A stretch of DNA of 64,000 nt from an uncultured Caulobacterales bacterium (GTDB taxonomy: Bacteria; Pseudomonadota; Alphaproteobacteria; Caulobacterales; Maricaulaceae): positions 682,001 to 746,000 of the forward strand of contig CANNER010000001.1 of assembly GCA_947503715.1 (NCBI GenBank). The letters are read 5' to 3'. A program made the position numbers and the translations under genes. Under the pieces are notes generated by a model. That model was not told the origin of the DNA. It searched no databases and saw nothing but the letters and a program-made list of their open reading frames with translations. Shown here one piece after another: positions 1 to 64,000 of the stretch (the stretch's first letter is position 1; the number at the start of each line of letters is the position of its first letter).

Positions 1-787
1 TGAGTGTGAGTTCCACTTCTTTCGTGCCGTCCAGATACTTGACCGTGATGTCAGGCTTTTCCGACAGGCCGAGCTTGGCCTTATTCGCGAGGTCCCGCAG
101 ACGTCCCAGTTCTTTCGGCTTCACCTTATCCCGCGTCTTGCCAAGCTGTTCGAGGAAGTTGTCCTCGACCGCTGTTGTGAAATCCTCGCCGCCCAGAAAC
201 GCGTCGCCGGCGCTGGAGCGGACTTCCATCACGCCGTCAAAAATTTCCAAGATGGACACGTCAAAAGTCCCGCCACCGAGGTCTATGACGAGAAACGTAT
301 TCTCATCATCTTTGGCGTTCAGACCATAGGCGAGGGCGGCGGCGGTTGGTTCATTGATGAGACGTTCAACTTTCAGGCCCGCCATCTTCCCCGCCGCATA
401 AGTCGCCTTCCGCTGGATATCGTTGAAATAGGCGGGCACGGAGATAATCGCGCTCTCGACGGGCACACCCAATTCCGCTTCCGCATCGGCTTTCAACGCC
501 CGGAGGACGAGGGCGGAGAGTTCCTCCGCCTTATAATCTTTCTTGCCAACTTTATGCGTTTTCGTCGTCCCCATGGCGCGTTTGAACCGCGCGACCGTTT
601 TGTCAGGATGCGTGACGAGGCGGTATTTCGCGGCGTCACCCACGATAATGTCGCCCGTATCATTCACCCCCACCACGGACGGCGTCAGGAATGCTCCCAC
701 ACCGTTTTTGATCAGTTGCGGCCCGTCATCCGTGAACACGGAAATCAGGGAATTTGTGGTGCCGAGGTCAATGCCGACAAGTGCCAT
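1..787 (-). CDS. hscC: Hsp70 family chaperone, HscC type (C-terminus cut off)
   Basis: Reading leftward from an ATG at 787, the protein opens with [18 protein letters not shown], the phosphate-1 loop of Hsp70 ATPases, and about 130 residues later has the phosphate-2 loop [15 protein letters not shown] followed by [12 protein letters not shown]. It lacks extra residues before the first loop and carries [15 protein letters not shown], which matches E. coli HscC better than DnaK. Only about 262 residues of the nucleotide-binding domain are inside the window; the substrate-binding half lies beyond base 1. HscC-type proteins are DnaK paralogues with specialised clients. The TetR gene lies just upstream on the same strand with a 65-base gap, so co-transcription is possible. 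The family call is firm; the HscC subtype is likely. Confidence 0.9.
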
Positions 788-852
788 AGGGGGTCCATGA
801 GTCTATTATTAGATGTTAGTCCCGCCTGTAATGAGGGCCGTCAACGGGAGGG

Positions 853-1395
853 TCAATCCCGCAATACGAATTCCGCAGCGGCTTCAAAAACACTCTCATC
901 TTTCACGCTATCTGCGACGACGAGGCCACCTTCCAGCATGGCGACAGCTGATTTCGCGCGAGACGATGCCGTACGGTACCCTGCATCAGTATAGGCTTTG
1001 CTCATCCAGTTGATATTGCGTGTGAAAAAGGCGGCAACGGCTGCATTAACCGGCTCGGGCAAGCCACGAGCTTCCGCGCCAAAGACAACGCAGAGGCAGA
1101 GGAGTTTCTGCCGGACCAGAGCATCGCGGTGCAAGTCCACGAAAACGCCGATCCGCTCTTTCGCGGTCATGTTGTCCGTGATGCGATTGGTCAGAGCCTC
1201 GTGGAAGTCGTCGGAATAGCGTTGGACAAGGGCGAGGCCGAGATCCTCCTTCTTCGGGAAATGGTAGTGCAGGCTCGCGCTCTTTATGCCGATATCGCCT
1301 GCAATATCACGAAATGACACGGCATTATATCCCGCGCCGCGCATCCTGCGTTCGGCTGCATCCAATATATGTTCGCGCTGGTTCATGGGGAACAT
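853..1395 (-). CDS. TetR family transcriptional regulator
   Basis: A 180-residue TetR-type repressor. The N-terminal helix-turn-helix is clear: ILDAAERRM, then VSFRDIAGDIGIKSASLHYHF, with the usual Y-x-F ending. The C-terminal ligand pocket is not diagnostic. An ATG at 1395 was chosen; a GTG at 1401 and an ATG at 1386 are also in frame, and none has a good ribosome site. The gene diverges from a GST/cupin operon, and two tetO-like palindromes sit in the shared promoter region, so it most likely represses that operon and itself. The inducer cannot be read from sequence, but the targets suggest an electrophile or xenobiotic. Confidence 0.88.
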   Translation of the reverse strand: MFPMNQREHILDAAERRMRGAGYNAVSFRDIAGDIGIKSASLHYHFPKKEDLGLALVQRYSDDFHEALTNRITDNMTAKERIGVFVDLHRDALVRQKLLCLCVVFGAEARGLPEPVNAAVAAFFTRNINWMSKAYTDAGYRTASSRAKSAVAMLEGGLVVADSVKDESVFEAAAEFVLRD

Positions 1396-1428
1396 GTGCA
1401 CAGAAAAAGGTCAAATATCAAGGCTTGC

Positions 1429-1470
1429 CTATCAGGAGATAGAGAGTTAAGGCTATCTATCACTAGGTAG
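1429..1470. promoter_or_regulatory. Tandem tetO-like operators between TetR and GST genes
   Basis: Two palindromes of form CTATC-N4-G(A/G)TAG occur at 1429-1442 and 1457-1470, exactly 28 bp apart. The first, CCTATCAGGAGATAGAG, closely resembles classical tetO2 but with one extra central base. The second is extended to TATCTA...TAGATA and ends just before the ribosome site of the GST gene. Binding at both would block the divergent promoters. Seen directly; the assignment to the adjacent TetR protein is inference. Confidence 0.7.
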
Positions 1471-1485
1471 ATAATGGAGTTTATG

Positions 1486-2106
1486 ATGAAGATTTATGAT
1501 GTAGAGGGTTTCCCTAACCCCGCCCGTGTGAGGATCGCATTGGCGGAGAAGGGAGCGATGGATCAGGTTGAGTTTTGCACTGTGGATGTGATGGGCGGTG
1601 AACACAGGACAGAGGCTTTTAAGGCGAGAAACCCTGATGCAACGGTGCCATATGCGGAATTACCGTGTGGCACTTGTATATCACAATGTACGGCGATTAC
1701 GGAATATATTGACGGTCATTTTGATGGCCCGTCTCTGATAGGCGATACCCCGACACAACGCGCAAAAACCCAGATGATGAACCTCCGCGCGGAAAGCGGA
1801 TTGGTCGATTCGGTTGGAGCCTACTTCCATCATGCAACTCCCGGCCTTGGACCTGATTTAGAGACGAATCAGAATGCCGATTGGGGCGAGATGCAGAAAC
1901 TTCGCGCCGTGAGCACGATGCGATACTTGGACTCTGTTCTGGCCGAAGCGGAATATCTCGCAGGTGATCAGTTCAGCGTGGCCGATATTACCGCTTTTGC
2001 AGGTTTAGGCTTTGCCGACTTCGCGAAAGTTGAGATTCCATCCGATCTTTCAAACCTTAAAGCTTGGCGCGAAAAAGTCTCGGCAAGGCCAAGTGTTTCA
2101 GGTTAA
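1486..2106 (+). CDS. Glutathione S-transferase family protein
   Basis: A 206-residue GST-fold protein. The N-terminal thioredoxin-like domain reads MKIYDVEGFPNPARVRIALAEKG and includes the cis-proline segment ATVPYAEL and an S-Q-C-T-A-I-T-E-Y-I stretch in the glutathione site. The helical C-terminal domain ends with FSVADITAFAGLGFADF, the N-capping box typical of GSTs. The ATG at 1486 was preferred over those at 1474 and 1483 because TGGAG lies six bases before it, whereas 1474 abuts the operator. The cupin gene follows after nine bases. The pair, behind a TetR regulator, suggests inducible detoxification. The substrate is unknown. Confidence 0.87.
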   Translation: MKIYDVEGFPNPARVRIALAEKGAMDQVEFCTVDVMGGEHRTEAFKARNPDATVPYAELPCGTCISQCTAITEYIDGHFDGPSLIGDTPTQRAKTQMMNLRAESGLVDSVGAYFHHATPGLGPDLETNQNADWGEMQKLRAVSTMRYLDSVLAEAEYLAGDQFSVADITAFAGLGFADFAKVEIPSDLSNLKAWREKVSARPSVSG

Positions 2107-2115
2107 GGTCTAACC

Positions 2116-2772
2116 ATGAATCTCAATGATGATTTTAGTCAGCGCGTCGTCATCGACACGAATACCCTGGCATGGGAGCCGTCTCCTATGGCGGGAGTTG
2201 AGCGGCGTAAATTGGACCGTATCGGCGATGAAGTGGCCCGCGCTACGACCATCGTCAGATACGCGCCGGAATCATATTTCAGTCCGCACACACATAGCGG
2301 GGGCGAAGAAATCCTCGTCCTTAGCGGTGTCTTCTCGGATGAACACGGTGATTATCCCGCGGGGAGCTATTTCCGTAACCCGATTGGTACGTCGCATAAG
2401 CCGCATTCGAAAGAGGGCTGTGAGATTTTTGTGAAACTGCATCAGTTTGACGAAAGAGACACGGAACAGTTTTCCATCGACACAAAAAAAGCGCAATTCA
2501 TGCCGGGGCAAGTGCCCGGTCTTAGCGTATTTCCGCTACACAGTTTTGAGGGCGAGAGCTGTGCGCTGGTCCGTTGGGCCCCCGGCACGCATTTCGCACC
2601 GCACCGCCATTGGGGCGGGGAAGAAATCCTTGTTCTGGAAGGTACTTTCCAAGACGAGATGGGTGATTATCCGAAAGGAACATGGATGCGCAGCCCGCAT
2701 TTGTCCCAGCATAATCCGTTCAGCGAAGAGGGGTGTCTCATTTACGTGAAGACCGGACATCTGCCGGATTAA
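2116..2772 (+). CDS. Double-cupin (ChrR-like cupin) protein
   Basis: A 218-residue protein made of two repeated cupin domains. Each has the metal motif: HTHSGGEEILVLSG in the first half and HRHWGGEEILVLEG in the second. Each is followed by a conserved G-D-Y-P segment and a P-H/HNPFS-x-EGC segment. This duplication resembles the cupin part of ChrR-type proteins, but the zinc-binding anti-sigma domain of ChrR is absent, so it is not itself an anti-sigma factor. The His and Glu residues should bind a metal such as zinc, iron or manganese. It is co-transcribed with the GST gene and ends in a strong terminator. Catalytic activity, if any, is unknown. Confidence 0.85.
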   Translation: MNLNDDFSQRVVIDTNTLAWEPSPMAGVERRKLDRIGDEVARATTIVRYAPESYFSPHTHSGGEEILVLSGVFSDEHGDYPAGSYFRNPIGTSHKPHSKEGCEIFVKLHQFDERDTEQFSIDTKKAQFMPGQVPGLSVFPLHSFEGESCALVRWAPGTHFAPHRHWGGEEILVLEGTFQDEMGDYPKGTWMRSPHLSQHNPFSEEGCLIYVKTGHLPD

Positions 2773-2774
2773 AC

Positions 2775-2803
2775 AAAAAGGCCCCAATCGGGGCCTTTTT
2801 TTT
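2775..2803 (+). terminator. Rho-independent terminator after GST/cupin operon
   Basis: A perfect GGCCCC-AATC-GGGGCC stem-loop is followed by eight T bases and preceded by A bases, so it could end transcription from both this operon and the convergent glycine-zipper gene. Confidence 0.92.
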
Positions 2804-2806
2804 ATT

Positions 2807-3340
2807 TTAGTGATGTTTCTTAAGTTTCTTCAACTTGCGAAACGAATTCCCACGGTGTGAGTTAAACCCGCCTCTATGAATCGAAGAGCGGCTGCCAAAG
2901 CGATCATGTGAGTACCGGTCAAAAGACCGCCCACGATAGGTACTGTGGCGATTTCGCCGATAGTTATAATCATAGTCGTAATAATCCGAACCGCGTCTGA
3001 AATCGGACCGTCTGTCGAAACGCCTATCGTTGAAACGTCTGTCATCAAAACGACGGTCACGACCATCATCTGCGATTGCGACACCGGCTGCGCCGCCGAC
3101 GAGCGCGCCAAGTATTGCGCCTTCGGTCCCATTGCCTGATCCTGCAATTTCTGATCCGACGACACCGCCAAGCAGGGCGCCGATGGCCCCGCCGACAAGG
3201 GCGTCATTATCGCCGCGTGTGTCATGCTGATGCGCGTGGCGGTCATTTTTGTGGTCGGCAAAGGCAGGCGTTGAAACGGCTCCAGCCAGCGCAATCGCGG
3301 TCAGGGTCGAAACGGATATAGTCTTCATCATGTTGAACAT
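2807..3340 (-). CDS. Secreted glycine-zipper protein with basic Arg/Tyr-rich tail
   Basis: A 177-residue exported protein. It starts with a signal peptide, MFNMMKTISVSTLTAIALAG, cleaved near STPAFADHK. Residues of roughly 45-90 form a glycine zipper (GGAIGALLGGVVGSEIAG and GALVGGAAGVAIA), as in outer-membrane lipoproteins of the SlyB/Rick_17kDa type, but there is no lipobox cysteine. The C-terminal half is full of short D-R-R-F repeats, tyrosines and a lysine-rich end. An AAGGAGA ribosome site six bases before 3340 fixes the start. It probably inserts in or coats the envelope; the specific role is unknown. Confidence 0.82.
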   Translation of the reverse strand: MFNMMKTISVSTLTAIALAGAVSTPAFADHKNDRHAHQHDTRGDNDALVGGAIGALLGGVVGSEIAGSGNGTEGAILGALVGGAAGVAIADDGRDRRFDDRRFNDRRFDRRSDFRRGSDYYDYDYNYRRNRHSTYRGRSFDRYSHDRFGSRSSIHRGGFNSHRGNSFRKLKKLKKHH

Positions 3341-3491
3341 TGTGTTCTCCTTATTGATGGGATCTATATAAACCGAATGGTCAATTATGCCAATCACGTG
3401 TTTTCACAGCCATGTGAGCGGAAGTCTGGATTTATTGAGGAATGAAAATAAAGTTGTTGAGAATATCAAAATGTTGTGTATATGCAATAAT

Positions 3492-3734
3492 ATGATTTAT
3501 AACCGTATTAAAATATTGCGCATTGAGAAGGGTTTGTCTCGCAAAGATCTGGCAGAGGCCGTCGGCGTGAATTTCCAGACCATCGGCTATCTGGAGCGGG
3601 GGGACTATAACGCCTCTTTGGAGCTGGCCTTTAAACTGGCTGAGTTTTTCAATGTCCCCATCGACATGGCGTTCAGCCCGCGACCCTTCAAATCCATGGC
3701 CGAGCAACTGGCCGAAATTAGAGCAGCGGAATAG
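3492..3734 (+). CDS. Small XRE-family DNA-binding protein
   Basis: An 80-residue single-domain regulator of the Cro/CI type: MIYNRIKILRIEKGLSRKD, then LAEAVGVNFQTIGYLERGDY, ending in the typical short PIDMAFS tail. It resembles YozG-like regulators that stand before small membrane proteins. The upstream in-frame ATG at 3471 is possible; neither start has a clear ribosome site and the region before is very AT-rich, so a leaderless message is conceivable. It leads a three-gene cassette with the next two entries. Confidence 0.85.
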   Translation: MIYNRIKILRIEKGLSRKDLAEAVGVNFQTIGYLERGDYNASLELAFKLAEFFNVPIDMAFSPRPFKSMAEQLAEIRAAE

Positions 3735-3740
3735 GGGCGT

Positions 3741-3824
3741 ATGATGGCTTCAATATTACAGATGATTGGCGAGCTATGGCTCGCGGTACTGGATGTGCTC
3801 TTGGCACTCCTGTTGGGAACTTAA
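3741..3824 (+). CDS. Possible 27-residue hydrophobic small protein
   Basis: Six bases after the XRE stop an ATG opens a 27-codon frame, MMASILQMIGELWLAVLDVL then LALLLGT, which could form one transmembrane helix. It ends ten bases before the next gene, and the stop itself overlaps the downstream ribosome site (TAAGGAGAG). It could be a translated membrane peptide or only a leader that couples translation. Its own ribosome site is weak (GGGGCG). Support is compositional and positional only. Confidence 0.4.
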   Translation: MMASILQMIGELWLAVLDVLLALLLGT

Positions 3825-3834
3825 GGAGAGAGAT

Positions 3835-4341
3835 ATGATGAAATGGTATGCTGATTTATTCCAATTTAGAGAGGGGAGCATGAAGCGGACGTCTTTGAAC
3901 CGCGTCAAGTGGTTTGCGATACTCTCTCTGCCAGCCATTCCCGTGGGAATATTGGTGAGCTATGACATCATTCCAAAAGTCGTTGCGACACCCATCTTGT
4001 TGATCAGCTTTATCTCCGTTCTTTGCTTCGCCTTTACGCCGCTCGCCAATCGCTTTTACGGTCGAGATAAATATCTGGATGAATGGGAGATTAGACTAAA
4101 GCATGAGTCGATGGCCTTCGCTTTTCAGACGTTGCTTTATATCGGTTTTACTTTGGTTCTAGGAGCAATGCTTTTCGGCAAATACCTTGATGTGGATTTG
4201 TCAATTAACAGCCTTTATGAAGCAACGACGGGTTTGTTCGTATTCCTTCTTCTGGGAATGTATATTCAAATCTTCTATGCGCTGTGGAAAATCCGCCCGA
4301 TCGATGAATTTGAGGACGAGGATTTAGTGGGCGAGTATTAG
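3835..4341 (+). CDS. Integral membrane protein of XRE-linked cassette
   Basis: A 168-residue protein with four predicted membrane segments (about residues 25-45, 48-66, 95-115 and 130-152) and acidic ends. The start at 3835 follows AAGGAGAG by five bases. Such proteins commonly sit after small XRE regulators, as seen here. The acidic C-terminus EDEDLVGEY would be cytoplasmic if the count is right. No family motif was recognised; a sensor or regulator partner of the XRE protein is a guess. Confidence 0.7.
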   Translation: MMKWYADLFQFREGSMKRTSLNRVKWFAILSLPAIPVGILVSYDIIPKVVATPILLISFISVLCFAFTPLANRFYGRDKYLDEWEIRLKHESMAFAFQTLLYIGFTLVLGAMLFGKYLDVDLSINSLYEATTGLFVFLLLGMYIQIFYALWKIRPIDEFEDEDLVGEY

Positions 4342-4428
4342 AGGCAGCCTACCGCCCAAACCTCTTGCAATTCAGGTCCTATCCCCACATATCGCGCCCA
4401 AATTCATACTTGATATAAAGAGCGCGAT

Positions 4429-6087
4429 ATGGCCCGTCAATTCTGCTACCACATGCAAGGTCTGACGAAGAAATTCGGCAATAAGACCATCCTCGATAAC
4501 GTCCATCTATCCTTTTACCCTGATGCCAAAATCGGCCTGATCGGGGTGAACGGGGCCGGTAAATCGACCCTTATGAAAGTCATGGCGGGTGTCGATACCG
4601 AAGTCACAGGCGAACACTGGGCCGCTGAAGGCGTCAAAGTTGGTTATCTGCCGCAGGAACCAAAGTTGGATCAGGACAAGACCGTTTGGGAAAACGTGAT
4701 CGTCGGCTGTGAAGACAAACAAATCTTCGACGAATACAACGCCGTCGCCATGAAAATGGCCGAAGAGTATACCGACGAAATCATGGAAGAAATGACGGCT
4801 CTGCAAGAGCAGGTTGATGCCCGCGATGCGTGGGATATTGATTCCAAGATCGAAATGGCGATGCAGGCTCTACGCTGCCCGCCGAAAGATGATCCGGTCA
4901 CATCTCTCTCCGGCGGGGAGGCGCGTCGTGTCGCGCTTTGTCAGTTGTTGCTGTCCAAACCCGACCTGCTATTGCTTGATGAGCCGACCAACCATTTGGA
5001 TGCCGAAACTGTCGCTTGGCTTGAGAATTATCTCGTCAGTTATAAAGGCGCGATTATTCTGATTACCCATGATCGCTACTTCCTTGACAATATCACGAAT
5101 TGGACGCTCGAAGTGGATCGCGGTAAAACCTACCCACATGAGGGGAATTACTCCTCTTGGTTGGCTGCAAAAGCCAAACGCATGGATCAGGAAGGGCGCG
5201 AGAGCGATTCCAAGACCAAGGCATTGAAGCGTGAATTGGAATGGATCCGGTCCAATCCAAAAGCGCGTCAGACAAAATCCAAAGCGCGGATCAGCGCCTA
5301 TGAAGATCTCAAAAATGCTGCAGATAATGAAGTCGTCTCCCATGCCGAAATCCGCATCCCGATGGGTGAGCGTCTCGGCAATATTGTGGTCGAAGCGAAT
5401 AATGTCTCCAAGGGCTTTGGCGATAAACTCCTCATTAAAGACCTGTCGTTCAAGCTGCCACGCGGTGGTATTGTTGGCGTGATCGGCCCGAACGGAGCGG
5501 GTAAAACCACTTTGTTCAAAATGATCACGGGTGAAGAGCAGCCGGATGAAGGCACGTTCAAAGTCGGCGAAACCGTCGAGCTTGGCTATGTCGATCAGAA
5601 CCGCGCCGCCCTCGACCCCAGCAAGAATATCTGGGAAGCCATTTCTGATGGTTTGGACATCATTGTGATGGGTAAAAGGGAAGTTCCATCAAGGGCTTAT
5701 GTTGGGTCGTTCAACTTCAAGGGAACGGACCAGCAGAAGAATGTCGGACAATTGTCGGGTGGGGAACGCAACCGCGTCAACCTCGCGAAGATGTTGACGA
5801 AACCCGCCAACCTGCTTCTCCTCGATGAGCCAACCAACGATTTGGACCGTGAAACGCTGTCATCGCTCGAAATTGCGCTGGAGAAATTCCCGGGCTGTGC
5901 CGTGGTCATCTCCCATGATCGCTTCTTCCTCGACCGCGTCGCCACACATATCCTCGCCTATGAAGGGGACAGCCATGTCGAATGGTTCGAAGGGAACTTC
6001 GCGGACTATATCGAAGATAAGAAACGTCGTCTGGGTCCGGATGCGGATATGCCGAAGAAACTGAAATTCGTGAAATTTGCGCGGTGA
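4429..6087 (+). CDS. ettA: Energy-dependent translational throttle protein EttA (ABC-F)
   Basis: A 552-residue soluble ABC-F ATPase that acts at the ribosomal E site and gates the first peptide-bond cycles according to ATP/ADP. It has two ABC domains in tandem: Walker A GVNGAGKST, signature LSGGEARRVAL and Walker B LLLLDEPTNHLDAE; then GPNGAGKTT, LSGGERNRVNL and LLLLDEPTNDLDRE. The charged linker between them (around residues 245-300, with REGRESD and NPKARQTKSKARI) is the P-site tRNA interaction motif. Length matches E. coli EttA (555). It is a monocistronic gene followed by a terminator. Confidence 0.96.
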   Translation: MARQFCYHMQGLTKKFGNKTILDNVHLSFYPDAKIGLIGVNGAGKSTLMKVMAGVDTEVTGEHWAAEGVKVGYLPQEPKLDQDKTVWENVIVGCEDKQIFDEYNAVAMKMAEEYTDEIMEEMTALQEQVDARDAWDIDSKIEMAMQALRCPPKDDPVTSLSGGEARRVALCQLLLSKPDLLLLDEPTNHLDAETVAWLENYLVSYKGAIILITHDRYFLDNITNWTLEVDRGKTYPHEGNYSSWLAAKAKRMDQEGRESDSKTKALKRELEWIRSNPKARQTKSKARISAYEDLKNAADNEVVSHAEIRIPMGERLGNIVVEANNVSKGFGDKLLIKDLSFKLPRGGIVGVIGPNGAGKTTLFKMITGEEQPDEGTFKVGETVELGYVDQNRAALDPSKNIWEAISDGLDIIVMGKREVPSRAYVGSFNFKGTDQQKNVGQLSGGERNRVNLAKMLTKPANLLLLDEPTNDLDRETLSSLEIALEKFPGCAVVISHDRFFLDRVATHILAYEGDSHVEWFEGNFADYIEDKKRRLGPDADMPKKLKFVKFAR

Positions 6088-6118
6088 TTTAACGAGAAGT
6101 TGTCTCAATTTAAAATTA

Positions 6119-6143
6119 GCCCGTCTCCTGGCGGGCTTTTTAT
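6119..6143 (+). terminator. Terminator after ettA
   Basis: GCCCG and CGGGC form a stem around an eight-base loop, directly followed by TTTTTATTTT. It lies between convergent ettA and the lipoprotein gene. Confidence 0.8.
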
Positions 6144-6144
6144 T

Positions 6145-6867
6145 TTAATCCGTCGAACATTTCCCATAAGCTTGTGAGTAGGGTTGGTCGAAACAGCGCA
6201 TCAACCCTTCCAAAGCAATCAGGTTAAGCGGTTTTTCGGGATAGCCCTCGGGGAATGACATATTCGGGTTTTCGGCAAGCATTTTTTTGACTTTGGTCTT
6301 TTCATCCTCGGAAACCTCATAGGTCGAGAGTTCTGCAATTGCGGCATTTAATCCGGCTTTATCCTTATTGAGAAACGCAATCGTGCCCTCGGCATAGATG
6401 CTCCATTGGCGCTCGTGACTTCGGTCCACGGTCTCTTTATCATGGGCCAGTTCGAAATAGTCGATAGCACGTTCAGTTTGCCCTTCCGAAGCCAGCATTT
6501 GTCCCACATGCCAGAACATCACATTATTGCCGTTATGCGGCGCGATATCATATTTGGCGATGTAGGAGATTAGCAGCTGCGCGGCCGCGCCATCGCAATT
6601 ATCCTGATAGCCAACTGTGCGCCAACCGCCCTGAAAGTCCTGATCGAAGGCTTTTTGATCCAGAGCCAGGAGGCGATCAAATTCCGCAGCATCCACACCA
6701 CAACGTGTGAGCGTTTCCGTCATGTCGGGGTCGAAATCGGAATATTGAATGACGGTCTGCAGGGGTTCTGCGCTTGACTCAGTGTTGGACTCATCCGGTT
6801 TCTGGCATCCCGATATGAGCGCGAGAGTTATAAAGAGAGAGGGAAGTGTTTTCAGGATCATACTCAT
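6145..6867 (-). CDS. Putative lipoprotein of unknown function
   Basis: A 240-residue protein with a lipoprotein signal: MSMILKTLPSLFITLALISGC, lipobox ISGC. The mature part is acidic and mostly helical, with segments such as MLASEGQTERAIDYFELAHD that look like a TPR-type repeat. The start at 6867 was chosen because it gives a clean signal peptide; longer in-frame starts run through the divergent hydrolase gene. No catalytic motif was seen. It is probably an outer- or inner-membrane anchored periplasmic protein. Confidence 0.7.
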   Translation of the reverse strand: MSMILKTLPSLFITLALISGCQKPDESNTESSAEPLQTVIQYSDFDPDMTETLTRCGVDAAEFDRLLALDQKAFDQDFQGGWRTVGYQDNCDGAAAQLLISYIAKYDIAPHNGNNVMFWHVGQMLASEGQTERAIDYFELAHDKETVDRSHERQWSIYAEGTIAFLNKDKAGLNAAIAELSTYEVSEDEKTKVKKMLAENPNMSFPEGYPEKPLNLIALEGLMRCFDQPYSQAYGKCSTD

Positions 6868-6958
6868 ACTGCTCGCATAATTCCTTCGAAAAATCCACCA
6901 CACCGCTTGCCAGCCATATAACATTGACAAAATGCCCGTCAGCGACTTGTCTAAAGCC

Positions 6959-8851
6959 ATGTTGAAGTTTCTCCCCGTATTTCTATTTTCTTGGTTATTG
7001 CTTTCTGCGTTGCCGCTTTCAGTTGCCCGCGCGCAGGACGTGGGCGTTCCCCACATCATCGTTGACCAATTCGGCTATCTCCCGAACCTCGAAAAAGTGG
7101 CCATCATCAAGGATCCGCAGATAGGCTTTGATGGCGCCCGTTCGAACAAGCCGGGTAATCGATATGCCGTGATTGACACGGCGACGGGCCGGGCTCTGTT
7201 TTCCGGAACGCCGACTCAATGGAAAAACGGGCAGGTGGACGAGAATTCCGGGGACCGCGTCTGGCATTTCGACTTTTCTGCCGTCACGGCGTCAGGCCAA
7301 TATGTTGTGCGCGATCTGGATCGGGGCGTGGAAAGCTATGGTTTCGAAATTGCGCCGGATGTCTATACGCCCATTCTGAAAGCCGCCTTCAAGACGATGT
7401 ACCTGCAACGTGCAGGGTTCGAGAAGACGGCGAAATTTGCAGGTCCGTGGGCGGATAAGGCGAGCCATCTCGGCAAGGGGCAGGACCCGCAGGCACGGCT
7501 GTTCAACCGGATGAAGGACCGCTCGACCGAACGCGATCTGCGGGGCGGGTGGTATGACGCCGGCGATTACAATAAATATACGAGTTGGACCGCGAATTAT
7601 GTGACATGGCTTCTCGGTGCTTACCTAGAGAACCCAACCGTCTGGACGGATGATTTCGGTATTCCGGAATCCGGCAACGGCACGCCCGATATTCTGGACG
7701 AGGTGAAATGGGGGCTCGATTGGCTGGAACGGATGCAGAATGAGGACGGCGCGATGCTGTCCGTGATGAGTTTGGCCGAAGGGTCTCCGCCGTCAAAATC
7801 CAAAGGCCCGTCCCGTTACGGTCCGCCCAATAGTTCCGCGACTGTCACCTCTGCTGGGGCGTTCGCCATAGCGGCGCGTGTTTATGGCGGGGAGGACGGG
7901 AAACGCTATGCGGCCCGCGCGGATAAGGCGTGGCAGTGGTTCGAAGCAAACCCGAACGTGAAGTTCTACAATAATGATCCGCGATCAAATTCCGAGGGTC
8001 TCGCCGCCGGACAACAGGAGGTCGAGGCCGACCGTCTAGCCAAGAAAATCCTGATCTCCGCTATCCAGATGAAGGCGATGCGCGGGGACGGCTATTTCGA
8101 TAAAGTTATTCAGGAGGTCTATGACGAAATCGACCCAATGCAATCTAACACACCGGACGGGTTCGAGGGCATGATGGCCTATGACCTACTGTTCCACGCG
8201 CGACAGGCCAACACGCCGCCAAAATTCGCAGCCCGTATCAAGCGTGATTATGAGGCGAAAATCCTGAATGCCTATAATGGCTGGCCCAAAATCAGGTCGA
8301 ATGAGGATGCTTATCGGTCCTATGTCGACGGCTATTGGTGGGGCAGCAATTCCACGAAATCCCGTCGCGGTATGGTTTACACGCAAGCGATTGCGGCGGA
8401 CCTCGGCTCGCAATCCAAGACGGATTATCTCAACGCGGCGTCGGGCTATCTCCATTATATTCACGGCGTGAACCCGCTGAACAAGGTCTATCTGTCCAAT
8501 ATGGGTGGGTACGGTGCGGAAAATTCCGTCACAGAGTTCTACCATGCGTGGTTCAAGGACGGAACGAAATGGGACAAAGTTGGTGTGTCTAAAATCGGAC
8601 CCGCACCGGGCTTCTTGGTCGGAGGGCCGAATGACAGCTATTCCCGCGATGATTGCTGCGACACTGTTTGCGGTGGATATGGCGCGAAGATGTGCAAAAT
8701 TCCGGCGAAAATCCCGCCCAGCGGACAACCGCCCGCCAAGTCCTATGCGGATTTCAACGAGGGCTGGCCGATCAATAGTTGGGAGGTGACGGAAAACTCC
8801 AACAGCTACCAGATTGCCTATCTTCGCCTGCTGTCGAAATTCGCCAGATAG
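6959..8851 (+). CDS. Glycoside hydrolase family 9 (endoglucanase-like)
   Basis: About 630 residues with a signal peptide (MLKFLPVFLFSWLLLSALPL, cleavage near ARAQ). An N-terminal immunoglobulin-like CelD_N module (VDQFGYLPNLEKVAIIKDPQ) precedes an (alpha/alpha)6 barrel. The GH9 acid/base region is visible: GGWYDAGDYNKY holds the paired aspartates, HGVNPLNKVYLSNMG is the conserved HxxNP-like loop, and INSWEVTENSNSYQ carries the presumed catalytic glutamate near the end. It should cut beta-1,4-glucan or a related glycan outside the cytoplasm. An ATG at 6932 is also in frame and neither start has a good ribosome site. It diverges from the lipoprotein gene. Confidence 0.9.
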   Translation: MLKFLPVFLFSWLLLSALPLSVARAQDVGVPHIIVDQFGYLPNLEKVAIIKDPQIGFDGARSNKPGNRYAVIDTATGRALFSGTPTQWKNGQVDENSGDRVWHFDFSAVTASGQYVVRDLDRGVESYGFEIAPDVYTPILKAAFKTMYLQRAGFEKTAKFAGPWADKASHLGKGQDPQARLFNRMKDRSTERDLRGGWYDAGDYNKYTSWTANYVTWLLGAYLENPTVWTDDFGIPESGNGTPDILDEVKWGLDWLERMQNEDGAMLSVMSLAEGSPPSKSKGPSRYGPPNSSATVTSAGAFAIAARVYGGEDGKRYAARADKAWQWFEANPNVKFYNNDPRSNSEGLAAGQQEVEADRLAKKILISAIQMKAMRGDGYFDKVIQEVYDEIDPMQSNTPDGFEGMMAYDLLFHARQANTPPKFAARIKRDYEAKILNAYNGWPKIRSNEDAYRSYVDGYWWGSNSTKSRRGMVYTQAIAADLGSQSKTDYLNAASGYLHYIHGVNPLNKVYLSNMGGYGAENSVTEFYHAWFKDGTKWDKVGVSKIGPAPGFLVGGPNDSYSRDDCCDTVCGGYGAKMCKIPAKIPPSGQPPAKSYADFNEGWPINSWEVTENSNSYQIAYLRLLSKFAR

Positions 8852-8853
8852 TC

Positions 8854-8902
8854 ATATAAAGATTTTCTTATATACTCTTTATGCGTTCTGTTTTAGACGC
8901 AT
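8854..8902 (+). promoter_or_regulatory. Candidate operator and leader hairpin before the ArsR-metF operon
   Basis: ATATAA (8854-8859) and TTATAT (8868-8873) form an AT-rich palindrome with an eight-base centre, a form compatible with an ArsR dimer site. Just after it, ATGCGT (8881-8886) and ACGCAT (8897-8902) form a perfect stem three bases before the start codon. Both are seen directly; autoregulation by the adjacent ArsR protein is inference. Confidence 0.45.
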
Positions 8903-8905
8903 CGC

Positions 8906-9865
8906 ATGAAGCGGATTGCGACAGCTCTGAAAACTCTCGGTCATCCCGATCGGTTACGGCTCTTGGCCCTGTTGAGCCAGGGCGAGTTGACGGTCAGCGA
9001 GCTCGTCAAAATCCTCGATCTCTCCCAACCGCGCGTCACGCAATATATAAAGTCCCTCGAAGAGGCGGGGATAATTGAACGGATGCGCGAGGGGAGCTGG
9101 GTCTTCTCCCGCCTGCGCCAGGACAATGCAGGTGTCTCTGCCGTCGTCGCGACGGCCTTGGCAACGCTGCCCTATAATGATGCAGACCTCGCTGCAGACC
9201 GCGCGCGCCTCTCGGATGTGCGCGCGGAACGGTCCCGCCAAGCCGAAGCCTTCTTCGCCTCGGTTGCGAATGACCGTGAGCAATTGGGCCATGAATATCT
9301 TCCGCAAGCGGATATTGAGGCCGCTATGTTGGCACTCCTGCCGGAAGCCGTCCTCGGTTTCATGGTCGATCTCGGCACGGGAACGGGCAGGATGCTAGAA
9401 GTCTTCGCGCCACATATTGACCGCGGGGCAGGGGTGGATGCCAGCGCGGATATGCTCCGCGTGGCGCGCCACACGCTCGCGGAAACGGCGTTTGACCATT
9501 TATCCGTCCAACAGGCCGATTTGACGCAAACGAAGCTATCGGCGGGCAGTGCCGATCTCGTAACCCTGCATCAGGTCCTGCACTTCCTCGACGATCCCAT
9601 CCTCGCCATTCGAGAGGCCGCGCGTCTGCTCGCGCCGGAGGGTCATCTTTTACTCACGGACTTCGAACATCATACGCTGGAAAATTACCGTGAGGATTAT
9701 GCCCATCGCCGCCTCGGCTTTGAAGAGACGGAGATCGCGCGTTATCTGTCCGAGACGGGTCTAGACCTGCAATCCGTCTCCGCTGTTCCGTCCGGGAAAG
9801 CCGACACACCCACCGTCAAAATCTGGCACGCGCGAAAGCCTGCCGCAAAACTTGCAACTGGATAA
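8906..9865 (+). CDS. ArsR-family regulator fused to a SAM-dependent methyltransferase domain
   Basis: A 319-residue fusion. Residues 1-85 are a winged helix of ArsR type: LGHPDRLRLLALLSQGELTV, then SELVKILDLSQPRVTQYIKS. Residues about 145-260 are a class I methyltransferase with motif I VDLGTGTGRML, VDASADML and LLTDFEHH. The metF gene starts three bases after the stop, so this protein probably senses S-adenosylmethionine or S-adenosylhomocysteine and controls methionine-cycle genes, a role known for ArsR-type SahR regulators in other Proteobacteria. Whether the methyltransferase fold is catalytic or only a ligand sensor is not visible. No ribosome site precedes the ATG. Confidence 0.87.
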   Translation: MKRIATALKTLGHPDRLRLLALLSQGELTVSELVKILDLSQPRVTQYIKSLEEAGIIERMREGSWVFSRLRQDNAGVSAVVATALATLPYNDADLAADRARLSDVRAERSRQAEAFFASVANDREQLGHEYLPQADIEAAMLALLPEAVLGFMVDLGTGTGRMLEVFAPHIDRGAGVDASADMLRVARHTLAETAFDHLSVQQADLTQTKLSAGSADLVTLHQVLHFLDDPILAIREAARLLAPEGHLLLTDFEHHTLENYREDYAHRRLGFEETEIARYLSETGLDLQSVSAVPSGKADTPTVKIWHARKPAAKLATG

Positions 9866-9868
9866 GCC

Positions 9869-10810
9869 ATGAAAGCTCCGCTTCCTCACCGTGACCCCAA
9901 CGCACCTGTCGGCGCGATTGCGCGCGCGGCCGCTGAACAGCCCGACCTGAAAGTCAGTTTCGAATTCTTCCCGCCAAAGAACCAGAAGATGGAAGACAAA
10001 CTCTGGAGCTCGATAGAAAAACTCGCGCCGCTACAGCCCAATTTTGTTTCCGTGACCTACGGGGCGGGCGGCTCGACGCGAGAGCGCACGCACCGCACCG
10101 TTGCACGGATGGTGGAAGAAACTGACTTCGCCCCCGCCGCGCATTTGACCTGCGTCGATGCCACGCGGAATGAAATTGATATGGTTGCCCGTGAATATTG
10201 GGACGCTGGCGTCCGCCATATTGTGGCCTTGCGCGGGGACCCGTCTGACGGGATTGGTGAGGCCTATACCCCGCATCCCAATGGCTATGCTTACGCGAAT
10301 GATTTGATTGAAGGTCTTAAAAAGATTGAGGATTTTGAAGTCAGTGTCTCCGCCTATCCCGAACGGCATCCCGAAAGTTCCGACTGGCGCACGGAAATAG
10401 ATAATCTGAAACGCAAGGTCGATGCGGGCGCGACGCGGGCCATTACGCAATTCTTTTTCTCGCCCGATATCTTCTGGCGGTTTCAGGACCGCGTCCTCGA
10501 TGCAGGCATAGATATTCCGATTGTCCCCGGCCTTATGCTGCAACCCAATTTTAAGGGACTGGCCCGCATGTCGAAAATGTGCGGCGTCGCTGTGCCCGAT
10601 TGGTATGCGGATTTATTCGATGGATTAGATGATGATGCGGTGCAGCGCGATATGCTGACCGCAACATTAGCTGCGGAACTGACGGCGGAACTCCGCGATC
10701 GGGGCGTTGATCATTTCCACCTCTACACACTCAACCGGGCGGAAATCGCCAGCGCCGTGAGCCGTATTCTGGGCCTACACCGCCGCAAATCCAATGGAGC
10801 CGTCGCATGA
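9869..10810 (+). CDS. metF: 5,10-methylenetetrahydrofolate reductase
   Basis: A 313-residue FAD-dependent TIM barrel that makes 5-methyl-THF for methionine synthesis. Diagnostic segments are VSFEFFPPKNQ (catalytic glutamate), VTYGAGGSTRERT, HLTCVD, VALRGDPSDG and ITQFFFSPDIF; the tail FHLYTLNRAE is typical. It forms an operon with the upstream ArsR-methyltransferase gene and overlaps the next gene by four bases (ATGA). Length is normal for the bacterial form. Confidence 0.96.
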   Translation: MKAPLPHRDPNAPVGAIARAAAEQPDLKVSFEFFPPKNQKMEDKLWSSIEKLAPLQPNFVSVTYGAGGSTRERTHRTVARMVEETDFAPAAHLTCVDATRNEIDMVAREYWDAGVRHIVALRGDPSDGIGEAYTPHPNGYAYANDLIEGLKKIEDFEVSVSAYPERHPESSDWRTEIDNLKRKVDAGATRAITQFFFSPDIFWRFQDRVLDAGIDIPIVPGLMLQPNFKGLARMSKMCGVAVPDWYADLFDGLDDDAVQRDMLTATLAAELTAELRDRGVDHFHLYTLNRAEIASAVSRILGLHRRKSNGAVA

Positions 10811-11286
10811 TGAAGTCCCCGAGGAACCTACTCATTTTCGCCGTGCTGGGCGGCATTGTTGGAACAGGGGTCGGGTGGACTCTCCACGGCCTGATATCGA
10901 AAGCGTCAACTGCGTTTGATCCCGTAGATATTGTGACCGTCATGGATGACCAAGAACAGGCTTGGAATTCCGGCGATATTGAGACTTTTATGGCGGGCTA
11001 TCACCGCAGCGAGGCTCTGCGTTTCGCCTCTGGCGGAAAAATCAATATGGGCTGGCAGGCGACCTTGGACGGCTATCTGTCGCGTTATCCCGACCGCGCC
11101 ACGATGGGTGAATTAGCCTTCACTGATTTGGAGGTTCAGGTGCTAGGCGAGGATAATGCGCTCGTATTTGGTCGTTGGGCACTGGAGCGTAAAGATGATC
11201 GCCCCAACGGATTATTCACGCTGCATTTCCAGCGGATTGACGGGGACTGGGTGATTGTCTCCGATCATACGAGTTCAGCGAAATGA
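10807..11286 (+). CDS. Membrane-anchored SnoaL/DUF4440-like protein
   Basis: A 159-residue protein with one N-terminal membrane anchor (residues 8-30, LLIFAVLGGIVGTGVGWTL) and a nuclear-transport-factor-2-like cone fold behind it: DDQEQAWNSGDIETFMAGY followed by beta strands ending WVIVSDHTSS. This matches the SgcJ/DUF4440 group, which bind small molecules in varied pathways. It is translationally coupled to metF and to the CinA-like gene by four-base overlaps on both sides. The ligand is unknown. Confidence 0.75.
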   Translation: MMKSPRNLLIFAVLGGIVGTGVGWTLHGLISKASTAFDPVDIVTVMDDQEQAWNSGDIETFMAGYHRSEALRFASGGKINMGWQATLDGYLSRYPDRATMGELAFTDLEVQVLGEDNALVFGRWALERKDDRPNGLFTLHFQRIDGDWVIVSDHTSSAK

Positions 11287-12011
11287 GTGATGTCAGAGCG
11301 GGCGTTTTGCTTATCGGTGACGAACTCCTCTCCGGTAGAACGCAAGATACGAATTTAGGTGTGATTGCGAAATTTCTTGAAACCTTAGGTGTTCAGGTCG
11401 GCGAAGCCCGTATTCTTCCCGATAATGCCGAAGTCATTAGAGACACAGTCCGCGCCTTTTCAGATCGTTTTGATTACGTCTTTACAACGGGTGGCATTGG
11501 TCCGACGCATGACGATATTACGGCAGATTGTATTGCTGCGGCTTTTGAGCTGGATATTTCTGAGAGAGCGGATGCGATTGAAGCTTTGCGGGAGCGGTAT
11601 AGCTTGGACGAATTGAATCCCGCCCGCCGCCGTATGGCGCGTATTCCCGACGGGGCGTCACTTATCGCGAATCCTGTCAGTCAAGCGCCAGGGTTTCAGA
11701 CGCGTAATGTCTTCACTCTGGCCGGTGTGCCGCAAATTATGCGCGGTATGTTGGCAGATATCACGCACCGGATTGAGGGCGGCGCAAAAGTTCATCAGAT
11801 TACGGTCAGTGCAGGTGGTATAGGGGAGGGCGATGCCGCTGCACGTCTGGCCGAAATTGAAGCCGCGCATCCCGGCGTGTCCATTGGTAGTTATCCTTGG
11901 TTCAATGATGATCTTCGCGGCGTCAATTTCGTTGCCAGATCACAAGATGAGGGCATGCTGGCTGCTGTTGAGGAAGAGCTTCAGCGATTAGTGATCTCTC
12001 TAGAGGTCTGA
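11283..12011 (+). CDS. CinA-type molybdopterin-binding domain protein
   Basis: A 242-residue stand-alone MoCF/CinA N-terminal domain: GVLLIGDELLSGRTQDTN, TTGGIGPTHDDITADCIAAA and the later LAGVPQIMRGML. In full-length CinA this half has a COG1058 pyrophosphatase activity and a C-terminal amidase (PncC) follows; that second half is missing here, as in many alphaproteobacterial short forms. It may clean up nucleotide derivatives. It is the last gene of the metF operon. Confidence 0.87.
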   Translation: MSDVRAGVLLIGDELLSGRTQDTNLGVIAKFLETLGVQVGEARILPDNAEVIRDTVRAFSDRFDYVFTTGGIGPTHDDITADCIAAAFELDISERADAIEALRERYSLDELNPARRRMARIPDGASLIANPVSQAPGFQTRNVFTLAGVPQIMRGMLADITHRIEGGAKVHQITVSAGGIGEGDAAARLAEIEAAHPGVSIGSYPWFNDDLRGVNFVARSQDEGMLAAVEEELQRLVISLEV

Positions 12012-12045
12012 TTGTCTCCATTTTCCGGCCCTAATTTGGTCGGAT

Positions 12046-12095
12046 TATGGAATGCATATGGAAATATTACGGCGATTTAGAGTCGTCATTCCATA
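12046..12095 (+). repeat. Inverted repeat in leader of VWA gene
   Basis: TATGGAATG (12046-12054) and CATTCCATA (12087-12095) are perfect nine-base inverted copies around a 32-base loop, ending 15 bases before the start codon. It may be an operator pair or an mRNA hairpin; there is no T-run, so it is not a terminator. Confidence 0.45.
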
Positions 12096-12110
12096 GCTGG
12101 GGAACGCCTC

Positions 12111-13862
12111 ATGAGAAAATTTTTGATAAGTGCCGCTATTTTAGGACTGGCGGCCTGTGAGACTGTGGGGGAGCCCGCCACTGGACCTGTTGATGCGGAG
12201 ATTGTCGTGACATCTGGCACGCGGGCGGTAAAGCCAGCGCCGCCTGCACCGGTTGCCTCTTACCAAGCGTGGGATGGGTCTCTTGTTTTCAGCCCAAGCC
12301 AAGTTGCGGCGGAGCCGGTTTTCCAGAATAGTTTCGCAATTGGGAATGGGCAGATTGTCGACATCATTGAGAGCCCAGAGGGCAATTCGACATATGTCAT
12401 TCGGGATGAAGTCGGGCAGGTTATTCGTGAGTTTCCAAGCCGCGATGAGTTTGAGGCATTTACATCGAACCCATATAAACATGTCGCGGATTCGCCCGTG
12501 TCGACATTTTCATCTGATGTTGACACGGCCAGCTATTCTGTAGCGCGGAGTTTCCTAAAGCGGGGCCAGCGCCCGCCGAAGGACGCGATACGGATTGAGG
12601 AAATTCTAAATTATTTCGATTATGATTATGACAAGCCGCGCTCTCAGCGTGAGCCATTTAAACCCAGTGTCGCAATTGTGCCGTCGCCGTGGAATGCGGA
12701 GACCAAATTAATTCACATTGGCGTACAGGGTTATGCACCGCCAAAATCTAAACGCCCGCCTATGAACCTCGTCTTTCTCGTCGATATTTCCGGCTCGATG
12801 GACGCGGAGAATAAACTGGCCTTGCTAAAGCGCTCCTTTGAACCGCTTTTGGAGGAGTTAGAGTCCGAAGACCGGGTCTCAATCGTGACTTACGGTCCGC
12901 GCATGGAAACGATTTTGGTGCCGACACCCGGTAACCGACGCGCAGCTATTCGGGCTGCGCTGGCGCCTCTCGTTGCGAAAGGCGGGACGAATGGAGAGGC
13001 CGGACTGCAGCAGGCCTACCGTGTGGCTGAACAGAGTTTCATGGAGGACGGTGTGAACCGCGTCATTTTGGCTACGGACGGAGATTTCAATATTGGCATT
13101 TCTGACCCTGCTGACTTGAAACAATTCGTAGAGGAGAAGCGCGAAACGGGTGTTTATCTCTCGGTTTTGGGCTTTGGGCAGGGCGACCTAAAAGATAATC
13201 GTATGCAGGCTTTGGCGCAGAACGGAAATGGGACGGCCTATTATATCGACACGCTGCAGGAGGCGCGGAAAGTCTTCGGGACTGATTTTGCCAAAAACCT
13301 CATCCCAATTGCGGATGACCTGAAACTGCAAGTCGAATTTAATCCGACGCTCGTCTCTGAATACCGCTTGTTAGGGTATGAAACCCGCGCGCTGCGTCGG
13401 CAGGACTTTAACAATGATAAAGTCGATGCCGGAGATATTGGTTCTGGTCATTCTGTGACAGCGATTTACGAGATTTTACCCGTTGGTGCCGTGAGTAGAT
13501 TTGTTGACCCGTTACGCTATGGGCAGGCGGAGGTTGAAACCTCTGAGGACTTATTTTCCAACGAATATGGTTTCTTGAAACTGCGATATAAGAAACCGGG
13601 TGAGGCGACGTCTACACTCATCTCAAAAGCCATTCGATCCGATGATGAATATGCGTCACTGCGCCGTGCGCCGGACGCGACGCAATTGGCTGCCGCTGTT
13701 GGTGGATATGCTTTGGGCTTGCGCGATGATGGGTTTGCGGAAGATTTGGATTTGGCGGAACTATCGGACATCGCGAAGCGGGCGAAGGGACGGGATCGTT
13801 ATGGATACCGCGCTGAGTTTTTGGAGTTGATAGAAACGGCTTCGAAATTGAACGAAAGATAG
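12111..13862 (+). CDS. von Willebrand factor A domain lipoprotein (YfbK-like)
   Basis: A 583-residue lipoprotein. The signal ends in lipobox LAAC (MRKFLISAAILGLAAC). A YfbK-type N-terminal region with SSDVDTASYSVARSFLKRGQ precedes the VWA domain, whose MIDAS metal site is DISGSMD with the later threonine in KGGTNGEAGL and the aspartate in ATDGDFN. A DUF3520-type C-terminal domain follows (GHSVTAIYEILP). It is probably anchored in the outer membrane facing the periplasm and acts in protein-protein contacts. The gene is monocistronic. Confidence 0.88.
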   Translation: MRKFLISAAILGLAACETVGEPATGPVDAEIVVTSGTRAVKPAPPAPVASYQAWDGSLVFSPSQVAAEPVFQNSFAIGNGQIVDIIESPEGNSTYVIRDEVGQVIREFPSRDEFEAFTSNPYKHVADSPVSTFSSDVDTASYSVARSFLKRGQRPPKDAIRIEEILNYFDYDYDKPRSQREPFKPSVAIVPSPWNAETKLIHIGVQGYAPPKSKRPPMNLVFLVDISGSMDAENKLALLKRSFEPLLEELESEDRVSIVTYGPRMETILVPTPGNRRAAIRAALAPLVAKGGTNGEAGLQQAYRVAEQSFMEDGVNRVILATDGDFNIGISDPADLKQFVEEKRETGVYLSVLGFGQGDLKDNRMQALAQNGNGTAYYIDTLQEARKVFGTDFAKNLIPIADDLKLQVEFNPTLVSEYRLLGYETRALRRQDFNNDKVDAGDIGSGHSVTAIYEILPVGAVSRFVDPLRYGQAEVETSEDLFSNEYGFLKLRYKKPGEATSTLISKAIRSDDEYASLRRAPDATQLAAAVGGYALGLRDDGFAEDLDLAELSDIAKRAKGRDRYGYRAEFLELIETASKLNER

Positions 13863-13907
13863 AGCGTTGGTTGAGACCGCAACGTCAGTTTAGCTGAACT
13901 CTAATGT

Positions 13908-13994
13908 TGGTGCGGGCGGCGGGAATCGAACCCGCACTCCGTTGCCAGAACAAGATTTTAAGTCTTGCGTGTCTACCAATTCCACCACGCCCGC
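13908..13994 (-). tRNA. tRNA-Leu (anticodon TAA)
   Basis: An 87-base type II tRNA on the minus strand. The acceptor stem GCGGGCG pairs with CGCCCGC, followed by A73 and an encoded CCA. The anticodon stem is CAAGA/TCTTG around CTTAAAA, giving anticodon TAA. A variable arm and the T-loop GGTTCGATTCC are present. Confidence 0.96.
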
Positions 13995-14071
13995 AGTGGA
14001 CCCTGCACATAGCAAAACCGTTTGATGACGCAAGCCTTTCGTGAACCCCCTTCTACATGCCCCCCACATGT

Positions 14072-14145
14072 ATGGGATGTTTCCCACTTTGCCTTGACTC
14101 TGTTTGAGTGATTTTATATCAGGCTGCCTGTGGGACAAATCCCAC
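14072..14145 (+). promoter_or_regulatory. cysD promoter flanked by two matching palindromic operators
   Basis: ATGGGA-TGTT-TCCCAC (14072-14087) and GTGGGA-CAAA-TCCCAC (14130-14145) are near-identical 16-base palindromes 58 bp apart. Between them lies a sigma70-like promoter: TTGACT at 14094 and TATATC/TATCAG near 14115-14122. The first site abuts the -35 box and the second covers the expected start point, a classic repressor layout. The helix-turn-helix on CysD itself is the obvious candidate ligand, but that is inference. Confidence 0.7.
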
Positions 14146-14166
14146 GATGGATATGAGGCGCTTATT

Positions 14167-15273
14167 ATGAGCATGATCGAAGATTTTTTGAAGCGCGTTG
14201 ACGCGCTCGCCGACACGACGGGACAATCTGTCTCGACCCTGTCGCGCAAACTATTCAATGACGGCAAGGGTATTGCTCGCTTACGTGAAGGGGGTCAGAT
14301 GACCATCAAAACGCTGGACGCCGCGATGGAAAAATTGCTTGGTCTCGAAGACGAGTCTGATCCAGAAAACGCCCTGCGGATGACCCATTTGGATCGTCTG
14401 GAAGCGGAAAGCATCCACATCATGCGTGAAGTTGCATCGCAGTGCGAAAACCCCGTCATGCTTTACTCCGTGGGTAAAGATAGCTCTGTCATGTTGCACT
14501 TGGCCGAAAAAGCTTTCTACCCGTCACCTCCACCATTCCCGCTCATGCATGTGGATACGCGCTGGAAGTTCAAGGAAATGTACGAATTCCGTGATCGCCG
14601 CGCGAAAGAAGTTGGCATGGAACTCCTCGTTCATATCAATCCGGATGGTGTCGAGCAGGACATGAACCCCTTCACATATGGCTCTGCCGTCCACACCGAT
14701 GTGATGAAGACGCAAGGTCTGAAACAGGCCCTCGACAAATACGGTTTCGATGCTGCTTTCGGTGGCGCACGTCGTGATGAAGAGAAGTCACGCGCGAAAG
14801 AGCGTATCTTCTCTTTCCGATCCGAGAATCACCGTTGGGACGCTAAGAACCAGCGACCAGAGCTTTGGAACATCTACAATACGCGCGTTCAAAAAGGCGA
14901 AAGCATGCGGGTCTTCCCGATCTCGAATTGGACCGAGCTGGATATATGGCAATATATTGAGCGTGAGAAAATTCAAATTCCTGATCTCTACCTTTCCAAA
15001 AAACGCCCTGTCGTGAAAAAAGACGGCGTGTACTTCATGGTCGATGATGAGCGTATGCCCATCGCAGAAGGTGAAGTTGTCGAAGAGAAGATGGTTCGTT
15101 TCCGGACACTGGGATGTTACCCGCTCACGGGTGCAGTCGAGTCTGAGGCTGACACACTTCCAGAGGTTATTCAGGAAATGCTCCTGACCACAACATCGGA
15201 ACGCCAAGGCCGCGTGATTGATTCGGATGCGGGTGCATCCATGGAACAGAAGAAAGAGGAGGGGTACTTCTAA
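14167..15273 (+). CDS. cysD: Sulfate adenylyltransferase small subunit CysD with N-terminal HTH domain
   Basis: Residues 72-368 are a standard CysD ([18 protein letters not shown] onward), the ATP-pyrophosphatase subunit that makes APS from sulfate. Its PP-loop is [10 protein letters not shown], followed by [16 protein letters not shown] and [15 protein letters not shown]. The first 71 residues are extra: [33 protein letters not shown] and [14 protein letters not shown] look like a small Cro/CI-type helix-turn-helix of the kind alphaproteobacteria use as free proteins. The ATG at 14167 has GAGG eight bases before it. The reading frame is unbroken across the junction. The gene overlaps cysNC by one base. 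The fusion suggests an enzyme that also controls its own operon. Confidence 0.95.
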
Positions 15274-17183
15274 TGGCGCATCTTGACGACCTCATAGCGA
15301 CTGACATCCATGCCTATTTGCGGGCACAGGAAAATAAGTCCTATCTTCGCTTCATTACCTGCGGTTCCGTGGATGATGGGAAATCGACTCTCATCGGGCG
15401 ATTGCTCTATGATTCAAAGCTGATCTATGAAGACCAGCTCGCAAGTATCGAGAAAGACAGTAAAAAATCCGGCACCCAGGGAGATAAAATCGACCTCGCA
15501 TTGCTCGTTGACGGCCTCGCGGCGGAACGCGAACAGGGCATTACGATTGACGTGGCCTACCGTTTCTTCTCCACAGATAAACGTAAATTTATTGTCGCGG
15601 ATACACCAGGTCACCTTCAATACACAAGAAACATGGCGACAGGGGCTTCGACAGCTGACGTTGCCGTTCTGCTTATCGATGCGCGTTACGGTGTGCAGGA
15701 ACAAACCCGTCGTCACGCGTTCATCGCGTCGACTGTCGGTATTAAACATGTCGTTGTGGCCGTGAACAAGATGGACATCGTCGATTTTGATCAGTCCGTT
15801 TATAACAAGATCGATGTCGAGTTCCGTGAATTTGCCAAAGATCTCGGCTTTTCCGATATTACCTGCATCCCGATGTCCGCGCTTGACGGCGACAATGTCA
15901 TCAACCGGTCCGAGAAATCCGAATGGTATAATGGCCCGACATTGCTCGGCCATTTGGAAACGGTTGATGTGGACAGCGTGTCAATGGATGCGCCGTTCCG
16001 TCTACCCGTACAATGGGTGAACCGTCCGAACCTCGATTTCCGCGGTTTCTCCGGTACTATCGCGTCCGGCACTGTTTCCGTCGGTGACGAAATTATCGTC
16101 GTCCCATCAGGTAAACGTTCCACCGTCAAAGAGATCGTCACGATGGACGGTAATCGCGAGATTGCGCGTGAAGATATGGCGATCACGTTGACCCTCAACA
16201 CGGAAATTGACATCTCTCGCGGTGACATCATCTGTAAAACAGATGCGCCCGCCGAACAGTCTGATCAGTTCCAAGCCCGTATCATCTGGATGAGCGAAAA
16301 CCGTCTCTTCCCGGGACGTCAATATTTGATCAAGACAGCGAATAAGACGGTTCCGGCCAGCATTAGTAAGCTGAAACACCGCATTGATATTAATGACTTT
16401 TCCGAAGTCGCGGCCAATACGCTGGAACTAAATGAAATCGGTGTTGCGACAATCTCGACAACAGCGCCTATCGCGTTTGATGCCTATACGAACAATCGTA
16501 ATACGGGTGCGTTCATTATCATCGACAAGCAGACCAACGCCACAATGGGCGCGGGTATGCTCGACTTCTCGCTTCGTCGGGCGAAGAATGTCGTCTGGCA
16601 AGATCTGGATGTGAACAAGGCCGCTCGTGCTGCGCAGAAGGCGCAAAAACCTGCGCTACTCTGGTTCACGGGTCTGTCCGGTTCGGGCAAATCCACAATT
16701 GCGAACTTGGTCGATAAACGCCTGATGGATATGGGTCGTCATAGCTATACGTTGGATGGTGATAATGTCCGTCACGGCCTCAACCGCGATCTCAACTTTT
16801 CCAAAGCGGACCGGATTGAGAATATCCGCCGGATCGGTGAAGTCTGTAAGCTGATGACGGATGCCGGCCTCATCACGATGGCCAGCTTCATCTCCCCTTA
16901 CCGGGCAGAGCGTCAGATGGCGCGTGATCTATTGGAAGAAGGCGAGTTCATTGAAATCCACGTGAATACGCCGCTGGAGGTCGCCGAAAAACGTGATGTC
17001 AAAGGTCTCTATGCTCGCGCTCGCGCGGGTGAGATTAAGAACTTCACGGGTATCGACTCTGAATATCAAGCGCCTGAAAACGCTGAAATCGTTATCGATA
17101 CGACAGCCATGACGGCAGAAGAAGCCGCTGACCACATTGTCGGTTACATGACCGAGCGCGGCTTCTTTAACATCGGCGAATAA
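15273..17183 (+). CDS. cysNC: Bifunctional sulfate adenylyltransferase large subunit / APS kinase (CysNC)
   Basis: A 636-residue fusion. Residues 1-445 are CysN, a translation-factor GTPase that drives APS synthesis with CysD: G1 GSVDDGKST, G3 DTPGH, G4 NKMD. Residues about 460-636 are APS kinase (CysC) with Walker A GLSGSGKST, DGDNVRHGL, FISPYRAER and KGLYARARAGEIKNFTG, making PAPS. In the G3 region the usual DTPGHEQY reads DTPGHLQY, a Glu-to-Leu change next to the catalytic histidine. Start and cysD stop overlap by one base, so the two are co-translated. Confidence 0.96.
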   Translation: MAHLDDLIATDIHAYLRAQENKSYLRFITCGSVDDGKSTLIGRLLYDSKLIYEDQLASIEKDSKKSGTQGDKIDLALLVDGLAAEREQGITIDVAYRFFSTDKRKFIVADTPGHLQYTRNMATGASTADVAVLLIDARYGVQEQTRRHAFIASTVGIKHVVVAVNKMDIVDFDQSVYNKIDVEFREFAKDLGFSDITCIPMSALDGDNVINRSEKSEWYNGPTLLGHLETVDVDSVSMDAPFRLPVQWVNRPNLDFRGFSGTIASGTVSVGDEIIVVPSGKRSTVKEIVTMDGNREIAREDMAITLTLNTEIDISRGDIICKTDAPAEQSDQFQARIIWMSENRLFPGRQYLIKTANKTVPASISKLKHRIDINDFSEVAANTLELNEIGVATISTTAPIAFDAYTNNRNTGAFIIIDKQTNATMGAGMLDFSLRRAKNVVWQDLDVNKAARAAQKAQKPALLWFTGLSGSGKSTIANLVDKRLMDMGRHSYTLDGDNVRHGLNRDLNFSKADRIENIRRIGEVCKLMTDAGLITMASFISPYRAERQMARDLLEEGEFIEIHVNTPLEVAEKRDVKGLYARARAGEIKNFTGIDSEYQAPENAEIVIDTTAMTAEEAADHIVGYMTERGFFNIGE

Positions 17184-17187
17184 ACCG

Positions 17188-18132
17188 ATGGATTATGATG
17201 TCTTTAATGGGGATGCCGACGGCATCCTCAGTCTCGTTCAAATGCGATTGGCTGACCCGCGTGAAGATGCGGTGTTGGTCACGGGTCGGAAGCGTGATGT
17301 GAAATTACTCTCACGTGTTCCAGCAGGTGAGGGAGATCGCGTCACAGTACTCGATATCGCGATGCGATCTAATACGGACGACCTCAACCGTATCCTCGCG
17401 GATGGGGCAGAGGTCGTTTATTTTGACCATCATAATCCGGGCGATATTCCCGATCATCCCAATCTGGACGCGACAATCAACACGGCGGGTGAAATCTGCA
17501 CGGCTGTTCTCGTTGATCAACGGCTGAAGGGCGCTTATCGCGGCTGGGCTGTTGCTGCCGCCTATGGCGATAATTTTCCAGCGATGGCGGAGCGTCTAGC
17601 CAATGGGACGGACCTCCCGCTCTCCATCCTTCGTGAACTGGGCGAAATGGTGAATTATAACGGTTATGGCGGATCGGAAGCTGATCTTCATTACCATCCG
17701 GCTGACCTCTACAACTCCATGGCTGGGTTTGAGACACCCATGGCGTTCCTCGCGGCGAAACCAGATGTGATTGAGACTCTGACAGAGGGCTATCACAATG
17801 ATTTCGATCTTGCCGATCAGTCAAAAGTTGTCTTCGCAAGTGACGATTGTGAAGCCCGCGTTCTTCCGGATGCAGCCGGGTCGCGACGTGTTTCGGGTAT
17901 GTTTGGCAATCAACTGGCGCAAGACAATCCTAACCGTGCTCACGCAATCCTAACAGAACAGGAAGGTGGCTTCCTCGTCTCTATCCGTGCGCCGATTTCA
18001 AAACGGGCTGGGGCGGACACTTTGGCGCTCCAATTCGAAACTGGGGGAGGTCGGGCTGCCGCCGCTGGGATCAATCACTTACCTGAAAGTGATCTCGACC
18101 GTTTCATCGAAGCCTTCCGTACATCGTTTTAG
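17188..18132 (+). CDS. DHH-family phosphoesterase in the sulfate-activation operon
   Basis: A 314-residue DHH/DHHA1-type hydrolase. Metal-binding motifs are FNGDADGI, VLDIA and YFDHHNPGD; a DHHA1-like C-terminal motif GGGRAAAAGINH binds substrate. Four bases separate it from cysNC. Sulfate activation through PAPS releases 3'-phosphoadenosine 5'-phosphate, which related DHH enzymes (NrnA/YtqI group) hydrolyse, so this protein may take the place of CysQ. That role rests on context; family membership is clear. It could instead act on short oligonucleotides or cyclic dinucleotides. Confidence 0.78.
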   Translation: MDYDVFNGDADGILSLVQMRLADPREDAVLVTGRKRDVKLLSRVPAGEGDRVTVLDIAMRSNTDDLNRILADGAEVVYFDHHNPGDIPDHPNLDATINTAGEICTAVLVDQRLKGAYRGWAVAAAYGDNFPAMAERLANGTDLPLSILRELGEMVNYNGYGGSEADLHYHPADLYNSMAGFETPMAFLAAKPDVIETLTEGYHNDFDLADQSKVVFASDDCEARVLPDAAGSRRVSGMFGNQLAQDNPNRAHAILTEQEGGFLVSIRAPISKRAGADTLALQFETGGGRAAAAGINHLPESDLDRFIEAFRTSF

Positions 18133-18149
18133 TCTGTTAGGTCAGTTGC

Positions 18150-18911
18150 ATGGCCACGGAAAAAATTACATTTAAAGGCGCCTTTGGCGACACGCTCTCG
18201 GCCAAAATTGACTATCCCGATGACGGGAAGGTCAAAAGTTGGGTCCTGTTCGCGCATGGTTTTTCCATTGGCAAAGATCTCAAGCCGATCCGCACAATTT
18301 CAAAAAGCCTCGTCGAAGACGGATTTGGTATGTTGCGGTTCGATTTTACGGGGCTGGGTGAGAGCGAAGGCAATTTTTCCGACACGAATTTCAGCTCAAA
18401 TTGCGAAGACTTGCGCAAAGCCGCAGGCTATCTTCGTGAGCATAAGGGTCCACCTTGCGTGCTCATCGGCCATAGTTTCGGTGGAACGGCGGCCCTGAAA
18501 GTTGCAGATGAAATACCGGAGGTGAAAGCCGTCGCAACAATCGGCAGTCCCTGCGACACGACCCACATCGTCCATCAATTTGCGGATCAGATTGAGGAAA
18601 TTGAAGAAGAGGGTGAGGCGAAAGTCCTCCTTGGCGGGCGACCCTTCATCATTAAAGAGCAATTCCTGGAAGATATTGAAAATCACGATATTGCTATGGA
18701 AATCAGTTCTCTGGAGCGAGGTCTTCTCATCTTCCATTCGCCGCAGGACAGGGTTGTCGGCATTGAAAACGCATCGCATATTTACGGCCACGCCCGCCAC
18801 CCAAAGAGCTTTGTCAGCCTTGACGGCGCAGACCATCTTCTGCTCAAAAATCCGGCAGATGCAGAATATGTTGCCCATGTTCTCGCGGCGTGGGCTCACC
18901 GCTATATCTGA
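18150..18911 (+). CDS. Alpha/beta hydrolase
   Basis: A 253-residue serine hydrolase. The nucleophile elbow is GHSFGG (about residue 108), the oxyanion region is FAHGFSIGKD, the acid is in HSPQDRVV and the histidine in DGADHLLL. It resembles the OsmC-linked and BAAT-like hydrolases of about 250 residues. It has no signal peptide. It follows the DHH gene by 17 bases and may share the operon. The substrate is unknown. Confidence 0.85.
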   Translation: MATEKITFKGAFGDTLSAKIDYPDDGKVKSWVLFAHGFSIGKDLKPIRTISKSLVEDGFGMLRFDFTGLGESEGNFSDTNFSSNCEDLRKAAGYLREHKGPPCVLIGHSFGGTAALKVADEIPEVKAVATIGSPCDTTHIVHQFADQIEEIEEEGEAKVLLGGRPFIIKEQFLEDIENHDIAMEISSLERGLLIFHSPQDRVVGIENASHIYGHARHPKSFVSLDGADHLLLKNPADAEYVAHVLAAWAHRYI

Positions 18912-18971
18912 TCTCGATTTTGTGAGATCGAATTAACCGGATATTGGCGTAAATTTTGTAGGGTCCCGCGC

Positions 18972-20138
18972 ATGAGCGGTCCTGCCGAAATAAAGCCACA
19001 GTCCGGACAACCGGAATATTACGCCGCGCTGGACGGCTTCCGTGGGCTGCTGGCCGTGTTTGTCGCGGTTTATCACACAATCTGGTTGAGCCATCCGCAG
19101 CGTTGGGCGTTTTTTGAAAATGGCCCCGTGATTATCGACCTCTTCTTCGCCCTCTCAGGGTTCCTGATGTGGCGTCTCTATTCTAAAAAGTTGCAGGGTC
19201 CTGCCGGTGCTTTACAATTTATGAAGCGGCGGTTTGCGCGACTCTATCCATTGCATGTTTTTATGCTGGCAGTTTTCGTCGGGTTTGCGATTTTACGTCT
19301 CGTCGCGCATAAAATCGGCATTGCGGAGACGACACCCGGAGAAGTTCTGCCATTTGAGACAGGCAGTATTGAGAACTGGGGGTCGCTGTTGCAGCACCTT
19401 ACCCTGACCCATGCGTTCGGGTTTGAGGAGGCGCTCACTTTTAATCCCCCCAGCTGGACGATTGGTGCAGAGTTCTGGACCTATCTTGTTTTCGTCGGCG
19501 TGGTTTTATGGTGTCGGCCGAGCAAGTTCTGGCATTTCGTTATCATGGCGCTTCTGGTTTCCCTGATTTATTTCGCGCTTTCGCGTGTTCGGCCCAATTT
19601 GAATATCACTTATGATCTGGGATTCTGGCGCTGTCTGGCGGGCTTCTTTTCGGGCGTGTTGGCGGCAGCCAGTTTTGCGTATTTGCGGCCCTATCTTAGG
19701 AAATTATCAGTGAAAGGTTTCACGGCCCTGGAGATTACGATGGTCCTGCTGGGTACGGCTTTTGTGATTTATTGCGGGGGGAAGCTTCAGTTCTTGGTCG
19801 GACCAATTATTTTTAGTTTCATCCTTCTCTTCGCCTTTGATGGCGGCTTGATATCTCGTTTTATGTCTCGGCCGATTTTCCTCTATCTCGCGAAGATTTC
19901 CTATTCCGTTTACATGACGCATGTCATTATCGCCTTCGCATTCGGGATAGTTTTGAAACGCGGGTTGGGAGAGTTGCCAACGGGTTGGGCGGGAGATTTT
20001 TGGCTGGGTATATATCTCTGCGTTGTTTTGGTTGTTTCTCACCTGACATGGCGATTTGTCGAAAAACCCGGCGGTCGGTGGATTCGGGCCCTTCAGTTAC
20101 CGCAGAAGCGGGTTGCGAAGACGGAGCCTTCGGTTTAA
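18972..20138 (+). CDS. Acyltransferase 3 (OafA/YrhL) family membrane protein
   Basis: A 388-residue integral membrane O-acyltransferase with about ten hydrophobic segments. It begins with the family hallmark [21 protein letters not shown], which contains the catalytic histidine, and has [13 protein letters not shown] and RFARLYPLH soon after, then [15 protein letters not shown]. Members acetylate or succinylate sugars on surface polysaccharides or lipids. There is no fused SGNH domain. Neighbours give no clue to the acceptor. Confidence 0.9.
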
Positions 20139-20148
20139 TCGCCGCGCC

Positions 20149-20607
20149 ATGTCAGACCGTTACGATAAGCTCGACCAACTCGGCCAAATGAAAGGCCTGC
20201 CGCAAAGCCCGGATGAGGCTGTGCTGGAACGCGTGAAAAACCCGTGTAATGAGCCTTATATGGTGCGTCTTGTTGCGCCGGAATTCACATCAATCTGCCC
20301 CGTCACAGGACAACCGGATTTCGCCCACCTGGTCGTGGATTATTGCCCCGATGAATGGATTGTCGAGAGCAAGGCGTTTAAACTTTTCTTGGGTAGCTTT
20401 CGCAATCACGGGGATTTTCACGAAGCCTGCACGACGGGTATTGGCCAACGTTTGGTCAAGGAAATTTCACCAACATGGCTTCGTATTGGCGGCTATTGGT
20501 ATCCACGTGGCGGTATTCCGATTGATGTATTCTATCAATTCGGCAAAGCTCCGGAAGGTCTTTGGATACCGGATCAGGGCGTGCCGCCCTATCGCGGGCG
20601 CGGGTAA
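20149..20607 (+). CDS. queF: NADPH-dependent 7-cyano-7-deazaguanine reductase QueF
   Basis: A 152-residue type I QueF, which reduces preQ0 to preQ1 for queuosine in tRNA. The catalytic cysteine lies in [12 protein letters not shown] with the proton-donor aspartate close by, and the QueF motif is [20 protein letters not shown]. The ATG at 20149 gives the expected short form; a longer frame reading into the previous gene is rejected. The gene begins ten bases after the acyltransferase. Confidence 0.95.
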
Positions 20608-20700
20608 TCAAAATTTTGTAAGACGACTGTTCAGGGTTTTTGCTTGGGTTCGGGCGCTCTGCCCCCTACATTGTAAATCTAACGAACCGAAAGCCTGCTC

Positions 20701-21525
20701 ATGCCCAGCTTGATTTTTAGCAATATGGACGATTGCACAGACACGAAAGACGTCTGTGTCTGGACGGCCTTGCAACAGGAAGCGACGGCCTATGCTGCGC
20801 GCGAAGTTGCGATGTCTTCCTTGCTGCACGCGACCATCTTGGATCAAGATAATCTCGGAGGTGCGTTGATCAATCACCTTTCAGAAAAACTCGCCACATC
20901 TGATTTTTCTGCACTGAAAATGCGAAATGTTCTCAGCGAGGCCTTGGATACGGATGCAGGCCTCATTGCTTGCGTCGCACGGGACTTGGAAGCGGTGAAA
21001 GATCGTGACCCGGCCTGTCACAGCCATCTGCAATGTTTTCTTTATTTCAAAGGTTTCATGGCCATCCAAACACACCGCTTTGCGCATGCCCTACTCAATG
21101 AAGGTCGTGATCTCGTCGCGTTCCATCTACAAAATCGTAGTTCGGAATTGTTCGGTGTTGACATCAACCCAGCGGCGAAAATTGGCTGCGGCGTTATGCT
21201 CGACCATGCGACGGGTTTCGTCATGGGTGAGACGGCGACTGTCGGCGATGACTGTTCGATTCTGCAGGGTGTCACGCTCGGCGGGACCGGCAAGGCCGAG
21301 GAAGACCGCCACCCGAAAATCGGTGACCGCGTGCTCATCGGTGCAAATGCGTCTGTTCTCGGAAATATCAGGATTGGTGATGGCGCGAAAATCGCGGCGG
21401 GCTCCGTCGTGCTTAAACCCGTGGATGATAATTGCACAGTGGCGGGTGTCCCCGCCAAACCCGTTGGCGGCCCTTGCTGTGGCAACCCCGCCAGTTCAAT
21501 GGACCAGACTTTAGAGGATAATTAG
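20701..21525 (+). CDS. cysE: Serine O-acetyltransferase
   Basis: A 274-residue CysE making O-acetylserine for cysteine synthesis. The helical N-terminal domain (WTALQQEATAYAAREVAMSS) precedes a left-handed beta helix with hexapeptide repeats: DINPAAKIGCGVMLDHATG, the catalytic histidines in DHATGFVMGETA and the acetyl-CoA loop VTLGGTGK. The cysteine-feedback C-terminus ends in SMDQTLEDN. It fits with the cysD/cysNC module nearby, though 2.5 kb of other genes intervene. Confidence 0.96.
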   Translation: MPSLIFSNMDDCTDTKDVCVWTALQQEATAYAAREVAMSSLLHATILDQDNLGGALINHLSEKLATSDFSALKMRNVLSEALDTDAGLIACVARDLEAVKDRDPACHSHLQCFLYFKGFMAIQTHRFAHALLNEGRDLVAFHLQNRSSELFGVDINPAAKIGCGVMLDHATGFVMGETATVGDDCSILQGVTLGGTGKAEEDRHPKIGDRVLIGANASVLGNIRIGDGAKIAAGSVVLKPVDDNCTVAGVPAKPVGGPCCGNPASSMDQTLEDN

Positions 21526-21527
21526 AC

Positions 21528-21743
21528 ATGACAGCTCAACAGATTTCACAGGTGCAAGCCTATTTGCGTAAACGGTTTTCGACGGAAAACCTCACAATCA
21601 AGCCTCGTAAAGTCCAAGATAGCGTCGAGGTCTATCTGGATGACGAGATTCTCGGTCTTCTTTACATCGATGATGAGGACAAGGACGATATCTCCTACGA
21701 CCTGAATATCTCGATCCTGCAAGTGGATTTGGACGAAGCTTAA
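21528..21743 (+). CDS. DUF3126 family protein
   Basis: A 71-residue acidic protein (ISQVQAYLRKRF, IDDEDKDDISYDLNISILQ) that matches the DUF3126 family found mainly in alphaproteobacteria, often right after cysE. It starts two bases after the cysE stop and its stop overlaps the next start by one base. The function is not known. Confidence 0.88.
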   Translation: MTAQQISQVQAYLRKRFSTENLTIKPRKVQDSVEVYLDDEILGLLYIDDEDKDDISYDLNISILQVDLDEA

Positions 21744-22267
21744 TGGCTGTCTATTCCCTCGACGATAAAACACCCGACTTGCACGAAAGCGCATGGGTCG
21801 CTGAGAACGCGGCAGTTGTCGGGAATGTGGTTATGGCGGAGGGCAGTTCCGTCTGGTTCGGGGCGACCGTGCGCGGCGATAATGAGACGATCACGATCGG
21901 CTTGCGGTCCAATATTCAGGACGGCGCCGTCTGCCATTCGGACCCCGGTTCACCGCTGACGATTGGCGAGGACGTGACAGTCGGACATCTCGCAATGATT
22001 CACGGATGTACGATTGGCAATGGGAGTCTGGTCGGGATTGGCGCGACGATTTTGAACGGTGCGACCATCGGGAATAATTGCCTGATCGGCGCGCATGCGC
22101 TCATCACAGAAGGCAAAGTTATTCCTGATAATTCCGTCGTGATGGGATCACCCGGAAAAGTCGTGAAAACTTTGACGGATGAGCAAGCCGCGCATGTGAT
22201 GATGGGCTCGCAAGTCTATGTCGCGAATTCCAAACGGTTCCGCGAAGGTTTGAAACGCGTCGACTAA
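21743..22267 (+). CDS. Gamma carbonic anhydrase family protein
   Basis: A 174-residue left-handed beta-helix protein: SVWFGATVRGDNETITIG, SNIQDGAVCHSD, DVTVGHLAMIHGCTIG. The three zinc histidines of the gamma class are at CHSD, GHLAM and IHGC. It resembles YrdA/PaaY-type enzymes. Carbonic anhydrase activity is typical but not assured in this family. It is the third gene of the cysE operon and overlaps the convergent gene by four bases. Confidence 0.92.
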   Translation: MAVYSLDDKTPDLHESAWVAENAAVVGNVVMAEGSSVWFGATVRGDNETITIGLRSNIQDGAVCHSDPGSPLTIGEDVTVGHLAMIHGCTIGNGSLVGIGATILNGATIGNNCLIGAHALITEGKVIPDNSVVMGSPGKVVKTLTDEQAAHVMMGSQVYVANSKRFREGLKRVD

Positions 22268-22815
22268 TCCCGCTTTATGTTCCAAAGTGCGGCGATCTGT
22301 CCGTCCATATCGGGCGAGAGATTGAACCATGCCGTTTCGTTGGCAAAACTATCCAAGACGAAGAGACGGTCATTCGAGCCGAGCGGCTGGCTCAGCACAT
22401 TTCGCACGTCCTCTGCTGTTGCTTCTGCACGGAGGAGCCAGACCGCATCGCCGATGCGCTGAACGTGTCCAAGCCCTTGTAGCGTTTGGATGAGGTCCAT
22501 CCCTCGACCTGACCGGACCTCGGCCATAATCATGAAAACAGTCGGGGCGGGCTTTGGCTTTGGTTCCGGGTTCAGTTCTGCAGGTGCAGCTGAGGGAACT
22601 TGCGACAACCAATTCATCAAGGCTGGATCGGCGGAAACCGGTCGAAACCCCGAACTCGCGGTTTGACTGATAAGAGATTGCGGATTGACTCGGCCTTCGC
22701 ACATAAATGACCAGAGCATTTGATCATCAAAAGGCCCGTAAGGTTGATCATCGACTTGCACAAACCATTGGCGGGCGGAAGAATTTGGCTGCGGCTGTCT
22801 TGTGTCGGTCTGCAT
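22264..22815 (-). CDS. GYF_2 domain protein
   Basis: A 183-residue protein. Residues about 15-70 are a GYF_2-type domain: RQWFVQVDDQPYGPFDDQM then WSFMCEGRVNPQSLISQ. A proline-rich linker (AAPAELNPEPKPKPAPT) leads to a C-terminal alpha/beta domain with TVFMIMAEVRSGRGMDLIQT. The GYF_2 domain is a peptide-binding module often linked to membrane proteins; the neighbouring membrane protein is a possible partner. The ATG at 22815 was chosen because AAGAGAG lies before it. Confidence 0.72.
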   Translation of the reverse strand: MQTDTRQPQPNSSARQWFVQVDDQPYGPFDDQMLWSFMCEGRVNPQSLISQTASSGFRPVSADPALMNWLSQVPSAAPAELNPEPKPKPAPTVFMIMAEVRSGRGMDLIQTLQGLGHVQRIGDAVWLLRAEATAEDVRNVLSQPLGSNDRLFVLDSFANETAWFNLSPDMDGQIAALWNIKRD

Positions 22816-22864
22816 GCGCTCTCTTAGCGCTGATTCGACTATTTCCCCTAGTGCTTGTCGTCGC

Positions 22865-24214
22865 CTAGCTGGACCGTCGTGCAGGTCGTGAATGGTCGAG
22901 TGACGCGCCCGCAACCAAGCCACCAATACAGAGTGCTGCAATTAGGCTGCAGATGAAGACGATGCCGAGGTCCAAATTTGCCCGTCCGGGCGCGAGTAAA
23001 ACGATACCTTGGATACCGACGAGGGCGGCCCCGATTATCACATTGAATAATTTCAAGCGTCGAAGCCCATTTGTAATCCAGGCCAAACCTGCGGCCATGA
23101 TCGCTGCGCCAATGATTAAACCGAATCCAGGTGCAGCCCCGAGGCCGGGAATGGCTGCAAAAACGTCCCGTACTAAATCAGGTCTGATGGAAACAATCGG
23201 TAGGATGAGTGTTGCGGCGCTGAGAATAAATATTCCGGACAGCGTGATACGGGAATTCTTATATCGCTGGAGCGAGGCGATGAACAACGCGAGTGTCGCG
23301 ACACCTAAACCGGCCCACCAAATCTGCGTTGGCATCCACCCTGGAATAGCTTGGCCCATGTCAGGGTTTAGCCAGATAGATTGGAGGAAGAGTGCGGCGC
23401 CTAAAGCTGCGATGACGCCGAGCCAACTCTGCCAAGCCGCGCCGAAGCGATTTTCATCCTCGAGTGATTTTCCAATGCGATGATGCGCAACACCGATGGC
23501 AAAGCCCAATCCTGCCAAGGCTGTGACCGGGATATTGGCGGTCACGCCCAGCCACGCAATCCAACCATATGACGCCAATAAGCTGACGGCGAGGCAGGCC
23601 GTATTTTGTAATTTCGATGAGAGTATGATTTGTCCGACTAGCAATATGGGTAAGAGCATTGTCCAGCCGAAGGAGTTGGATTCTCCCAATCCAAACATCA
23701 TATTTAGGGCCGGAATAAACGCGAAAAGCCAAAGCGTTGTGGCAAAGACGCTGGTCAGTAGAGCGGGCGCAGATTTATACATGACCGCGATTGCCAAGCT
23801 CAGACACGCTACAATCATGGCCATGTCAATTGTGTTGAGAGATATGCCAGCAAGAGCCGCTGTCCCGAAAAGTGCGAGGAAACCCGCCCCAATCACGGTG
23901 AGTAATGTGAACTCCCGGCTTCGCCAAGCCTCCACGCGCTTGCAAAATCCGGCCCAGACTAACCCAATGAAGCTCATCAAACCTGCTGCTGATCTCAGAG
24001 TATCTGTTGGAGCTTCCCAGAAGAACAGGCCTGTAAGAGCGAGCACGGTAAGAAGTGGGTAGAGTGGTGCGAATTTTCCCGGTTTTATCGATTTTGTCTT
24101 TTGACGCTGAAACGGGTTCGGTGCAGCCGCACGCGCCCTCGGTTCCATCACCCAAGCGGGGGAATTGTCATTGGCCCCCATATATTGAGGCGCATTTTGA
24201 TGCGGATTCGGCAT
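22865..24214 (-). CDS. Multi-pass membrane protein of unknown function
   Basis: A 449-residue protein with a soluble basic N-terminus (MPNPHQNAPQYMGANDNSPA) and then about twelve hydrophobic helices to the end, with no charged catalytic motifs. No transporter family was recognised. It lies upstream of the GYF_2 gene on the same strand, 49 bases apart, so the two may form an operon. The start at 24214 is uncertain: a longer frame begins at 24295 and no ribosome site is evident at either. Confidence 0.65.
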   Translation of the reverse strand: MPNPHQNAPQYMGANDNSPAWVMEPRARAAAPNPFQRQKTKSIKPGKFAPLYPLLTVLALTGLFFWEAPTDTLRSAAGLMSFIGLVWAGFCKRVEAWRSREFTLLTVIGAGFLALFGTAALAGISLNTIDMAMIVACLSLAIAVMYKSAPALLTSVFATTLWLFAFIPALNMMFGLGESNSFGWTMLLPILLVGQIILSSKLQNTACLAVSLLASYGWIAWLGVTANIPVTALAGLGFAIGVAHHRIGKSLEDENRFGAAWQSWLGVIAALGAALFLQSIWLNPDMGQAIPGWMPTQIWWAGLGVATLALFIASLQRYKNSRITLSGIFILSAATLILPIVSIRPDLVRDVFAAIPGLGAAPGFGLIIGAAIMAAGLAWITNGLRRLKLFNVIIGAALVGIQGIVLLAPGRANLDLGIVFICSLIAALCIGGLVAGASLDHSRPARRSS

Positions 24215-24315
24215 AAAATAACGATTGTCATGAAACTGCCATAATCGCGATTGCGTACACCCCTGAGGGGTAGAGTGGGCCCGCAACAGACTCAACTGGC
24301 GAGAATCAAACGCCT

Positions 24316-25332
24316 TTAGATTTTACTCGGCCTATCGTTCTGCTCAACAGCTGTGGCAGACGGCATTTGCGACAAGACGTCCATGACAGACCGGATAAGC
24401 GGGATTTCGTGCTGCATTGCGGCGTAGCCACGCTCGATTAATTCGTCCGCTTTCGTGAATTCCAACATGCCGATATGGCCGATACGCGGCGCAACGAAGA
24501 CATCCGGCGGGTCACCTGCGAGGCGTGAGCGTGAGATCCGGTCCATGACGATGTTCAACGTACCCATCATGACGGAGCCGATTTTCGGCGACTTGCCGGG
24601 TTTCACTTCGCCGACCATGGATTTCAGAAGTAGGCGGTCCGGCCGTAATTTGTTCAGACTTTGCGAGGCGAGCTCGAACGGATCGGCATGATCCATCTCC
24701 CCGTCGACTTCATCCATATCGATCTCATGGCTGGAGCCCATTGGCCCGAAGGCGTCCCCGTTTAGACTGATCGCGATGACCATGTGAGCGCCTAATGCTC
24801 TGCAAGCGGAAACGGGAACGGGATTGACGAGCGCACCGTCAATCATGAACCGCCCGTCAACTTTCACCGGCTCGAACGCACCGGGCAGGGCGTAGGAGGC
24901 GCGTATGGCGGGCACGACGGGGCCGCGTTGCAGCCAAACCTCGTAACCTGTTCGCAGGTCACAGGCGACGGCGGCGAATTTTCGGTCCAAATCCTCAATA
25001 TTCACATCCCCCATATAATGGTTCAGCACACGGGCCAGCCTTTCCCCGCGCATAAATCCGGACCCGCCCCAGCGGACATCCATGTAACCCATCATTTTGC
25101 GACGGTTGAGCGATCGCGCCCATTTCTCCAGAACATCTAGTTTCCCCGCGAGATAAGCTGCGCCAACAATCGCGCCGATGGAGGTGCCCGCGATAATATC
25201 CGGGCGAATACCTGCTTCTATCAAAGCTCGCATTGCGCCGATATGCGCCCAACCCCGCGCCACGCCGCCGCCAAGCGCAAGGCCGAGGGGGGCGCGCTGG
25301 CCAGTTCCAAGTTTTCCGGGTTCAATTCTCAT
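24316..25332 (-). CDS. Patatin-like phospholipase family protein
   Basis: A 338-residue patatin-fold serine hydrolase. It has the oxyanion loop LALGGGVARGWAHIG, the nucleophile motif GTSIGA and the catalytic aspartate in MIDGALVNPVP. It resembles RssA-type cytoplasmic proteins with a C-terminal extension. It has no signal peptide or transport domain. Likely lipid acyl hydrolase activity; substrate unknown. It stands alone on the minus strand. Confidence 0.92.
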   Translation of the reverse strand: MRIEPGKLGTGQRAPLGLALGGGVARGWAHIGAMRALIEAGIRPDIIAGTSIGAIVGAAYLAGKLDVLEKWARSLNRRKMMGYMDVRWGGSGFMRGERLARVLNHYMGDVNIEDLDRKFAAVACDLRTGYEVWLQRGPVVPAIRASYALPGAFEPVKVDGRFMIDGALVNPVPVSACRALGAHMVIAISLNGDAFGPMGSSHEIDMDEVDGEMDHADPFELASQSLNKLRPDRLLLKSMVGEVKPGKSPKIGSVMMGTLNIVMDRISRSRLAGDPPDVFVAPRIGHIGMLEFTKADELIERGYAAMQHEIPLIRSVMDVLSQMPSATAVEQNDRPSKI

Positions 25333-25455
25333 GGTTTTGTCTTGGACAATCGCGTGACCTTTCGCAAGCCCGACAGATTATGAGCCGAGAATGAACGTAA
25401 TTTTCAGGCGTGGCTCAGCCTGCAAATGTAGGGTAGGCAAAAATTGGAGGGCAAT

Positions 25456-26052
25456 ATGACACGTAAATCGATCTTACTGGCAGTCGCAGCAAGCTTGGCG
25501 ATGACCGCGATATCCGGCTGTGCTACGGTCTCAGAGGAAACCTGTATCGCGGGAAGCTGGGAAGCGCTGGGCTACAAGGACGGGCGCAACGGAAAGTCGC
25601 GCGGGCATTTTGCGGACATCGCCGAAACCTGCGCGAAATACGGAATTGCGGCGAATGCGAGCGAATATCGCCTCGGATATGATCAGGGGCTGCCGCTCTA
25701 TTGCTCTTATGATAAAGGGTTTTCGACGGGCGATAATGGCAATTCCCCGAAGGAAGAATGTCTGGCGATTGGAGCGGATGATTATGTTGACGGTCATCGG
25801 GATGGCTATGCGAGCTATATTATTCGGTCCGAATATGAGAGCCTGATTGAGGAATATGACGACATTCTGAAAGCCTTTGATAATGTGAGTGAGCGCCTCC
25901 TCGATGAAACGCTTCCAGCTGATGAGGCCAAGCGTTTGCGGAAGAAACGGAAGCGCCTGTCGCGGGAATTGGACGACGCGCGGATTGATGTGCGCGCTTT
26001 TGAACGGGTGGAGGGGTGGCCGAAGCGCCAGCTTCAAACCTCGCCCTATTAG
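25456..26052 (+). CDS. DUF2799-like lipoprotein
   Basis: A 198-residue lipoprotein with lipobox ISGC (MTRKSILLAVAASLAMTAIS then GC). The mature part matches DUF2799 proteins: GSWEALGYKDGRNGKSRGHF, later YRLGYDQGLPLYCSYDKGF and YVDGHRDGYASY, with repeated Y-x-x-G segments and paired cysteines. A charged coiled-coil tail follows. GGAGG six bases before 25456 fixes the start. The role in the envelope is unknown. It overlaps the convergent gene by four bases. Confidence 0.8.
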   Translation: MTRKSILLAVAASLAMTAISGCATVSEETCIAGSWEALGYKDGRNGKSRGHFADIAETCAKYGIAANASEYRLGYDQGLPLYCSYDKGFSTGDNGNSPKEECLAIGADDYVDGHRDGYASYIIRSEYESLIEEYDDILKAFDNVSERLLDETLPADEAKRLRKKRKRLSRELDDARIDVRAFERVEGWPKRQLQTSPY

Positions 26053-26510
26053 CTAATGGCGGCTTCGCAATTCGGGGGCTCACCCTCGCGTACGGCACGG
26101 GCTGTCCAGAAATCCGTATTCAGTTCGTCCGCTCTGAGGCGGAGGCGATCAGAGTAGAAATAGAAGCAGTTCTTGACCTGATAGACCCGGAAACAGCCGC
26201 CGGACATCCGCTCAGACGGGTACATAAAGCAAAGCGTATTTTTGCGAACAAACCATCGCCCGGGTTGAACATCGCCGTCTTCCTCATATGTCAGCGTCCC
26301 GTCAGGCCTGTGTTTTTCAATATAAAAAGATTGCGCTTTCCCGTTTCGACCAAAATTATAAGCGCCGTCCATCGTGACATCGGAGAACACGGTTTTGATC
26401 TGCTCTCCGTCCAGTTGATTGGCAAAGGGACGGATATCCGTATCCTGCGATTGCGCGGTGGCGAGGGCCGGCATGAGTAGGACGAGCGAGAGGAGGGCGG
26501 CCCTAAACAA
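26049..26510 (-). CDS. Secreted protein, paralogue of the upstream gene
   Basis: A 153-residue exported protein with a signal peptide FRAALLSLVLLMPALATAQS. Its body shares order and spacing with the upstream neighbour: VFSDVTMDGAYNF, then GRWFVRKNTLCFMYP, GGCFRVYQVKNCFYFY and EGEPPNCEA, so the two arose by tandem duplication. This pattern resembles DUF995-type periplasmic proteins with conserved cysteines. A TTG at 26510 overlaps the stop of the upstream gene and gives the cleanest signal peptide; an ATG at 26567 would add 19 residues. Confidence 0.65.
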   Translation of the reverse strand: MFRAALLSLVLLMPALATAQSQDTDIRPFANQLDGEQIKTVFSDVTMDGAYNFGRNGKAQSFYIEKHRPDGTLTYEEDGDVQPGRWFVRKNTLCFMYPSERMSGGCFRVYQVKNCFYFYSDRLRLRADELNTDFWTARAVREGEPPNCEAAIS

Positions 26511-26967
26511 GGCTCGGCTCGCAACTCGGTGTTTCTCCCGCAATGACGGAACGTGCGGTGAATCCATATTTCGACCGCCCCTGAACACTGACCTGATAGT
26601 GATAGTAGCAATTGCCTCGCGCATAAATATTGAAACAGGCTTGGAGAAGTCGCGGGTCATCATAATCATAGCAGATGATATTGCCGGAAATTGACCATTG
26701 TCCCGTATCCGTTTTATTCTGTTGCACGTGGACCACGCCGCCATCGGCTTTAGTTGTTTCCTGAAATGCAAATGTCGTGATGTCGCGGCTGAGGAATGTG
26801 TACGTTCCGCGATGGGTCTGACCGCTAAACACATCTATCAATTCCGCCTCGGCTAGCGGGTCTTCGACGGAGACATCCGGCATATAGTCGTCGGGTCCAA
26901 ATCCATAAGCCGGCAAGGCGAAGACCAGTCCGGCGAGTAGAAACAATTTTGTGATGTTTGACCTCAT
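26503..26967 (-). CDS. Secreted cysteine-containing protein (DUF995-like)
   Basis: A 154-residue exported protein: signal peptide MRSNITKLFLLAGLVFALPA, then VFSGQTHRGTYTF, GQWSISGNIICYDYDD, QACFNIYARGNCYYHY and GETPSCEP. The four cysteines match those in the next gene, suggesting two disulfide bonds. No enzymatic motif is seen. The two genes overlap and are probably co-translated. Function unknown. Confidence 0.7.
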   Translation of the reverse strand: MRSNITKLFLLAGLVFALPAYGFGPDDYMPDVSVEDPLAEAELIDVFSGQTHRGTYTFLSRDITTFAFQETTKADGGVVHVQQNKTDTGQWSISGNIICYDYDDPRLLQACFNIYARGNCYYHYQVSVQGRSKYGFTARSVIAGETPSCEPSLV

Positions 26968-27016
26968 GAATGTGCTTTAACATGGAAATCCGTTTTTTCC
27001 ATGTTAGGATTTCTCC

Positions 27017-27343
27017 ATGACCGAGACGCCAGACGATCATAAACCTTACATCCCGCGGGAGCGTCGTGTTTCTCGCTATCAACGAATCCAAGACCGCCGC
27101 GCGGCAAAGCAACGCGCGGATTCTCGCTTTTATAATGGCATGTTCGCCATGATGGGCCTGCTCGCACTGTTCGCCGTGTTCATAGGCGCCGTGATGATTA
27201 ACGGCGCGCCGGATATGGGCGAGGGGATGCAGAGTTGGACGGTGCCGTGGCTCTTTGGCTGGACCAAATTGGAAGTTGCGGGCGTTGGCTTTGTTGCCCT
27301 GATCGCGTTCTCCGTCTGGCTGCGAATGCGCAAGCGTTCCTAG
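27017..27343 (+). CDS. Small membrane protein, two transmembrane helices
   Basis: A 108-residue protein with a highly basic cytoplasmic N-terminus (RERRVSRYQRIQDRRAAKQR), a helix at about 42-63 and another at about 86-102, ending in RMRKRS. Both ends would be cytoplasmic. It lies 69 bases before asd on the same strand. No family was recognised. Confidence 0.65.
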   Translation: MTETPDDHKPYIPRERRVSRYQRIQDRRAAKQRADSRFYNGMFAMMGLLALFAVFIGAVMINGAPDMGEGMQSWTVPWLFGWTKLEVAGVGFVALIAFSVWLRMRKRS

Positions 27344-27412
27344 TGCTTGCGAACGGCCCATTAACGGCGTAAAGGCCGCACGCTTTTCCAGAATAGAGAT
27401 CAGGAGATTATC

Positions 27413-28441
27413 ATGGGCTATCGTTTTGCCGTCGTCGGCGCCACTGGCAATGTGGGGACTGAAATGCTCACGATTCTGGCCGAGAGCGATATTGAAATTG
27501 ATGCGGTTCACGCGTTGGCCTCCCGCAAATCCGTGGGTCGAGAGCTGAGCTTTGGTGACAAGGACATCAAATGCGAAGACCTCGATACATTTGACTTCAC
27601 AACAGTCGACATCGCATTGATGAGCGCGGGCGGTGACGTCTCCAAAGTCTGGTCGCCAAAGATTGCGGAGGCGGGCTGTATCGTCATTGATAATTCCTCT
27701 GCTTGGCGGATGGACCCAGACGTTCCATTGATCGTCCCGGAAGTGAATGCCGATCAGGTTATGGATTTTAAAAAAGGCATCATCGCCAATCCGAACTGCT
27801 CCACCATTCAAATGGTCGTCGCGCTGAAGCCCTTGCACGATCGTGCCAAGATCAAACGTGTCGTTGTCTCGACCTATCAATCCGTCTCCGGTGGTGGGAA
27901 GAAGGCGATGGATGAGCTTTGGCTGCAGACTAAGGGCATTTATTCCAACGATGAATTCCCGCCTGTGAACTTCACAAAACAAATCGCCTTTAACGTGATC
28001 CCGCAAATTGACGTCTTCATGGACGGTGGTGACACGAAGGAAGAATGGAAGATGAAGGCCGAGACGAAGAAAATCCTCGACCCGAAGATCAAGGTCTCCG
28101 CCACCTGTGTCCGTGTGCCCGTTTTCGTCGGTCATTCCGAGAGCTTGAATATTGAGTTTGAAAACGAAATTTCCGCCGACGAAGCTCGCGCACTCCTGCG
28201 CGAAAGCCCTGGCATCATGGTCGTCGATAAACCGGAAGAGGAAGTCTACGTCACGCCCATCGAATGTGTCGGCGATTACGCGACTTATATCTCCCGCATC
28301 CGCGAAGACAGCACGCAGGACAATACGCTGAACCTGTGGTGTGTGTCCGACAACCTACGAAAGGGCGCGGCCCTGAACACGGTGCAGATCGCGGAATTGC
28401 TGGCGAACCGGAAATTGCCACGTAATCCGAAGTCTAACTAG
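27413..28441 (+). CDS. asd: Aspartate-semialdehyde dehydrogenase
   Basis: A 342-residue NADPH enzyme making aspartate semialdehyde for lysine, diaminopimelate, threonine and methionine. It has the Rossmann motif VVGATGNVGTEML, the catalytic cysteine in ANPNCSTIQM, STYQSVSGGGKKAMDEL and the histidine region CVRVPVFVGHSES. Length is normal for the Gram-positive-like class used by alphaproteobacteria. A 436-codon frame on the opposite strand is a shadow of this gene. Confidence 0.97.
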   Translation: MGYRFAVVGATGNVGTEMLTILAESDIEIDAVHALASRKSVGRELSFGDKDIKCEDLDTFDFTTVDIALMSAGGDVSKVWSPKIAEAGCIVIDNSSAWRMDPDVPLIVPEVNADQVMDFKKGIIANPNCSTIQMVVALKPLHDRAKIKRVVVSTYQSVSGGGKKAMDELWLQTKGIYSNDEFPPVNFTKQIAFNVIPQIDVFMDGGDTKEEWKMKAETKKILDPKIKVSATCVRVPVFVGHSESLNIEFENEISADEARALLRESPGIMVVDKPEEEVYVTPIECVGDYATYISRIREDSTQDNTLNLWCVSDNLRKGAALNTVQIAELLANRKLPRNPKSN

Positions 28442-28459
28442 GTCTTCCTTTCTTGAGTG

Positions 28460-28578
28460 ATGTCATCCTCCGGCTCGACCGGGGGATCAATTCGCATTCG
28501 GGTGGCGGATGATACTTGGAAATCCGTTTGAAACGATAGTCATGCGCATGGATCGTCCGATCAGGTCGGACGATGACA
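28460..28578. repeat. Inverted pair of REP-like palindromes
   Basis: TGTCATCCTCCGGCTCGACC continues into GGGGGATC (28460-28488). Read on the other strand, 28578-28550 gives a matching unit that starts TGTCATCGTCCGACC and ends GGACGATCC. Each is a small hairpin, and the two face each other about 60 bases apart. The GTCATCC...GGATC form is common between alphaproteobacterial genes. It follows asd and may shape the end of its transcript. Confidence 0.7.
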
Positions 28579-28590
28579 AATTTTAGGTTA

Positions 28591-28955
28591 GGGGTGTGGG
28601 CTTAAACCAAGCGAAGGCTGCGACTGCCCATCTTGGGGTCAGCGAGACACTCTAATAATAAGCGGGACAGCCCGCAGGGTCGATACTCGCGACGGAATAC
28701 CGAAGATAATAACTCTGTTTTACGCGGGTGTGACCCTGCGGCGGTGGTTTGTATCACGACGGCCCGTATTATGCCCCCGAAGTCAGTGCCTGACCCAGCT
28801 CATCGTGTTGTCAATACGATGCACCAAGCCCGACCTGCCGGTCGGCTCTCGAACAGTGATAGGTCCGGCACAGGCTTGGGGCTTAAATCCAAGCTGCTCA
28901 ACCCCACCGTCTTTCAGACCGATCAGAAAGCGCTAATCTGTCCCGTGTCTGAAAG
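28591..28955 (+). ncRNA. Unidentified, strongly structured RNA-like segment
   Basis: No gene is seen in 28442-29385. Within it, 365 bases contain nested perfect helices: 28672-28681 with 28732-28741 (ten pairs) enclosing 28685-28691 with 28723-28729 and an inner CGG-AATA-CCG hairpin; 28782-28786 with 28790-28794; 28801-28806 with 28816-28821; 28824-28830 with 28873-28879 enclosing a CGACC/GGTCG hairpin; 28911-28919 with 28947-28955 (nine pairs) enclosing CAGA/TCTG. GGGGT at 28591 can pair with ACCCC at 28901 to close the whole. It lacks the hallmarks of RNase P RNA, tmRNA, SRP RNA and 6S RNA on either strand. The strand is not certain. Confidence 0.5.
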
Positions 28956-29044
28956 AACGAGATGAATATAGCGCAGGTTCGATAAGTGGGGATCATTCTC
29001 TTCATTAACGGGAATTGGCCACCATTACTTAGCGCTACAAACTC

Positions 29045-29164
29045 AATGTCATCCCGCACGCAGCGGAGCGCAGATGCGGGACCTACCGTCTGCAAACCTA
29101 ACCTAAAGCCCTGAAAACGTTAGGCCCCGCATCTGCGCCCTATGGGCTGGTGCGGGGTGACATT
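29045..29164. repeat. Long palindromic intergenic element
   Basis: The left arm (from 29045, AATGTCATCCCGCACGCAGC, then GCGCAGATGCGGGACC) is an imperfect reverse complement of the right arm (29123-29164, GGCCCCGCATCTGCGCCC ... GGGGTGACATT). The inner part also pairs (CCTAAC with GTTAGG). Such roughly 120-base units with GTCA(T/C)CCCGCA ends look like miniature dispersed palindromes. From 29165 to 29280 I see nothing further. Confidence 0.65.
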
Positions 29165-29286
29165 GGTTTATGATTCAAGAAGAGCAAAAAATTACGAAAA
29201 CGAGGATACATCTGTTCATAAACGTGGATTGCCTCCACTCGCTTCCTTTTGCCGCCACCCAACCACATACCATTTCCAACACGCAA

Positions 29287-29315
29287 CTTGAAACATTCGC
29301 CTGCAATCTCAATAT
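29287..29315 (+). promoter_or_regulatory. Candidate heat-shock (sigma-32) promoter of clpP
   Basis: CTTGAAA at 29287-29293, then 14 bases, then CTCAATAT at 29308. This fits the alphaproteobacterial RpoH pattern (CTTGAAA with a CCCAT/CTATAT-like -10) and sits about 70 bases before clpP, a classic RpoH target. Confidence 0.55.
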
Positions 29316-29385
29316 AGCGTCAATGTTTTCCGGCGCAGTGTATTCTCACTGATTCGCCGCTCACCCTCCGCTTAAGGACCCGCAC

Positions 29386-30003
29386 ATGATGCACGACCCC
29401 CAAGATACTCTTATGAACCTCGTTCCGATGGTCGTCGAACAGACGTCCCGTGGTGAACGCGCCTTTGATATTTTCTCCCGCCTTTTGAAAGATCGTATCA
29501 TCTTTCTGACGGGCGTTGTCGAAGATGGCATGGCGTCGCTGATTACCTCACAGCTTTTGTTCCTTGAATCCGAGAATCCGAAGAAAGAAATCAGCATGTA
29601 TATCAACTCCCCCGGCGGCGTTGTGACGGCTGGCATGGCGATTTACGATACGATGCAATATATCAAATGCCCGGTTTCCACCGTTTGTATCGGTCAAGCC
29701 TGTTCCATGGGCTCACTCCTGCTGGCCGCAGGCGAAGCCGACATGCGCGTCGCCCTGCCAAATGCACGCGTCATGGTGCATCAGCCATCTGGCGGTTTCC
29801 GCGGTCAGGCGTCCGATATTGAGCGTCACGCCAAGGATATCCTCGCGATGAAAAAGCGCCTTAATGAAATCTATGTCAAACATACGGGCAATAAATACGC
29901 GACGATTGAGAAGACACTTGACCGTGACCATTTCATGAGCGCCGAAGAAGCTAAAGATTTCGGCATTGTCGACCATGTTTACAGCAAGCGCGGTGAAGCC
30001 TAA
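29386..30003 (+). CDS. clpP: ATP-dependent Clp protease proteolytic subunit
   Basis: A 205-residue serine protease that forms the double-heptamer chamber used with ClpX or ClpA. The catalytic serine is in [12 protein letters not shown], the histidine in [11 protein letters not shown] and the aspartate in [13 protein letters not shown]. The N-terminal [18 protein letters not shown] forms the axial loops. AAGGA lies seven bases before the ATG. It is followed by clpX after a structured 183-base gap. Confidence 0.97.
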
Positions 30004-30015
30004 GCTTAACTGTAA

Positions 30016-30099
30016 GTCAGGCTTTCCACATAAAAGAAAACGTGTGTAAGCCTGACCTTAAGAATTTTATGCGAGAGTCAGGTTTCGACTCCCGCATAA
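30016..30099 (+). promoter_or_regulatory. Two hairpins between clpP and clpX
   Basis: GTCAGGCTT (30016-30024) pairs perfectly with AAGCCTGAC (30048-30056). Next, TTATGCG-a-GAGTC (30067-30079) pairs with GACTC-c-CGCATAA (30087-30099) around a seven-base loop. Neither has a T-run, so they are not ordinary terminators. They could stabilise the clpP end, cause partial termination or include a clpX operator. Confidence 0.5.
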
Positions 30100-30186
30100 G
30101 ACGGGGACAAAACGGCATCCGACTTGCAATGACCATTTTCGGTCCTGCATTCGGCCCGAAGGGAACGAAGGTTAAAAGATAAGACT

Positions 30187-31452
30187 ATGAGCAAGACGAC
30201 AGGTGGCGACAGCAAAAATACGCTCTACTGCTCTTTCTGCGGTAAGTCCCAGCACGAAGTTCGCAAACTCATCGCGGGTCCGACCGTGTTCATCTGCGAT
30301 GAATGCGTCGAACTCTGCATGGATATTATCAAGGAAGAGGGCAAAGGCTCTCTTGCGAAGACTCAAGAAGGTGTGCCGACACCACAGGAAATTACGCAGA
30401 CCCTCGACGATTACGTTATCGGTCAGGCTTATGCGAAACGTGTCTTGTCCGTCGCCGTCCACAACCATTACAAGCGTCTGAACCACGCGACGTCTAATCC
30501 CGATGTGGAATTGGCAAAGTCCAATATCCTACTCGTCGGGCCGACGGGTTGCGGTAAAACGCTTCTCGCGCAGACACTGGCTCGTATTCTGGACGTCCCA
30601 TTCACAATGGCGGATGCGACGACATTGACAGAGGCGGGATATGTCGGTGAGGATGTTGAGAACATCATTCTGAAATTGCTCCAAGCGTCTGATTATAATG
30701 TCGAACGGGCGCAGCGCGGAATTGTCTATATTGATGAGGTCGATAAGATTTCTCGCAAGTCCGATAATCCGTCCATCACACGCGATGTGTCGGGTGAGGG
30801 CGTGCAGCAAGCGCTTCTGAAAATTATGGAGGGTACGGTTGCGTCTGTGCCGCCTCAGGGTGGCCGGAAACATCCACAACAGGAATTTCTCCAAGTCGAT
30901 ACCACGAACATTCTCTTTGTTGTCGGTGGTGCCTTTGCCGGATTGGATAAGGTGATTTCCAGCCGTGACGATAAGGCCTCCATCGGTTTTGGCGGTGAAG
31001 TGAAGGAACTGGATGAACGCGGTGTGGGTGACATCCTACAAGGTGTTGAACCTGCGGATTTGACGCGTTTTGGCCTGATCCCTGAATTTGTTGGTCGTTT
31101 GCCGGTCATCGCAACGTTGACTGATTTGGATGCGGATGCACTCGTGACAATCCTGACCCAGCCGCGCAACGCGCTGGTGAAGCAATATCAGACGCTGTTT
31201 GATATGGAGAATGTGAAGCTGACCTTCACGGATGATGCGCTGAAAGCTATCGCGAAGAAGGCGCTCGCGCGTAAAACTGGTGCGCGGGGACTTCGATCTA
31301 TTATGGAAGGCATCCTGCTGGATTCTATGTTTGACCTGCCAACCTATGAAGGTGTGGAAGAAGTTGTGATCAATGAGGAAGTTGTTGAGGGGAATGCGGA
31401 GCCGTTACTGGTTCACGCGAAAACTTCAAAGCCGGCCGATAAATCCGCTTAA
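30187..31452 (+). CDS. clpX: ATP-dependent Clp protease ATPase subunit ClpX
   Basis: A 421-residue AAA+ unfoldase. The N-terminal zinc finger is [11 protein letters not shown] with CDECVELC; Walker A is [12 protein letters not shown], Walker B is [11 protein letters not shown], the ClpP-contact loop includes an I-G-F motif (ASIGFGGEV), and sensor 2 is [10 protein letters not shown]. In Caulobacter relatives ClpXP degrades cell-cycle regulators such as CtrA. The gene ends at a strong terminator before lon. Confidence 0.98.
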
Positions 31453-31477
31453 GCTGCACAAAATCTGAACAAAATGA

Positions 31478-31504
31478 CGCGGGGGCCTCTTGGTCCCCGT
31501 TTTT
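31478..31504 (+). terminator. Terminator after clpX
   Basis: CGGGG...CCCCG stem with a CCTCTTGG inner loop, directly followed by TTTTTG. Confidence 0.8.
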
Positions 31505-31591
31505 GTTCGTATTCACATCACATTCGGGGTTGTTGTAACCTTCGCGACTTCCCACATCTGGAGTGAACACAGATTTAAGGTATTGTTTTAA

Positions 31592-33994
31592 ATGACTGAT
31601 CAGACCCGCCTTCCTATTTTGCCGCTGCGCGACATTGTTGTGTTCCCGCATATGGTCGTCCCGCTCTTTGTCGGGCGTGAAAAGTCTATTGCGGCGCTGG
31701 AAGAGGTTATGCGGGCGGAGAAGCGTATTCTTCTGTTGACGCAACGCGATTCCGCCACGGATGACCCGACGGTTGAGGATTTGCATGAGCGCGGCTGTGT
31801 CGCAAAGATCCTGCAACTCCTGAAACTCCCCGATGGAACGGTTCGTGTGCTCGTCGAAGGGCAGGACCGCGCGTCTGTTTCTGATGTGAAATCTGACGTG
31901 TTCATGGACGCCGTTGTGACCGTTAATCCTAGCGAGTCTGCGGATAAAGACCATGTTACCGCGATGGCGAAACAGGTCCGCGAGGGTTTTGCCTCTTATG
32001 GCAAGTTGAACAAAAAAGTCGCGGATGAGGTCATTACCTCTGTGACCGAAACAACCGACCCGTCCAAACTCTCCGATATTGTCGCCGTACATTTGGGTGC
32101 AGATATTGAGCGGAAGCAGGCCTTGCTCGACTCCACGGAAATCGGCGACCGACTCGCGCAGATTCTAGAGCTGCTCGACGGCGAGGCCTCTGTGCTGAAA
32201 GTTGAGAAGAAAATCCGCGGGCGCGTCAAACGCCAGATGGAGAAAACGCAGCGCGAATATTATCTCAATGAGCAGATGAAGGCGATCAACAAAGAGTTGG
32301 GAAATGACACGCCCGATGAGATGGCTGAAATCCGCGAAACGGTTGAGAAGACGAAGCTGACAAAACAGGCGCGCGAGAAAGTCGATAAAGAACTCTCCCG
32401 TCTCCAGAAAATGTCACCCATGAGCGCCGAGGCGAATGTCTCGCGCAACTATATCGATTGGATGCTGTCTGTCCCGTGGGGCAAGAAAAAGCGCGTTCAG
32501 CGTGATCTCGCCAAGGCGCAGGAAATTCTCGACGCGGATCATTACGGTCTCGACAAGGTCAAAGACCGCATCATTGAATTCCTGGCCGTGCAAACGCGCA
32601 CGAAGAAGGTAAAGGGGCCGATCCTCTGTCTTGTTGGGCCGCCTGGTGTGGGTAAAACATCACTCGGTAAATCCGTCGCCCGTGCAACGGGGCGTGAGTT
32701 CGTGCGTGTCTCCTTGGGCGGTGTGCGGGACGAATCTGAGATTCGTGGTCATCGCCGGACCTATATCGGCTCCATGCCGGGCCGTATCATCCAGTCGATG
32801 AAAAAAGCGAAATATAACAACCCACTCTTCCTGTTTGATGAGATCGACAAGATGGGACAAGACCATCGCGGCGACCCGTCAGCGGCGCTCCTCGAAGTGC
32901 TTGACCCTGAACAGAATGATACGTTCAATGATCACTATCTGGACGTGGATTACGATCTGTCCGATGTCATGTTCATAACAACGGCCAACAGCCTGAATAT
33001 GGCGCAACCGCTCCTCGACCGGATGGAGATCATTCGCATTCCGGGATATACGGAAGACGAAAAAGTCGAGATCGCTAAGCGGCATCTTATTCCTGAGCAG
33101 ACGAAAGGACATGGTCTGAAAGATTACGAGTTTTCGCTGTCTGAAGAGGCGCTGCGCGACGTCATCCGCTATTATACCCGCGAGGCTGGTGTGCGCGGAT
33201 TGAAACGCGAGATCGCGTCATTGGCGCGGAAAGTGCTCAAGCGGATTGTGTCTAAAGAAACAGATAAGATTGACGTGACGGCGGATATGCTGGACGATCT
33301 GCTCGGCGTGAAGAAATTCCGCTTTGGCAAGACAGATGCGGACGATCAGGTCGGCGTTGTGACGGGGTTGGCTTGGACCTCTGTCGGCGGGGACCTGCTG
33401 ACGATTGAGGCGCTCTCCATGCCCGGCAAGGGCAAGGTGAAGGTCACAGGCAATTTGAAAGACGTGATGAAAGAGTCGATTTCTGCGGCGAATTCATACG
33501 TTCAGGCCAAGGCTCCGGAACTCGGCATTTCCCCGCGTAAATTCCGTTCCAACGATATCCATGTCCATGTTCCGGACGGCGCCACGCCAAAAGACGGCCC
33601 CAGTGCGGGTATCGCCATGGTGACGGCTATGGTCTCTGTACTCACTCAAATTCCTGTGCGGAATGACATCGCCATGACGGGTGAGGTGACTCTACGCGGG
33701 CGGGTAATGCCGATTGGCGGATTGAAGGAGAAACTCCTCGCGGCACTGCGCGGCGGTGTGAAAACAGTCCTCATCCCAATCGACAATAAAAAAGACCTCG
33801 CTGATATTCCGGATAATGTGAAAAACGCGCTCGAAATCATTCCAGTGACCCATGTCAGTGAAGTCCTCGAACATGCGCTCACGGCTAAGATTAAGCCAGT
33901 TAAATGGACCTCATCTGATGAGGCCCAATTAGCCGGCCTCATCATGGGAACGTCAGGCGTGCAAATGCCGGAGGGTGGGTCAGCGGCACATTAG
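31592..33994 (+). CDS. lon: ATP-dependent protease Lon
   Basis: An 800-residue cytoplasmic AAA+ protease. The N-terminal substrate domain opens with LPILPLRDIVVFPHMVVPLF; Walker A is GPPGVGKTSLG; Walker B is NPLFLFDEIDKM; the catalytic serine is in KDGPSAGIAM with the lysine about 43 residues later in GGLKEKLLAA. Length matches LonA. It degrades misfolded proteins and regulators such as CcrM and SciP in Caulobacter. Its ribosome site, AAGG, is rather far from the ATG (about 12 bases). Confidence 0.98.
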   Translation: MTDQTRLPILPLRDIVVFPHMVVPLFVGREKSIAALEEVMRAEKRILLLTQRDSATDDPTVEDLHERGCVAKILQLLKLPDGTVRVLVEGQDRASVSDVKSDVFMDAVVTVNPSESADKDHVTAMAKQVREGFASYGKLNKKVADEVITSVTETTDPSKLSDIVAVHLGADIERKQALLDSTEIGDRLAQILELLDGEASVLKVEKKIRGRVKRQMEKTQREYYLNEQMKAINKELGNDTPDEMAEIRETVEKTKLTKQAREKVDKELSRLQKMSPMSAEANVSRNYIDWMLSVPWGKKKRVQRDLAKAQEILDADHYGLDKVKDRIIEFLAVQTRTKKVKGPILCLVGPPGVGKTSLGKSVARATGREFVRVSLGGVRDESEIRGHRRTYIGSMPGRIIQSMKKAKYNNPLFLFDEIDKMGQDHRGDPSAALLEVLDPEQNDTFNDHYLDVDYDLSDVMFITTANSLNMAQPLLDRMEIIRIPGYTEDEKVEIAKRHLIPEQTKGHGLKDYEFSLSEEALRDVIRYYTREAGVRGLKREIASLARKVLKRIVSKETDKIDVTADMLDDLLGVKKFRFGKTDADDQVGVVTGLAWTSVGGDLLTIEALSMPGKGKVKVTGNLKDVMKESISAANSYVQAKAPELGISPRKFRSNDIHVHVPDGATPKDGPSAGIAMVTAMVSVLTQIPVRNDIAMTGEVTLRGRVMPIGGLKEKLLAALRGGVKTVLIPIDNKKDLADIPDNVKNALEIIPVTHVSEVLEHALTAKIKPVKWTSSDEAQLAGLIMGTSGVQMPEGGSAAH

Positions 33995-34365
33995 GGCCAC
34001 TGCCTCGCGAGTGAGACGAGGCAGAGCAGTGATGTGGCAATACAGGTGGCCATCGCGTAGCCGTAAACGAATTTACGCCGCGCCCGCATCATATCCTTGC
34101 GTGAGAAAGCGATAATGGTGCCAATGATCTGTTTCAATAAGGCATAGAGAATAAAGGCGGCGATGAGGCCGCCAATCGTCGCTGGAACCACTTTTGCCCA
34201 TATTGATTCAGGTCCGACCAATTGGACAAATGCCATGACCGGAATGGCGAACATGATGACGACCCAGATGAGGATAAAGCCAACAATCCCGCCCAGATCA
34301 CTGACCGCCATAAGCGGTAGGATTGACCAAAGCAGAATGAAAAGGATAGCTTTCTTGGTCGTCAC
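33991..34365 (-). CDS. Small integral membrane protein
   Basis: A 124-residue protein with about four hydrophobic helices (FILLWSILPLMAV, IVGFILIWVVIMFAI, IGGLIAAFILYALL, ATCIATSLLCLVSL) and a basic loop RKDMMRARRKF. It overlaps the lon stop by four bases on the opposite strand. Not recognised as a known family. Confidence 0.62.
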   Translation of the reverse strand: MTTKKAILFILLWSILPLMAVSDLGGIVGFILIWVVIMFAIPVMAFVQLVGPESIWAKVVPATIGGLIAAFILYALLKQIIGTIIAFSRKDMMRARRKFVYGYAMATCIATSLLCLVSLARQWP

Positions 34366-34446
34366 GCGATCGTCCCTACCGTTTAACGGGAGGGTAGGGC
34401 GAACGTCTTAACGAGTTCTCACATTTTTGATCGACTCCCCAGTGCT

Positions 34447-36570
34447 TTAGAAGCGTCCACTGACTGTGAATTTCGCATTGAGCGGTGCCCCGACTGTCGC
34501 CTGATGTGTGGCGTGGGCATTTGGAAAATAGAGTTCATCCGTCAGATTTTCGATGTTCACCTGAAGGCGGAGTGCGTCTGAGACGTCGTAATAGGCCGCC
34601 GCGTCGAAACGGGTATAACTCGGCAGAATGGCCGTATTTCCATTATTGATGAAGCTTTCATCCTGATAGGTCAGGCCAGCTCCGAGGCCGAATTGTTCTG
34701 TGACCTGGTAATTGCTCCAGAGTGAGAATGTGTTCTCAGGCAATTCGCGCGGACGTAGATCACCGCCGGCCTGTTCGCCGTCCAGGTAACTATAGCCAGC
34801 TGTGACGAACCAATCCTCTGTCAGTTGACCCTGAAGCTGCACTTCAAATCCGTTCACACTCGTTTCGACGATATCGAAACTTTCTCCGTCTTCGGCCAGA
34901 CTTGGGGATTCCTGCTCAATATCGAAGATGGCGGCTGTGAAGCTGAGGCCGCGAATGAAATCCCATTTCAGGCCGGCTTCCAAGTTTGTGAAGACGTTCG
35001 GATCAAGCTGATTATTGTCACCATTAATATTGGCAAATTGCTCACCACTGCGGGGCTGGAAGCTCTCGCTATAGCTACCGTAAAGTGAGATATTTTCCTG
35101 CGGTTTGAAGACGAGGCCGAGGCGGGGTGAGAACTCTTCATCCTTTCGCGTCCGTGTTTCATTGGCAGGAACATTGAAGACATCAATATCAAAGCTATCA
35201 AATCGGGCGCCAACGATAATATCGAGCATATCTGAAATCGCGATCTCGTCTTGGATATAGGCCGAGAAGACTTCAACGCCGACGCGTGTGTCATCATTCA
35301 GGTCAGCCGTGAAATCATTCGTCGTTGTTACGCCTGATGCATTTACGCCAACGCCGTTTCGTAAATTAAGGGGGCGCGCGATGTTGAATATCTCATTGTC
35401 ATCTTCTGTCGTGTCAAAAAACGAATTGAAACGGTTTTGGTCGGATGACGTGTCGATATATTCCGCACCGGTCACAATTGTGTGGTGGAAATTGCCCGTA
35501 TCGAATTCGCCAATCAAGTTGCTGGAGAGGATGAAGTTCTGGCGCTCTGTCGTGTCAATATAGCCGTCTAAGGTCACGACATTCGGGTCCGTTTCAGGGC
35601 TGTAGCCAGAGGCGTAGAAGTTTGAATAGACTTTGTCATAGTCCCCGTAAAATGCGCTGAAATTACCTTTCAAGCTTTCACTGAATTGATGCTGAACAGA
35701 GGCCCGGAACAAATGAGCTTCAAGGTCCAGGAAATTCTCCTGATCATCTCCGAATGTAATGTCTTCAAACGCTTCAACGGGGCGGCCGGGATTGTTGAGG
35801 CTATTATCCAGATTCCCATTCGCCGTCGGGATACCACGATCAATGAAGCGCGAATGGTCCGCATATTCATAGGACAGGTCCAGCACCGTATCGGGCGTAA
35901 GTTCGACTCGTGCTGTCGGATTAAAGCCGTAACGATCCCCATCAAAGAAATCGCGGTGATTGCTGAGATTTTCATAGAGTGCATTCACGCGAATGGCGGC
36001 TGTATCACTGACGTCAAAATTCGTGTCGATCTGTCCGGCAATAGCACCGAATGTGTCGATGCTGGCTTGATATCCGGTGAAGCTCTCGCCGAGGACGCCT
36101 TTTTTTGTGACACGGTTTAGCACGCCACCTGTGCCGCCCCGACCGAAGAGTAATGCGTTCGGTCCGCGCAGGACTTCGACCTGTTCCAGATTATAGAGCG
36201 GGCGGTAATATTGAACATCATCCCGGACACCATCGATGAAGAAGTCTGCCGTGGAGCGGACCCCACGAAAGACGATCGCATCACGGTGACCTTCACCTTG
36301 TGATGTATTCACGCCCGGCGTGTAATCTATGATCTGGCCGATGGAGTTAAAGCCGCGAACCGCGATTTCGTCTGCCGTAATGATGGAGAGGCTCTGCGGG
36401 ACGTCGATAATCGGTGTCGGCGTTTTCAGGGCGTTCACGCGGTCAGATTGAAGATATTGCGCCGTTGCAATTACGATGTCCTCAGGCGGCAGGTCTTCGG
36501 CTTGGGCCATAAAAGGGGTGGAGAGCGCCAGTATGAGTGTCGCGATGCTGGTCGAGTTGGTGTGTTTCAT
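34447..36570 (-). CDS. TonB-dependent siderophore receptor
   Basis: A 707-residue outer-membrane receptor with a 24-residue signal peptide (MKHTNSTSIATLILALSTPF). The plug domain follows: TPTPIIDVPQSLSIITADE, the FNSIGQIIDYTPGVN segment and DGVRDDVQYYRPLYNLEQVE. A 22-strand barrel with repeated aromatic-rich strands ends in the outer-membrane signature KFTVSGRF. It fits the FcuA/FhuA/BfrD siderophore group; the ligand is unknown. Upstream Fur-like boxes and a small gene on the same strand point to iron control. Confidence 0.93.
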   Translation of the reverse strand: MKHTNSTSIATLILALSTPFMAQAEDLPPEDIVIATAQYLQSDRVNALKTPTPIIDVPQSLSIITADEIAVRGFNSIGQIIDYTPGVNTSQGEGHRDAIVFRGVRSTADFFIDGVRDDVQYYRPLYNLEQVEVLRGPNALLFGRGGTGGVLNRVTKKGVLGESFTGYQASIDTFGAIAGQIDTNFDVSDTAAIRVNALYENLSNHRDFFDGDRYGFNPTARVELTPDTVLDLSYEYADHSRFIDRGIPTANGNLDNSLNNPGRPVEAFEDITFGDDQENFLDLEAHLFRASVQHQFSESLKGNFSAFYGDYDKVYSNFYASGYSPETDPNVVTLDGYIDTTERQNFILSSNLIGEFDTGNFHHTIVTGAEYIDTSSDQNRFNSFFDTTEDDNEIFNIARPLNLRNGVGVNASGVTTTNDFTADLNDDTRVGVEVFSAYIQDEIAISDMLDIIVGARFDSFDIDVFNVPANETRTRKDEEFSPRLGLVFKPQENISLYGSYSESFQPRSGEQFANINGDNNQLDPNVFTNLEAGLKWDFIRGLSFTAAIFDIEQESPSLAEDGESFDIVETSVNGFEVQLQGQLTEDWFVTAGYSYLDGEQAGGDLRPRELPENTFSLWSNYQVTEQFGLGAGLTYQDESFINNGNTAILPSYTRFDAAAYYDVSDALRLQVNIENLTDELYFPNAHATHQATVGAPLNAKFTVSGRF

Positions 36571-36609
36571 TTTATTTGTCTTTTAATTATTTGTCTTTTT
36601 AGCTGATCT

Positions 36610-36792
36610 TCAGCGGTGGTGTTTCAGGGTTGTGCGGTCATTACTGATCGTAGCGGGGTCAATTGGTTTGAGGGAGGATTCACGCGCCATGACGAGTGCA
36701 TCCTGCACAGCATCAATAAATTCAGCCCGATCCGTTCGACAATCTGTCGTCATCAGCCGAGTGAGTATTGAAGCCTGCGTTTGTAAAATCAT
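36610..36792 (-). CDS. Small conserved-looking protein upstream of the receptor
   Basis: A 60-residue protein (MILQTQASILTRLMTTDCRT, then DRAEFIDAVQDALVMARE) with an AGAGAG ribosome site before 36792. It starts just beside Fur-like box 1 and precedes the siderophore receptor on the same strand, so it probably heads an iron-controlled operon. The function is unknown. Between it and the receptor start, a 13-base direct repeat (TTATTTGTCTTTT at 36572 and 36587, plus-strand reading) covers the receptor ribosome site area. Confidence 0.6.
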   Translation of the reverse strand: MILQTQASILTRLMTTDCRTDRAEFIDAVQDALVMARESSLKPIDPATISNDRTTLKHHR

Positions 36793-36802
36793 GTATGCTC
36801 TC

Positions 36803-36883
36803 TTGCGAATTATTCTCAATTACAAACTTTCACTAAGAAGATTGAGAATGATGTGCAAGTATAAAGTTGAGAATAATTCGCAA
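36803..36883. promoter_or_regulatory. Three Fur-like boxes
   Basis: TTGCGAATTATTCTCAA (36803-36819), TTGAGAATGATGTGCAA (36842-36858) and TTGAGAATAATTCGCAA (36867-36883). Boxes 1 and 3 are exact reverse complements. All follow the 7-1-7 Fur layout TGMGAAT-N-ATTCKCA, box 2 more weakly. They lie between the receptor operon and the Crp-type gene and may control both. Confidence 0.8.
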
Positions 36884-36973
36884 AAAGGCAGATCGTCCCT
36901 GAGCGCGCTCGCGCTGATCAGAGATTTTCATATTCTGCGATTGTTTGCCAAGCCGTGGCCAGCATGTCATGTG

Positions 36974-37645
36974 ATGCAATCTATGTTATTGGATATACTC
37001 AAAAACCATTGGCTCTTCAGTGCTTTAACGGATGAAAAACTATCCGCCTGTGTCGCTGCTGTCCACATGCAAACTTATGAGGCAGGGCAATATGTGTTTC
37101 ATCAAATGGATGATCCGCAAAAGCTCTACATTATAATCCGGGGGGAGGTGTCCATTGAGACGCACAGCCTCGCCGGTAAAGTCATAAAGATCAAACACCT
37201 CATTGACGGTGATATTTTTGGCGAATTTGCACTGATTGATGATGGTCCGCGGAGTGCCAATGCTGTCGTAATGAAACCGACAGAGGTGGCCGCGCTCAAT
37301 CGTTCCGTTTTTCAAAATATCATGAAGTCTGATATTGAATTCAGCCAACGCCTGTTGCGTGTTTTGGTCAACCGGCTCCGGCATTCCAATCATCAGGTTG
37401 AAAGCCTTGTCTCTCAATCCCTGTCACAGAGAACGGCGCGATTACTGTGCTTGCTTCAGGCGCAGAAGGGAGACGTGATTAAAGTGACGCAAAAACAGTT
37501 GAGCGACCGCCTCTTTGCATCACGGGAGAAAGTGAATGAGAAGCTCCAAGTCTTTGAGGCGCGGGGAGCCATTCTGAAAACTCGTGGCCGCGTTGAAATT
37601 GTTAATCTGGACACTCTTAAAAAACTAAGCGACATAGACGGCTAG
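36974..37645 (+). CDS. Crp/Fnr-family transcriptional regulator
   Basis: A 223-residue regulator. Residues 1-120 form a cyclic-nucleotide-binding beta roll: YEAGQYVFHQMDDPQKLYII, then GDIFGEFALIDDGPRSANAV, which is close to the phosphate-binding cassette GE-x-A-L-x5-PRSA. A Crp-type winged helix ends the protein (VTQKQLSDRLFASREKVNEK). There is no FNR cysteine cluster. The PRSA motif suggests a real cAMP or cGMP ligand, and an adenylate cyclase is the next gene. The start at 36974 avoids ATGs inside the Fur boxes. Confidence 0.88.
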   Translation: MQSMLLDILKNHWLFSALTDEKLSACVAAVHMQTYEAGQYVFHQMDDPQKLYIIIRGEVSIETHSLAGKVIKIKHLIDGDIFGEFALIDDGPRSANAVVMKPTEVAALNRSVFQNIMKSDIEFSQRLLRVLVNRLRHSNHQVESLVSQSLSQRTARLLCLLQAQKGDVIKVTQKQLSDRLFASREKVNEKLQVFEARGAILKTRGRVEIVNLDTLKKLSDIDG

Positions 37646-37701
37646 TCGTCTCATTCAGTCGAGGCGGGCGATACTTATGTGCAGGGGGCACATCAAACGC
37701 G

Positions 37702-39540
37702 ATGGACAGCACGGGTAATCAAAAAACGCATCAGGATGATCGACGACTCACGACAATCATTGTCGCGGATATTTGCGATTACGCCTCTTTATCAGAAATA
37801 GATGAAGTCTCGACAATTAACCTCGCGGATACGACCTTTGAAATTTTCGCAAATATTGTTGAGCAATATAAGGGGCGTGTTTTTAAGAGAATAGCAGATG
37901 GGTTTCTGGCGGAACTCCCCAGTGCGCGGTCAGGTATTCAGGCTGCAATTGATTTTAAAACCTCATTTTCCGCCCATCAAAAAACCTTGGGACACGCCAA
38001 TGATTTGGCCGTTAGAATTGGTATTCATATTGGCGATGTGATTGACAGGCCCGACGGAGATATTCTCGGTCATGGCGTAAATATTGCCGCGCGCTTGCAG
38101 GAAAATGCGCGACGAAATGGTATCTTGGCGTCCGCTCAAACGATCAACATGTTGGGCCAAGATACAAGTTTTAGAAAGATCCGTCGTCGCAACTTAACCC
38201 TCAAGAACATTAGCGAATCCATCCTTGCGTTTGATATTGATTCCGAAACGCCAAAGACATTTCAGCGTTTATATCACATGCGAAGGATGATTCAGGGCCG
38301 GACAGCTTTGGTGAGTGTGGTCGGACTTGCTGTCGCGGCGGCTCTGACCTCAGGCATCATGATAGCGAATGATCAATCGCTGTCGCGGAAAGTAGAAACC
38401 GTTCAAAATAGGATCTTTTACGATCAAAAACGAAGCGCCTACGAAAACGAGATCGGCGCATCCTATCTCTATCAAGTCTTGAAGGATATTGCTGCCTCCA
38501 ACCAAAGCTCTGACAAAGCGGTTTTTGCAATGATTGAGGCTGGTAATGTCGAGGATGCCATATCTGCGCTGGAGGAGGAATTAGCGACGCTGGACAAAAC
38601 TAACCCCGATCACCTGAATATACTCAACCAGATTGGGGCGCTTTCATTCAAGATGAATCCGCAGCGATCCGTTGAGGTCTATGAGAGAATTGTCGCATTG
38701 TCTCCGAAAGATGTATTCGCACAGCGAAATCTGGGAAAATCCTATGACACAGTCGGGCGTGTTTGTGATGCAAGGGCACGATATAAGATGGCTCTGCAAA
38801 ATGTTCCACCTGGAACGGAACAATATATGCGTCTGGAAATGGATTTGGCCTTTAATCACTATCTCAAACGCGAAATTGGGTCGGCTCTAAATATTCTAGA
38901 GTTCTATGAAACGGACATGCAAGGTCGGGACAGGGATGCGCTCTGGTCCCAATATCATACGGAACTTGGAATTGTATTGGAGGGGAATGCAGAGCTACTT
39001 AAATCTAAAGCGGTTCTGTCCTCAATCATTGACGGGCAAAAGCAGATTGAAGACCTAGCCAATCTTTCCCGTAGTCGAAATGTTCTGGGACTTATTGCTC
39101 TACGCGAGGCGCAGGACGATCCTAAATTAGCGAAATATCATCTCCCTTCGGCGAGAGACCATTTTAAAGAACAACGACGCATTGATGTGGAGTTGGAACG
39201 CAATCACTCTATACCTGAGGCGGACTATTACTTGGGGCAGGTATTCCTTGCATTGGAGGACTGGGATGCGGCTAAGATGTCGTTTCGTGAAGGCTTGGAC
39301 GTTGCCAATCGGGAAGGTATTGTAAACATCCAGTTTCTCAACACACTCGGATTGGCGATGGCGGAAAAAGCCGAAGGAAATGATATGCAGGCCTGCGACT
39401 ATGTCTCGTCTGCGCAAGGTATTTACAATGAGAAAATTGACTCTGGTATTGGTCCAAAAACCAGAGCCAAGATTACGGATTTGAACTGCGGCTTCGTTTA
39501 TAAACCACAGTCCCCTCGATCATCGACCTGTCCCGATTAG
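37702..39540 (+). CDS. Class III adenylate/guanylate cyclase with TPR region
   Basis: A 612-residue protein. Residues 15-175 are a class III cyclase domain: IIVADICDYASLSEIDE with the first metal aspartate, KRIADGFLAELPSA with the second, and GVNIAARLQE with the transition-state Asn and Arg. A membrane segment at about 205-223 (ALVSVVGLAVAAALTSGIM) precedes TPR-like helices to the C-terminus, probably periplasmic. The usual G-D-G reads A-D-G here and V-G-Y reads C-D-Y, but the metal and catalytic residues remain. Neighbour of a Crp-type regulator, so a local cyclic-nucleotide circuit is likely. Confidence 0.88.
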   Translation: MDSTGNQKTHQDDRRLTTIIVADICDYASLSEIDEVSTINLADTTFEIFANIVEQYKGRVFKRIADGFLAELPSARSGIQAAIDFKTSFSAHQKTLGHANDLAVRIGIHIGDVIDRPDGDILGHGVNIAARLQENARRNGILASAQTINMLGQDTSFRKIRRRNLTLKNISESILAFDIDSETPKTFQRLYHMRRMIQGRTALVSVVGLAVAAALTSGIMIANDQSLSRKVETVQNRIFYDQKRSAYENEIGASYLYQVLKDIAASNQSSDKAVFAMIEAGNVEDAISALEEELATLDKTNPDHLNILNQIGALSFKMNPQRSVEVYERIVALSPKDVFAQRNLGKSYDTVGRVCDARARYKMALQNVPPGTEQYMRLEMDLAFNHYLKREIGSALNILEFYETDMQGRDRDALWSQYHTELGIVLEGNAELLKSKAVLSSIIDGQKQIEDLANLSRSRNVLGLIALREAQDDPKLAKYHLPSARDHFKEQRRIDVELERNHSIPEADYYLGQVFLALEDWDAAKMSFREGLDVANREGIVNIQFLNTLGLAMAEKAEGNDMQACDYVSSAQGIYNEKIDSGIGPKTRAKITDLNCGFVYKPQSPRSSTCPD

Positions 39541-39542
39541 AC

Positions 39543-40013
39543 CTAGTTTTGTCGAGGTTGAGTGCAGGCAAGTCTGGCCAAGGGCGCTTCTCCGTCCGGT
39601 CCTTGGGTGAAGAGTGCATTGGCGATTTTTGAAAGGGACTCATTTTCTAAGTAATACCCATCTAATCTCTCACCAATGCCCCCCAATATTGTTTTGTTCT
39701 CGAAAGAAGGCACGAAGCTTTGACCTGAGCCATGAAAGTCATCATCGATAATTGTCATACCAAAACATGTATGCGTTCGTTTATATTTTTTACTCTGCGC
39801 AGAATATTCCGGACTTTGCATGTGCCTGCGGGCTCTGAGCATGAAAATCATAAAGAGAGCGTTTTTAAACCCTTCGATATCTTTCACTCCGTCACCAAAA
39901 TCTGCATTTTCGAACTCCGTACCCTTTAGGCTAAATTCATCGGTGGTAAGCAGGTTATGGTCGTCTGCAGTTTTAGCGAGCGCTAAAAACAAATTGTCTG
40001 AAAAGTCTGCCAT
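39543..40013 (-). CDS. Protein of unknown function
   Basis: A 156-residue soluble protein (MADFSDNLFLALAKTADDHN; FGDGVKDIEGFKNALFMIFM; THTCFGMTIIDDDFHGSGQS). The start at 40013 has a good AAGGAGA site. It has no signal peptide and no recognised motif. It converges on the cyclase gene with a two-base gap. The 220 bases between its start and the tRNA-Val gene contain nothing I can identify. Confidence 0.6.
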   Translation of the reverse strand: MADFSDNLFLALAKTADDHNLLTTDEFSLKGTEFENADFGDGVKDIEGFKNALFMIFMLRARRHMQSPEYSAQSKKYKRTHTCFGMTIIDDDFHGSGQSFVPSFENKTILGGIGERLDGYYLENESLSKIANALFTQGPDGEAPLARLACTQPRQN

Positions 40014-40233
40014 GGTGGTCTCCTTAGGTCTGGGTCGCAGTATGCGTGTGTCTAATTGACAAATTAGGCTTAGCAAAAATTCAGACTCCAAGTCTGTTAC
40101 TTAGGTCACTTGTTGAAGCAGTTCTCCAAACCGCGCTCTTGAGTTATGAAAACCAGAAGGATTCATTCGGCAGTTGTGTTAAAACGGGAAAAACACCCGT
40201 GGACAGAATGAAAGCATGTGATGGATCAAGAAA

Positions 40234-40309
40234 TGGTGGGCGGTAACGGGTTCGAACCGCTGACCCTCTCGGTGTAAACGAGATGCTCTACCAGCTGAGC
40301 TAACCGCCC
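40234..40309 (-). tRNA. tRNA-Val (anticodon TAC)
   Basis: A 76-base tRNA: acceptor GGGCGGT with ACCGCCC, D-arm TAGCTCAGCTGGTAGAGC, anticodon stem TCTCG/CGAGA around TTTACAC, T-arm GCGGTTCGAACCCGT, A73 and encoded CCA. Confidence 0.96.
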
Positions 40310-40392
40310 GTCGCATTTGCGAACTGATGAGGCTTATACGGCTTTTCTACCGCGTTGCAATTCGTCTATGCCTTCAAAAGGAGAGAAAATAC

Positions 40393-40758
40393 ATGGACGC
40401 TCTTATCTCTCAATATGCACGCTCACTGCCGGGCGGATTTATGACCGAGCAATGGAGGGGTGCGCATGTATTCAAGGTTGGCACGCCGGATAGTTTCAAG
40501 ATGTTTGCGATTCTTCGTCCTGGCGATGACCGTCTCACGGTTAAAGCCCCAACACCGGAGACTTATGCGATGCTGATTGAAGTCGGCGTTGCACGCCAGC
40601 CCTGCCATTTGAAGCGCGGCAACTGGATGGAGTTGCAGCTGGGTACCCTCGAATCGGACGATGTTTTGGAGCGCCTCCGTGACTCCTATGACACAGTTTT
40701 TCCGACTCTGCCCAAGCGCGTGAGGGAAGCATTGGAGCAGGCCCCAAAAAAAGGCTGA
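40393..40758 (+). CDS. MmcQ/YjbR family protein
   Basis: A 121-residue protein of the MmcQ/YjbR type: LPGGFMTEQWRGAHVFKVGT, FAILRPGDDRLTVKAP and GNWMELQLGTLESDDVLERL, then the final helix DSYDTVFPTLPKRVREAL. The fold binds DNA in some members but function is not settled. GGAGAG before 40393 fixes the start. Confidence 0.88.
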   Translation: MDALISQYARSLPGGFMTEQWRGAHVFKVGTPDSFKMFAILRPGDDRLTVKAPTPETYAMLIEVGVARQPCHLKRGNWMELQLGTLESDDVLERLRDSYDTVFPTLPKRVREALEQAPKKG

Positions 40759-40830
40759 TAAAATTTTGAAATCAGGTGGATTGCGCGTTGACGCTACGAA
40801 AACCCATCGCTAATAGCCCCTCACATCTTA

Positions 40831-40907
40831 GCGGGTGTAGCTCAGTTGGTTAGAGCGCTGGCCTGTCACGCCAGAGGCCGCGGGTTCGAGTCCCGTCACT
40901 CGCGCCA
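40831..40907 (+). tRNA. tRNA-Asp (anticodon GTC)
   Basis: A 77-base tRNA: acceptor GCGGGTG with CACTCGC (one wobble), D-arm TAGCTCAGTTGGTTAGAGC, anticodon stem CTGGC/GCCAG around CTGTCAC, T-arm GGGTTCGAGTCCC, G73 and encoded CCA. Confidence 0.97.
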
Positions 40908-40935
40908 TTTCTCCGGAAATGGAAATAGATACTCA

Positions 40936-40965
40936 AACGCCTCGGACTTTTGTTCGGGGCGTTTT
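40936..40965 (+). terminator. Terminator of tRNA-Asp
   Basis: AACGCC-TCGGAC pairs with GTTCGG-GGCGTT (12 pairs, two wobbles) around TTTT and is followed by a T-rich stretch. It falls inside the longer possible dusA frame, which supports the later dusA start. Confidence 0.75.
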
Positions 40966-40984
40966 GCGTTTAAGGCCTGTGAAT

Positions 40985-41968
40985 ATGAGAGATTATCACG
41001 TCAGCGTTGCGCCTATGATGGATTGGACGGACCGGCATTGCCGGTGGTTCCACCGTCAATTATCCGTCCAGACGCGTCTTTACACTGAAATGGTGGTCGC
41101 GGATGCCATGATTCATGGTCATCGCGATTGGTTGCTCGGCTATAACCCCGAAGAACATCCTGTTGCCCTTCAAATTGGCGGGAGTGATCCGCAGAAGCTT
41201 GCAAAAGCGACGGAGATTGGCGCGGGTTATGGCTATGATGAAATAAACCTGAATGTGGGTTGCCCCTCTGACCGCGTGCAGGCCGGACGATTCGGTGCGT
41301 GCCTGATGGCGGAGCCGGGTTTGGTCGCGGAGTGTTTCACAGCGATGTCCAGCGCGAGTGAGACAGAGATCACGGTCAAATGTCGATTGGGGATTGATGA
41401 TCAGGATGTCCACGCGACATTGCCGGGCTTCATTGAAACGGTCGCGGGTGCGGGGTGCAAAACTTTCATTATCCATGCGCGTAAGGCTTGGCTGAAAGGT
41501 CTGTCTCCGAAAGATAACCGCACCATCCCTCCCATTGATTATGACCTCGTCCACGCCATGAAAGTGAAGTTTCCAGACTTGGAGATCATCGTGAATGGTC
41601 AATTGACCGATGTCTCCCATGCGGCAGAGATTGCTGGCGATACGCTAGACGGTGTCATGTTTGGGCGGGCGGCCTACAACACGCCGTGGATTTTGACAGA
41701 GGTGGATCAGCAGTGGTTCGACGGTCCCGCATTTAATGTGTCCCGTCTGGATATCGCAGACCGACTCATCCGTTACGCCGAAAGCCAAGAGGAGACAGAC
41801 CGGTCCACCAAAGCCCTTATCCGACACGTGATGGGGCTTTTTGCGGGACAGCCCGGCGCACGGCTTTGGCGGCGAACGCTCTCCGAGGGTTTAGGGCAAA
41901 AGCTAAAGCCCTCAGATGTGTTACGCGAAGGCTTGACCGCCATGCACACTGCCGCGCAAGCCGCTTAA
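40985..41968 (+). CDS. dusA: tRNA-dihydrouridine synthase A
   Basis: A 327-residue FMN enzyme reducing uridines in the tRNA D-loop. The TIM barrel opens with VSVAPMMDWTDRHCRWFHR, carries the catalytic cysteine in INLNVGCPSDRVQ, and has HARKAWLKGLSPKDNR, which is characteristic of DusA rather than DusB or DusC. An ATG at 40985 gives the normal length; an upstream frame from 40919 would run through the tRNA terminator. A tRNA gene just before it is a fitting neighbour. Confidence 0.95.
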   Translation: MRDYHVSVAPMMDWTDRHCRWFHRQLSVQTRLYTEMVVADAMIHGHRDWLLGYNPEEHPVALQIGGSDPQKLAKATEIGAGYGYDEINLNVGCPSDRVQAGRFGACLMAEPGLVAECFTAMSSASETEITVKCRLGIDDQDVHATLPGFIETVAGAGCKTFIIHARKAWLKGLSPKDNRTIPPIDYDLVHAMKVKFPDLEIIVNGQLTDVSHAAEIAGDTLDGVMFGRAAYNTPWILTEVDQQWFDGPAFNVSRLDIADRLIRYAESQEETDRSTKALIRHVMGLFAGQPGARLWRRTLSEGLGQKLKPSDVLREGLTAMHTAAQAA

Positions 41969-42817
41969 TTGACAGAGCTTCTGCAATTCTGGCCATTAAT
42001 GCTCGCGCTGACAGCTGTCGGGGTCGTTGCAGGACTGACGTCGGGGCTGTTCGGGATTGGCGGTGGAGCCGTCATGGTACCGGCATTATTCTACGCTTTT
42101 ACAGAATTAGGTGTACCTGAGTCAGTTGTCATGCATTGCGCCGTCGCGACCTCGGCGGCTGTGATCATCCTGAATGCGACCCGTTCAACGCGCGCCCACC
42201 ATGCTCGCGGTGCCGTCGATATGTCACTCGTTTGGCCGGGTAGGCGGTGGTGGCAAAGTTACGCACTCTGGATTGGTGTTGGCGCCTTTATCGCCGCCGT
42301 TTGGATCGCGCCGAAATTATCCAGCGCTGCGTTGACAATATTGTTCGCCGTCATTGCCTTCGTCGTCGCGTTGCAGTTCATCTTTGGACGCCCAAGCTTT
42401 CAACTTCGCGACTCAGTGCCCAAAGGACCAGCCCCTCTGATTGCAGGCGGCGGTGTTGGCATTCTCTCATCCCTCATGGGGATTGGCGGTGGATCGCTGT
42501 CGGTTCCGCTCCTTGCAATCTGCGGAACATCCATTCATCGCGCGATTGGCACGGCGGCGGCCTTTGGCTTGTTCATCGCGGTTCCGGCAACACTGGGCTT
42601 TATTGTCAGCGGATGGGGCATTTCTGATCGTCCGGCGGGATCGCTCGGCTATGTCAATCTCTTGGGATTTGCACTCATCACTCTGGCGGCTTGGCCATTT
42701 GTACCGTTAGGCGCGAAGCTCGCCCATCGTTTAGATGCTATAGTCTTGAGGCGGGTTTTCGGGATATGCCTTGCGTTGGTGGCGCTGAATATGGCGCGAA
42801 AGGCCGGCTTGTTTTAA
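41969..42817 (+). CDS. TauE/SafE family sulfite exporter-like permease
   Basis: A 282-residue membrane protein with two repeats of the family motif: VAGLTSGLFGIGGGAVMVPA and VGILSSLMGIGGGSLSVPLL, each leading into hydrophobic helices (about eight in all). Family members move sulfite, taurine-derived or organosulfonate anions out or in. It begins at a TTG directly after the dusA stop; an ATG ten codons later is possible. It overlaps the convergent protease gene by four bases. Confidence 0.9.
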   Translation: MTELLQFWPLMLALTAVGVVAGLTSGLFGIGGGAVMVPALFYAFTELGVPESVVMHCAVATSAAVIILNATRSTRAHHARGAVDMSLVWPGRRWWQSYALWIGVGAFIAAVWIAPKLSSAALTILFAVIAFVVALQFIFGRPSFQLRDSVPKGPAPLIAGGGVGILSSLMGIGGGSLSVPLLAICGTSIHRAIGTAAAFGLFIAVPATLGFIVSGWGISDRPAGSLGYVNLLGFALITLAAWPFVPLGAKLAHRLDAIVLRRVFGICLALVALNMARKAGLF

Positions 42818-43341
42818 AGCCGCAAGAGTAACGCGCTGGGCGTTGCTTTTACTTCCTGCAATTGCCCCAACCACGTCATGCCGAGAAGGGATATATCAAG
42901 TCCCTCTCGAAGCACGAGTGCATCGACATCGCGCAAAGTAATTCCACCCAAGCTCACGCGGTCCAGTCGAACAGCCGCCGCATAATTTATGCCGCCTGCT
43001 GTTGAGACGGGAACATTATATTGTAAACGATTGAGATCAATTCCCGCCTTCCGGGCATCATTGAGCGTGAGGGCGATGGCCGAAGCTCCAGTATCGACTA
43101 GAAATTTTACAGACCCGGAATTTACACGCCCCGTAAAATGATATTGCCCGGAACGCGGGTCCTTGGGGATAGAGAGAACAGATGCTGATTGACGAACTTT
43201 CGGCGCGGCTTTCACAGGCGCTTCGACAACAGGTGCAGGGGCTGGAACCGGAATGTCAGCTGAGCGGTTATTCAGATAGAACACCCCCGCCGCACAGACG
43301 GCGATAATGGTTACTGCGTTAATTGCGGTCTTTGTCAGCAT
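42814..43341 (-). CDS. Retropepsin-like aspartic protease, membrane anchored
   Basis: A 175-residue protein with an N-terminal anchor (residues 5-24), a proline/alanine-rich periplasmic linker and a retropepsin domain: FTGRVNSGSVKFLVDTGASA, with catalytic DTGAS, and later ALVLREGLDISLLGMTWLGQ. This is the TIGR02281-type clan AA group of alphaproteobacteria. It should act as a homodimer in the periplasm; the substrate is unknown. Confidence 0.88.
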   Translation of the reverse strand: MLTKTAINAVTIIAVCAAGVFYLNNRSADIPVPAPAPVVEAPVKAAPKVRQSASVLSIPKDPRSGQYHFTGRVNSGSVKFLVDTGASAIALTLNDARKAGIDLNRLQYNVPVSTAGGINYAAAVRLDRVSLGGITLRDVDALVLREGLDISLLGMTWLGQLQEVKATPSALLLRL

Positions 43342-43443
43342 GATCTTTCTTTATCTGGAAATATTTGAAAAGACTTTAAGGCTATGTGCCAATATTTGAC
43401 GTATTGAATTCACAGTTAACAAAGTGATTCACGCGAGACAGAC

Positions 43444-44427
43444 ATGACCGAAGCTAACAAACAGGGCCGTCCTTTTGACGATATCCGCGACCTCGTGCGG
43501 ACAATGCCGCCCGTGGACGGTGTGTCGGCCGATGATCTCGGCGCAATCTTCAAGACATTAGGGCGGGGTTTGCGTCCACTCGGCACTTTGGAGGGGGCCT
43601 TGACGGAGATTGCCCGCATTCAGGGCGGACAGCTACCCCGCCTGTCCAGACCGCTCATCGCCGTCTTTGCGGGAACACATGGCGTGGCGTCGCAAATGTC
43701 AGATGCGGATATCATCGAAGCCTCAAAAGCCCGTGTCGTAAGCTTGACCGAAGGTGCGGCGGCCGTTCGCGGCATGTCATCCGATTTGGGCGCGGCGTTC
43801 AAAGTCTACGAATTCGGTTTAGAATATCCGAGCGCGGATTTCACACGTGAGCCCAGCTTGTCAGAACGGGATTGCGCCGCCGCAATTGCTTTCGGAATGG
43901 AAGTCGTCGCCGAAGGCGCGGACGTCATTATATTGGGCAATGCAGGGTACGGCGCAGCGACGGCAGCCGCCGGAATCGCAATGTCTCTCTATGGGGGTGC
44001 GGCTAATTACTGGGCCGGTGGACAGGCGGCGAAGGCGCGTATTTCTTCGGTGGAAGCCGGAATAGAGGCGCATAGCGGCCATCTTGATGATCCACTCGAT
44101 ACGCTTCGTATCTTTGGCGGGCGTGATATTGCGGGGATGATCGGCGCGATTCTGGCGGCGGGACATCAGCGCATACCCGTTCTACTGGACGGCTATGTCA
44201 GTTGTGCGGCGGCGGCAGTTCTTCACGCAATTGACCCAAAATCTGTCGCCCATTGTATCGCGTCGCATTGCTCTGCCGAACCTGCCCATGATGCCTTGCT
44301 CTCGCGTCTGCAACTGTCGCCAATTTTGGACCTCGGCATAAACATTGGTGATGGTACAGGTGGCGCGATGGCGCTTTCCCTCCTTAAGACGGCTGCGGCA
44401 GGCCTGACCACATTGAAAGACGGCTGA
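43444..44427 (+). CDS. cobT: CobT-like nicotinate-nucleotide:dimethylbenzimidazole phosphoribosyltransferase
   Basis: A 327-residue protein that in the family makes alpha-ribazole phosphate for the lower ligand of cobalamin. Family features are RPLIAVFAGTHGVASQ, VIILGNAGYGAATAAAGIAM, VLLDGYVSCAAAAVL and SHCSAEPAH. The catalytic loop, normally with Glu in R-x-GEGTGA, reads NIGDGTGGAMAL, so the general base would be Asp303. It overlaps no neighbour and is followed by the amino-acid dehydrogenase two bases later. The family is clear; activity is slightly in doubt because of the substitution. Confidence 0.87.
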   Translation: MTEANKQGRPFDDIRDLVRTMPPVDGVSADDLGAIFKTLGRGLRPLGTLEGALTEIARIQGGQLPRLSRPLIAVFAGTHGVASQMSDADIIEASKARVVSLTEGAAAVRGMSSDLGAAFKVYEFGLEYPSADFTREPSLSERDCAAAIAFGMEVVAEGADVIILGNAGYGAATAAAGIAMSLYGGAANYWAGGQAAKARISSVEAGIEAHSGHLDDPLDTLRIFGGRDIAGMIGAILAAGHQRIPVLLDGYVSCAAAAVLHAIDPKSVAHCIASHCSAEPAHDALLSRLQLSPILDLGINIGDGTGGAMALSLLKTAAAGLTTLKDG

Positions 44428-44429
44428 CC

Positions 44430-45470
44430 ATGTTCGACCATCCCGATTATGATGACCATGAAGGCGTGCATGTCTTCACCGATAAGGCAACAGGATTGCG
44501 CGCTATCATCGCCGTGCACAATATGACGCTCGGTCCGTCTGCGGGTGGTACGCGGCTCTGGTCTTACATCAATCAGGATGACGCCCTGACGGATGCGCTC
44601 CGTCTGTCAAAAGCTATGAGCTATAAAAATGCGATGGCGGGATTGGAATTAGGCGGCGGAAAAGCCGTGATTTTGCGCCCGGAAACCATGTTTGATCGGG
44701 ACGCCTTATTCGCCGCTTATGGTCGGGCCGTCGAGGCCGTTGGTGGTGCTTATATCACAGCGGAAGATGTAGGCGTGTCTCCGGATGATATGCGGATAAT
44801 TAAGACGCAAACGGATTATGTGGCTGGTCTTGATACCGGGCCCGCGGCTTCGGGTGACCCGTCCCCAGTCACCGCAGAAGGTGTGTTTCGCGGCATAAAG
44901 GTTGCGGTGCGCCACAAATTTGGTCTCGAATCTTTAAGAGGCCTTCGCGTTGCCGTGCAGGGGCTCGGTCACGTTGGCTATGCGCTTTGTGAGCATCTCC
45001 ACGGCGCGGGCTGTCAACTTGTCGTGACAGATATCAACCGCGCTGTTTTGGATAAGGCGCAAGATGAGCTGGGTGCTATGCTCGTTGACCCGCAGGACAT
45101 TCATAAAGAAACCGTCGATATCTACGCCCCCTGCGCCTTGGGCGGCGCGGTGTCGGAAAAAACTCTCCCGCATATCCGGGCGGGTATCATTGCCGGCGCG
45201 GCCAATAATCAACTCGCCACGCCGGAGATGGGGGAGGCGTGCCGGCAACGCGGCATTCTCTATGCGCCGGATTACGTCATCAATGCAGGCGGCATAATCA
45301 ATGTCGCCGCAGAAGTCAGTGGCACCTATGACCCGAATTGGGTGAGGGGAAAGCTGGAAGGTCTTGAAACAACATTGAAATCGATTTTCGATGAGGCGGC
45401 AGAACATCAGGTTGCGACGACCGTCGTTGCCGACTCCATGGCGAGAGCTCGACTCGGATTATCCGACTGA
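44430..45470 (+). CDS. Leucine/valine/phenylalanine dehydrogenase
   Basis: A 346-residue NAD-dependent amino acid dehydrogenase. The dimerisation and substrate domain includes LGPSAGGTRLWSY, SYKNAMAGLELGGGKAVI with the catalytic lysines, and EDVGVSPDDM; the Rossmann domain is VAVQGLGHVGYALCEHL. The C-terminal YVINAGGIINVAAE matches the Leu/Phe/Val dehydrogenases. It oxidatively deaminates branched-chain amino acids and could feed branched or odd acyl precursors. It is paired with the cobT gene. Confidence 0.92.
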   Translation: MFDHPDYDDHEGVHVFTDKATGLRAIIAVHNMTLGPSAGGTRLWSYINQDDALTDALRLSKAMSYKNAMAGLELGGGKAVILRPETMFDRDALFAAYGRAVEAVGGAYITAEDVGVSPDDMRIIKTQTDYVAGLDTGPAASGDPSPVTAEGVFRGIKVAVRHKFGLESLRGLRVAVQGLGHVGYALCEHLHGAGCQLVVTDINRAVLDKAQDELGAMLVDPQDIHKETVDIYAPCALGGAVSEKTLPHIRAGIIAGAANNQLATPEMGEACRQRGILYAPDYVINAGGIINVAAEVSGTYDPNWVRGKLEGLETTLKSIFDEAAEHQVATTVVADSMARARLGLSD

Positions 45471-45529
45471 GGCCAAATGGTTGACAGTCCAGCCCCAGTC
45501 CTTAAGAGGCCTTTCGCGTCAGAACTGAC

Positions 45530-45604
45530 GGGCGATTAGCTCAGCGGGAGAGCACTGCCTTCACACGGCAGGGGTCACTGGTTCAATCCCAGTATCGCCC
45601 ACCA
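45530..45604 (+). tRNA. tRNA-Val (anticodon CAC)
   Basis: A 75-base tRNA: acceptor GGGCGAT with ATCGCCC, D-arm TAGCTCAGCGGGAGAGC, anticodon stem CTGCC/GGCAG around TTCACAC, T-arm CTGGTTCAATCCCAG, A73 and encoded CCA. Confidence 0.96.
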
Positions 45605-45774
45605 GTCTTAGATCCTGATGGGAGCTTTGGTTTGGTATGTCAGACCGTTACATCTAATCTCTCTCAAGTATAACGGTTAAGGCTATCTCGCTGTAGCGCT
45701 AGCGTAGGTAAATCAATTGCGATTGATGTAATGATTTTTCAGTTAGTTGCGCAGATACCCTAGACTCGACTTCA

Positions 45775-45924
45775 CTGTCATAAACTGCAACAGAACTGTC
45801 ACATTGCGTAACATCGCGTGAGACTCATATTTCATCTTATATGATATGCGTTTCGAGTTGTGGGATGTATGTTCGGGGGCATTTACAAATAGGGTTAACG
45901 TCCTATTGACCCTGTTTTTGTAAA
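45775..45924 (+). promoter_or_regulatory. Leader of the sphingolipid operon with Pho-box-like repeats and a long inverted repeat
   Basis: The gene-free stretch 45605-45955 has two signals. CTGTCAT (45775-45781) and CTGTCAC (45796-45802) are direct repeats 21 bases apart, like alternate units of a PhoB site. Then TTTACAA-AT-AGGGT (45882-45895) is inverted as ACCCT...TTGTAAA (45909-45924), with AATAGG/CCTATT nested inside. The second lies close to the start and may be an operator. The rest of the stretch shows nothing I can name. Confidence 0.4.
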
Positions 45925-45955
45925 AGTACGTCAAGTCGACGTGACTGAGCGAGAT

Positions 45956-47731
45956 ATGAGTATGACTGAAGCCGAAACCATCCAGGTTCTGCCGACTGAA
46001 CGGGGTGTCCCCATTCGACATGGTGATTTTGAAACCCTGTGTGATGCACTCGACTATGCCGCAACAGCAAAGACGGGACTGTCATATTTCGATGGTAAAG
46101 CACGTCCAAAGGCGGCGCTTTCTTATGCTGATCTTCATAGCCAAGCTATTGAGATGGCAAAGCGCCTTGTTCCATTCGCCAAGAAAAATTCACGTATTGG
46201 AATTGCGGCCGTTTCGACTCCCGAATTCGCGGTTATGTTTTTCGCCTGCCAATATGCAGGTCTTGTCGCTGCCCCTGTACCGCTGCCTGTTACGCTGGGC
46301 GGGCGGAGTTCGTATGAACGGCAATTGCAACGGTTGGCTGATACGGGTGATTTTCACGCACTTTTATGCCCGGAATCAATGGACGGCATTATGCGTTCGG
46401 CCTTAAATGATCAGGCGATTCCAGTGATGACATTTGAGGCTGTTGGGAATTTGCCAGAGGGAGATGTTTTGCGACCATTTGGTAAGGATGATCTCTGTTA
46501 TATTCAATATTCTTCTGGTTCCTCTTCTTCGCCAAAGGGTATTATTGGAACGCAGAAATCCGTCTGTGCCAATTGCTTGGCGATTACGAAACACGGTATG
46601 AAAATGACCGAGACAGACCGGGGGACCTCTTGGCTCCCGCTCTATCATGATATGGGTTTGATCGGGTTTTTGATCGCGCCGATGACGGCACAAATGTCCG
46701 TTGATTACATTGATCCACAGGACTTTACGCGCCGGCCTATTACATGGCTGCAATTGATCTCTGATCATAAGGGCACGCTCTCTTACTCACCCACATTTGG
46801 CTACGAACTCTGCGTGCGGCGTTGGCGTGAAGATCGTGAGCTTGATTTGTCGAGTTGGCGTGTGGCCGGGATTGGCGGTGATATGGTGCGTCCTGAACCT
46901 CTGACAGATTTTCAAAACCTATTCGCAGATATGGGTTTTGGGCAGGGCGTTTTTACACCGTCATACGGTTTGGCAGAAACAACATTGGCCGCAACTTTTG
47001 CGCCATTGGGGCAGGGGCTAAAGACACACACAATCGATATGGAGCGCTACGCGCGTACGTCTGAGGCTGTTGAAGCGTCTGAGGTCACGCGCGAGGAAAG
47101 CCGAAGGTCTTTTGTGGCTTGCGGACATGTCCTACCGGATCATGAAATCGAAATTCGTGATTTTGACGATAACGTTTTGTCTGAAAAGCAAGTTGGCCGT
47201 GTTTGTCTCCGTGGACCGTCCGTGTCTCCCGGCTATTTCCGAAATACGCAGGCGACGGAAGCTTCTTTCTCAAAAGACGGGTGGTTGGACACAGGCGATG
47301 CCGGATATTGGCATGAAGGCCAATTGGTTGTCACAGGACGTTTTAAGGACCTGATTCTCTGGCATGGCCGGAATATTTGGCCACAGGATATTGAATGGGC
47401 CGCACAAGCTGCCGCGCCACATCGGTGTGGTCGGGCCTGTGCGTTTGCCATTGGGGGTGCGGGTGATGAAAAAGACATTATGCTATTGCTTGAATGTCGA
47501 ACGCGTAACCCGAAGCTATTGGAAGAAATTTATACGGCTGTCACGGCGGCGATTCGCCTGGAGGTTGGTGTGCCCGTCCGCCTGATGTTGGTGCCAAAAT
47601 CAACGATGATTATCACCAGCTCCGGCAAGCTTTCCCGTGCCCGTGTGAAGGCAAAGTTCCTCGAAGGCGCGATCATCGACTTGCAATCGGATGAAACTTT
47701 AAGAGTTGTTGCAGATAGCGCGTCAAAATAG
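45956..47731 (+). CDS. Fatty acyl-AMP ligase / acyl-ACP synthetase
   Basis: A 591-residue adenylate-forming enzyme of the FAAL type. The AMP-binding motif is YIQYSSGSSSSPKGI; WLPLYHDMGLIGFLI is highly typical of FAALs; then TPSYGLAETTLA and GWLDTGDAGYWHEGQLVVTG with GRFKDLILWHGRNIWPQDIE at the hinge. FAALs load fatty acyl-AMP onto a carrier protein rather than CoA. An acyl carrier protein and serine palmitoyltransferase follow, as in the Caulobacter sphingolipid cluster, so it probably supplies the acyl chain. The ATG at 45956 has GAGCGAGA before it; a GTG at 45941 is also possible. Confidence 0.9.
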   Translation: MSMTEAETIQVLPTERGVPIRHGDFETLCDALDYAATAKTGLSYFDGKARPKAALSYADLHSQAIEMAKRLVPFAKKNSRIGIAAVSTPEFAVMFFACQYAGLVAAPVPLPVTLGGRSSYERQLQRLADTGDFHALLCPESMDGIMRSALNDQAIPVMTFEAVGNLPEGDVLRPFGKDDLCYIQYSSGSSSSPKGIIGTQKSVCANCLAITKHGMKMTETDRGTSWLPLYHDMGLIGFLIAPMTAQMSVDYIDPQDFTRRPITWLQLISDHKGTLSYSPTFGYELCVRRWREDRELDLSSWRVAGIGGDMVRPEPLTDFQNLFADMGFGQGVFTPSYGLAETTLAATFAPLGQGLKTHTIDMERYARTSEAVEASEVTREESRRSFVACGHVLPDHEIEIRDFDDNVLSEKQVGRVCLRGPSVSPGYFRNTQATEASFSKDGWLDTGDAGYWHEGQLVVTGRFKDLILWHGRNIWPQDIEWAAQAAAPHRCGRACAFAIGGAGDEKDIMLLLECRTRNPKLLEEIYTAVTAAIRLEVGVPVRLMLVPKSTMIITSSGKLSRARVKAKFLEGAIIDLQSDETLRVVADSASK

Positions 47732-47739
47732 GTCTGAGG

Positions 47740-47758
47740 GCACGGCTTTACGCCGTGC
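47740..47758 (+). promoter_or_regulatory. Hairpin between ligase and carrier-protein genes
   Basis: GCACGGC-TTTAC-GCCGTGC is a perfect seven-base stem with a five-base loop and no T-run. It may protect or set the level of the carrier-protein message relative to the ligase. Confidence 0.5.
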
Positions 47759-47802
47759 GCTGTCTTTGATAGCGACGAGCACGTTTGAAATGAAAGACTG
47801 CC

Positions 47803-48051
47803 ATGACCGCCCCCACTGAGTCAGAGATTTACGATAAGATTTGTGAGCTTTTGAAGCCGTATAATCCCAAGGGCCTGCCGATTGAGCGGTCTTCTGGCAT
47901 TATGTCGGATCTGGAGGTCGATTCGGTGGCCGTTTTCGATTTTATTATGGAGTTGGAAGATCATTACGATATCTCAATTCCGATGGAGATGGTGTCCGAC
48001 ATTAAAACCGTTGGCGAACTTTCACTGGCCGCAAAAGGATTGATGTCCTGA
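47803..48051 (+). CDS. Acyl carrier protein of the sphingolipid operon
   Basis: An 82-residue carrier with the phosphopantetheine serine at position 41 in DLEVDSVAVFDF; the usual DSL is DSV here. Acidic helix 2 (DFIMELEDHYDISIPMEMV) fits an ACP. Its ATG-to-stop end overlaps the spt start by one base, so carrier and enzyme are translationally coupled. It is a specialised ACP, not the housekeeping AcpP. It most likely receives acyl groups from the FAAL and gives them to Spt or the N-acyltransferase. Confidence 0.92.
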   Translation: MTAPTESEIYDKICELLKPYNPKGLPIERSSGIMSDLEVDSVAVFDFIMELEDHYDISIPMEMVSDIKTVGELSLAAKGLMS

Positions 48052-49283
48052 TGACGGCTTTGTTTGACAAATACGCACCGCTTCAAACGCGCGTTGATAT
48101 GATGATGAAGATCGGCGCCGATGCGCTGGGCGTGAAATTCGATGATATTTTGTCCGCGACCCGCGGGCGTATCGGTAACCGCGAAATTCTTCTGGCTGGT
48201 ACGAATAACTATCTCGGCCTGACATTCGATGAGGATTGTCGCGCCGCCGCGAAAACTGCTGTTGATGATCACGGTACGGGTACGACGGGATCCCGCGTTG
48301 CAAACGGAACATATGCAGAACACACAGATTTGGAACAGGCCTTGGCAGAACATTTCGGAATGCCGTCCTGTATCGTGTTTACGACGGGCTATCAGACGAA
48401 CCTTGCCGCGATTTCGGGGCTGGCCGGTGATAAAGATGTCATCTTTATGGATGCAGATGCGCATGCCTGTATCATTGATGGATCGCGCCTGACCAATGCG
48501 TCGACCATTCGTTTCCGCCATAATAACCCGGAAGATCTGGATAAACGTCTCCGCCGACAAGGTGAGATTGAGGGCGGCAATGCCCTTGTTGTGATTGAAG
48601 GTATGTATTCCATGTTCGGTGATATTGCGCCCGTGGATGAATTTCTCGATGTGACGCACCGTCATGGCGGCTATCTCTTTATCGATGAAGCGCATTCCTA
48701 CGGTGTGTTCGGCCCCACTGGCTGCGGCATTGCGGAAGAGCAGGGCGTTTTGGATCAGGTTGACTTTATATCGGGCACATTCTCAAAATCCCTTGCTTCT
48801 GTCGGTGGATTTTGTGCGTCCAAACATCCTCAATTTGAAATTACACGCAAAGTTATGCGCCCCTATATGTTTACGGCGTCTGCCACGCCCGCCAATATTT
48901 GCGCGGCGCGTGTCGCCGTTGAGAAGGTCAAGACTGGTGGGTACTTGCGCGAGAATTTGAAAGCGCGGGCGCAACAGCTTCATGCCGGGTTGAAGGCTTT
49001 GGATTTCGACCTCTGCGCTGACCCGAGTCCCGTCATCGCTGTGCGTCGTCCTAATGAAGGCATTGCAGCGATGGAATGGAATTGGCTGATGGAAAACGGC
49101 GTTTACGTGAACCTCGCTGTTCCACCCGGAACACCGCAGAGCTCGTCTTTGCTCCGCATCTCACTCTCTGCGGCGCATACGGAAAGCGATGTGAATATTA
49201 TCATTGATGCATTTGGGCGAATGAAGGCCAGTCAGGCCGAAATTATGTCCGGTATGATGATCCGGATGCAGGCCGCGGAATAG
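48051..49283 (+). CDS. spt: Serine palmitoyltransferase
   Basis: A 410-residue PLP enzyme of the alpha-oxoamine synthase family, condensing serine with an acyl thioester to 3-ketosphinganine. Seen: LLAGTNNYLGL, GTGTTGSRVANGTYAEHTDL, MDADAHACIIDG with the PLP-stacking His region, FIDEAHSYGVFG and the Schiff-base lysine K246 in SGTFSKSLASVGG. The soluble homodimeric type resembles Sphingomonas and Caulobacter Spt. Other family members (KBL, BioF, HemA) are less likely because of the ACP and FAAL partners. Confidence 0.93.
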   Translation: MTALFDKYAPLQTRVDMMMKIGADALGVKFDDILSATRGRIGNREILLAGTNNYLGLTFDEDCRAAAKTAVDDHGTGTTGSRVANGTYAEHTDLEQALAEHFGMPSCIVFTTGYQTNLAAISGLAGDKDVIFMDADAHACIIDGSRLTNASTIRFRHNNPEDLDKRLRRQGEIEGGNALVVIEGMYSMFGDIAPVDEFLDVTHRHGGYLFIDEAHSYGVFGPTGCGIAEEQGVLDQVDFISGTFSKSLASVGGFCASKHPQFEITRKVMRPYMFTASATPANICAARVAVEKVKTGGYLRENLKARAQQLHAGLKALDFDLCADPSPVIAVRRPNEGIAAMEWNWLMENGVYVNLAVPPGTPQSSSLLRISLSAAHTESDVNIIIDAFGRMKASQAEIMSGMMIRMQAAE

Positions 49284-49284
49284 G

Positions 49285-49488
49285 TTAGCCCTCTTCTTCT
49301 TCTGCGCGGGTTTGCAGATAAAGCGCTGCTAATGCGCAAGGGATTAATAACATAAATGTTGCAATGAGGATTGTGTCGGTATCTCCACCAGCACGAGATG
49401 TTTGCCCAGCTATCCATGACCCGATTAATAGGACTGAAATCAACACCGTTAAGGTGATATGATTGGCGTAACTGGTAAAGTCTCTCAT
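49285..49488 (-). CDS. Small membrane protein
   Basis: A 67-residue protein with two hydrophobic helices (TLTVLISVLLIGSWIAG and ILIATFMLLIPCALAALYL) and an acidic tail RAEEEEG. It faces spt with a one-base gap. Not recognised; it may belong with the sphingolipid locus only by position. Confidence 0.5.
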   Translation of the reverse strand: MRDFTSYANHITLTVLISVLLIGSWIAGQTSRAGGDTDTILIATFMLLIPCALAALYLQTRAEEEEG

Positions 49489-49580
49489 CGGCGTCTCCAG
49501 GGCGCCCCGGATATGTCAAGGCTAGGCATATGAAAATGAAGTTTCAATAAAGACGCGCCTCAATATTGTCACATTTTCGC

Positions 49581-50501
49581 CTAATTTGCCCGAAAAGCGC
49601 CTTTTCGCCATAGTTTCCAGAACAAAAACGGTGAATGTAGCACCGGATGACGACGTTGCGCAGGTGTGGGGTCCAATTTGACTCCGGAGTGATTCTCTAC
49701 CTTTCGGGCGACATAATCAATCCCACCATCAAATGTCGCTGCTCCGAGCAGCACGCGGATCGCGGCGGCAGGCTTGCCTAAGAGACGTCGCAAGAACCAT
49801 CTGCGCTTGGCTTTTCCGATAGGTTTCTGCGGAATTTCATAATTACCGTTTTCATCCGGTGCGCCGTAAAGAGCTGTCGTGATCGCTTCATAGCGTTCCG
49901 CAAATCGGGCGACGATTTCCTCTGCGCGTCCGGTAGAGCTTTCGGGGCGAAGCTCAGTTTGGTAGCTCTCGTAAAATCCGCGCCCCCAAAATACTGCGGC
50001 AGTTGCGCGTCCTTTGAGAAGTGGCGCTGTTTCCGCTGCCATCGTTTCAACAGCTTTAACGCGTCCCGCCCAGACACGATCCAAGACGGTCTCTTCCTTA
50101 GACCAGAGGACTGCGCAGGGTTGCGAAAAGCGTCCCCATACCTGTGAGAGGAAGGCCTTGGAACTACAGCGCCTTTCAAATTCCGACAGGCTTAAAATTG
50201 AATATTTGCATGTGCTTAGCGTGCCGTCCTCATTCTCTCTTTCGAGGTAATAAACGGCGGGAGGTATGAGGCGATTTATGAGGGCGCGTGGTCCGGTACC
50301 ATGGGTTTTACGGTAGCTATCTACTAGCACATAGAAATCGAGCATTTTTTCCGAGTTATCCAGCTCTCGTAATGAGCTGCCATAATACACCATGGCCTGA
50401 ACACGATCGGTGTGACGGGCGCGAATCGCGTCCATAACAGCAGTGACGCGCGCCGGCGGGTCGAGTGTTTCACCCTTTATGATATCCAGAACCGTGCTCA
50501 T
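49581..50501 (-). CDS. TAM41-like nucleotidyltransferase in the sphingolipid locus
   Basis: A 306-residue protein that resembles the TAM41/Mmp37 CDP-diacylglycerol synthase family: MVYYGSSLRE (like the YGSG loop), KMLDFYVLVDSYR (the metal-binding D-F-x-x-x-V-D), then PPAVYYLERENEDGTLSTCK and KYSILSLSEFERR. It starts right after the lipid kinase stop, in the order kinase then nucleotidyltransferase. TAM41 couples CTP to phosphatidic acid; here the logical substrate is a ceramide phosphate or related phosphate. It may correspond to one of the Caulobacter Cpg proteins needed for ceramide phosphoglycerate. The family call is from pattern, not an alignment. Confidence 0.75.
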   Translation of the reverse strand: MSTVLDIIKGETLDPPARVTAVMDAIRARHTDRVQAMVYYGSSLRELDNSEKMLDFYVLVDSYRKTHGTGPRALINRLIPPAVYYLERENEDGTLSTCKYSILSLSEFERRCSSKAFLSQVWGRFSQPCAVLWSKEETVLDRVWAGRVKAVETMAAETAPLLKGRATAAVFWGRGFYESYQTELRPESSTGRAEEIVARFAERYEAITTALYGAPDENGNYEIPQKPIGKAKRRWFLRRLLGKPAAAIRVLLGAATFDGGIDYVARKVENHSGVKLDPTPAQRRHPVLHSPFLFWKLWRKGAFRAN

Positions 50502-51401
50502 CTATCGTAGGAATGTCACAGGACGGCTGGCGCGGACAGTAAATTTGCCTGACGGGAATGAAAGAAATTCGCCGTCCAACACGACGGGGCCGGAATAGCT
50601 GTAATTAATTTCGTTACGACAGACTGAGAAGATGCCGTCTTTGCGGCGATCAACTGATTTGCGACCCAGCCATAAGCCAAGAATATTGCGGCCCAGTTTT
50701 TTATAACCTGACGTCACCCAAGTCAGGCGAAGCGGAGCCTCTTCTTCTCCCCAAAACGGGTCGAGACCCAAGATGAGACCGGGAAGGGTCGTGATAACTG
50801 TGCCCAGATGTTCACCTTCATAGAGATCATCAAGATGAACAGACGTCAGTTGCATCAGCGTCGCGTCGTCGCCACGAATACCTTTGAGAATACCGCCAAA
50901 CACGGCCAATGATCCGCCAATCCCTTTGCGGTGCAATTGGCCGGTCGTATAGCGTGTGATCTGCGGAATCGCGCCAGTCGAGAAGAGAAAACCGGAATAA
51001 TCAGGGCCGTCCAGTTCAGACGCGATGAGAAGTGGGTTGTTAGTTGGTGAGAGTTCTGACGCGAGTTTTGTTTTAACTCTATGTGGGCTCGCCGACGCAA
51101 AACCTATATTCTTGGCAACCTGGTTTGTCATGCCACCCGGGATGATGGAGAATTTTGGAAAATTTGCGAACCTGTCTTCTTGTCGGAGAAATTCGGATAT
51201 GACGCCCTGAACAGTCCCGTCTCCGCCTTCAATGATGACATGTTCGACCTTGTCTATCGCTGCTCTCTCAACAGTGGATGGGAGGTAGTCGAAAGGATCC
51301 AGATAAAAAATATCGTCTGTATCGCCGTAGAGTTCATGCAGAACGGAGCCCTTACGTGCGACGCGCTCTGACAAAGAATTGACTATGAAGAGCCGTCTCA
51401 T
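50502..51401 (-). CDS. cpgB: DAGK-fold lipid kinase, probable ceramide kinase (CpgB-like)
   Basis: A 299-residue kinase of the diacylglycerol/sphingosine kinase fold. The nucleotide loop is EHVIIEGGDGTVQG (GGDGT at residues 59-63), and the later IPGGMTNQVAKNIGF is the family G-G-T-x-N element in variant form. In Caulobacter a protein of this type, CpgB, phosphorylates bacterial ceramide. Context here agrees: spt, ceramide synthase-like and LptFG-like genes surround it. It starts eight bases after the LptG-like gene and abuts the TAM41-like gene, forming one operon. Diacylglycerol kinase activity is the alternative. Confidence 0.82.
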   Translation of the reverse strand: MRRLFIVNSLSERVARKGSVLHELYGDTDDIFYLDPFDYLPSTVERAAIDKVEHVIIEGGDGTVQGVISEFLRQEDRFANFPKFSIIPGGMTNQVAKNIGFASASPHRVKTKLASELSPTNNPLLIASELDGPDYSGFLFSTGAIPQITRYTTGQLHRKGIGGSLAVFGGILKGIRGDDATLMQLTSVHLDDLYEGEHLGTVITTLPGLILGLDPFWGEEEAPLRLTWVTSGYKKLGRNILGLWLGRKSVDRRKDGIFSVCRNEINYSYSGPVVLDGEFLSFPSGKFTVRASRPVTFLR

Positions 51402-51409
51402 AGCGAAGT

Positions 51410-52489
51410 TTACAGACTTTCTGTTTTCAACAGAAGATATGCGCCCGTAACTCCAAAGAGAAGCAGTGGTATCGCAATCGCGGGTAGGACACCCATCCCG
51501 CCCGACGCCGCAAAGGTCGCCATCGCGCCGTCAATGATGAGGAATACAAAACCCATCGTAATGCCGATGATGAGTGTCTTGTCGCCCGTATCTTCACGGC
51601 CTGTCCGCTGCATGAGAGCAGCACAGGCAATGAGCAATATGAAAGCGGCGAGGGGACGTGTGAGACGGTGTGCGTGCCAGAATTTATAAGCAAAGCTTGG
51701 TTTTGACCCGCTATTGCCGCGTTTGGAGAAATTCCGCATTTCGGACAATGAGAGGTCCCGCGGCTCTGCGGCGAGGCGGGCGATTGATGTGGGTGTTTGT
51801 CGCGTTTCCCAAACCCGCGTTCCTGCGACGGGTCGAAGCTCTCGCGACTCCCCGTCCGCGTCTTTGACATCCAGTTGCTCGACATTAGTCAACAGCCAGT
51901 TGGGGTCTTGATAATCCGCCTTTTCGGCATGCCAAATGCGTTCGACTTCTCCGGTTTCGCTTCGGAAGAAGAACTTGAGATTACCAAGACTATTATAACC
52001 AAGGCGGTCTGTGGCCCGCACGATACGACCACGATCTTCCAGCCAGAGCGGGTTTTCCGCCGTTATATTTTTCACCTTATATTCGCCAATCCCCCAAGCT
52101 TGTAATGAACGAACGGCGGGGGCCATGGCGAGGTCGATAAAGATGACCGACATTATAGCCGCACCGACAACGGCGGGCGTCATCAGCCAGACTTGCTTTG
52201 TGGCGGATATGCCAAAGCCAAGCAGGGCGACCAACTCATGTTGCCGGATGAGTTTAACGAAGGTCAATAGGATTGCGACGACGAGGGTGAAGACAAAGAT
52301 ACGGTCAAAAATCACAGGGGCGCGCAGAAACATATATTTGAACGTTCCTGCAAAACCACTGCCATCGGCGACAATATCTCCGCCATTCGCGAGACTGTCG
52401 AGCAGGCCGATCAATGTTAGAAACCCAAAGACGACGGTCAGCCATGTGAAGAGAAAAGTCTTCGATATGTAGAGGCCAAACCTATACAT
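51410..52489 (-). CDS. lptG: LptG-family permease subunit
   Basis: A 359-residue YjgP/YjgQ permease with three N-terminal helices, a periplasmic beta-jellyroll (ENPLWLEDRGRIVRATDRLG, FFFRSETGEVERIWHAEKAD) and three C-terminal helices, the architecture of LptG. With LptF and the LptB ATPase it lifts lipopolysaccharide from the inner membrane. Here it lies next to sphingolipid kinase genes rather than lptD/surA, so it may serve a sphingolipid or be the only LptG and do both. Overlaps the lptF-like gene by eight bases. Confidence 0.88.
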   Translation of the reverse strand: MYRFGLYISKTFLFTWLTVVFGFLTLIGLLDSLANGGDIVADGSGFAGTFKYMFLRAPVIFDRIFVFTLVVAILLTFVKLIRQHELVALLGFGISATKQVWLMTPAVVGAAIMSVIFIDLAMAPAVRSLQAWGIGEYKVKNITAENPLWLEDRGRIVRATDRLGYNSLGNLKFFFRSETGEVERIWHAEKADYQDPNWLLTNVEQLDVKDADGESRELRPVAGTRVWETRQTPTSIARLAAEPRDLSLSEMRNFSKRGNSGSKPSFAYKFWHAHRLTRPLAAFILLIACAALMQRTGREDTGDKTLIIGITMGFVFLIIDGAMATFAASGGMGVLPAIAIPLLLFGVTGAYLLLKTESL

Positions 52490-53708
52490 CCTGTGGGATC
52501 CTTCGGTCGCGTGTCAGTTTCTTAAGCGCACCAAGCAGCTCGCCTTTGATGTGTCCCACCCAATGCGAGAATGAGGTGAGCGGTGGCTGTCCCATTTTAT
52601 AAGCGCTTTTCCAAAACAGAACGAAGGCGAAGACCGCGACTACACCAATAATCCCCCAAATGCCGAGCCAAGGCGGGACTTTTCCAGCCGCCCCCAATGA
52701 CTGTCCAAATTCCAGTGCTTTTTGAAGTGAGACTAGAAAGACCACGCCAACAAAAATTCCGGCAGAGGAGGGGTTTCGGCCGTAGTTCAGGCCGAAGGGC
52801 ACGGCGATGAAGGGAAGGAGCAAAATCAACGCAGCTTTGGAGAGACGCAAATGTAGAGCTGCATTATTTGTATTCTTGTCAATCTTAGTTGTATCTGTGC
52901 CTTTGCGATTTGCAAAAAGCTCAAGAGATGTCATTTCACGCTCATCATCACCACGCGCACGGTATTCCGTTTGACTGGTCGGCGCAGATATAATTGTTTT
53001 TTCCACGCTTAACTGCCCGGAAAGTGTGCCGTTCAAAACGTTGAAGTTGATGCCTTCTGCTAGATTTAGTACGGGCGCGCCAGTTTGGGCATTATCCCTG
53101 ATCGTGATCTCGCCCTTATTTGCGCTGGTGAATCGGTACCCTTTGACGGGCTCACCCTTACCATTCACATCTTCAATGATTTCGTAAATGAAGATCGGGC
53201 CAATCGAACCGTCTGGCGAGTCCGTTCCAGCGAAAAATGTGCGATCTCCCACCTCCGTAAATGTGCCCTCACGCAACGCAGCCGTAAAACTCTGTTGTTT
53301 GACGACATGGAGGACCTGACGATAATTATACCGTCCAACAGGCTGCATATAGCCTTCGATAAACATGGTCAGGCCTGCAAGGAAAATTGCGAGCCATAAG
53401 AACGGCTTTGTCATATGGAAAAGAGATACGCCTGCACCAAGAGCCGCGGTCAATTCAGACGACTTTGACAAGCGGTCCACCGTGATGATTGTGCCAAGTA
53501 GCAACGCCATCGGAACCGCCATGCCGAGATAATAGGGCAGGAGGTTCACGATCATATTTGTCGCGTCAGAAGCAGGATTTGTCGAATTTGTAACAATTTC
53601 GAAAATACGTAACAGGCGTTCCATTAGCAGAACGCAACAGGCGAAAACGACCAGCCCACCGACACTTGTCGAGGCTTTTTTCAGGATATATCGGTTCAAT
53701 CGGCCCAT
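52482..53708 (-). CDS. lptF: LptF-family permease subunit
   Basis: A 408-residue YjgP/YjgQ permease opening with MGRLNRYILKKASTSVGGLV. Three helices, a periplasmic jellyroll (GTFTEVGDRTFFAGTDSPDG, REGTF element) and three more helices with NYGRNPSSAGIFVGVVFLV match LptF. First gene of the leftward operon lptF-lptG-kinase-nucleotidyltransferase. No LptB or LptC gene is visible in the window. Diverges from the DUF2141 gene with a 100-base shared promoter region. Confidence 0.88.
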   Translation of the reverse strand: MGRLNRYILKKASTSVGGLVVFACCVLLMERLLRIFEIVTNSTNPASDATNMIVNLLPYYLGMAVPMALLLGTIITVDRLSKSSELTAALGAGVSLFHMTKPFLWLAIFLAGLTMFIEGYMQPVGRYNYRQVLHVVKQQSFTAALREGTFTEVGDRTFFAGTDSPDGSIGPIFIYEIIEDVNGKGEPVKGYRFTSANKGEITIRDNAQTGAPVLNLAEGINFNVLNGTLSGQLSVEKTIISAPTSQTEYRARGDDEREMTSLELFANRKGTDTTKIDKNTNNAALHLRLSKAALILLLPFIAVPFGLNYGRNPSSAGIFVGVVFLVSLQKALEFGQSLGAAGKVPPWLGIWGIIGVVAVFAFVLFWKSAYKMGQPPLTSFSHWVGHIKGELLGALKKLTRDRRIPQDV

Positions 53709-53808
53709 ATGACAGGTCTGTGATTACGCCTTTACGACAGAGGAATCGTTTCCCATATGGCTGTTAAGGACCTTTTTTGGGTTCAGTGAGGCTTAAGGAA
53801 ACACCGTC

Positions 53809-54375
53809 GTGAAATCAAATGCCTACATGAGAAAACTGTCTAAAGCTTTCGTCATCTTGAGCATGATGGGCTCGGCCGGTTTTGCGGTCGCGCAGGATAA
53901 TGGGTCTGATGACAATGATGAGTTCCGAGAAACCTTATCTGAAATAGGTGTGGAGCGCGGCTTAGAACTCTATCCTCGAGACAAAGCCGACACGTGCGTG
54001 CCGGGCGCTCTGCAGATTCGGGCCACCATTCACAATGTCTCCAAAGTTGGAATGGTGAAGGTAGAACTGTTTGGCGAGCGCGATTTTCTCAAGAAAAAAG
54101 GAAAACTTCGCCGTATTCGTGTTCCAGCAGAGGACGGTTCCGTCAAAGTCTGTATCAATCTGCCTCTGCCCGGCGAGTATGCACTCGTCGGCTATCACGA
54201 TAAGGACGGAGATCGCCGGTTGAAAAAGGCTTGGAATTTTAAGCCCAAAGAGCCTTATGGTTTGTCAAACAACCCTGAAATCAAATCCCTAAGGCTTCCA
54301 AAATTCTCTGAGACAGGATTTGACGTCCCGATGGAGGGCGTCGACATCGACATCCATCTGGTTGACCTTTCCTGA
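53809..54375 (+). CDS. DUF2141-like exported protein
   Basis: A 188-residue protein starting at a GTG supported by AAGGA nine bases upstream. A signal peptide (MRKLSKAFVILSMMGSAGFA, cut near VAQD) precedes a beta-rich domain with LQIRATIHNVSKVGMVKVEL, LPGEYALVGYHDKDGD and the NFKPKEPYGLSNNP segment that defines DUF2141. These proteins are periplasmic and of unknown role. Standing first in the rightward ceramide operon suggests a task in lipid handling at the envelope. Confidence 0.8.
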   Translation: MKSNAYMRKLSKAFVILSMMGSAGFAVAQDNGSDDNDEFRETLSEIGVERGLELYPRDKADTCVPGALQIRATIHNVSKVGMVKVELFGERDFLKKKGKLRRIRVPAEDGSVKVCINLPLPGEYALVGYHDKDGDRRLKKAWNFKPKEPYGLSNNPEIKSLRLPKFSETGFDVPMEGVDIDIHLVDLS

Positions 54376-54422
54376 CAGGGATTCGATACCTGCAGGACTT
54401 TTAATGATGCGGGGGAATCGCA

Positions 54423-55577
54423 TTGCCGACCAATGCCGACATCAAAATCGTCTCCGTTCAAACGAAGGCGCAGGTCCAGCAATTCCTAGACTTGCCCTAT
54501 GATCTTTATCGGGGGGATCCGAGTTGGGCGCCGCCATTAAGGTTGGAGCGCAAAGAGCAGCTAGACCCTGTAAAGAATCCAGCTGCGAAAGACTTGGACC
54601 GCTCGTTATTTCTAGCGGTTAGAGGGGACGCGATTATTGGCCGGATTGCGGTTTTTACAAATCCCGCCCATGATCGACAGCACGATGTTGAAACAGCCTT
54701 TTTTGGCTATTTTGATTGCGAAAATGATCCGGAACTCGGCAAAATGCTCCTCAATAGGGCCGATGAATGGGCCAAAGACAAAGGCCGAAAGCGATTGGTC
54801 GGCCCTGCGCAATGGGGCGTGAATGAGGAGGTCGGCCTCCTTGTTGAAGGGTTTGATAGTCCCAATGTCGTCCTGATGTCGTATGGCAAACCCTATTATC
54901 AAGACATGGTCGAGACGGCTGGTTATGCCAAAGCGATTGATATGTACGCCTTTCAAGCGGATTTACACGCCGGATATCCGCGCCCGAAAATGACACGCAT
55001 GATGGTTGATTATGCGACCAAGTCCAAAGCCGTAAGCTGGCGGAAACTTGATCCAAAGAATTTCACGCGCGATATCGAATTGGCCATGAGCATCTTCAAC
55101 GATGCGTGGGGCAATAATTGGGGATTCCTAGAATTCCCGGATGACGCTATCCAGCACCTCGCCAAAGAGATGAAACCGCTCATTGCTTCGGATTGTTTTT
55201 ATATAGGCGAGATTGACGGGGAGCCCGCCGCTTTTATCTGCCTGATTCCGGACTTGAACGAATTGGCAAAGGGCTTTGATGGGAAGCTCCTGCCGTTCAA
55301 TTGGGCCAAGCTAATTTACCGTCTAAAGTCTGGGAAGGCGAAACAGGCGCGGGTGCCGTTGATGGGGCTCCGTACAAAACATCACGGCACGCGCAAGGGG
55401 CTCGGACTTGTTGCAGCTCTGTGCGAAACTGTGTTCGAAGCCGCGCGCCAAAAGGGCTATACCTATTGCGAGCTGTCTTGGATTCTCGAGGATAATGACG
55501 GCATGATTTCAATTTGTGAGCAAGCCAGCGCCGTGCCTTATAAAACTTACCGCATGTATGAAAAACGGATCGGCTGA
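54423..55577 (+). CDS. bcerS: GNAT-fold N-acyltransferase resembling bacterial ceramide synthase (bCerS)
   Basis: A 384-residue protein with a GNAT fold over about residues 50-380: LDLPYDLYRGDPSWAPPLRL, LFLAVRGDAIIGRIAVFTNP, FFGYFDCENDPELGKMLLNR and, in the second half, HHGTRKGLGLVAALCETVFE near the acyl-thioester pyrophosphate loop. It begins at a TTG with GGGG before it, as no in-frame ATG is near. Caulobacter bCerS is a GNAT-type enzyme encoded in its sphingolipid locus and differs wholly from eukaryotic ceramide synthases. Size, fold and context fit. Direct identity needs an alignment. Confidence 0.8.
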   Translation: MPTNADIKIVSVQTKAQVQQFLDLPYDLYRGDPSWAPPLRLERKEQLDPVKNPAAKDLDRSLFLAVRGDAIIGRIAVFTNPAHDRQHDVETAFFGYFDCENDPELGKMLLNRADEWAKDKGRKRLVGPAQWGVNEEVGLLVEGFDSPNVVLMSYGKPYYQDMVETAGYAKAIDMYAFQADLHAGYPRPKMTRMMVDYATKSKAVSWRKLDPKNFTRDIELAMSIFNDAWGNNWGFLEFPDDAIQHLAKEMKPLIASDCFYIGEIDGEPAAFICLIPDLNELAKGFDGKLLPFNWAKLIYRLKSGKAKQARVPLMGLRTKHHGTRKGLGLVAALCETVFEAARQKGYTYCELSWILEDNDGMISICEQASAVPYKTYRMYEKRIG

Positions 55578-55578
55578 C

Positions 55579-56316
55579 ATGGTCGCAAGCGTTCTCATTT
55601 TGGCAGGGCAGCGTGCAGGCTTGGTAGATCCGCTTTGTGAGGCGACGGGCGTATCGCACAAGGCGGAAATTTCTGTGGCGGGCATTTCTATGTTGGACCG
55701 TGTTCGTACGGCGCTGTCCGACGCAAATATGCCGACACCTCATATCTCCGGCTATTCGGGCAGTGACTTGACAGAAGTGCCCAGCGGCGAGGGACCTGCC
55801 GATAGTGTCCTTTTGGGGTTAGAAGACATTGATACCTATCCCTGCCTTGTGACGACTTGTGATCATGCGCTTCTGGCACCCGAAATGGTTGAAGCGTTTG
55901 TTTCCGGAGCCGTGGCCGAAGGGACAGATATTTGTGTTGGTCTCGCGACAGAAGAGGTTATTCAAGCTGAATATCCAACGACGAAACGGACCTATCTCCG
56001 CTTTTCTGACTACGCCGTATCGGGGTGCAACCTCTTTTATATTGCGAATGAGGACGGCCTAAAAGCCATCGCATTCTGGCAGTCGGTTCAGCATTTGCGC
56101 AAAAACCCGCTCAAACTGGCCAAAAAAGTCGGGGTCGGTATCGGGATCAAATTCGCGGCGGGGCGGTTGTCTTTGGGCGGCGCCTTTGAATATGCCGCAG
56201 GCCGCATCGGCATTACGGCGGCCCCAGTTCTGATCCCATTTGCCGAAGCTGCGATTGACGTTGATAAACCGTCCGACCTCGAACTGGTTGAGCAGATTTT
56301 GGCAGACCGTCAGTGA
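55579..56316 (+). CDS. MobA-like NTP transferase
   Basis: A 245-residue nucleotidyltransferase with the N-terminal VASVLILAGQRAGLVDPL loop, a variant G-x-G-x-R element, the nucleotide-metal site TTCDHALLAPEM and the late AIDVDKPSDLELVEQIL typical of the NTP_transf_3 group. It begins one base after the ceramide-synthase-like stop and its own stop overlaps the next start (TGATG). It may make a CDP- or GDP-linked headgroup donor. The glycine-rich loop is unusual (lacking the classic GGKSSRMG), so activity needs testing. Confidence 0.72.
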   Translation: MVASVLILAGQRAGLVDPLCEATGVSHKAEISVAGISMLDRVRTALSDANMPTPHISGYSGSDLTEVPSGEGPADSVLLGLEDIDTYPCLVTTCDHALLAPEMVEAFVSGAVAEGTDICVGLATEEVIQAEYPTTKRTYLRFSDYAVSGCNLFYIANEDGLKAIAFWQSVQHLRKNPLKLAKKVGVGIGIKFAAGRLSLGGAFEYAAGRIGITAAPVLIPFAEAAIDVDKPSDLELVEQILADRQ

Positions 56317-58820
56317 TGACATCGCCTAATCTGACCGTTGCTTCAACTGACTCCGTTGGCAAGCGTATCGCCGCCAATACGGGGCTGATGGTCGGTTCAA
56401 AAGTGCTGTCAGTCTTATTGGGTCTTGGCAGTCTTTTGATTGCGGCAAAATCCCTCAGTGTGGCGGCCTTGGGTGTTATCCTTTTTATTCACGCCTATCA
56501 CCTTTTCTTCGCACAACTCGCGACGTTTCAGGCATGGCAAACGATCATTCGGTTTGGCATGGATGATGTCAAAAATGATGATGCGACGGGCCTCGCGCGG
56601 CTTCTGCAATTTGGTTATAAGCTTGATATATTGTCGGCGATCGTTGCCTTTATCGGGGCTGTCGGCTGTTTCTGGCTTGTTGTTTTCATCGCGGAAAGTT
56701 TCCCCGCTCTGTTCCAGCGTGACGGGCAGTCCGTTGATATTCGCACATTGCAGACACTTGTTATTTTCTACTCCTTACTGCTACTCCTGCGCCATCGCGG
56801 CACATCGATAGGTGTCTTCCGTCTTTTTGACCGTTTTGACGTTCTGGCATGGCACGGCGTTATTATGCCGGCGGTTCGCTTTGTCGGCGTCGTTATTGCT
56901 GCGCAATTAGGCGCGGGCCTGGAAGGTTTCTTACTTGCTTGGTTCATCGGCTCACTGGCAGATTATCTGACGATGCCGCTTCTCGCCGCGATTGAGCTGC
57001 GGAAACGGCGATTGTTGAAACCTGTTCTAAGGGCGAAATCGAATATTCTGAATCCGCGCAAGGGCGTTTGGCCCTTCGTGATTAAGGCAAATATCGACTC
57101 GACACTCGCCGCTTCAAATGTTCACCTTCCAGTGCTGCTTGTTATGGCAGTGTTCGGGGCGGGTTGGGTTTCGATTTACCGCATTGCAGAAGAGATTGCG
57201 AAGCTTCTTTCCGAAGGGTTTAAGCTCCTCGATCAAGTTATTTATCCGGAATTGGCGAAAATGGTCACGATGGGAGAGGCGGCCAAGATTTGGCGGCTGG
57301 TCATTAAAACAGCCGTTATATTACTGGTTTTCGGCCTCACAGTTTCCCTGTTCATATGGCTCTTCTTGGGTGGTTTATTGGGGTCTTTCCTACCACAGGA
57401 TTATATCGAGTCTGCGCCGCTTGCGAGTTTACTGGTTCCTGCGGCAGCTCTCTTAGGTATGGCGGCGCCTCTCTATCCGGTCCTTTATGCAACGGATCAT
57501 CCCGAACGCGCGATTTACGCGCGCGGGGCAGGGGTTTTCGTTTATATTGTTTCGTTTTTCATCCTGAGTTTTACAATCGGTCATATGGCACCGGGATGGG
57601 CGGCGATTGCCGGAAATCTTGTGGCGGTCGGGCTTCTGCTCTTCCTTGCCAAACAAGCTTTAGATAAAGTCGTAGCCCGAACACATGGAGCGGAAACAGC
57701 AATGGAAAATACAGCGCCGGGATTCGGCCTGATCGGTGAAACCGATGCCAAGATTTGGGGGTTGCCCCTGAAGGAATGGCAGGTCAGGGCGTTCAAGAAA
57801 GCGGGTGCGGATGTCACGCTTCCACTTGAGGTGAATGATCAAGGCATTTGGCACCATGTCGACTGGATTATGTCCGCAGAACTGTCCAAGTCTTTTGCGA
57901 AGACGGAACGAACGGCCCTCGTAGAGAACGGTGTGATCGTCAGTCTCTCTACAGCTACGCAGGCAGAGGCAGAGCGCTTCATCGGCAATACGGTTGACGC
58001 ACTTGCAGGGGAAGACTTCGTTGTCGCGGCCCCCTCCGACGTGAATGACGGTTATATCAAATCCCTGCGCAAGCAGGAGGCGCCCTATGTGTTGGATACG
58101 AACGAGACGCCTATCCTCGATATTATGCGGCGTCAGTTTAAGTCCTCTTACAAAGGCATTACCGATTTCGTGACGAAGTGGTTTTGGCCGGTTCCGGCTT
58201 TTTATGTCACGCGGTTCTGCGCTTGGCTGCGCCTTTCTCCCAATCAGGTGACGACTGTTGGTTTCTTCCTGATGCTGGCGGCGACATGGTTCTTCTGGAA
58301 TGAATTCTGGGCGCTGGGTTTCCTGTGTGGCTGGACGATGACCTTCTTGGACACGGTTGATGGGAAGCTGGCGCGGACGACCATGACCTATTCCTATTGG
58401 GGCAATATTTATGACCACGGGATTGATCTCGTCCATCCACCCTTCTGGTACTGGGCGTGGATGATCGGTTTGGGCGGAACGTATCAAATGTCCGACCCGC
58501 TCTTTATCGCGCTGCTTGCGATTTGGGTGGGCTATGTCGTGGACCGCGTGATTGAAGGTATCTTTATGCGCCAGCACGGATTTCATATTCACGTCTGGAC
58601 GCGTTTTAATTCCGGTCTTCGGTTCTTCATCGCACGAAGAAACCCGAATACGTTCATTATGATGATCGGGATAATGCTTACAGTGGTCTTTGCGGGTGCA
58701 GGTTATTGGGCGTTCCTCCTGATTGCGGCGTGGACTTGGATCTGTATTTTCGCCAATTTCTGTACATTGATCGCGGGCCTTCTCGCCAAACGCCCCCTCG
58801 CGAGCTGGATGGACGCGTAG
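56316..58820 (+). CDS. Fusion of a Wzx/MATE-like flippase with a CDP-alcohol phosphotransferase
   Basis: An 835-residue membrane protein in three parts. Residues 1 to about 450 are twelve or more helices of a polysaccharide-flippase type. About 460-610 is a soluble linker (IGETDAKIWGLPLKEWQVRA; VLDTNETPILDIMRRQFKSS) like the domain before di-myo-inositol phosphate synthases. About 620-835 is a CDP-alcohol phosphotransferase with the complete motif D679xxDG-xx-AR-x8-G-x3-D700-x3-D704. It could transfer a phosphoalcohol from a CDP donor and flip the product. It is coupled to the genes on each side. This fusion is the most unusual protein here. Confidence 0.88.
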   Translation: MTSPNLTVASTDSVGKRIAANTGLMVGSKVLSVLLGLGSLLIAAKSLSVAALGVILFIHAYHLFFAQLATFQAWQTIIRFGMDDVKNDDATGLARLLQFGYKLDILSAIVAFIGAVGCFWLVVFIAESFPALFQRDGQSVDIRTLQTLVIFYSLLLLLRHRGTSIGVFRLFDRFDVLAWHGVIMPAVRFVGVVIAAQLGAGLEGFLLAWFIGSLADYLTMPLLAAIELRKRRLLKPVLRAKSNILNPRKGVWPFVIKANIDSTLAASNVHLPVLLVMAVFGAGWVSIYRIAEEIAKLLSEGFKLLDQVIYPELAKMVTMGEAAKIWRLVIKTAVILLVFGLTVSLFIWLFLGGLLGSFLPQDYIESAPLASLLVPAAALLGMAAPLYPVLYATDHPERAIYARGAGVFVYIVSFFILSFTIGHMAPGWAAIAGNLVAVGLLLFLAKQALDKVVARTHGAETAMENTAPGFGLIGETDAKIWGLPLKEWQVRAFKKAGADVTLPLEVNDQGIWHHVDWIMSAELSKSFAKTERTALVENGVIVSLSTATQAEAERFIGNTVDALAGEDFVVAAPSDVNDGYIKSLRKQEAPYVLDTNETPILDIMRRQFKSSYKGITDFVTKWFWPVPAFYVTRFCAWLRLSPNQVTTVGFFLMLAATWFFWNEFWALGFLCGWTMTFLDTVDGKLARTTMTYSYWGNIYDHGIDLVHPPFWYWAWMIGLGGTYQMSDPLFIALLAIWVGYVVDRVIEGIFMRQHGFHIHVWTRFNSGLRFFIARRNPNTFIMMIGIMLTVVFAGAGYWAFLLIAAWTWICIFANFCTLIAGLLAKRPLASWMDA

Positions 58821-59492
58821 GTGAAGTGTTACGCGATTTTTGATCTGGATGAGACGATCACGACCCGTGGGACGTGGGGGCGGTATGTCTCGCTTTCTGT
58901 CAAAGGAAAGCCTTGGAAACTAGTTGGATTATGGGCGCGAGCCGGATTTGGACAGTTGATTTACAAGGTCTGTTCAACGGAGCGCATTTCCGTCAAACGG
59001 GGTATGTTACGGTGGAGTCTGTCTGGGCAAAGCCGTGACGCTTTGGAGGCTTTAGCCGACAAGTTTGCAGATAATGAAATTGCAAATGGCCTCCGCCCCG
59101 GGGCTGTCCGACAGCTTGATATTCATCGTGCAGCCGGGGATAAAATTATCATAGCTTCCGCCGGAGCCGATATTGTTGTTGAAGCCATCGCCAAACGCTT
59201 GGGCATTGACGAGGTGATCTGTACAAAACTCGCGTGGAAAGACGGGAAATGCGCCCGTTATTTTGGCTCCGAGAATTGCTATGGCCCCGGAAAATTGGAC
59301 ATGCTGGCGAAACGTTTGGAAACATTTGATGATTTCCAACGTGAGGCAGCGCATATCACTATGTACTCAGACAGTTATTCCGACTTGCCCGTTTTAAAAT
59401 TTGCGGACAAAGGCGTGGCCGTTAATGCTGATGCGAAACTCACTCGCGAGGCGGCCATTCATGGTTTTGAAACCGTTGATTGGTCTAAGTAG
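58821..59492 (+). CDS. HAD-IB family phosphatase
   Basis: A 223-residue HAD hydrolase beginning with GTG directly after the previous stop. Motif I is FDLDETIT, motif II lies in IIIASAGADI, the lysine is near GPGKLDML and motif IV is YSDSYSDLPVL. It resembles SerB-type HAD-IB phosphatases. In this operon it could dephosphorylate a headgroup phosphate made by the CDP-alcohol phosphotransferase, as in the phosphatidylinositol-phosphate route, or regenerate a phosphoalcohol. Confidence 0.88.
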   Translation: MKCYAIFDLDETITTRGTWGRYVSLSVKGKPWKLVGLWARAGFGQLIYKVCSTERISVKRGMLRWSLSGQSRDALEALADKFADNEIANGLRPGAVRQLDIHRAAGDKIIIASAGADIVVEAIAKRLGIDEVICTKLAWKDGKCARYFGSENCYGPGKLDMLAKRLETFDDFQREAAHITMYSDSYSDLPVLKFADKGVAVNADAKLTREAAIHGFETVDWSK

Positions 59493-59521
59493 AAAAGACA
59501 AAGATACAGGCTGGATTTTCA

Positions 59522-60277
59522 ATGCACGCTATTATTCTCGCCGCAGGCCGCGGATCACGCCTCCTGCCGCTGACAACAAATTTGCCGAAATGTCTTCTCC
59601 CCATCGGGAATACGACCGTTTTGGGTATGCAATTGGACACACTTTTCGCACATGGGGTCAAAACAGCGACCGTCATTACGGGCTTTAATAGCCACATGGT
59701 CAAAGCCGAAATTGATGCGCGTGAATCCGGGCCGAAGGTCAAAACGCTTTATAACCCTTTCTTCCAAGTTGCAGATAATCTGGCCTCTTGCTGGATGGCA
59801 CGAAAGTCGATGAAGAAAGATTTCCTTCTCATTAACGGCGATACGCTGTTCTCACCGGAATTGCTCCAAACGATTCTTGCGGCACCGAAAACACATATTG
59901 CCGTCACGATTGACCAGAAGGGTTATTATGACGGCGACGACATGAAGGTCACGCTCGATGGGCCGCGTCTGACGGCGATTGGTAAGACGTTACCATTGAC
60001 TGAAACTGACGGCGAATCCATCGGCATGCTTCGCTTTATGAGTGAGGGTACCAAGACATTCCGCAATGAGCTCAAACGCCTGATGAAGACACGTGACGGC
60101 ACGAAAAGCTGGTTCTTGTCTGCGATCCACGGACTGGCACAGGCCGGACAACGTATCGATACAATCAACATTAAAGGTGCCGATTGGTCCGAATTGGATA
60201 CGCCGGAAGATTACGAAATCTGCCGTTCGCTGTTTGGAAATTCCGAAATGGCGCGTCAACGCTTCGCTGTTATCTAA
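59522..60277 (+). CDS. Sugar/alcohol-phosphate nucleotidylyltransferase (IPCT/LicC-like)
   Basis: A 251-residue nucleotidyltransferase. N-terminal loop is HAIILAAGRGSRLLPLTTNL with LPKCLLPIGN; metal site FLLINGDTLFSP; and YNPFFQVADNLASCWMARKS is the Y-N-P-x-x-x-x-x-N motif seen in inositol-1-phosphate cytidylyltransferases and choline-phosphate cytidylyltransferase LicC. It could make CDP-inositol, CDP-glycerol or a similar donor for the fusion protein upstream. Substrate not resolvable from sequence. Confidence 0.85.
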   Translation: MHAIILAAGRGSRLLPLTTNLPKCLLPIGNTTVLGMQLDTLFAHGVKTATVITGFNSHMVKAEIDARESGPKVKTLYNPFFQVADNLASCWMARKSMKKDFLLINGDTLFSPELLQTILAAPKTHIAVTIDQKGYYDGDDMKVTLDGPRLTAIGKTLPLTETDGESIGMLRFMSEGTKTFRNELKRLMKTRDGTKSWFLSAIHGLAQAGQRIDTINIKGADWSELDTPEDYEICRSLFGNSEMARQRFAVI

Positions 60278-60319
60278 AACGTGATTGGAGTCAGCTCTAG
60301 ACTCGGCTAAAGCGTTCAG

Positions 60320-61540
60320 ATGGGACTCGGTACTACTCTATTAGATAAAGTCATGCAGCGCTTCGTATCGAAGGGTGCATTGACCGTTATATTGCCTGAC
60401 GGCACGTCCACCACCTATGGGTCAGGCGGAGAGCCATCGGCCACAATCAAAATCAATGATACTGCGCTTCCAATGGCGTTAGTGAAGAACCCAGAACTTG
60501 TGGCGGGCGAAGCCTATATGGATGGCCGTTTGGAAATGGTCGACTGTACGATCCATGATTTCCTGACTGTCTTCGCAAATAATCGTGACGGCCTCCGCAA
60601 AGGGCCTATTCGGTCGAAAGTCAAAGCGTGGAATAAGAAAATCAAACGCTGGCATCAACGCAATCCGCGCGCGGCCAGCTCGGCCAATGTCAAGGCGCAT
60701 TACGATATTTCGAACGAGCTGTATAAAATGTTCCTCGACGAGGACATGCAATATAGCTGCGCCTATTTCTCTGACCCAGACATGACACTGGAAGAGGCGC
60801 AACTCGCCAAGAAGCGCCATATCGCGGCGAAATTGGACCTGAAAGCCGGGCAGCGCGTATTGGATATCGGGTGTGGCTGGGGCGGCATGGCAATGCATCT
60901 TGCGAAAGAACACGGCGTCAAAGTCGTGGGCGTTACACTGTCGACTCAACAGCACAGCCTCGCAATAGAGCGGGTGAAAGACGCTGGCCTCGAAGATCTC
61001 GTCGATATCCGATTGCAGGATTACCGCGATGTTGAAGGCCCTTTTGACCGCATCGTGTCTGTCGGAATGTTCGAACATGTTGGGATCGGGCATTTTGCCG
61101 AATATTTTGAGACGATACGTGAATTGCTAACGGATGAGGGCGTCGCTCTTGTGCATTCGATTGGCCGGAAGGGTGGTCCCGGCACGACCGGTGCGTGGAT
61201 CCGAAAATATATTTTCCCGGGTGGATATTCTCCTGCCTTATCCGAAACATTTGCTGAAATTGAGAAGGCGGGACTCTGGGTCTCGGATTGTGAAATCCTG
61301 CGCCTTCATTACGCCTACACGCTGGCTGAGTGGAATAAGCGCTGTCAGGCGCAAAAGGCCGAAATCGTTGAGATGATGGGGGAAGAATTCTTCCGCATGT
61401 GGGAATTTTACCTCTCCATCTCGGAGCTCTCATTCCAACTCGGCAAACATATGAATTTCCAAATCCAGCTGACAAAGGATGTGCATGCGCTGCCCGTCAC
61501 GCGGGATTACATGGTGGACGAAGAACGCGCGCAGGGGTAA
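60320..61540 (+). CDS. cfa: Cyclopropane-fatty-acyl-phospholipid synthase
   Basis: A 406-residue SAM-dependent enzyme. An N-terminal lipid-binding region precedes the methyltransferase domain: NVKAHYDISNELYKMFLDED, motif I VLDIGCGWGGMAMHL, VVGVTLSTQQ, and SVGMFEHVG with the bicarbonate/active-site region; the tail holds EFYLSISELSFQ. Adds a methylene to unsaturated acyl chains. Position suggests it may act on sphingolipid acyl chains rather than general phospholipids. Preceded by 42 bases with no signal seen. Confidence 0.95.
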   Translation: MGLGTTLLDKVMQRFVSKGALTVILPDGTSTTYGSGGEPSATIKINDTALPMALVKNPELVAGEAYMDGRLEMVDCTIHDFLTVFANNRDGLRKGPIRSKVKAWNKKIKRWHQRNPRAASSANVKAHYDISNELYKMFLDEDMQYSCAYFSDPDMTLEEAQLAKKRHIAAKLDLKAGQRVLDIGCGWGGMAMHLAKEHGVKVVGVTLSTQQHSLAIERVKDAGLEDLVDIRLQDYRDVEGPFDRIVSVGMFEHVGIGHFAEYFETIRELLTDEGVALVHSIGRKGGPGTTGAWIRKYIFPGGYSPALSETFAEIEKAGLWVSDCEILRLHYAYTLAEWNKRCQAQKAEIVEMMGEEFFRMWEFYLSISELSFQLGKHMNFQIQLTKDVHALPVTRDYMVDEERAQG

Positions 61541-61551
61541 AGCGCCAAATT

Positions 61552-62361
61552 ATGGCTACACCTGTTGAGAAACCCAAACATCTGACCAACCCACGCCGGG
61601 CTTTCGTCAAACGGAATGGCAAGAAACTCGTGCGCAAAATTGCGAAGTTTCAAAGTGGACAATCTAAAGTGCCCGACACGCCCAAGATCGCGAATGATCA
61701 CTTCCCATTCCTGAAGGATTTCACTGAGAATTGGGAAACCATTCAGGCGGAAGCGCGTGAGGTCCTGAAATTCCGCGATGCCATTCCGACATTTCACGAA
61801 GTCTCGCCGGACCAGTACCGTCTCTCAACAGAGAATAACTGGAAAACATTCGTGCTGTTCGGATTTGGTCAACGGTTGGAGAAAAATGCGGCACTAGCGC
61901 CGAAAACCTCTGATATTCTCGAAAAAGTGCCGAATCTTCAGACGGCCATGTTCTCTATCCTCGCGCCCGGATATCATATTCCCGCCCATAAAGGTGTGAC
62001 CAAGGGTATTCTGCGCTCCCATCTCGGGCTCATCATCCCAAAGGATCGTGAGCAGTGTCGCATTCGCGTCGATGATACGATCACGCCGTGGAAAGAGGGG
62101 GAGATTTTTGTGTTTGACGACACCTATGAGCACGAGGTCTGGAACGACACCGACGAAGAGCGCGTCATTCTCTTATTCGATTTCGACCGTCCAATGAAGC
62201 TAGGCGGTCGCGTACTGAACAAGACGTTTCTCAACATTATGAAGCTCACGGCCTTTTATCAGGATCCGAAGAAGAACCTACAAACGGCTGAAGAACGCCT
62301 GGAAGCGGCAATCAAACAAGCCGATGCCAATATGGAAGCGATGAGCGACCCGGCGAGTTAA
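61552..62361 (+). CDS. LpxO-like aspartyl/asparaginyl beta-hydroxylase family protein
   Basis: A 269-residue iron/2-oxoglutarate dioxygenase. Iron ligands are likely the histidines in GILRSHLGLIIP and TYEHEVWND, with the 2-oxoglutarate arginine in ERVILLFDFDRP; EIFVFDD precedes. In LpxO the family hydroxylates a lipid A acyl chain. In this locus it may hydroxylate a ceramide acyl chain. The ATG at 61552 gives a normal start; a longer frame reads through cfa. Eleven bases from the cfa stop. Confidence 0.88.
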   Translation: MATPVEKPKHLTNPRRAFVKRNGKKLVRKIAKFQSGQSKVPDTPKIANDHFPFLKDFTENWETIQAEAREVLKFRDAIPTFHEVSPDQYRLSTENNWKTFVLFGFGQRLEKNAALAPKTSDILEKVPNLQTAMFSILAPGYHIPAHKGVTKGILRSHLGLIIPKDREQCRIRVDDTITPWKEGEIFVFDDTYEHEVWNDTDEERVILLFDFDRPMKLGGRVLNKTFLNIMKLTAFYQDPKKNLQTAEERLEAAIKQADANMEAMSDPAS

Positions 62362-62777
62362 GGCGGGTCAATAAGGGCAGTAATGTGGCCAATCGATTTT
62401 TCGAAAATTTGGATTGCGTCTTTTCGATAATCCGTTCGATAAAGATATGATCGCCCGTTAAATTCTTGCGCTTTTATCTCGATAATCTTGGGCTAGAATT
62501 CAGAAAAAGTTATTTATTAATATTCAAATTTGTTTAGGTTTGAATGACAATATTCACTGTTATTCACTTGCAAAAAAGCCCGCCAGAGTTATAGCCCCGC
62601 ATGTCAATGCGGACTTGCATGTTAAACGCAGTTTCCGCGAAGATTACCAATTTTTATAAGAAAACCCTATAATTCGGATTGAATACGAACTGAGGCTTCT
62701 TACTTTATTGGTAAGGGAAGTAACAAACGCGGGCGCGGTCAGATTGACCCGCTGCTAACATAAAAAAGGGCCTTGTT
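62362..62777 (+). other. AT-rich intergenic stretch with hairpins
   Basis: A 416-base gap without a gene. ATTCAAA (62522) is inverted as TTTGAAT (62539), and CCGCAT-GTCA-ATGCGG at about 62602 forms a perfect hairpin. A second hairpin, GGTC-AGATT-GACC, lies close to the next start. It probably holds the promoter of the following small gene. No known RNA was recognised. Confidence 0.45.
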
Positions 62778-62978
62778 ATGAAAGGTGATTATTGCACGCG
62801 CGAAGGCGCAGAACGCTTGAAAGAGCAAATCGAAGCCTATTGGGCGGAACGTGGACATGATGTCCGTGTGAATCTGATACAAGGCGGATTTTTAGCCTCC
62901 ATGCGCTCCGCGCGGACAGATGTTCGCTCTAACCTCGTGAACGGCGTTCCAACGAATTCGACTGAAAATTTCGGTTAA
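62778..62978 (+). CDS. Conserved small alphaproteobacterial protein
   Basis: A 66-residue protein: MKGDYCTREGAERLKEQIEA then YWAERGHDVRVNL, with SARTDVRSNLVNGVP near the end. The Y-W-A-E-R-G and DVRS-x-x-VNG-x-P segments recur, to my knowledge, in short hypothetical proteins of many alphaproteobacteria. It is likely genuine despite its size. The function is unknown. A long structured leader precedes it. Confidence 0.75.
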   Translation: MKGDYCTREGAERLKEQIEAYWAERGHDVRVNLIQGGFLASMRSARTDVRSNLVNGVPTNSTENFG

Positions 62979-62984
62979 ATCGAA

Positions 62985-63683
62985 CTAAATTCGGCCTGCA
63001 GATATGCGGGCTTGAAGGGTCGGCACGATATCGCGAAACCGCGATAATCGTGATCCGGCCCTTAATCGTATTTGGGGTAAGGGCGTATAGCCATAGGTCA
63101 TAAGGATCGGAAAAGCCTTAGCATTTTGCGCGGACCGCATATCCGGCCAACTATCCCCGACCATGATGATGCGACAACTGTTGCGGTGCCCCACGGCCGC
63201 GAAAATATGATCCGCATCCGGTTTCTTGCGTGGGACATCATCTCCCCCAATAATTCTTACGAAGTGACGACTTAGGTTGAGCTTTTCAATTAAGGGTCGG
63301 GCGAGGCAGCCGGGTTTGTTTGTACAGACTGAGAGTTCTGCGCCCAGCGCATTTAATGTGATGAGCGTCTCTTCAACGCCGGGAAAAGGATGCGAGAGGT
63401 GGTCGAGGCTGTCGGCGTAGAGTTTTAGGAACAGCGCTTGCAAATCATCCATATCGGCTTCGTTCACCTGATCGCCAACGGCGTTCAAAGCCGTGCGCAG
63501 CATTTTACGTGAACCATATCCGACTTCTGCCCGGGCGAGTTTGTAGTCAACAGATCCGTGTCCACGTGTCGCAATGACTTCACTCGTCACCCGAACGAGG
63601 TCTGGCGCTGTTTCGACAAGAGTCCCGTCGAGATCAAAAGCGATGCTGAGACCTGATAAAAGGGGCGCAGGCAGTTTTTGCAT
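62985..63683 (-). CDS. gph: Phosphoglycolate phosphatase, HAD family
   Basis: A 232-residue HAD-IA phosphatase: motif I IAFDLDGTLVETAPDL, LSVCTNKPG as motif II, the lysine in VPRKKPDAD and motif IV VGDSWPDMRSAQNA. It resembles Gph, which clears 2-phosphoglycolate. The ATG at 63683 gives the normal length; a longer frame from 63734 reaches into the glmU promoter. Other HAD-IA substrates are possible. Confidence 0.88.
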   Translation of the reverse strand: MQKLPAPLLSGLSIAFDLDGTLVETAPDLVRVTSEVIATRGHGSVDYKLARAEVGYGSRKMLRTALNAVGDQVNEADMDDLQALFLKLYADSLDHLSHPFPGVEETLITLNALGAELSVCTNKPGCLARPLIEKLNLSRHFVRIIGGDDVPRKKPDADHIFAAVGHRNSCRIIMVGDSWPDMRSAQNAKAFPILMTYGYTPLPQIRLRAGSRLSRFRDIVPTLQARISAGRI

Positions 63684-63751
63684 ATTTAGCTTTCGAAAAT
63701 CCGTGCGGTCTGTCGCGCGATACGCTAGCTCCACTAAGAAATTCCGATTAG

Positions 63752-64000
63752 ATGAGTCCTATGAACACTGCAACTAAACGCGCCGCCATCATTCTTGCCG
63801 CTGGGAAAAGCACGCGGATGAAATCCGCTCGCTCGAAAGTCCTACATCCTGTGGGCGGGCGCCCCATGTTGAACTGGGTGACATCGCTGGCCCGTGATGC
63901 GGGGATTGAACGGATTGTCTGTGTTGTCGGGGAGGACAATGTGGATGTCCAAGCCGCCGCACGCGACCTCGGTCTCGATATTGCTATTCAGGAACCGCAA
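63752..64000 (+). CDS. glmU: Bifunctional UDP-N-acetylglucosamine pyrophosphorylase GlmU (N-terminus only)
   Basis: The first 83 codons are in the window: [20 protein letters not shown] then [13 protein letters not shown], the uridylyltransferase signature L-x2-G-x-G-T/S-R-M-x3-x2-K-V-L-H. GlmU makes UDP-GlcNAc for peptidoglycan and lipid A. An ATG at 63761 is also in frame. It diverges from gph by 68 bases. Confidence 0.92.

Follow-up and report, generated by a model that had tools for sequence, protein, structure and literature searches.

Which lipid would the locus at positions 45956 to 62361 of the window (the whole stretch of 64,000 nucleotides analysed) produce, and are all the genes for it present? 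A sequence-only reading had described a 16-kb ceramide-lipid locus, and domain models and synteny confirm this observation. Its interpretation is supported in part: that this is a ceramide phospholipid locus akin to the Caulobacter CpgABC genes is well backed by sequence, synteny and fold. Judging from sequence, the product is probably a ceramide-based anionic phospholipid like the CPG/CPG2 lipids of Caulobacter, which would be passed to the outer membrane. Several gene functions listed below are putative and read from family membership.

45956..47731, plus strand: aasR, acyl-ACP synthetase / fatty acyl-AMP ligase (PRK09192, 665 bits over cut-off), the operon's first gene in relatives
47803..48051, plus strand: acpR, dedicated acyl carrier protein (PF00550)
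48051..49283, plus strand: spt, serine palmitoyltransferase (NF047599; PDB 2x8u)
49581..50501, minus strand: cpgC, Tam41-like cytidylyltransferase, proposed CDP-ceramide synthase
50502..51401, minus strand: cpgB, ceramide kinase, DAGK fold (PF00781)
51410..52489, minus strand: lptG2, second LptG-like permease (PF03739, best model LptG)
52482..53708, minus strand: lptF2, second LptF-like permease (PF03739, best model LptF)
53809..54375, plus strand: DUF2141 protein with a signal-like N-terminus, proposed periplasmic partner (PF09912)
54423..55577, plus strand: cerS, GNAT-type bacterial ceramide synthase (PF00583)
55579..56316, plus strand: CofC/MobA-like nucleotidyltransferase, CC_1153 counterpart (PF12804); frame open from 55516, likely ATG at 55579
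56313..57677, plus strand: flippase (Wzx/MOP-like) half of a fusion protein, residues 1-455, CC_1166-like
57708..58820, plus strand: cpgA, CDP-alcohol phosphotransferase half of the fusion, residues 466-835 (PF01066 at residues 642-804)
58821..59492, plus strand: HAD-IB phosphatase (TIGR01490, 112 bits over cut-off)
59522..60277, plus strand: cpgD, CTP:phosphoglycerate cytidylyltransferase (likeness to CpgD of G161)
60320..61540, plus strand: cyclopropane fatty acid synthase, CFA (PF02353)
61552..62361, plus strand: OlsC/LpxO-like lipid acyl 2-hydroxylase (PF05118); frame open from 61399, likely ATG at 61552

The Caulobacter crescentus phosphosphingolipid cluster CC_1168-CC_1152 (17 genes) has already been published (PMC11324152), and the genetics and biochemistry drawn on here come from PMC11324152, PMC12275187, PMC13228409, PMC10331486 and PMC11087976. 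Because the locus is a version of this 17-gene cluster, the novelty implied by the sequence-only reading was too high. We made the comparison with the C. crescentus region that this reading had suggested and found these genes in common in a different arrangement: aasR, acpR, spt, cerS, the Tam41-like cpgC, cpgB, cpgA, cpgD, the CofC-like gene, the flippase, lptF2, and lptG2. In contrast to C. crescentus, where the order is aasR-cerR-acpR-spt, there is no cerR orthologue in the locus or the genome. No lptC2, HIT, or metallophosphoesterase gene was found in the locus, its flippase is fused to CpgA, and it adds the HAD-IB phosphatase, the DUF2141 protein, CFA synthase, and the OlsC/LpxO-like hydroxylase. 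Hyphomonas neptunium is already listed in PMC11324152, which proposes export via LptC2/F2/G2 and the flippase. In that source the CC_1158 phosphoesterase is not essential and is missing in H. neptunium, as in the window; good orthologues of the remaining 16 genes are reported there for H. neptunium, which would include cerR, unlike in the window. The metallophosphoesterase of a Caulobacter-like locus (L080), which we equated with CC_1158 by position, has no tblastn match within the window at E 1, and the HAD-IB phosphatase is present instead. Other L080 copies show tblastn identities to the window of 28% (cpgB), 37% (cerS and cpgA), and 38% (CofC-like), and the L080 cerS occupies the position of CC_1154. 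Three of five published cpgD primers tested match the Caulobacter-like genome exactly, and the other two have 2 and 4 mismatches.

The backbone genes of the Caulobacter-type CPG/CPG2 cluster, aasR-acpR-spt and cerS, are all present in the window. The route given here is modelled on homologues, except for the Tam41 fold of CpgC, which is shown here. AasR would load a fatty acid onto AcpR, Spt would convert acyl-AcpR and serine into a 3-keto base, and CerS would add the amide acyl chain. Spt scores 544.4 bits with the equivalog model NF047599 (cut-off 500), and its closest PDB relative is the serine palmitoyltransferase 2x8u (E 7e-106). The usual ceramide reductase gene is absent, which the earlier reading missed, and the ceramide synthesis that it described is therefore complete only if another reductase acts.

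Our sample of the genus comprises 18 genomes, the window genome being G000. Within the window, cerR has no tblastn match at E 1. The aasR-acpR spacing is only 71 bp, and relatives carry cerR at that site. Across the stretches compared, the size of this gap is bimodal, with 77-127 bp in 16 stretches and 918-1282 bp in 39 (11 and 35 without the nine contigs counted twice; the survey covered stretches of at least 12 kb and gaps of up to 1.5 kb). An assembly artefact was rejected, as G000 has 9 contigs and is 99.97% complete, G103 is one contig, and gap sizes are bimodal. A genome search led us to reject a cerR orthologue elsewhere in G000; its best match (1.2e-28) falls within a distinct clade of paralogues. 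The distant paralogue G000:C4:105795-106526 was also rejected as CerR, because it forms a separate, fully supported clade. Across the genus, Spt and CerS are kept yet a CerR orthologue is absent in 14 of the 18 genomes; CerR is found in 4. To our knowledge, CerR is held to be a core part of every bacterial sphingolipid pathway. Only the shape of the CerR-labelled tree was used, and long branches meeting in the outgroup were flagged; CerR-change counts were left unused because the label 'CerR-' also covered stretches short of the cerR site (G203, G238, G212, G246) and cerR scoring under threshold (G056, G095). Full novelty of the absence is countered by PMC11334938, which already notes that many of the Spt-like genes in Black Sea MAGs lack a neighbouring CerR or bCerS and proposes that genes were rearranged or replaced by non-homologous ones.

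Without a CerR orthologue, the 3-keto group would be reduced by an unlinked reductase or be retained. One tentative possibility is that the unlinked cytosolic SDR G000:C4:148130-148867 replaces CerR; the keto group would then be reduced in the cytoplasm, perhaps ahead of N-acylation, the order found in eukaryotes. At E 1e-30, its homologues occur in all 14 CerR-less genomes (window genome included) and in none of the 4 CerR-bearing genomes. It falls in the adh_short family and has no signal-like N-terminus by eye, and its third-best NCBIfam model is mycolate reductase (110 bits of 380), a beta-keto lipid reductase. However, this SDR was chosen for its pattern in 4 of the same 18 genomes, and on the marker tree it gives a single independent contrast (sign test p = 1). 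There is no lipid gene nearby in the stretches compared, the second CerR-less clade has homologues that share no more than 45-49% identity with that of G000, and all 25 listed NCBIfam models, including FabG types, score under cut-off. We note that the SDR survey covered adh_short (PF00106) only, and that its motif filter dropped 3 of 22 G000 matches (L204-L206) and some in other genomes.

A different reductase is a tentative alternative as well: the Tat-signal SDR G000:C3:449520-450515, the SDR G000:C4:80541-81371, the paralogue G000:C4:105795-106526, or a further one. Against the model for 3-ketodihydrosphingosine reductase, the Tat-signal SDR reaches 164 bits of 400. It has near full-length matches in 9 of the 14 CerR-less genomes, another 2 show weaker, partial matches, and the 4 with CerR show none. 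A search at E 1e-30 did not find it in G024, whose completeness is 100, and it was rejected as a general CerR substitute. The second SDR occurs in 13 of 14 CerR-less and 2 of 4 CerR-bearing genomes. The paralogue, which we take to be NDUFA9-like in view of the kinship reported for CerR, is found in 16 of 18 genomes, but these include 3 of the 4 with CerR, and its clade is separate from that of CerR.

It is quite unlikely that no reductase acts and that the lineage exports lipids built on 3-oxo-ceramide. We know of no bacterium that uses such an end product, and the downstream enzymes would need to accept the keto form. Retention would nevertheless fit the 14 genomes that keep Spt and CerS without CerR, and Caulobacter cerR mutants build up oxidized ceramide (PMC11087976). 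It may be, at somewhat less than even odds, that most of the genus (14 of 18) gave up periplasmic CerR, that its outer-membrane sphingolipid is finished by a cytosolic SDR before export or left 3-oxo, and that the headgroup cassette is a swappable module.

The headgroup genes of the Caulobacter-type cluster are present in the window: the ceramide kinase CpgB, the Tam41-like CpgC, the CDP-alcohol phosphotransferase CpgA, and the cytidylyltransferase CpgD. CpgB would phosphorylate the ceramide lipid, and CpgC would form CDP-ceramide with CTP. CpgC has a Tam41 fold, and the Tam41 Pfam family gives no match for any of 18 aligned proteins at E 5. The Tam41 CDP-DAG synthase is 14% identical to the window CpgC, whose substrate is presumed to be ceramide-1-phosphate instead. 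We propose that CpgC is a CTP-dependent CDP-ceramide synthase, an activity that we infer from the fold shown here. A glycerate unit would then be added, and the HAD phosphatase would take off any extra phosphate; CpgD would make CDP-glycerate, from which CpgA would transfer phosphoglycerate to give the di-phosphoglycerate headgroup. The HAD and CofC-like genes have only a tentative place in this route, because both are also retained where a cluster lacks CpgA and CpgD; a Caulobacter CofC-like mutant lost CPG2 but not CPG (PMC11324152).

We consider it unlikely that the lipid is another headgroup variant rather than CPG2. In close relatives the headgroup slot is filled by TagF-like or ATP-grasp cassettes, and HAD occupies the place of CC_1158, but CpgA and CpgD are both here. 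CpgD is identical to CpgD of G161 at 117 of 246 aligned residues, with R16, K26, N90, D112, and W201 kept, T93 replaced by S, and T88 by A. Its catalytic residues and most of its contacts to CTP are retained.

The flippase half of the CpgA fusion would turn the finished lipid to the periplasmic face. Flippase and CpgA are joined in one ORF in 15 of 23 cases, and a separate flippase gene occurs in other genomes. PF01943 matches 5 of 22 aligned flippase proteins, the window copy not among them. Residues 466-636, in the middle of CpgA, were compared by hhalign with the CpgD and CofC-like alignments to see whether they are the remnant of a nucleotidyltransferase; the probabilities were 0.2 and 0.1%.

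The second Lpt permease pair claimed for the locus is well supported by PF03739 and the LptF and LptG best models, with a further LptFG pair at G000:C1:369655-371861. We propose from the sequence an Lpt-like route to the outer membrane, in which LptF2/LptG2, borrowing the LptB ATPase, would pass the lipid on and the DUF2141 protein may assist in the periplasm. In 50 of 55 loci, a count that includes some contigs twice, the DUF2141 gene immediately precedes cerS. For LptC2, a search with the L081 LptC gives no match within the window at E 1. Replacement of lipid A by the cluster was rejected, given LpxC in 18 of 18 genomes and the further LptFG pair.

The cyclopropane synthase and the OlsC/LpxO-like enzyme may modify the lipid's acyl chains. 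CFA synthase scores 542 bits with CPFASynBruc (cut-off 600). The hydroxylase shares the Asp_Arg_Hydrox family with OlsC and LpxO, but it lies below both curated cut-offs (225 of 450 and 134 of 500 bits) and is linked to sphingolipid genes. The earlier reading placed tailoring genes at the locus, and they do travel with the cluster in relatives. There is nonetheless some chance, short of even, that both enzymes act on glycerophospholipids or lipid A as mere neighbours. CFA may serve ordinary phospholipids, because it is the only CFA synthase found in the window genome (a search of G000 at E 1e-20 gives a single match); G029, G103, and G019 have no CFA, and the hydroxylase belongs to the OlsC/LpxO superfamily. 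However, among 27 other genomes of family f1 with the cluster end fetched, the hydroxylase is there in 26 and full-length CFA in 23, whereas neither gene occurs in the fetched stretches of 5 genomes from outside f1, and G073, G158, and G113 each encode another CFA at a different site.

For CpgC, with its 'unidentified mechanism', the Tam41 fold points to a concrete chemistry, the formation of CDP-ceramide, and the fusion with CpgA links a flippase of unassigned role to one particular lipid. Headgroup cassette exchange among close relatives predicts new sphingolipid headgroups. A eukaryote-like order, with reduction before export, is disputed for Caulobacter. In which order bacteria carry out the steps of ceramide synthesis, and where a periplasmic CerR obtains its electrons, are named as open questions in PMC11087976. 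A lineage with Spt, CerS, and the full CPG2 gene set but no CerR orthologue makes this testable in a few genomes. It also supplies candidate reductases and could help settle how bacteria make ceramides.

The ceramide phospholipid locus lies in a genome (G000) of 3.15 Mb, in which the window covers C1:682001-746000, and consists of fifteen genes, all intact, with a GC content of 51.4% (52.2% for the whole window). Intergenic gaps within the locus range from -8 to 100 bp, except for 297 bp between convergent units; the likely starts of the CofC-like nucleotidyltransferase gene (55579) and the hydroxylase gene (61552) leave gaps of +1 and +11, respectively, to the preceding genes. One protein of the locus is possibly a periplasmic partner for sphingolipid transport:

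Window 53809-54375, a DUF2141 protein whose N-terminus is signal-like; its gene immediately precedes cerS in 50 of 55 loci

Parvularculaceae records have this arrangement too. Upstream of aasR (window 42814-45470) are an aspartyl-protease-like gene, a CobT-like phosphoribosyltransferase and a Glu/Leu-type dehydrogenase, whose order is kept in many relatives and whose tie to lipids is not evident. A tRNA-Val(cac) is located just 5' of the cluster (45530-45604), and the window holds three further tRNAs (13908, 40234 and 40831).

For the Caulobacter-type locus we used genome G161. Three published cpgD primers have exact matches there, while the two flanking screening primers show 2 and 4 mismatches; from these matches the genome is that of C. 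crescentus or of a near relative. The G161 locus (stretches L080 and L081) contains cpgD, a CofC-like gene, cerS, lptG2, lptF2, genes for a HIT protein and a metallophosphoesterase, cpgA, cpgB, cpgC, spt, acpR, cerR, aasR, the flippase gene and an LptC gene. We took these as 16 of the 17 genes CC_1168-CC_1152 described in the accessible part of PMC11324152, assigning CC numbers by position and leaving out CC_1167. Twelve of the 16 functions are common to the window. The ceramide reductase gene cerR is missing in the window; the sequence-only reading, which related the locus to C. crescentus, does not mention this absence. In an alignment comparison, window CpgD retains R16, K26, N90, D112 and W201, while T93 is replaced by serine and T88 by alanine; in the portion of PMC13228409 consulted, T93 reads cytosine through its hydroxyl and T88 acts via its backbone.

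In relatives, cerR is located between aasR and acpR, and its frame was read out in 11 loci. The aasR-acpR gap was compared among 55 stretches, each 12 kb or longer, in which both flanking genes were found within 1.5 kb. Its size falls into two classes, 918-1282 bp (39 stretches) and 77-127 bp (16 stretches), with no intermediate sizes (nine contigs, judged by their length, occur twice; 35 long-gap and 11 short-gap ones are distinct). The gap in the window is 71 bp. A whole-genome search with a profile of nine CerR proteins found no CerR orthologue in G000. The top hit there (1.2e-28) falls in a clade of paralogues split from CerR with full support, which rules it out as CerR; this clade is present in 16 of the 18 genus genomes, including three CerR-bearing ones. 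Orthologues (E <1e-125) were found in four of the 18 (G113, G202, G206 and G019; G113 and G202 supplied profile rows), and CerR is missing in 8 of the 12 genomes of at least 90% completeness. Spt and CerS are present in all 18.

The four CerR-bearing genomes form one side of a branch (94/97) in the marker tree (FtsZ, LpxC and neighbours), and midpoint rooting places the CerR-less genomes in two clades. The tree of cluster proteins, which includes an outgroup, places the CerR-bearing genome G202 as the sister of the window clade, at an SH-aLRT of 99. These placements make two losses, or a loss and a regain, likely; the marker tree has no outgroup, and a single loss is the less likely account.

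We searched for substitute reductases by comparing classical SDRs (short-chain reductases) of CerR-less G000 and G103 with those of CerR-bearing G113 and G019 (22, 27, 32 and 23 PF00106 matches; 19, 22, 28 and 18 frames after a motif filter, a few being neighbours of the match). Three candidates were left, and 14 of the 18 genus genomes played no part in this choice. The SDR at G000:C4:148130-148867 is present in 14/14 CerR-less and 0/4 CerR-bearing genomes; that at G000:C3:449520-450515 (L260), a classical SDR in which a twin-arginine-like (Tat) signal was recognised by eye and which is possibly exported, has near full-length matches in 9/14 and 0/4; the third occurs in 13/14 and 2/4. Since only one phylogenetic contrast on the marker tree lies behind the pattern, we regard replacement of CerR by an SDR as a lead, not a result. 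The sections of PMC11087976 available to us report CerR as periplasmic with its electron source not known, state that the core enzymes are present in all sphingolipid-making bacteria, and describe a dispute over whether acylation or reduction comes first. Replacement is not a new idea in general, as PMC11334938, in the text accessible, notes many Spt-like genes without CerR or bCerS nearby and raises non-homologous replacement as a possibility. The new element is a lineage whose headgroup locus is complete, together with a whole-genome check for CerR.

The cluster as such is already known, and the window version is a variant; a literature search, outside which lay most subscription journals and supplementary tables, found no published CerR-less CPG2 cluster, flippase-CpgA fusion or cassette exchange. 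CpgA-HAD-CpgD is one version among relatives of the slot between the flippase and the tail genes. Others are HAD-TagF-like (G113, G019, G163 and G203), HAD-ATP-grasp-NTase (G024 and G103) and HAD alone (G073, G158, G198, G078, G253 and G223), with at least four changes on the marker tree among 15 genus genomes scored. G198 carries a second flippase-CpgA-CpgD set elsewhere in its genome. A TagF-like (Glyphos_transf) gene occupies the slot in L174, L175, L095 and L178, which predicts ceramides with glycerophosphate-type headgroups. The slot of G024 and G103 holds an ATP-grasp ligase and a second CofC-like nucleotidyltransferase (L088:1219-3032 and L089:17460-19348). In G238, G212 and G246 (L186, L187 and L193), cpgD and the cyclopropane synthase (CFA) gene are separated by about 0.9-1.7 kb of sequence that gave no query matches and possibly contains further cluster genes.

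Stretches with both the flippase and the CpgA part were fetched for 23 distinct genomes or loci, the window included. In 15 of these the two parts share a single open frame, in six they are adjoining frames and in two distant genes; outside this fetched set, the parts are separate matches or interrupted by a stop in G109, G128, G134 and G089. Such a 'Rosetta-stone' fusion is a hint that the flippase transports the CpgA product, but the flippase occurs also in clusters without CpgA, which counts against a strict tie. PMC11087976, as far as accessible, gives no experimentally assigned flippase.

Among the 27 other family-f1 genomes with the cluster end fetched, the hydroxylase is located there in 26 (exception G193) and a full-length CFA gene in 23 (missing in G029, G103 and G019; a 76-residue remnant in G209). 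Neither was found in the fetched stretches of five non-f1 genomes (G161, G185, G056, G095 and G114). The Caulobacter amide acyl chain is reportedly hydroxylated by the DesA-type enzyme CC_0202 (PMC11324152, accessible part), of which the window hydroxylase may thus be a functional counterpart.

Exactly four LptF/LptG matches, making two pairs, are present in 15 of the 18 genus genomes; G205 has one split match, G207 a weak fifth and the incomplete G208 two. By tblastn, lptF2/lptG2 were not found in the sphingolipid clusters of L033 and L190, nor was a flippase in that of L033. LpxC is present in all 18 genus genomes, which suggests that lipid A is made in the genus and that the sphingolipid would therefore complement lipid A, not replace it.
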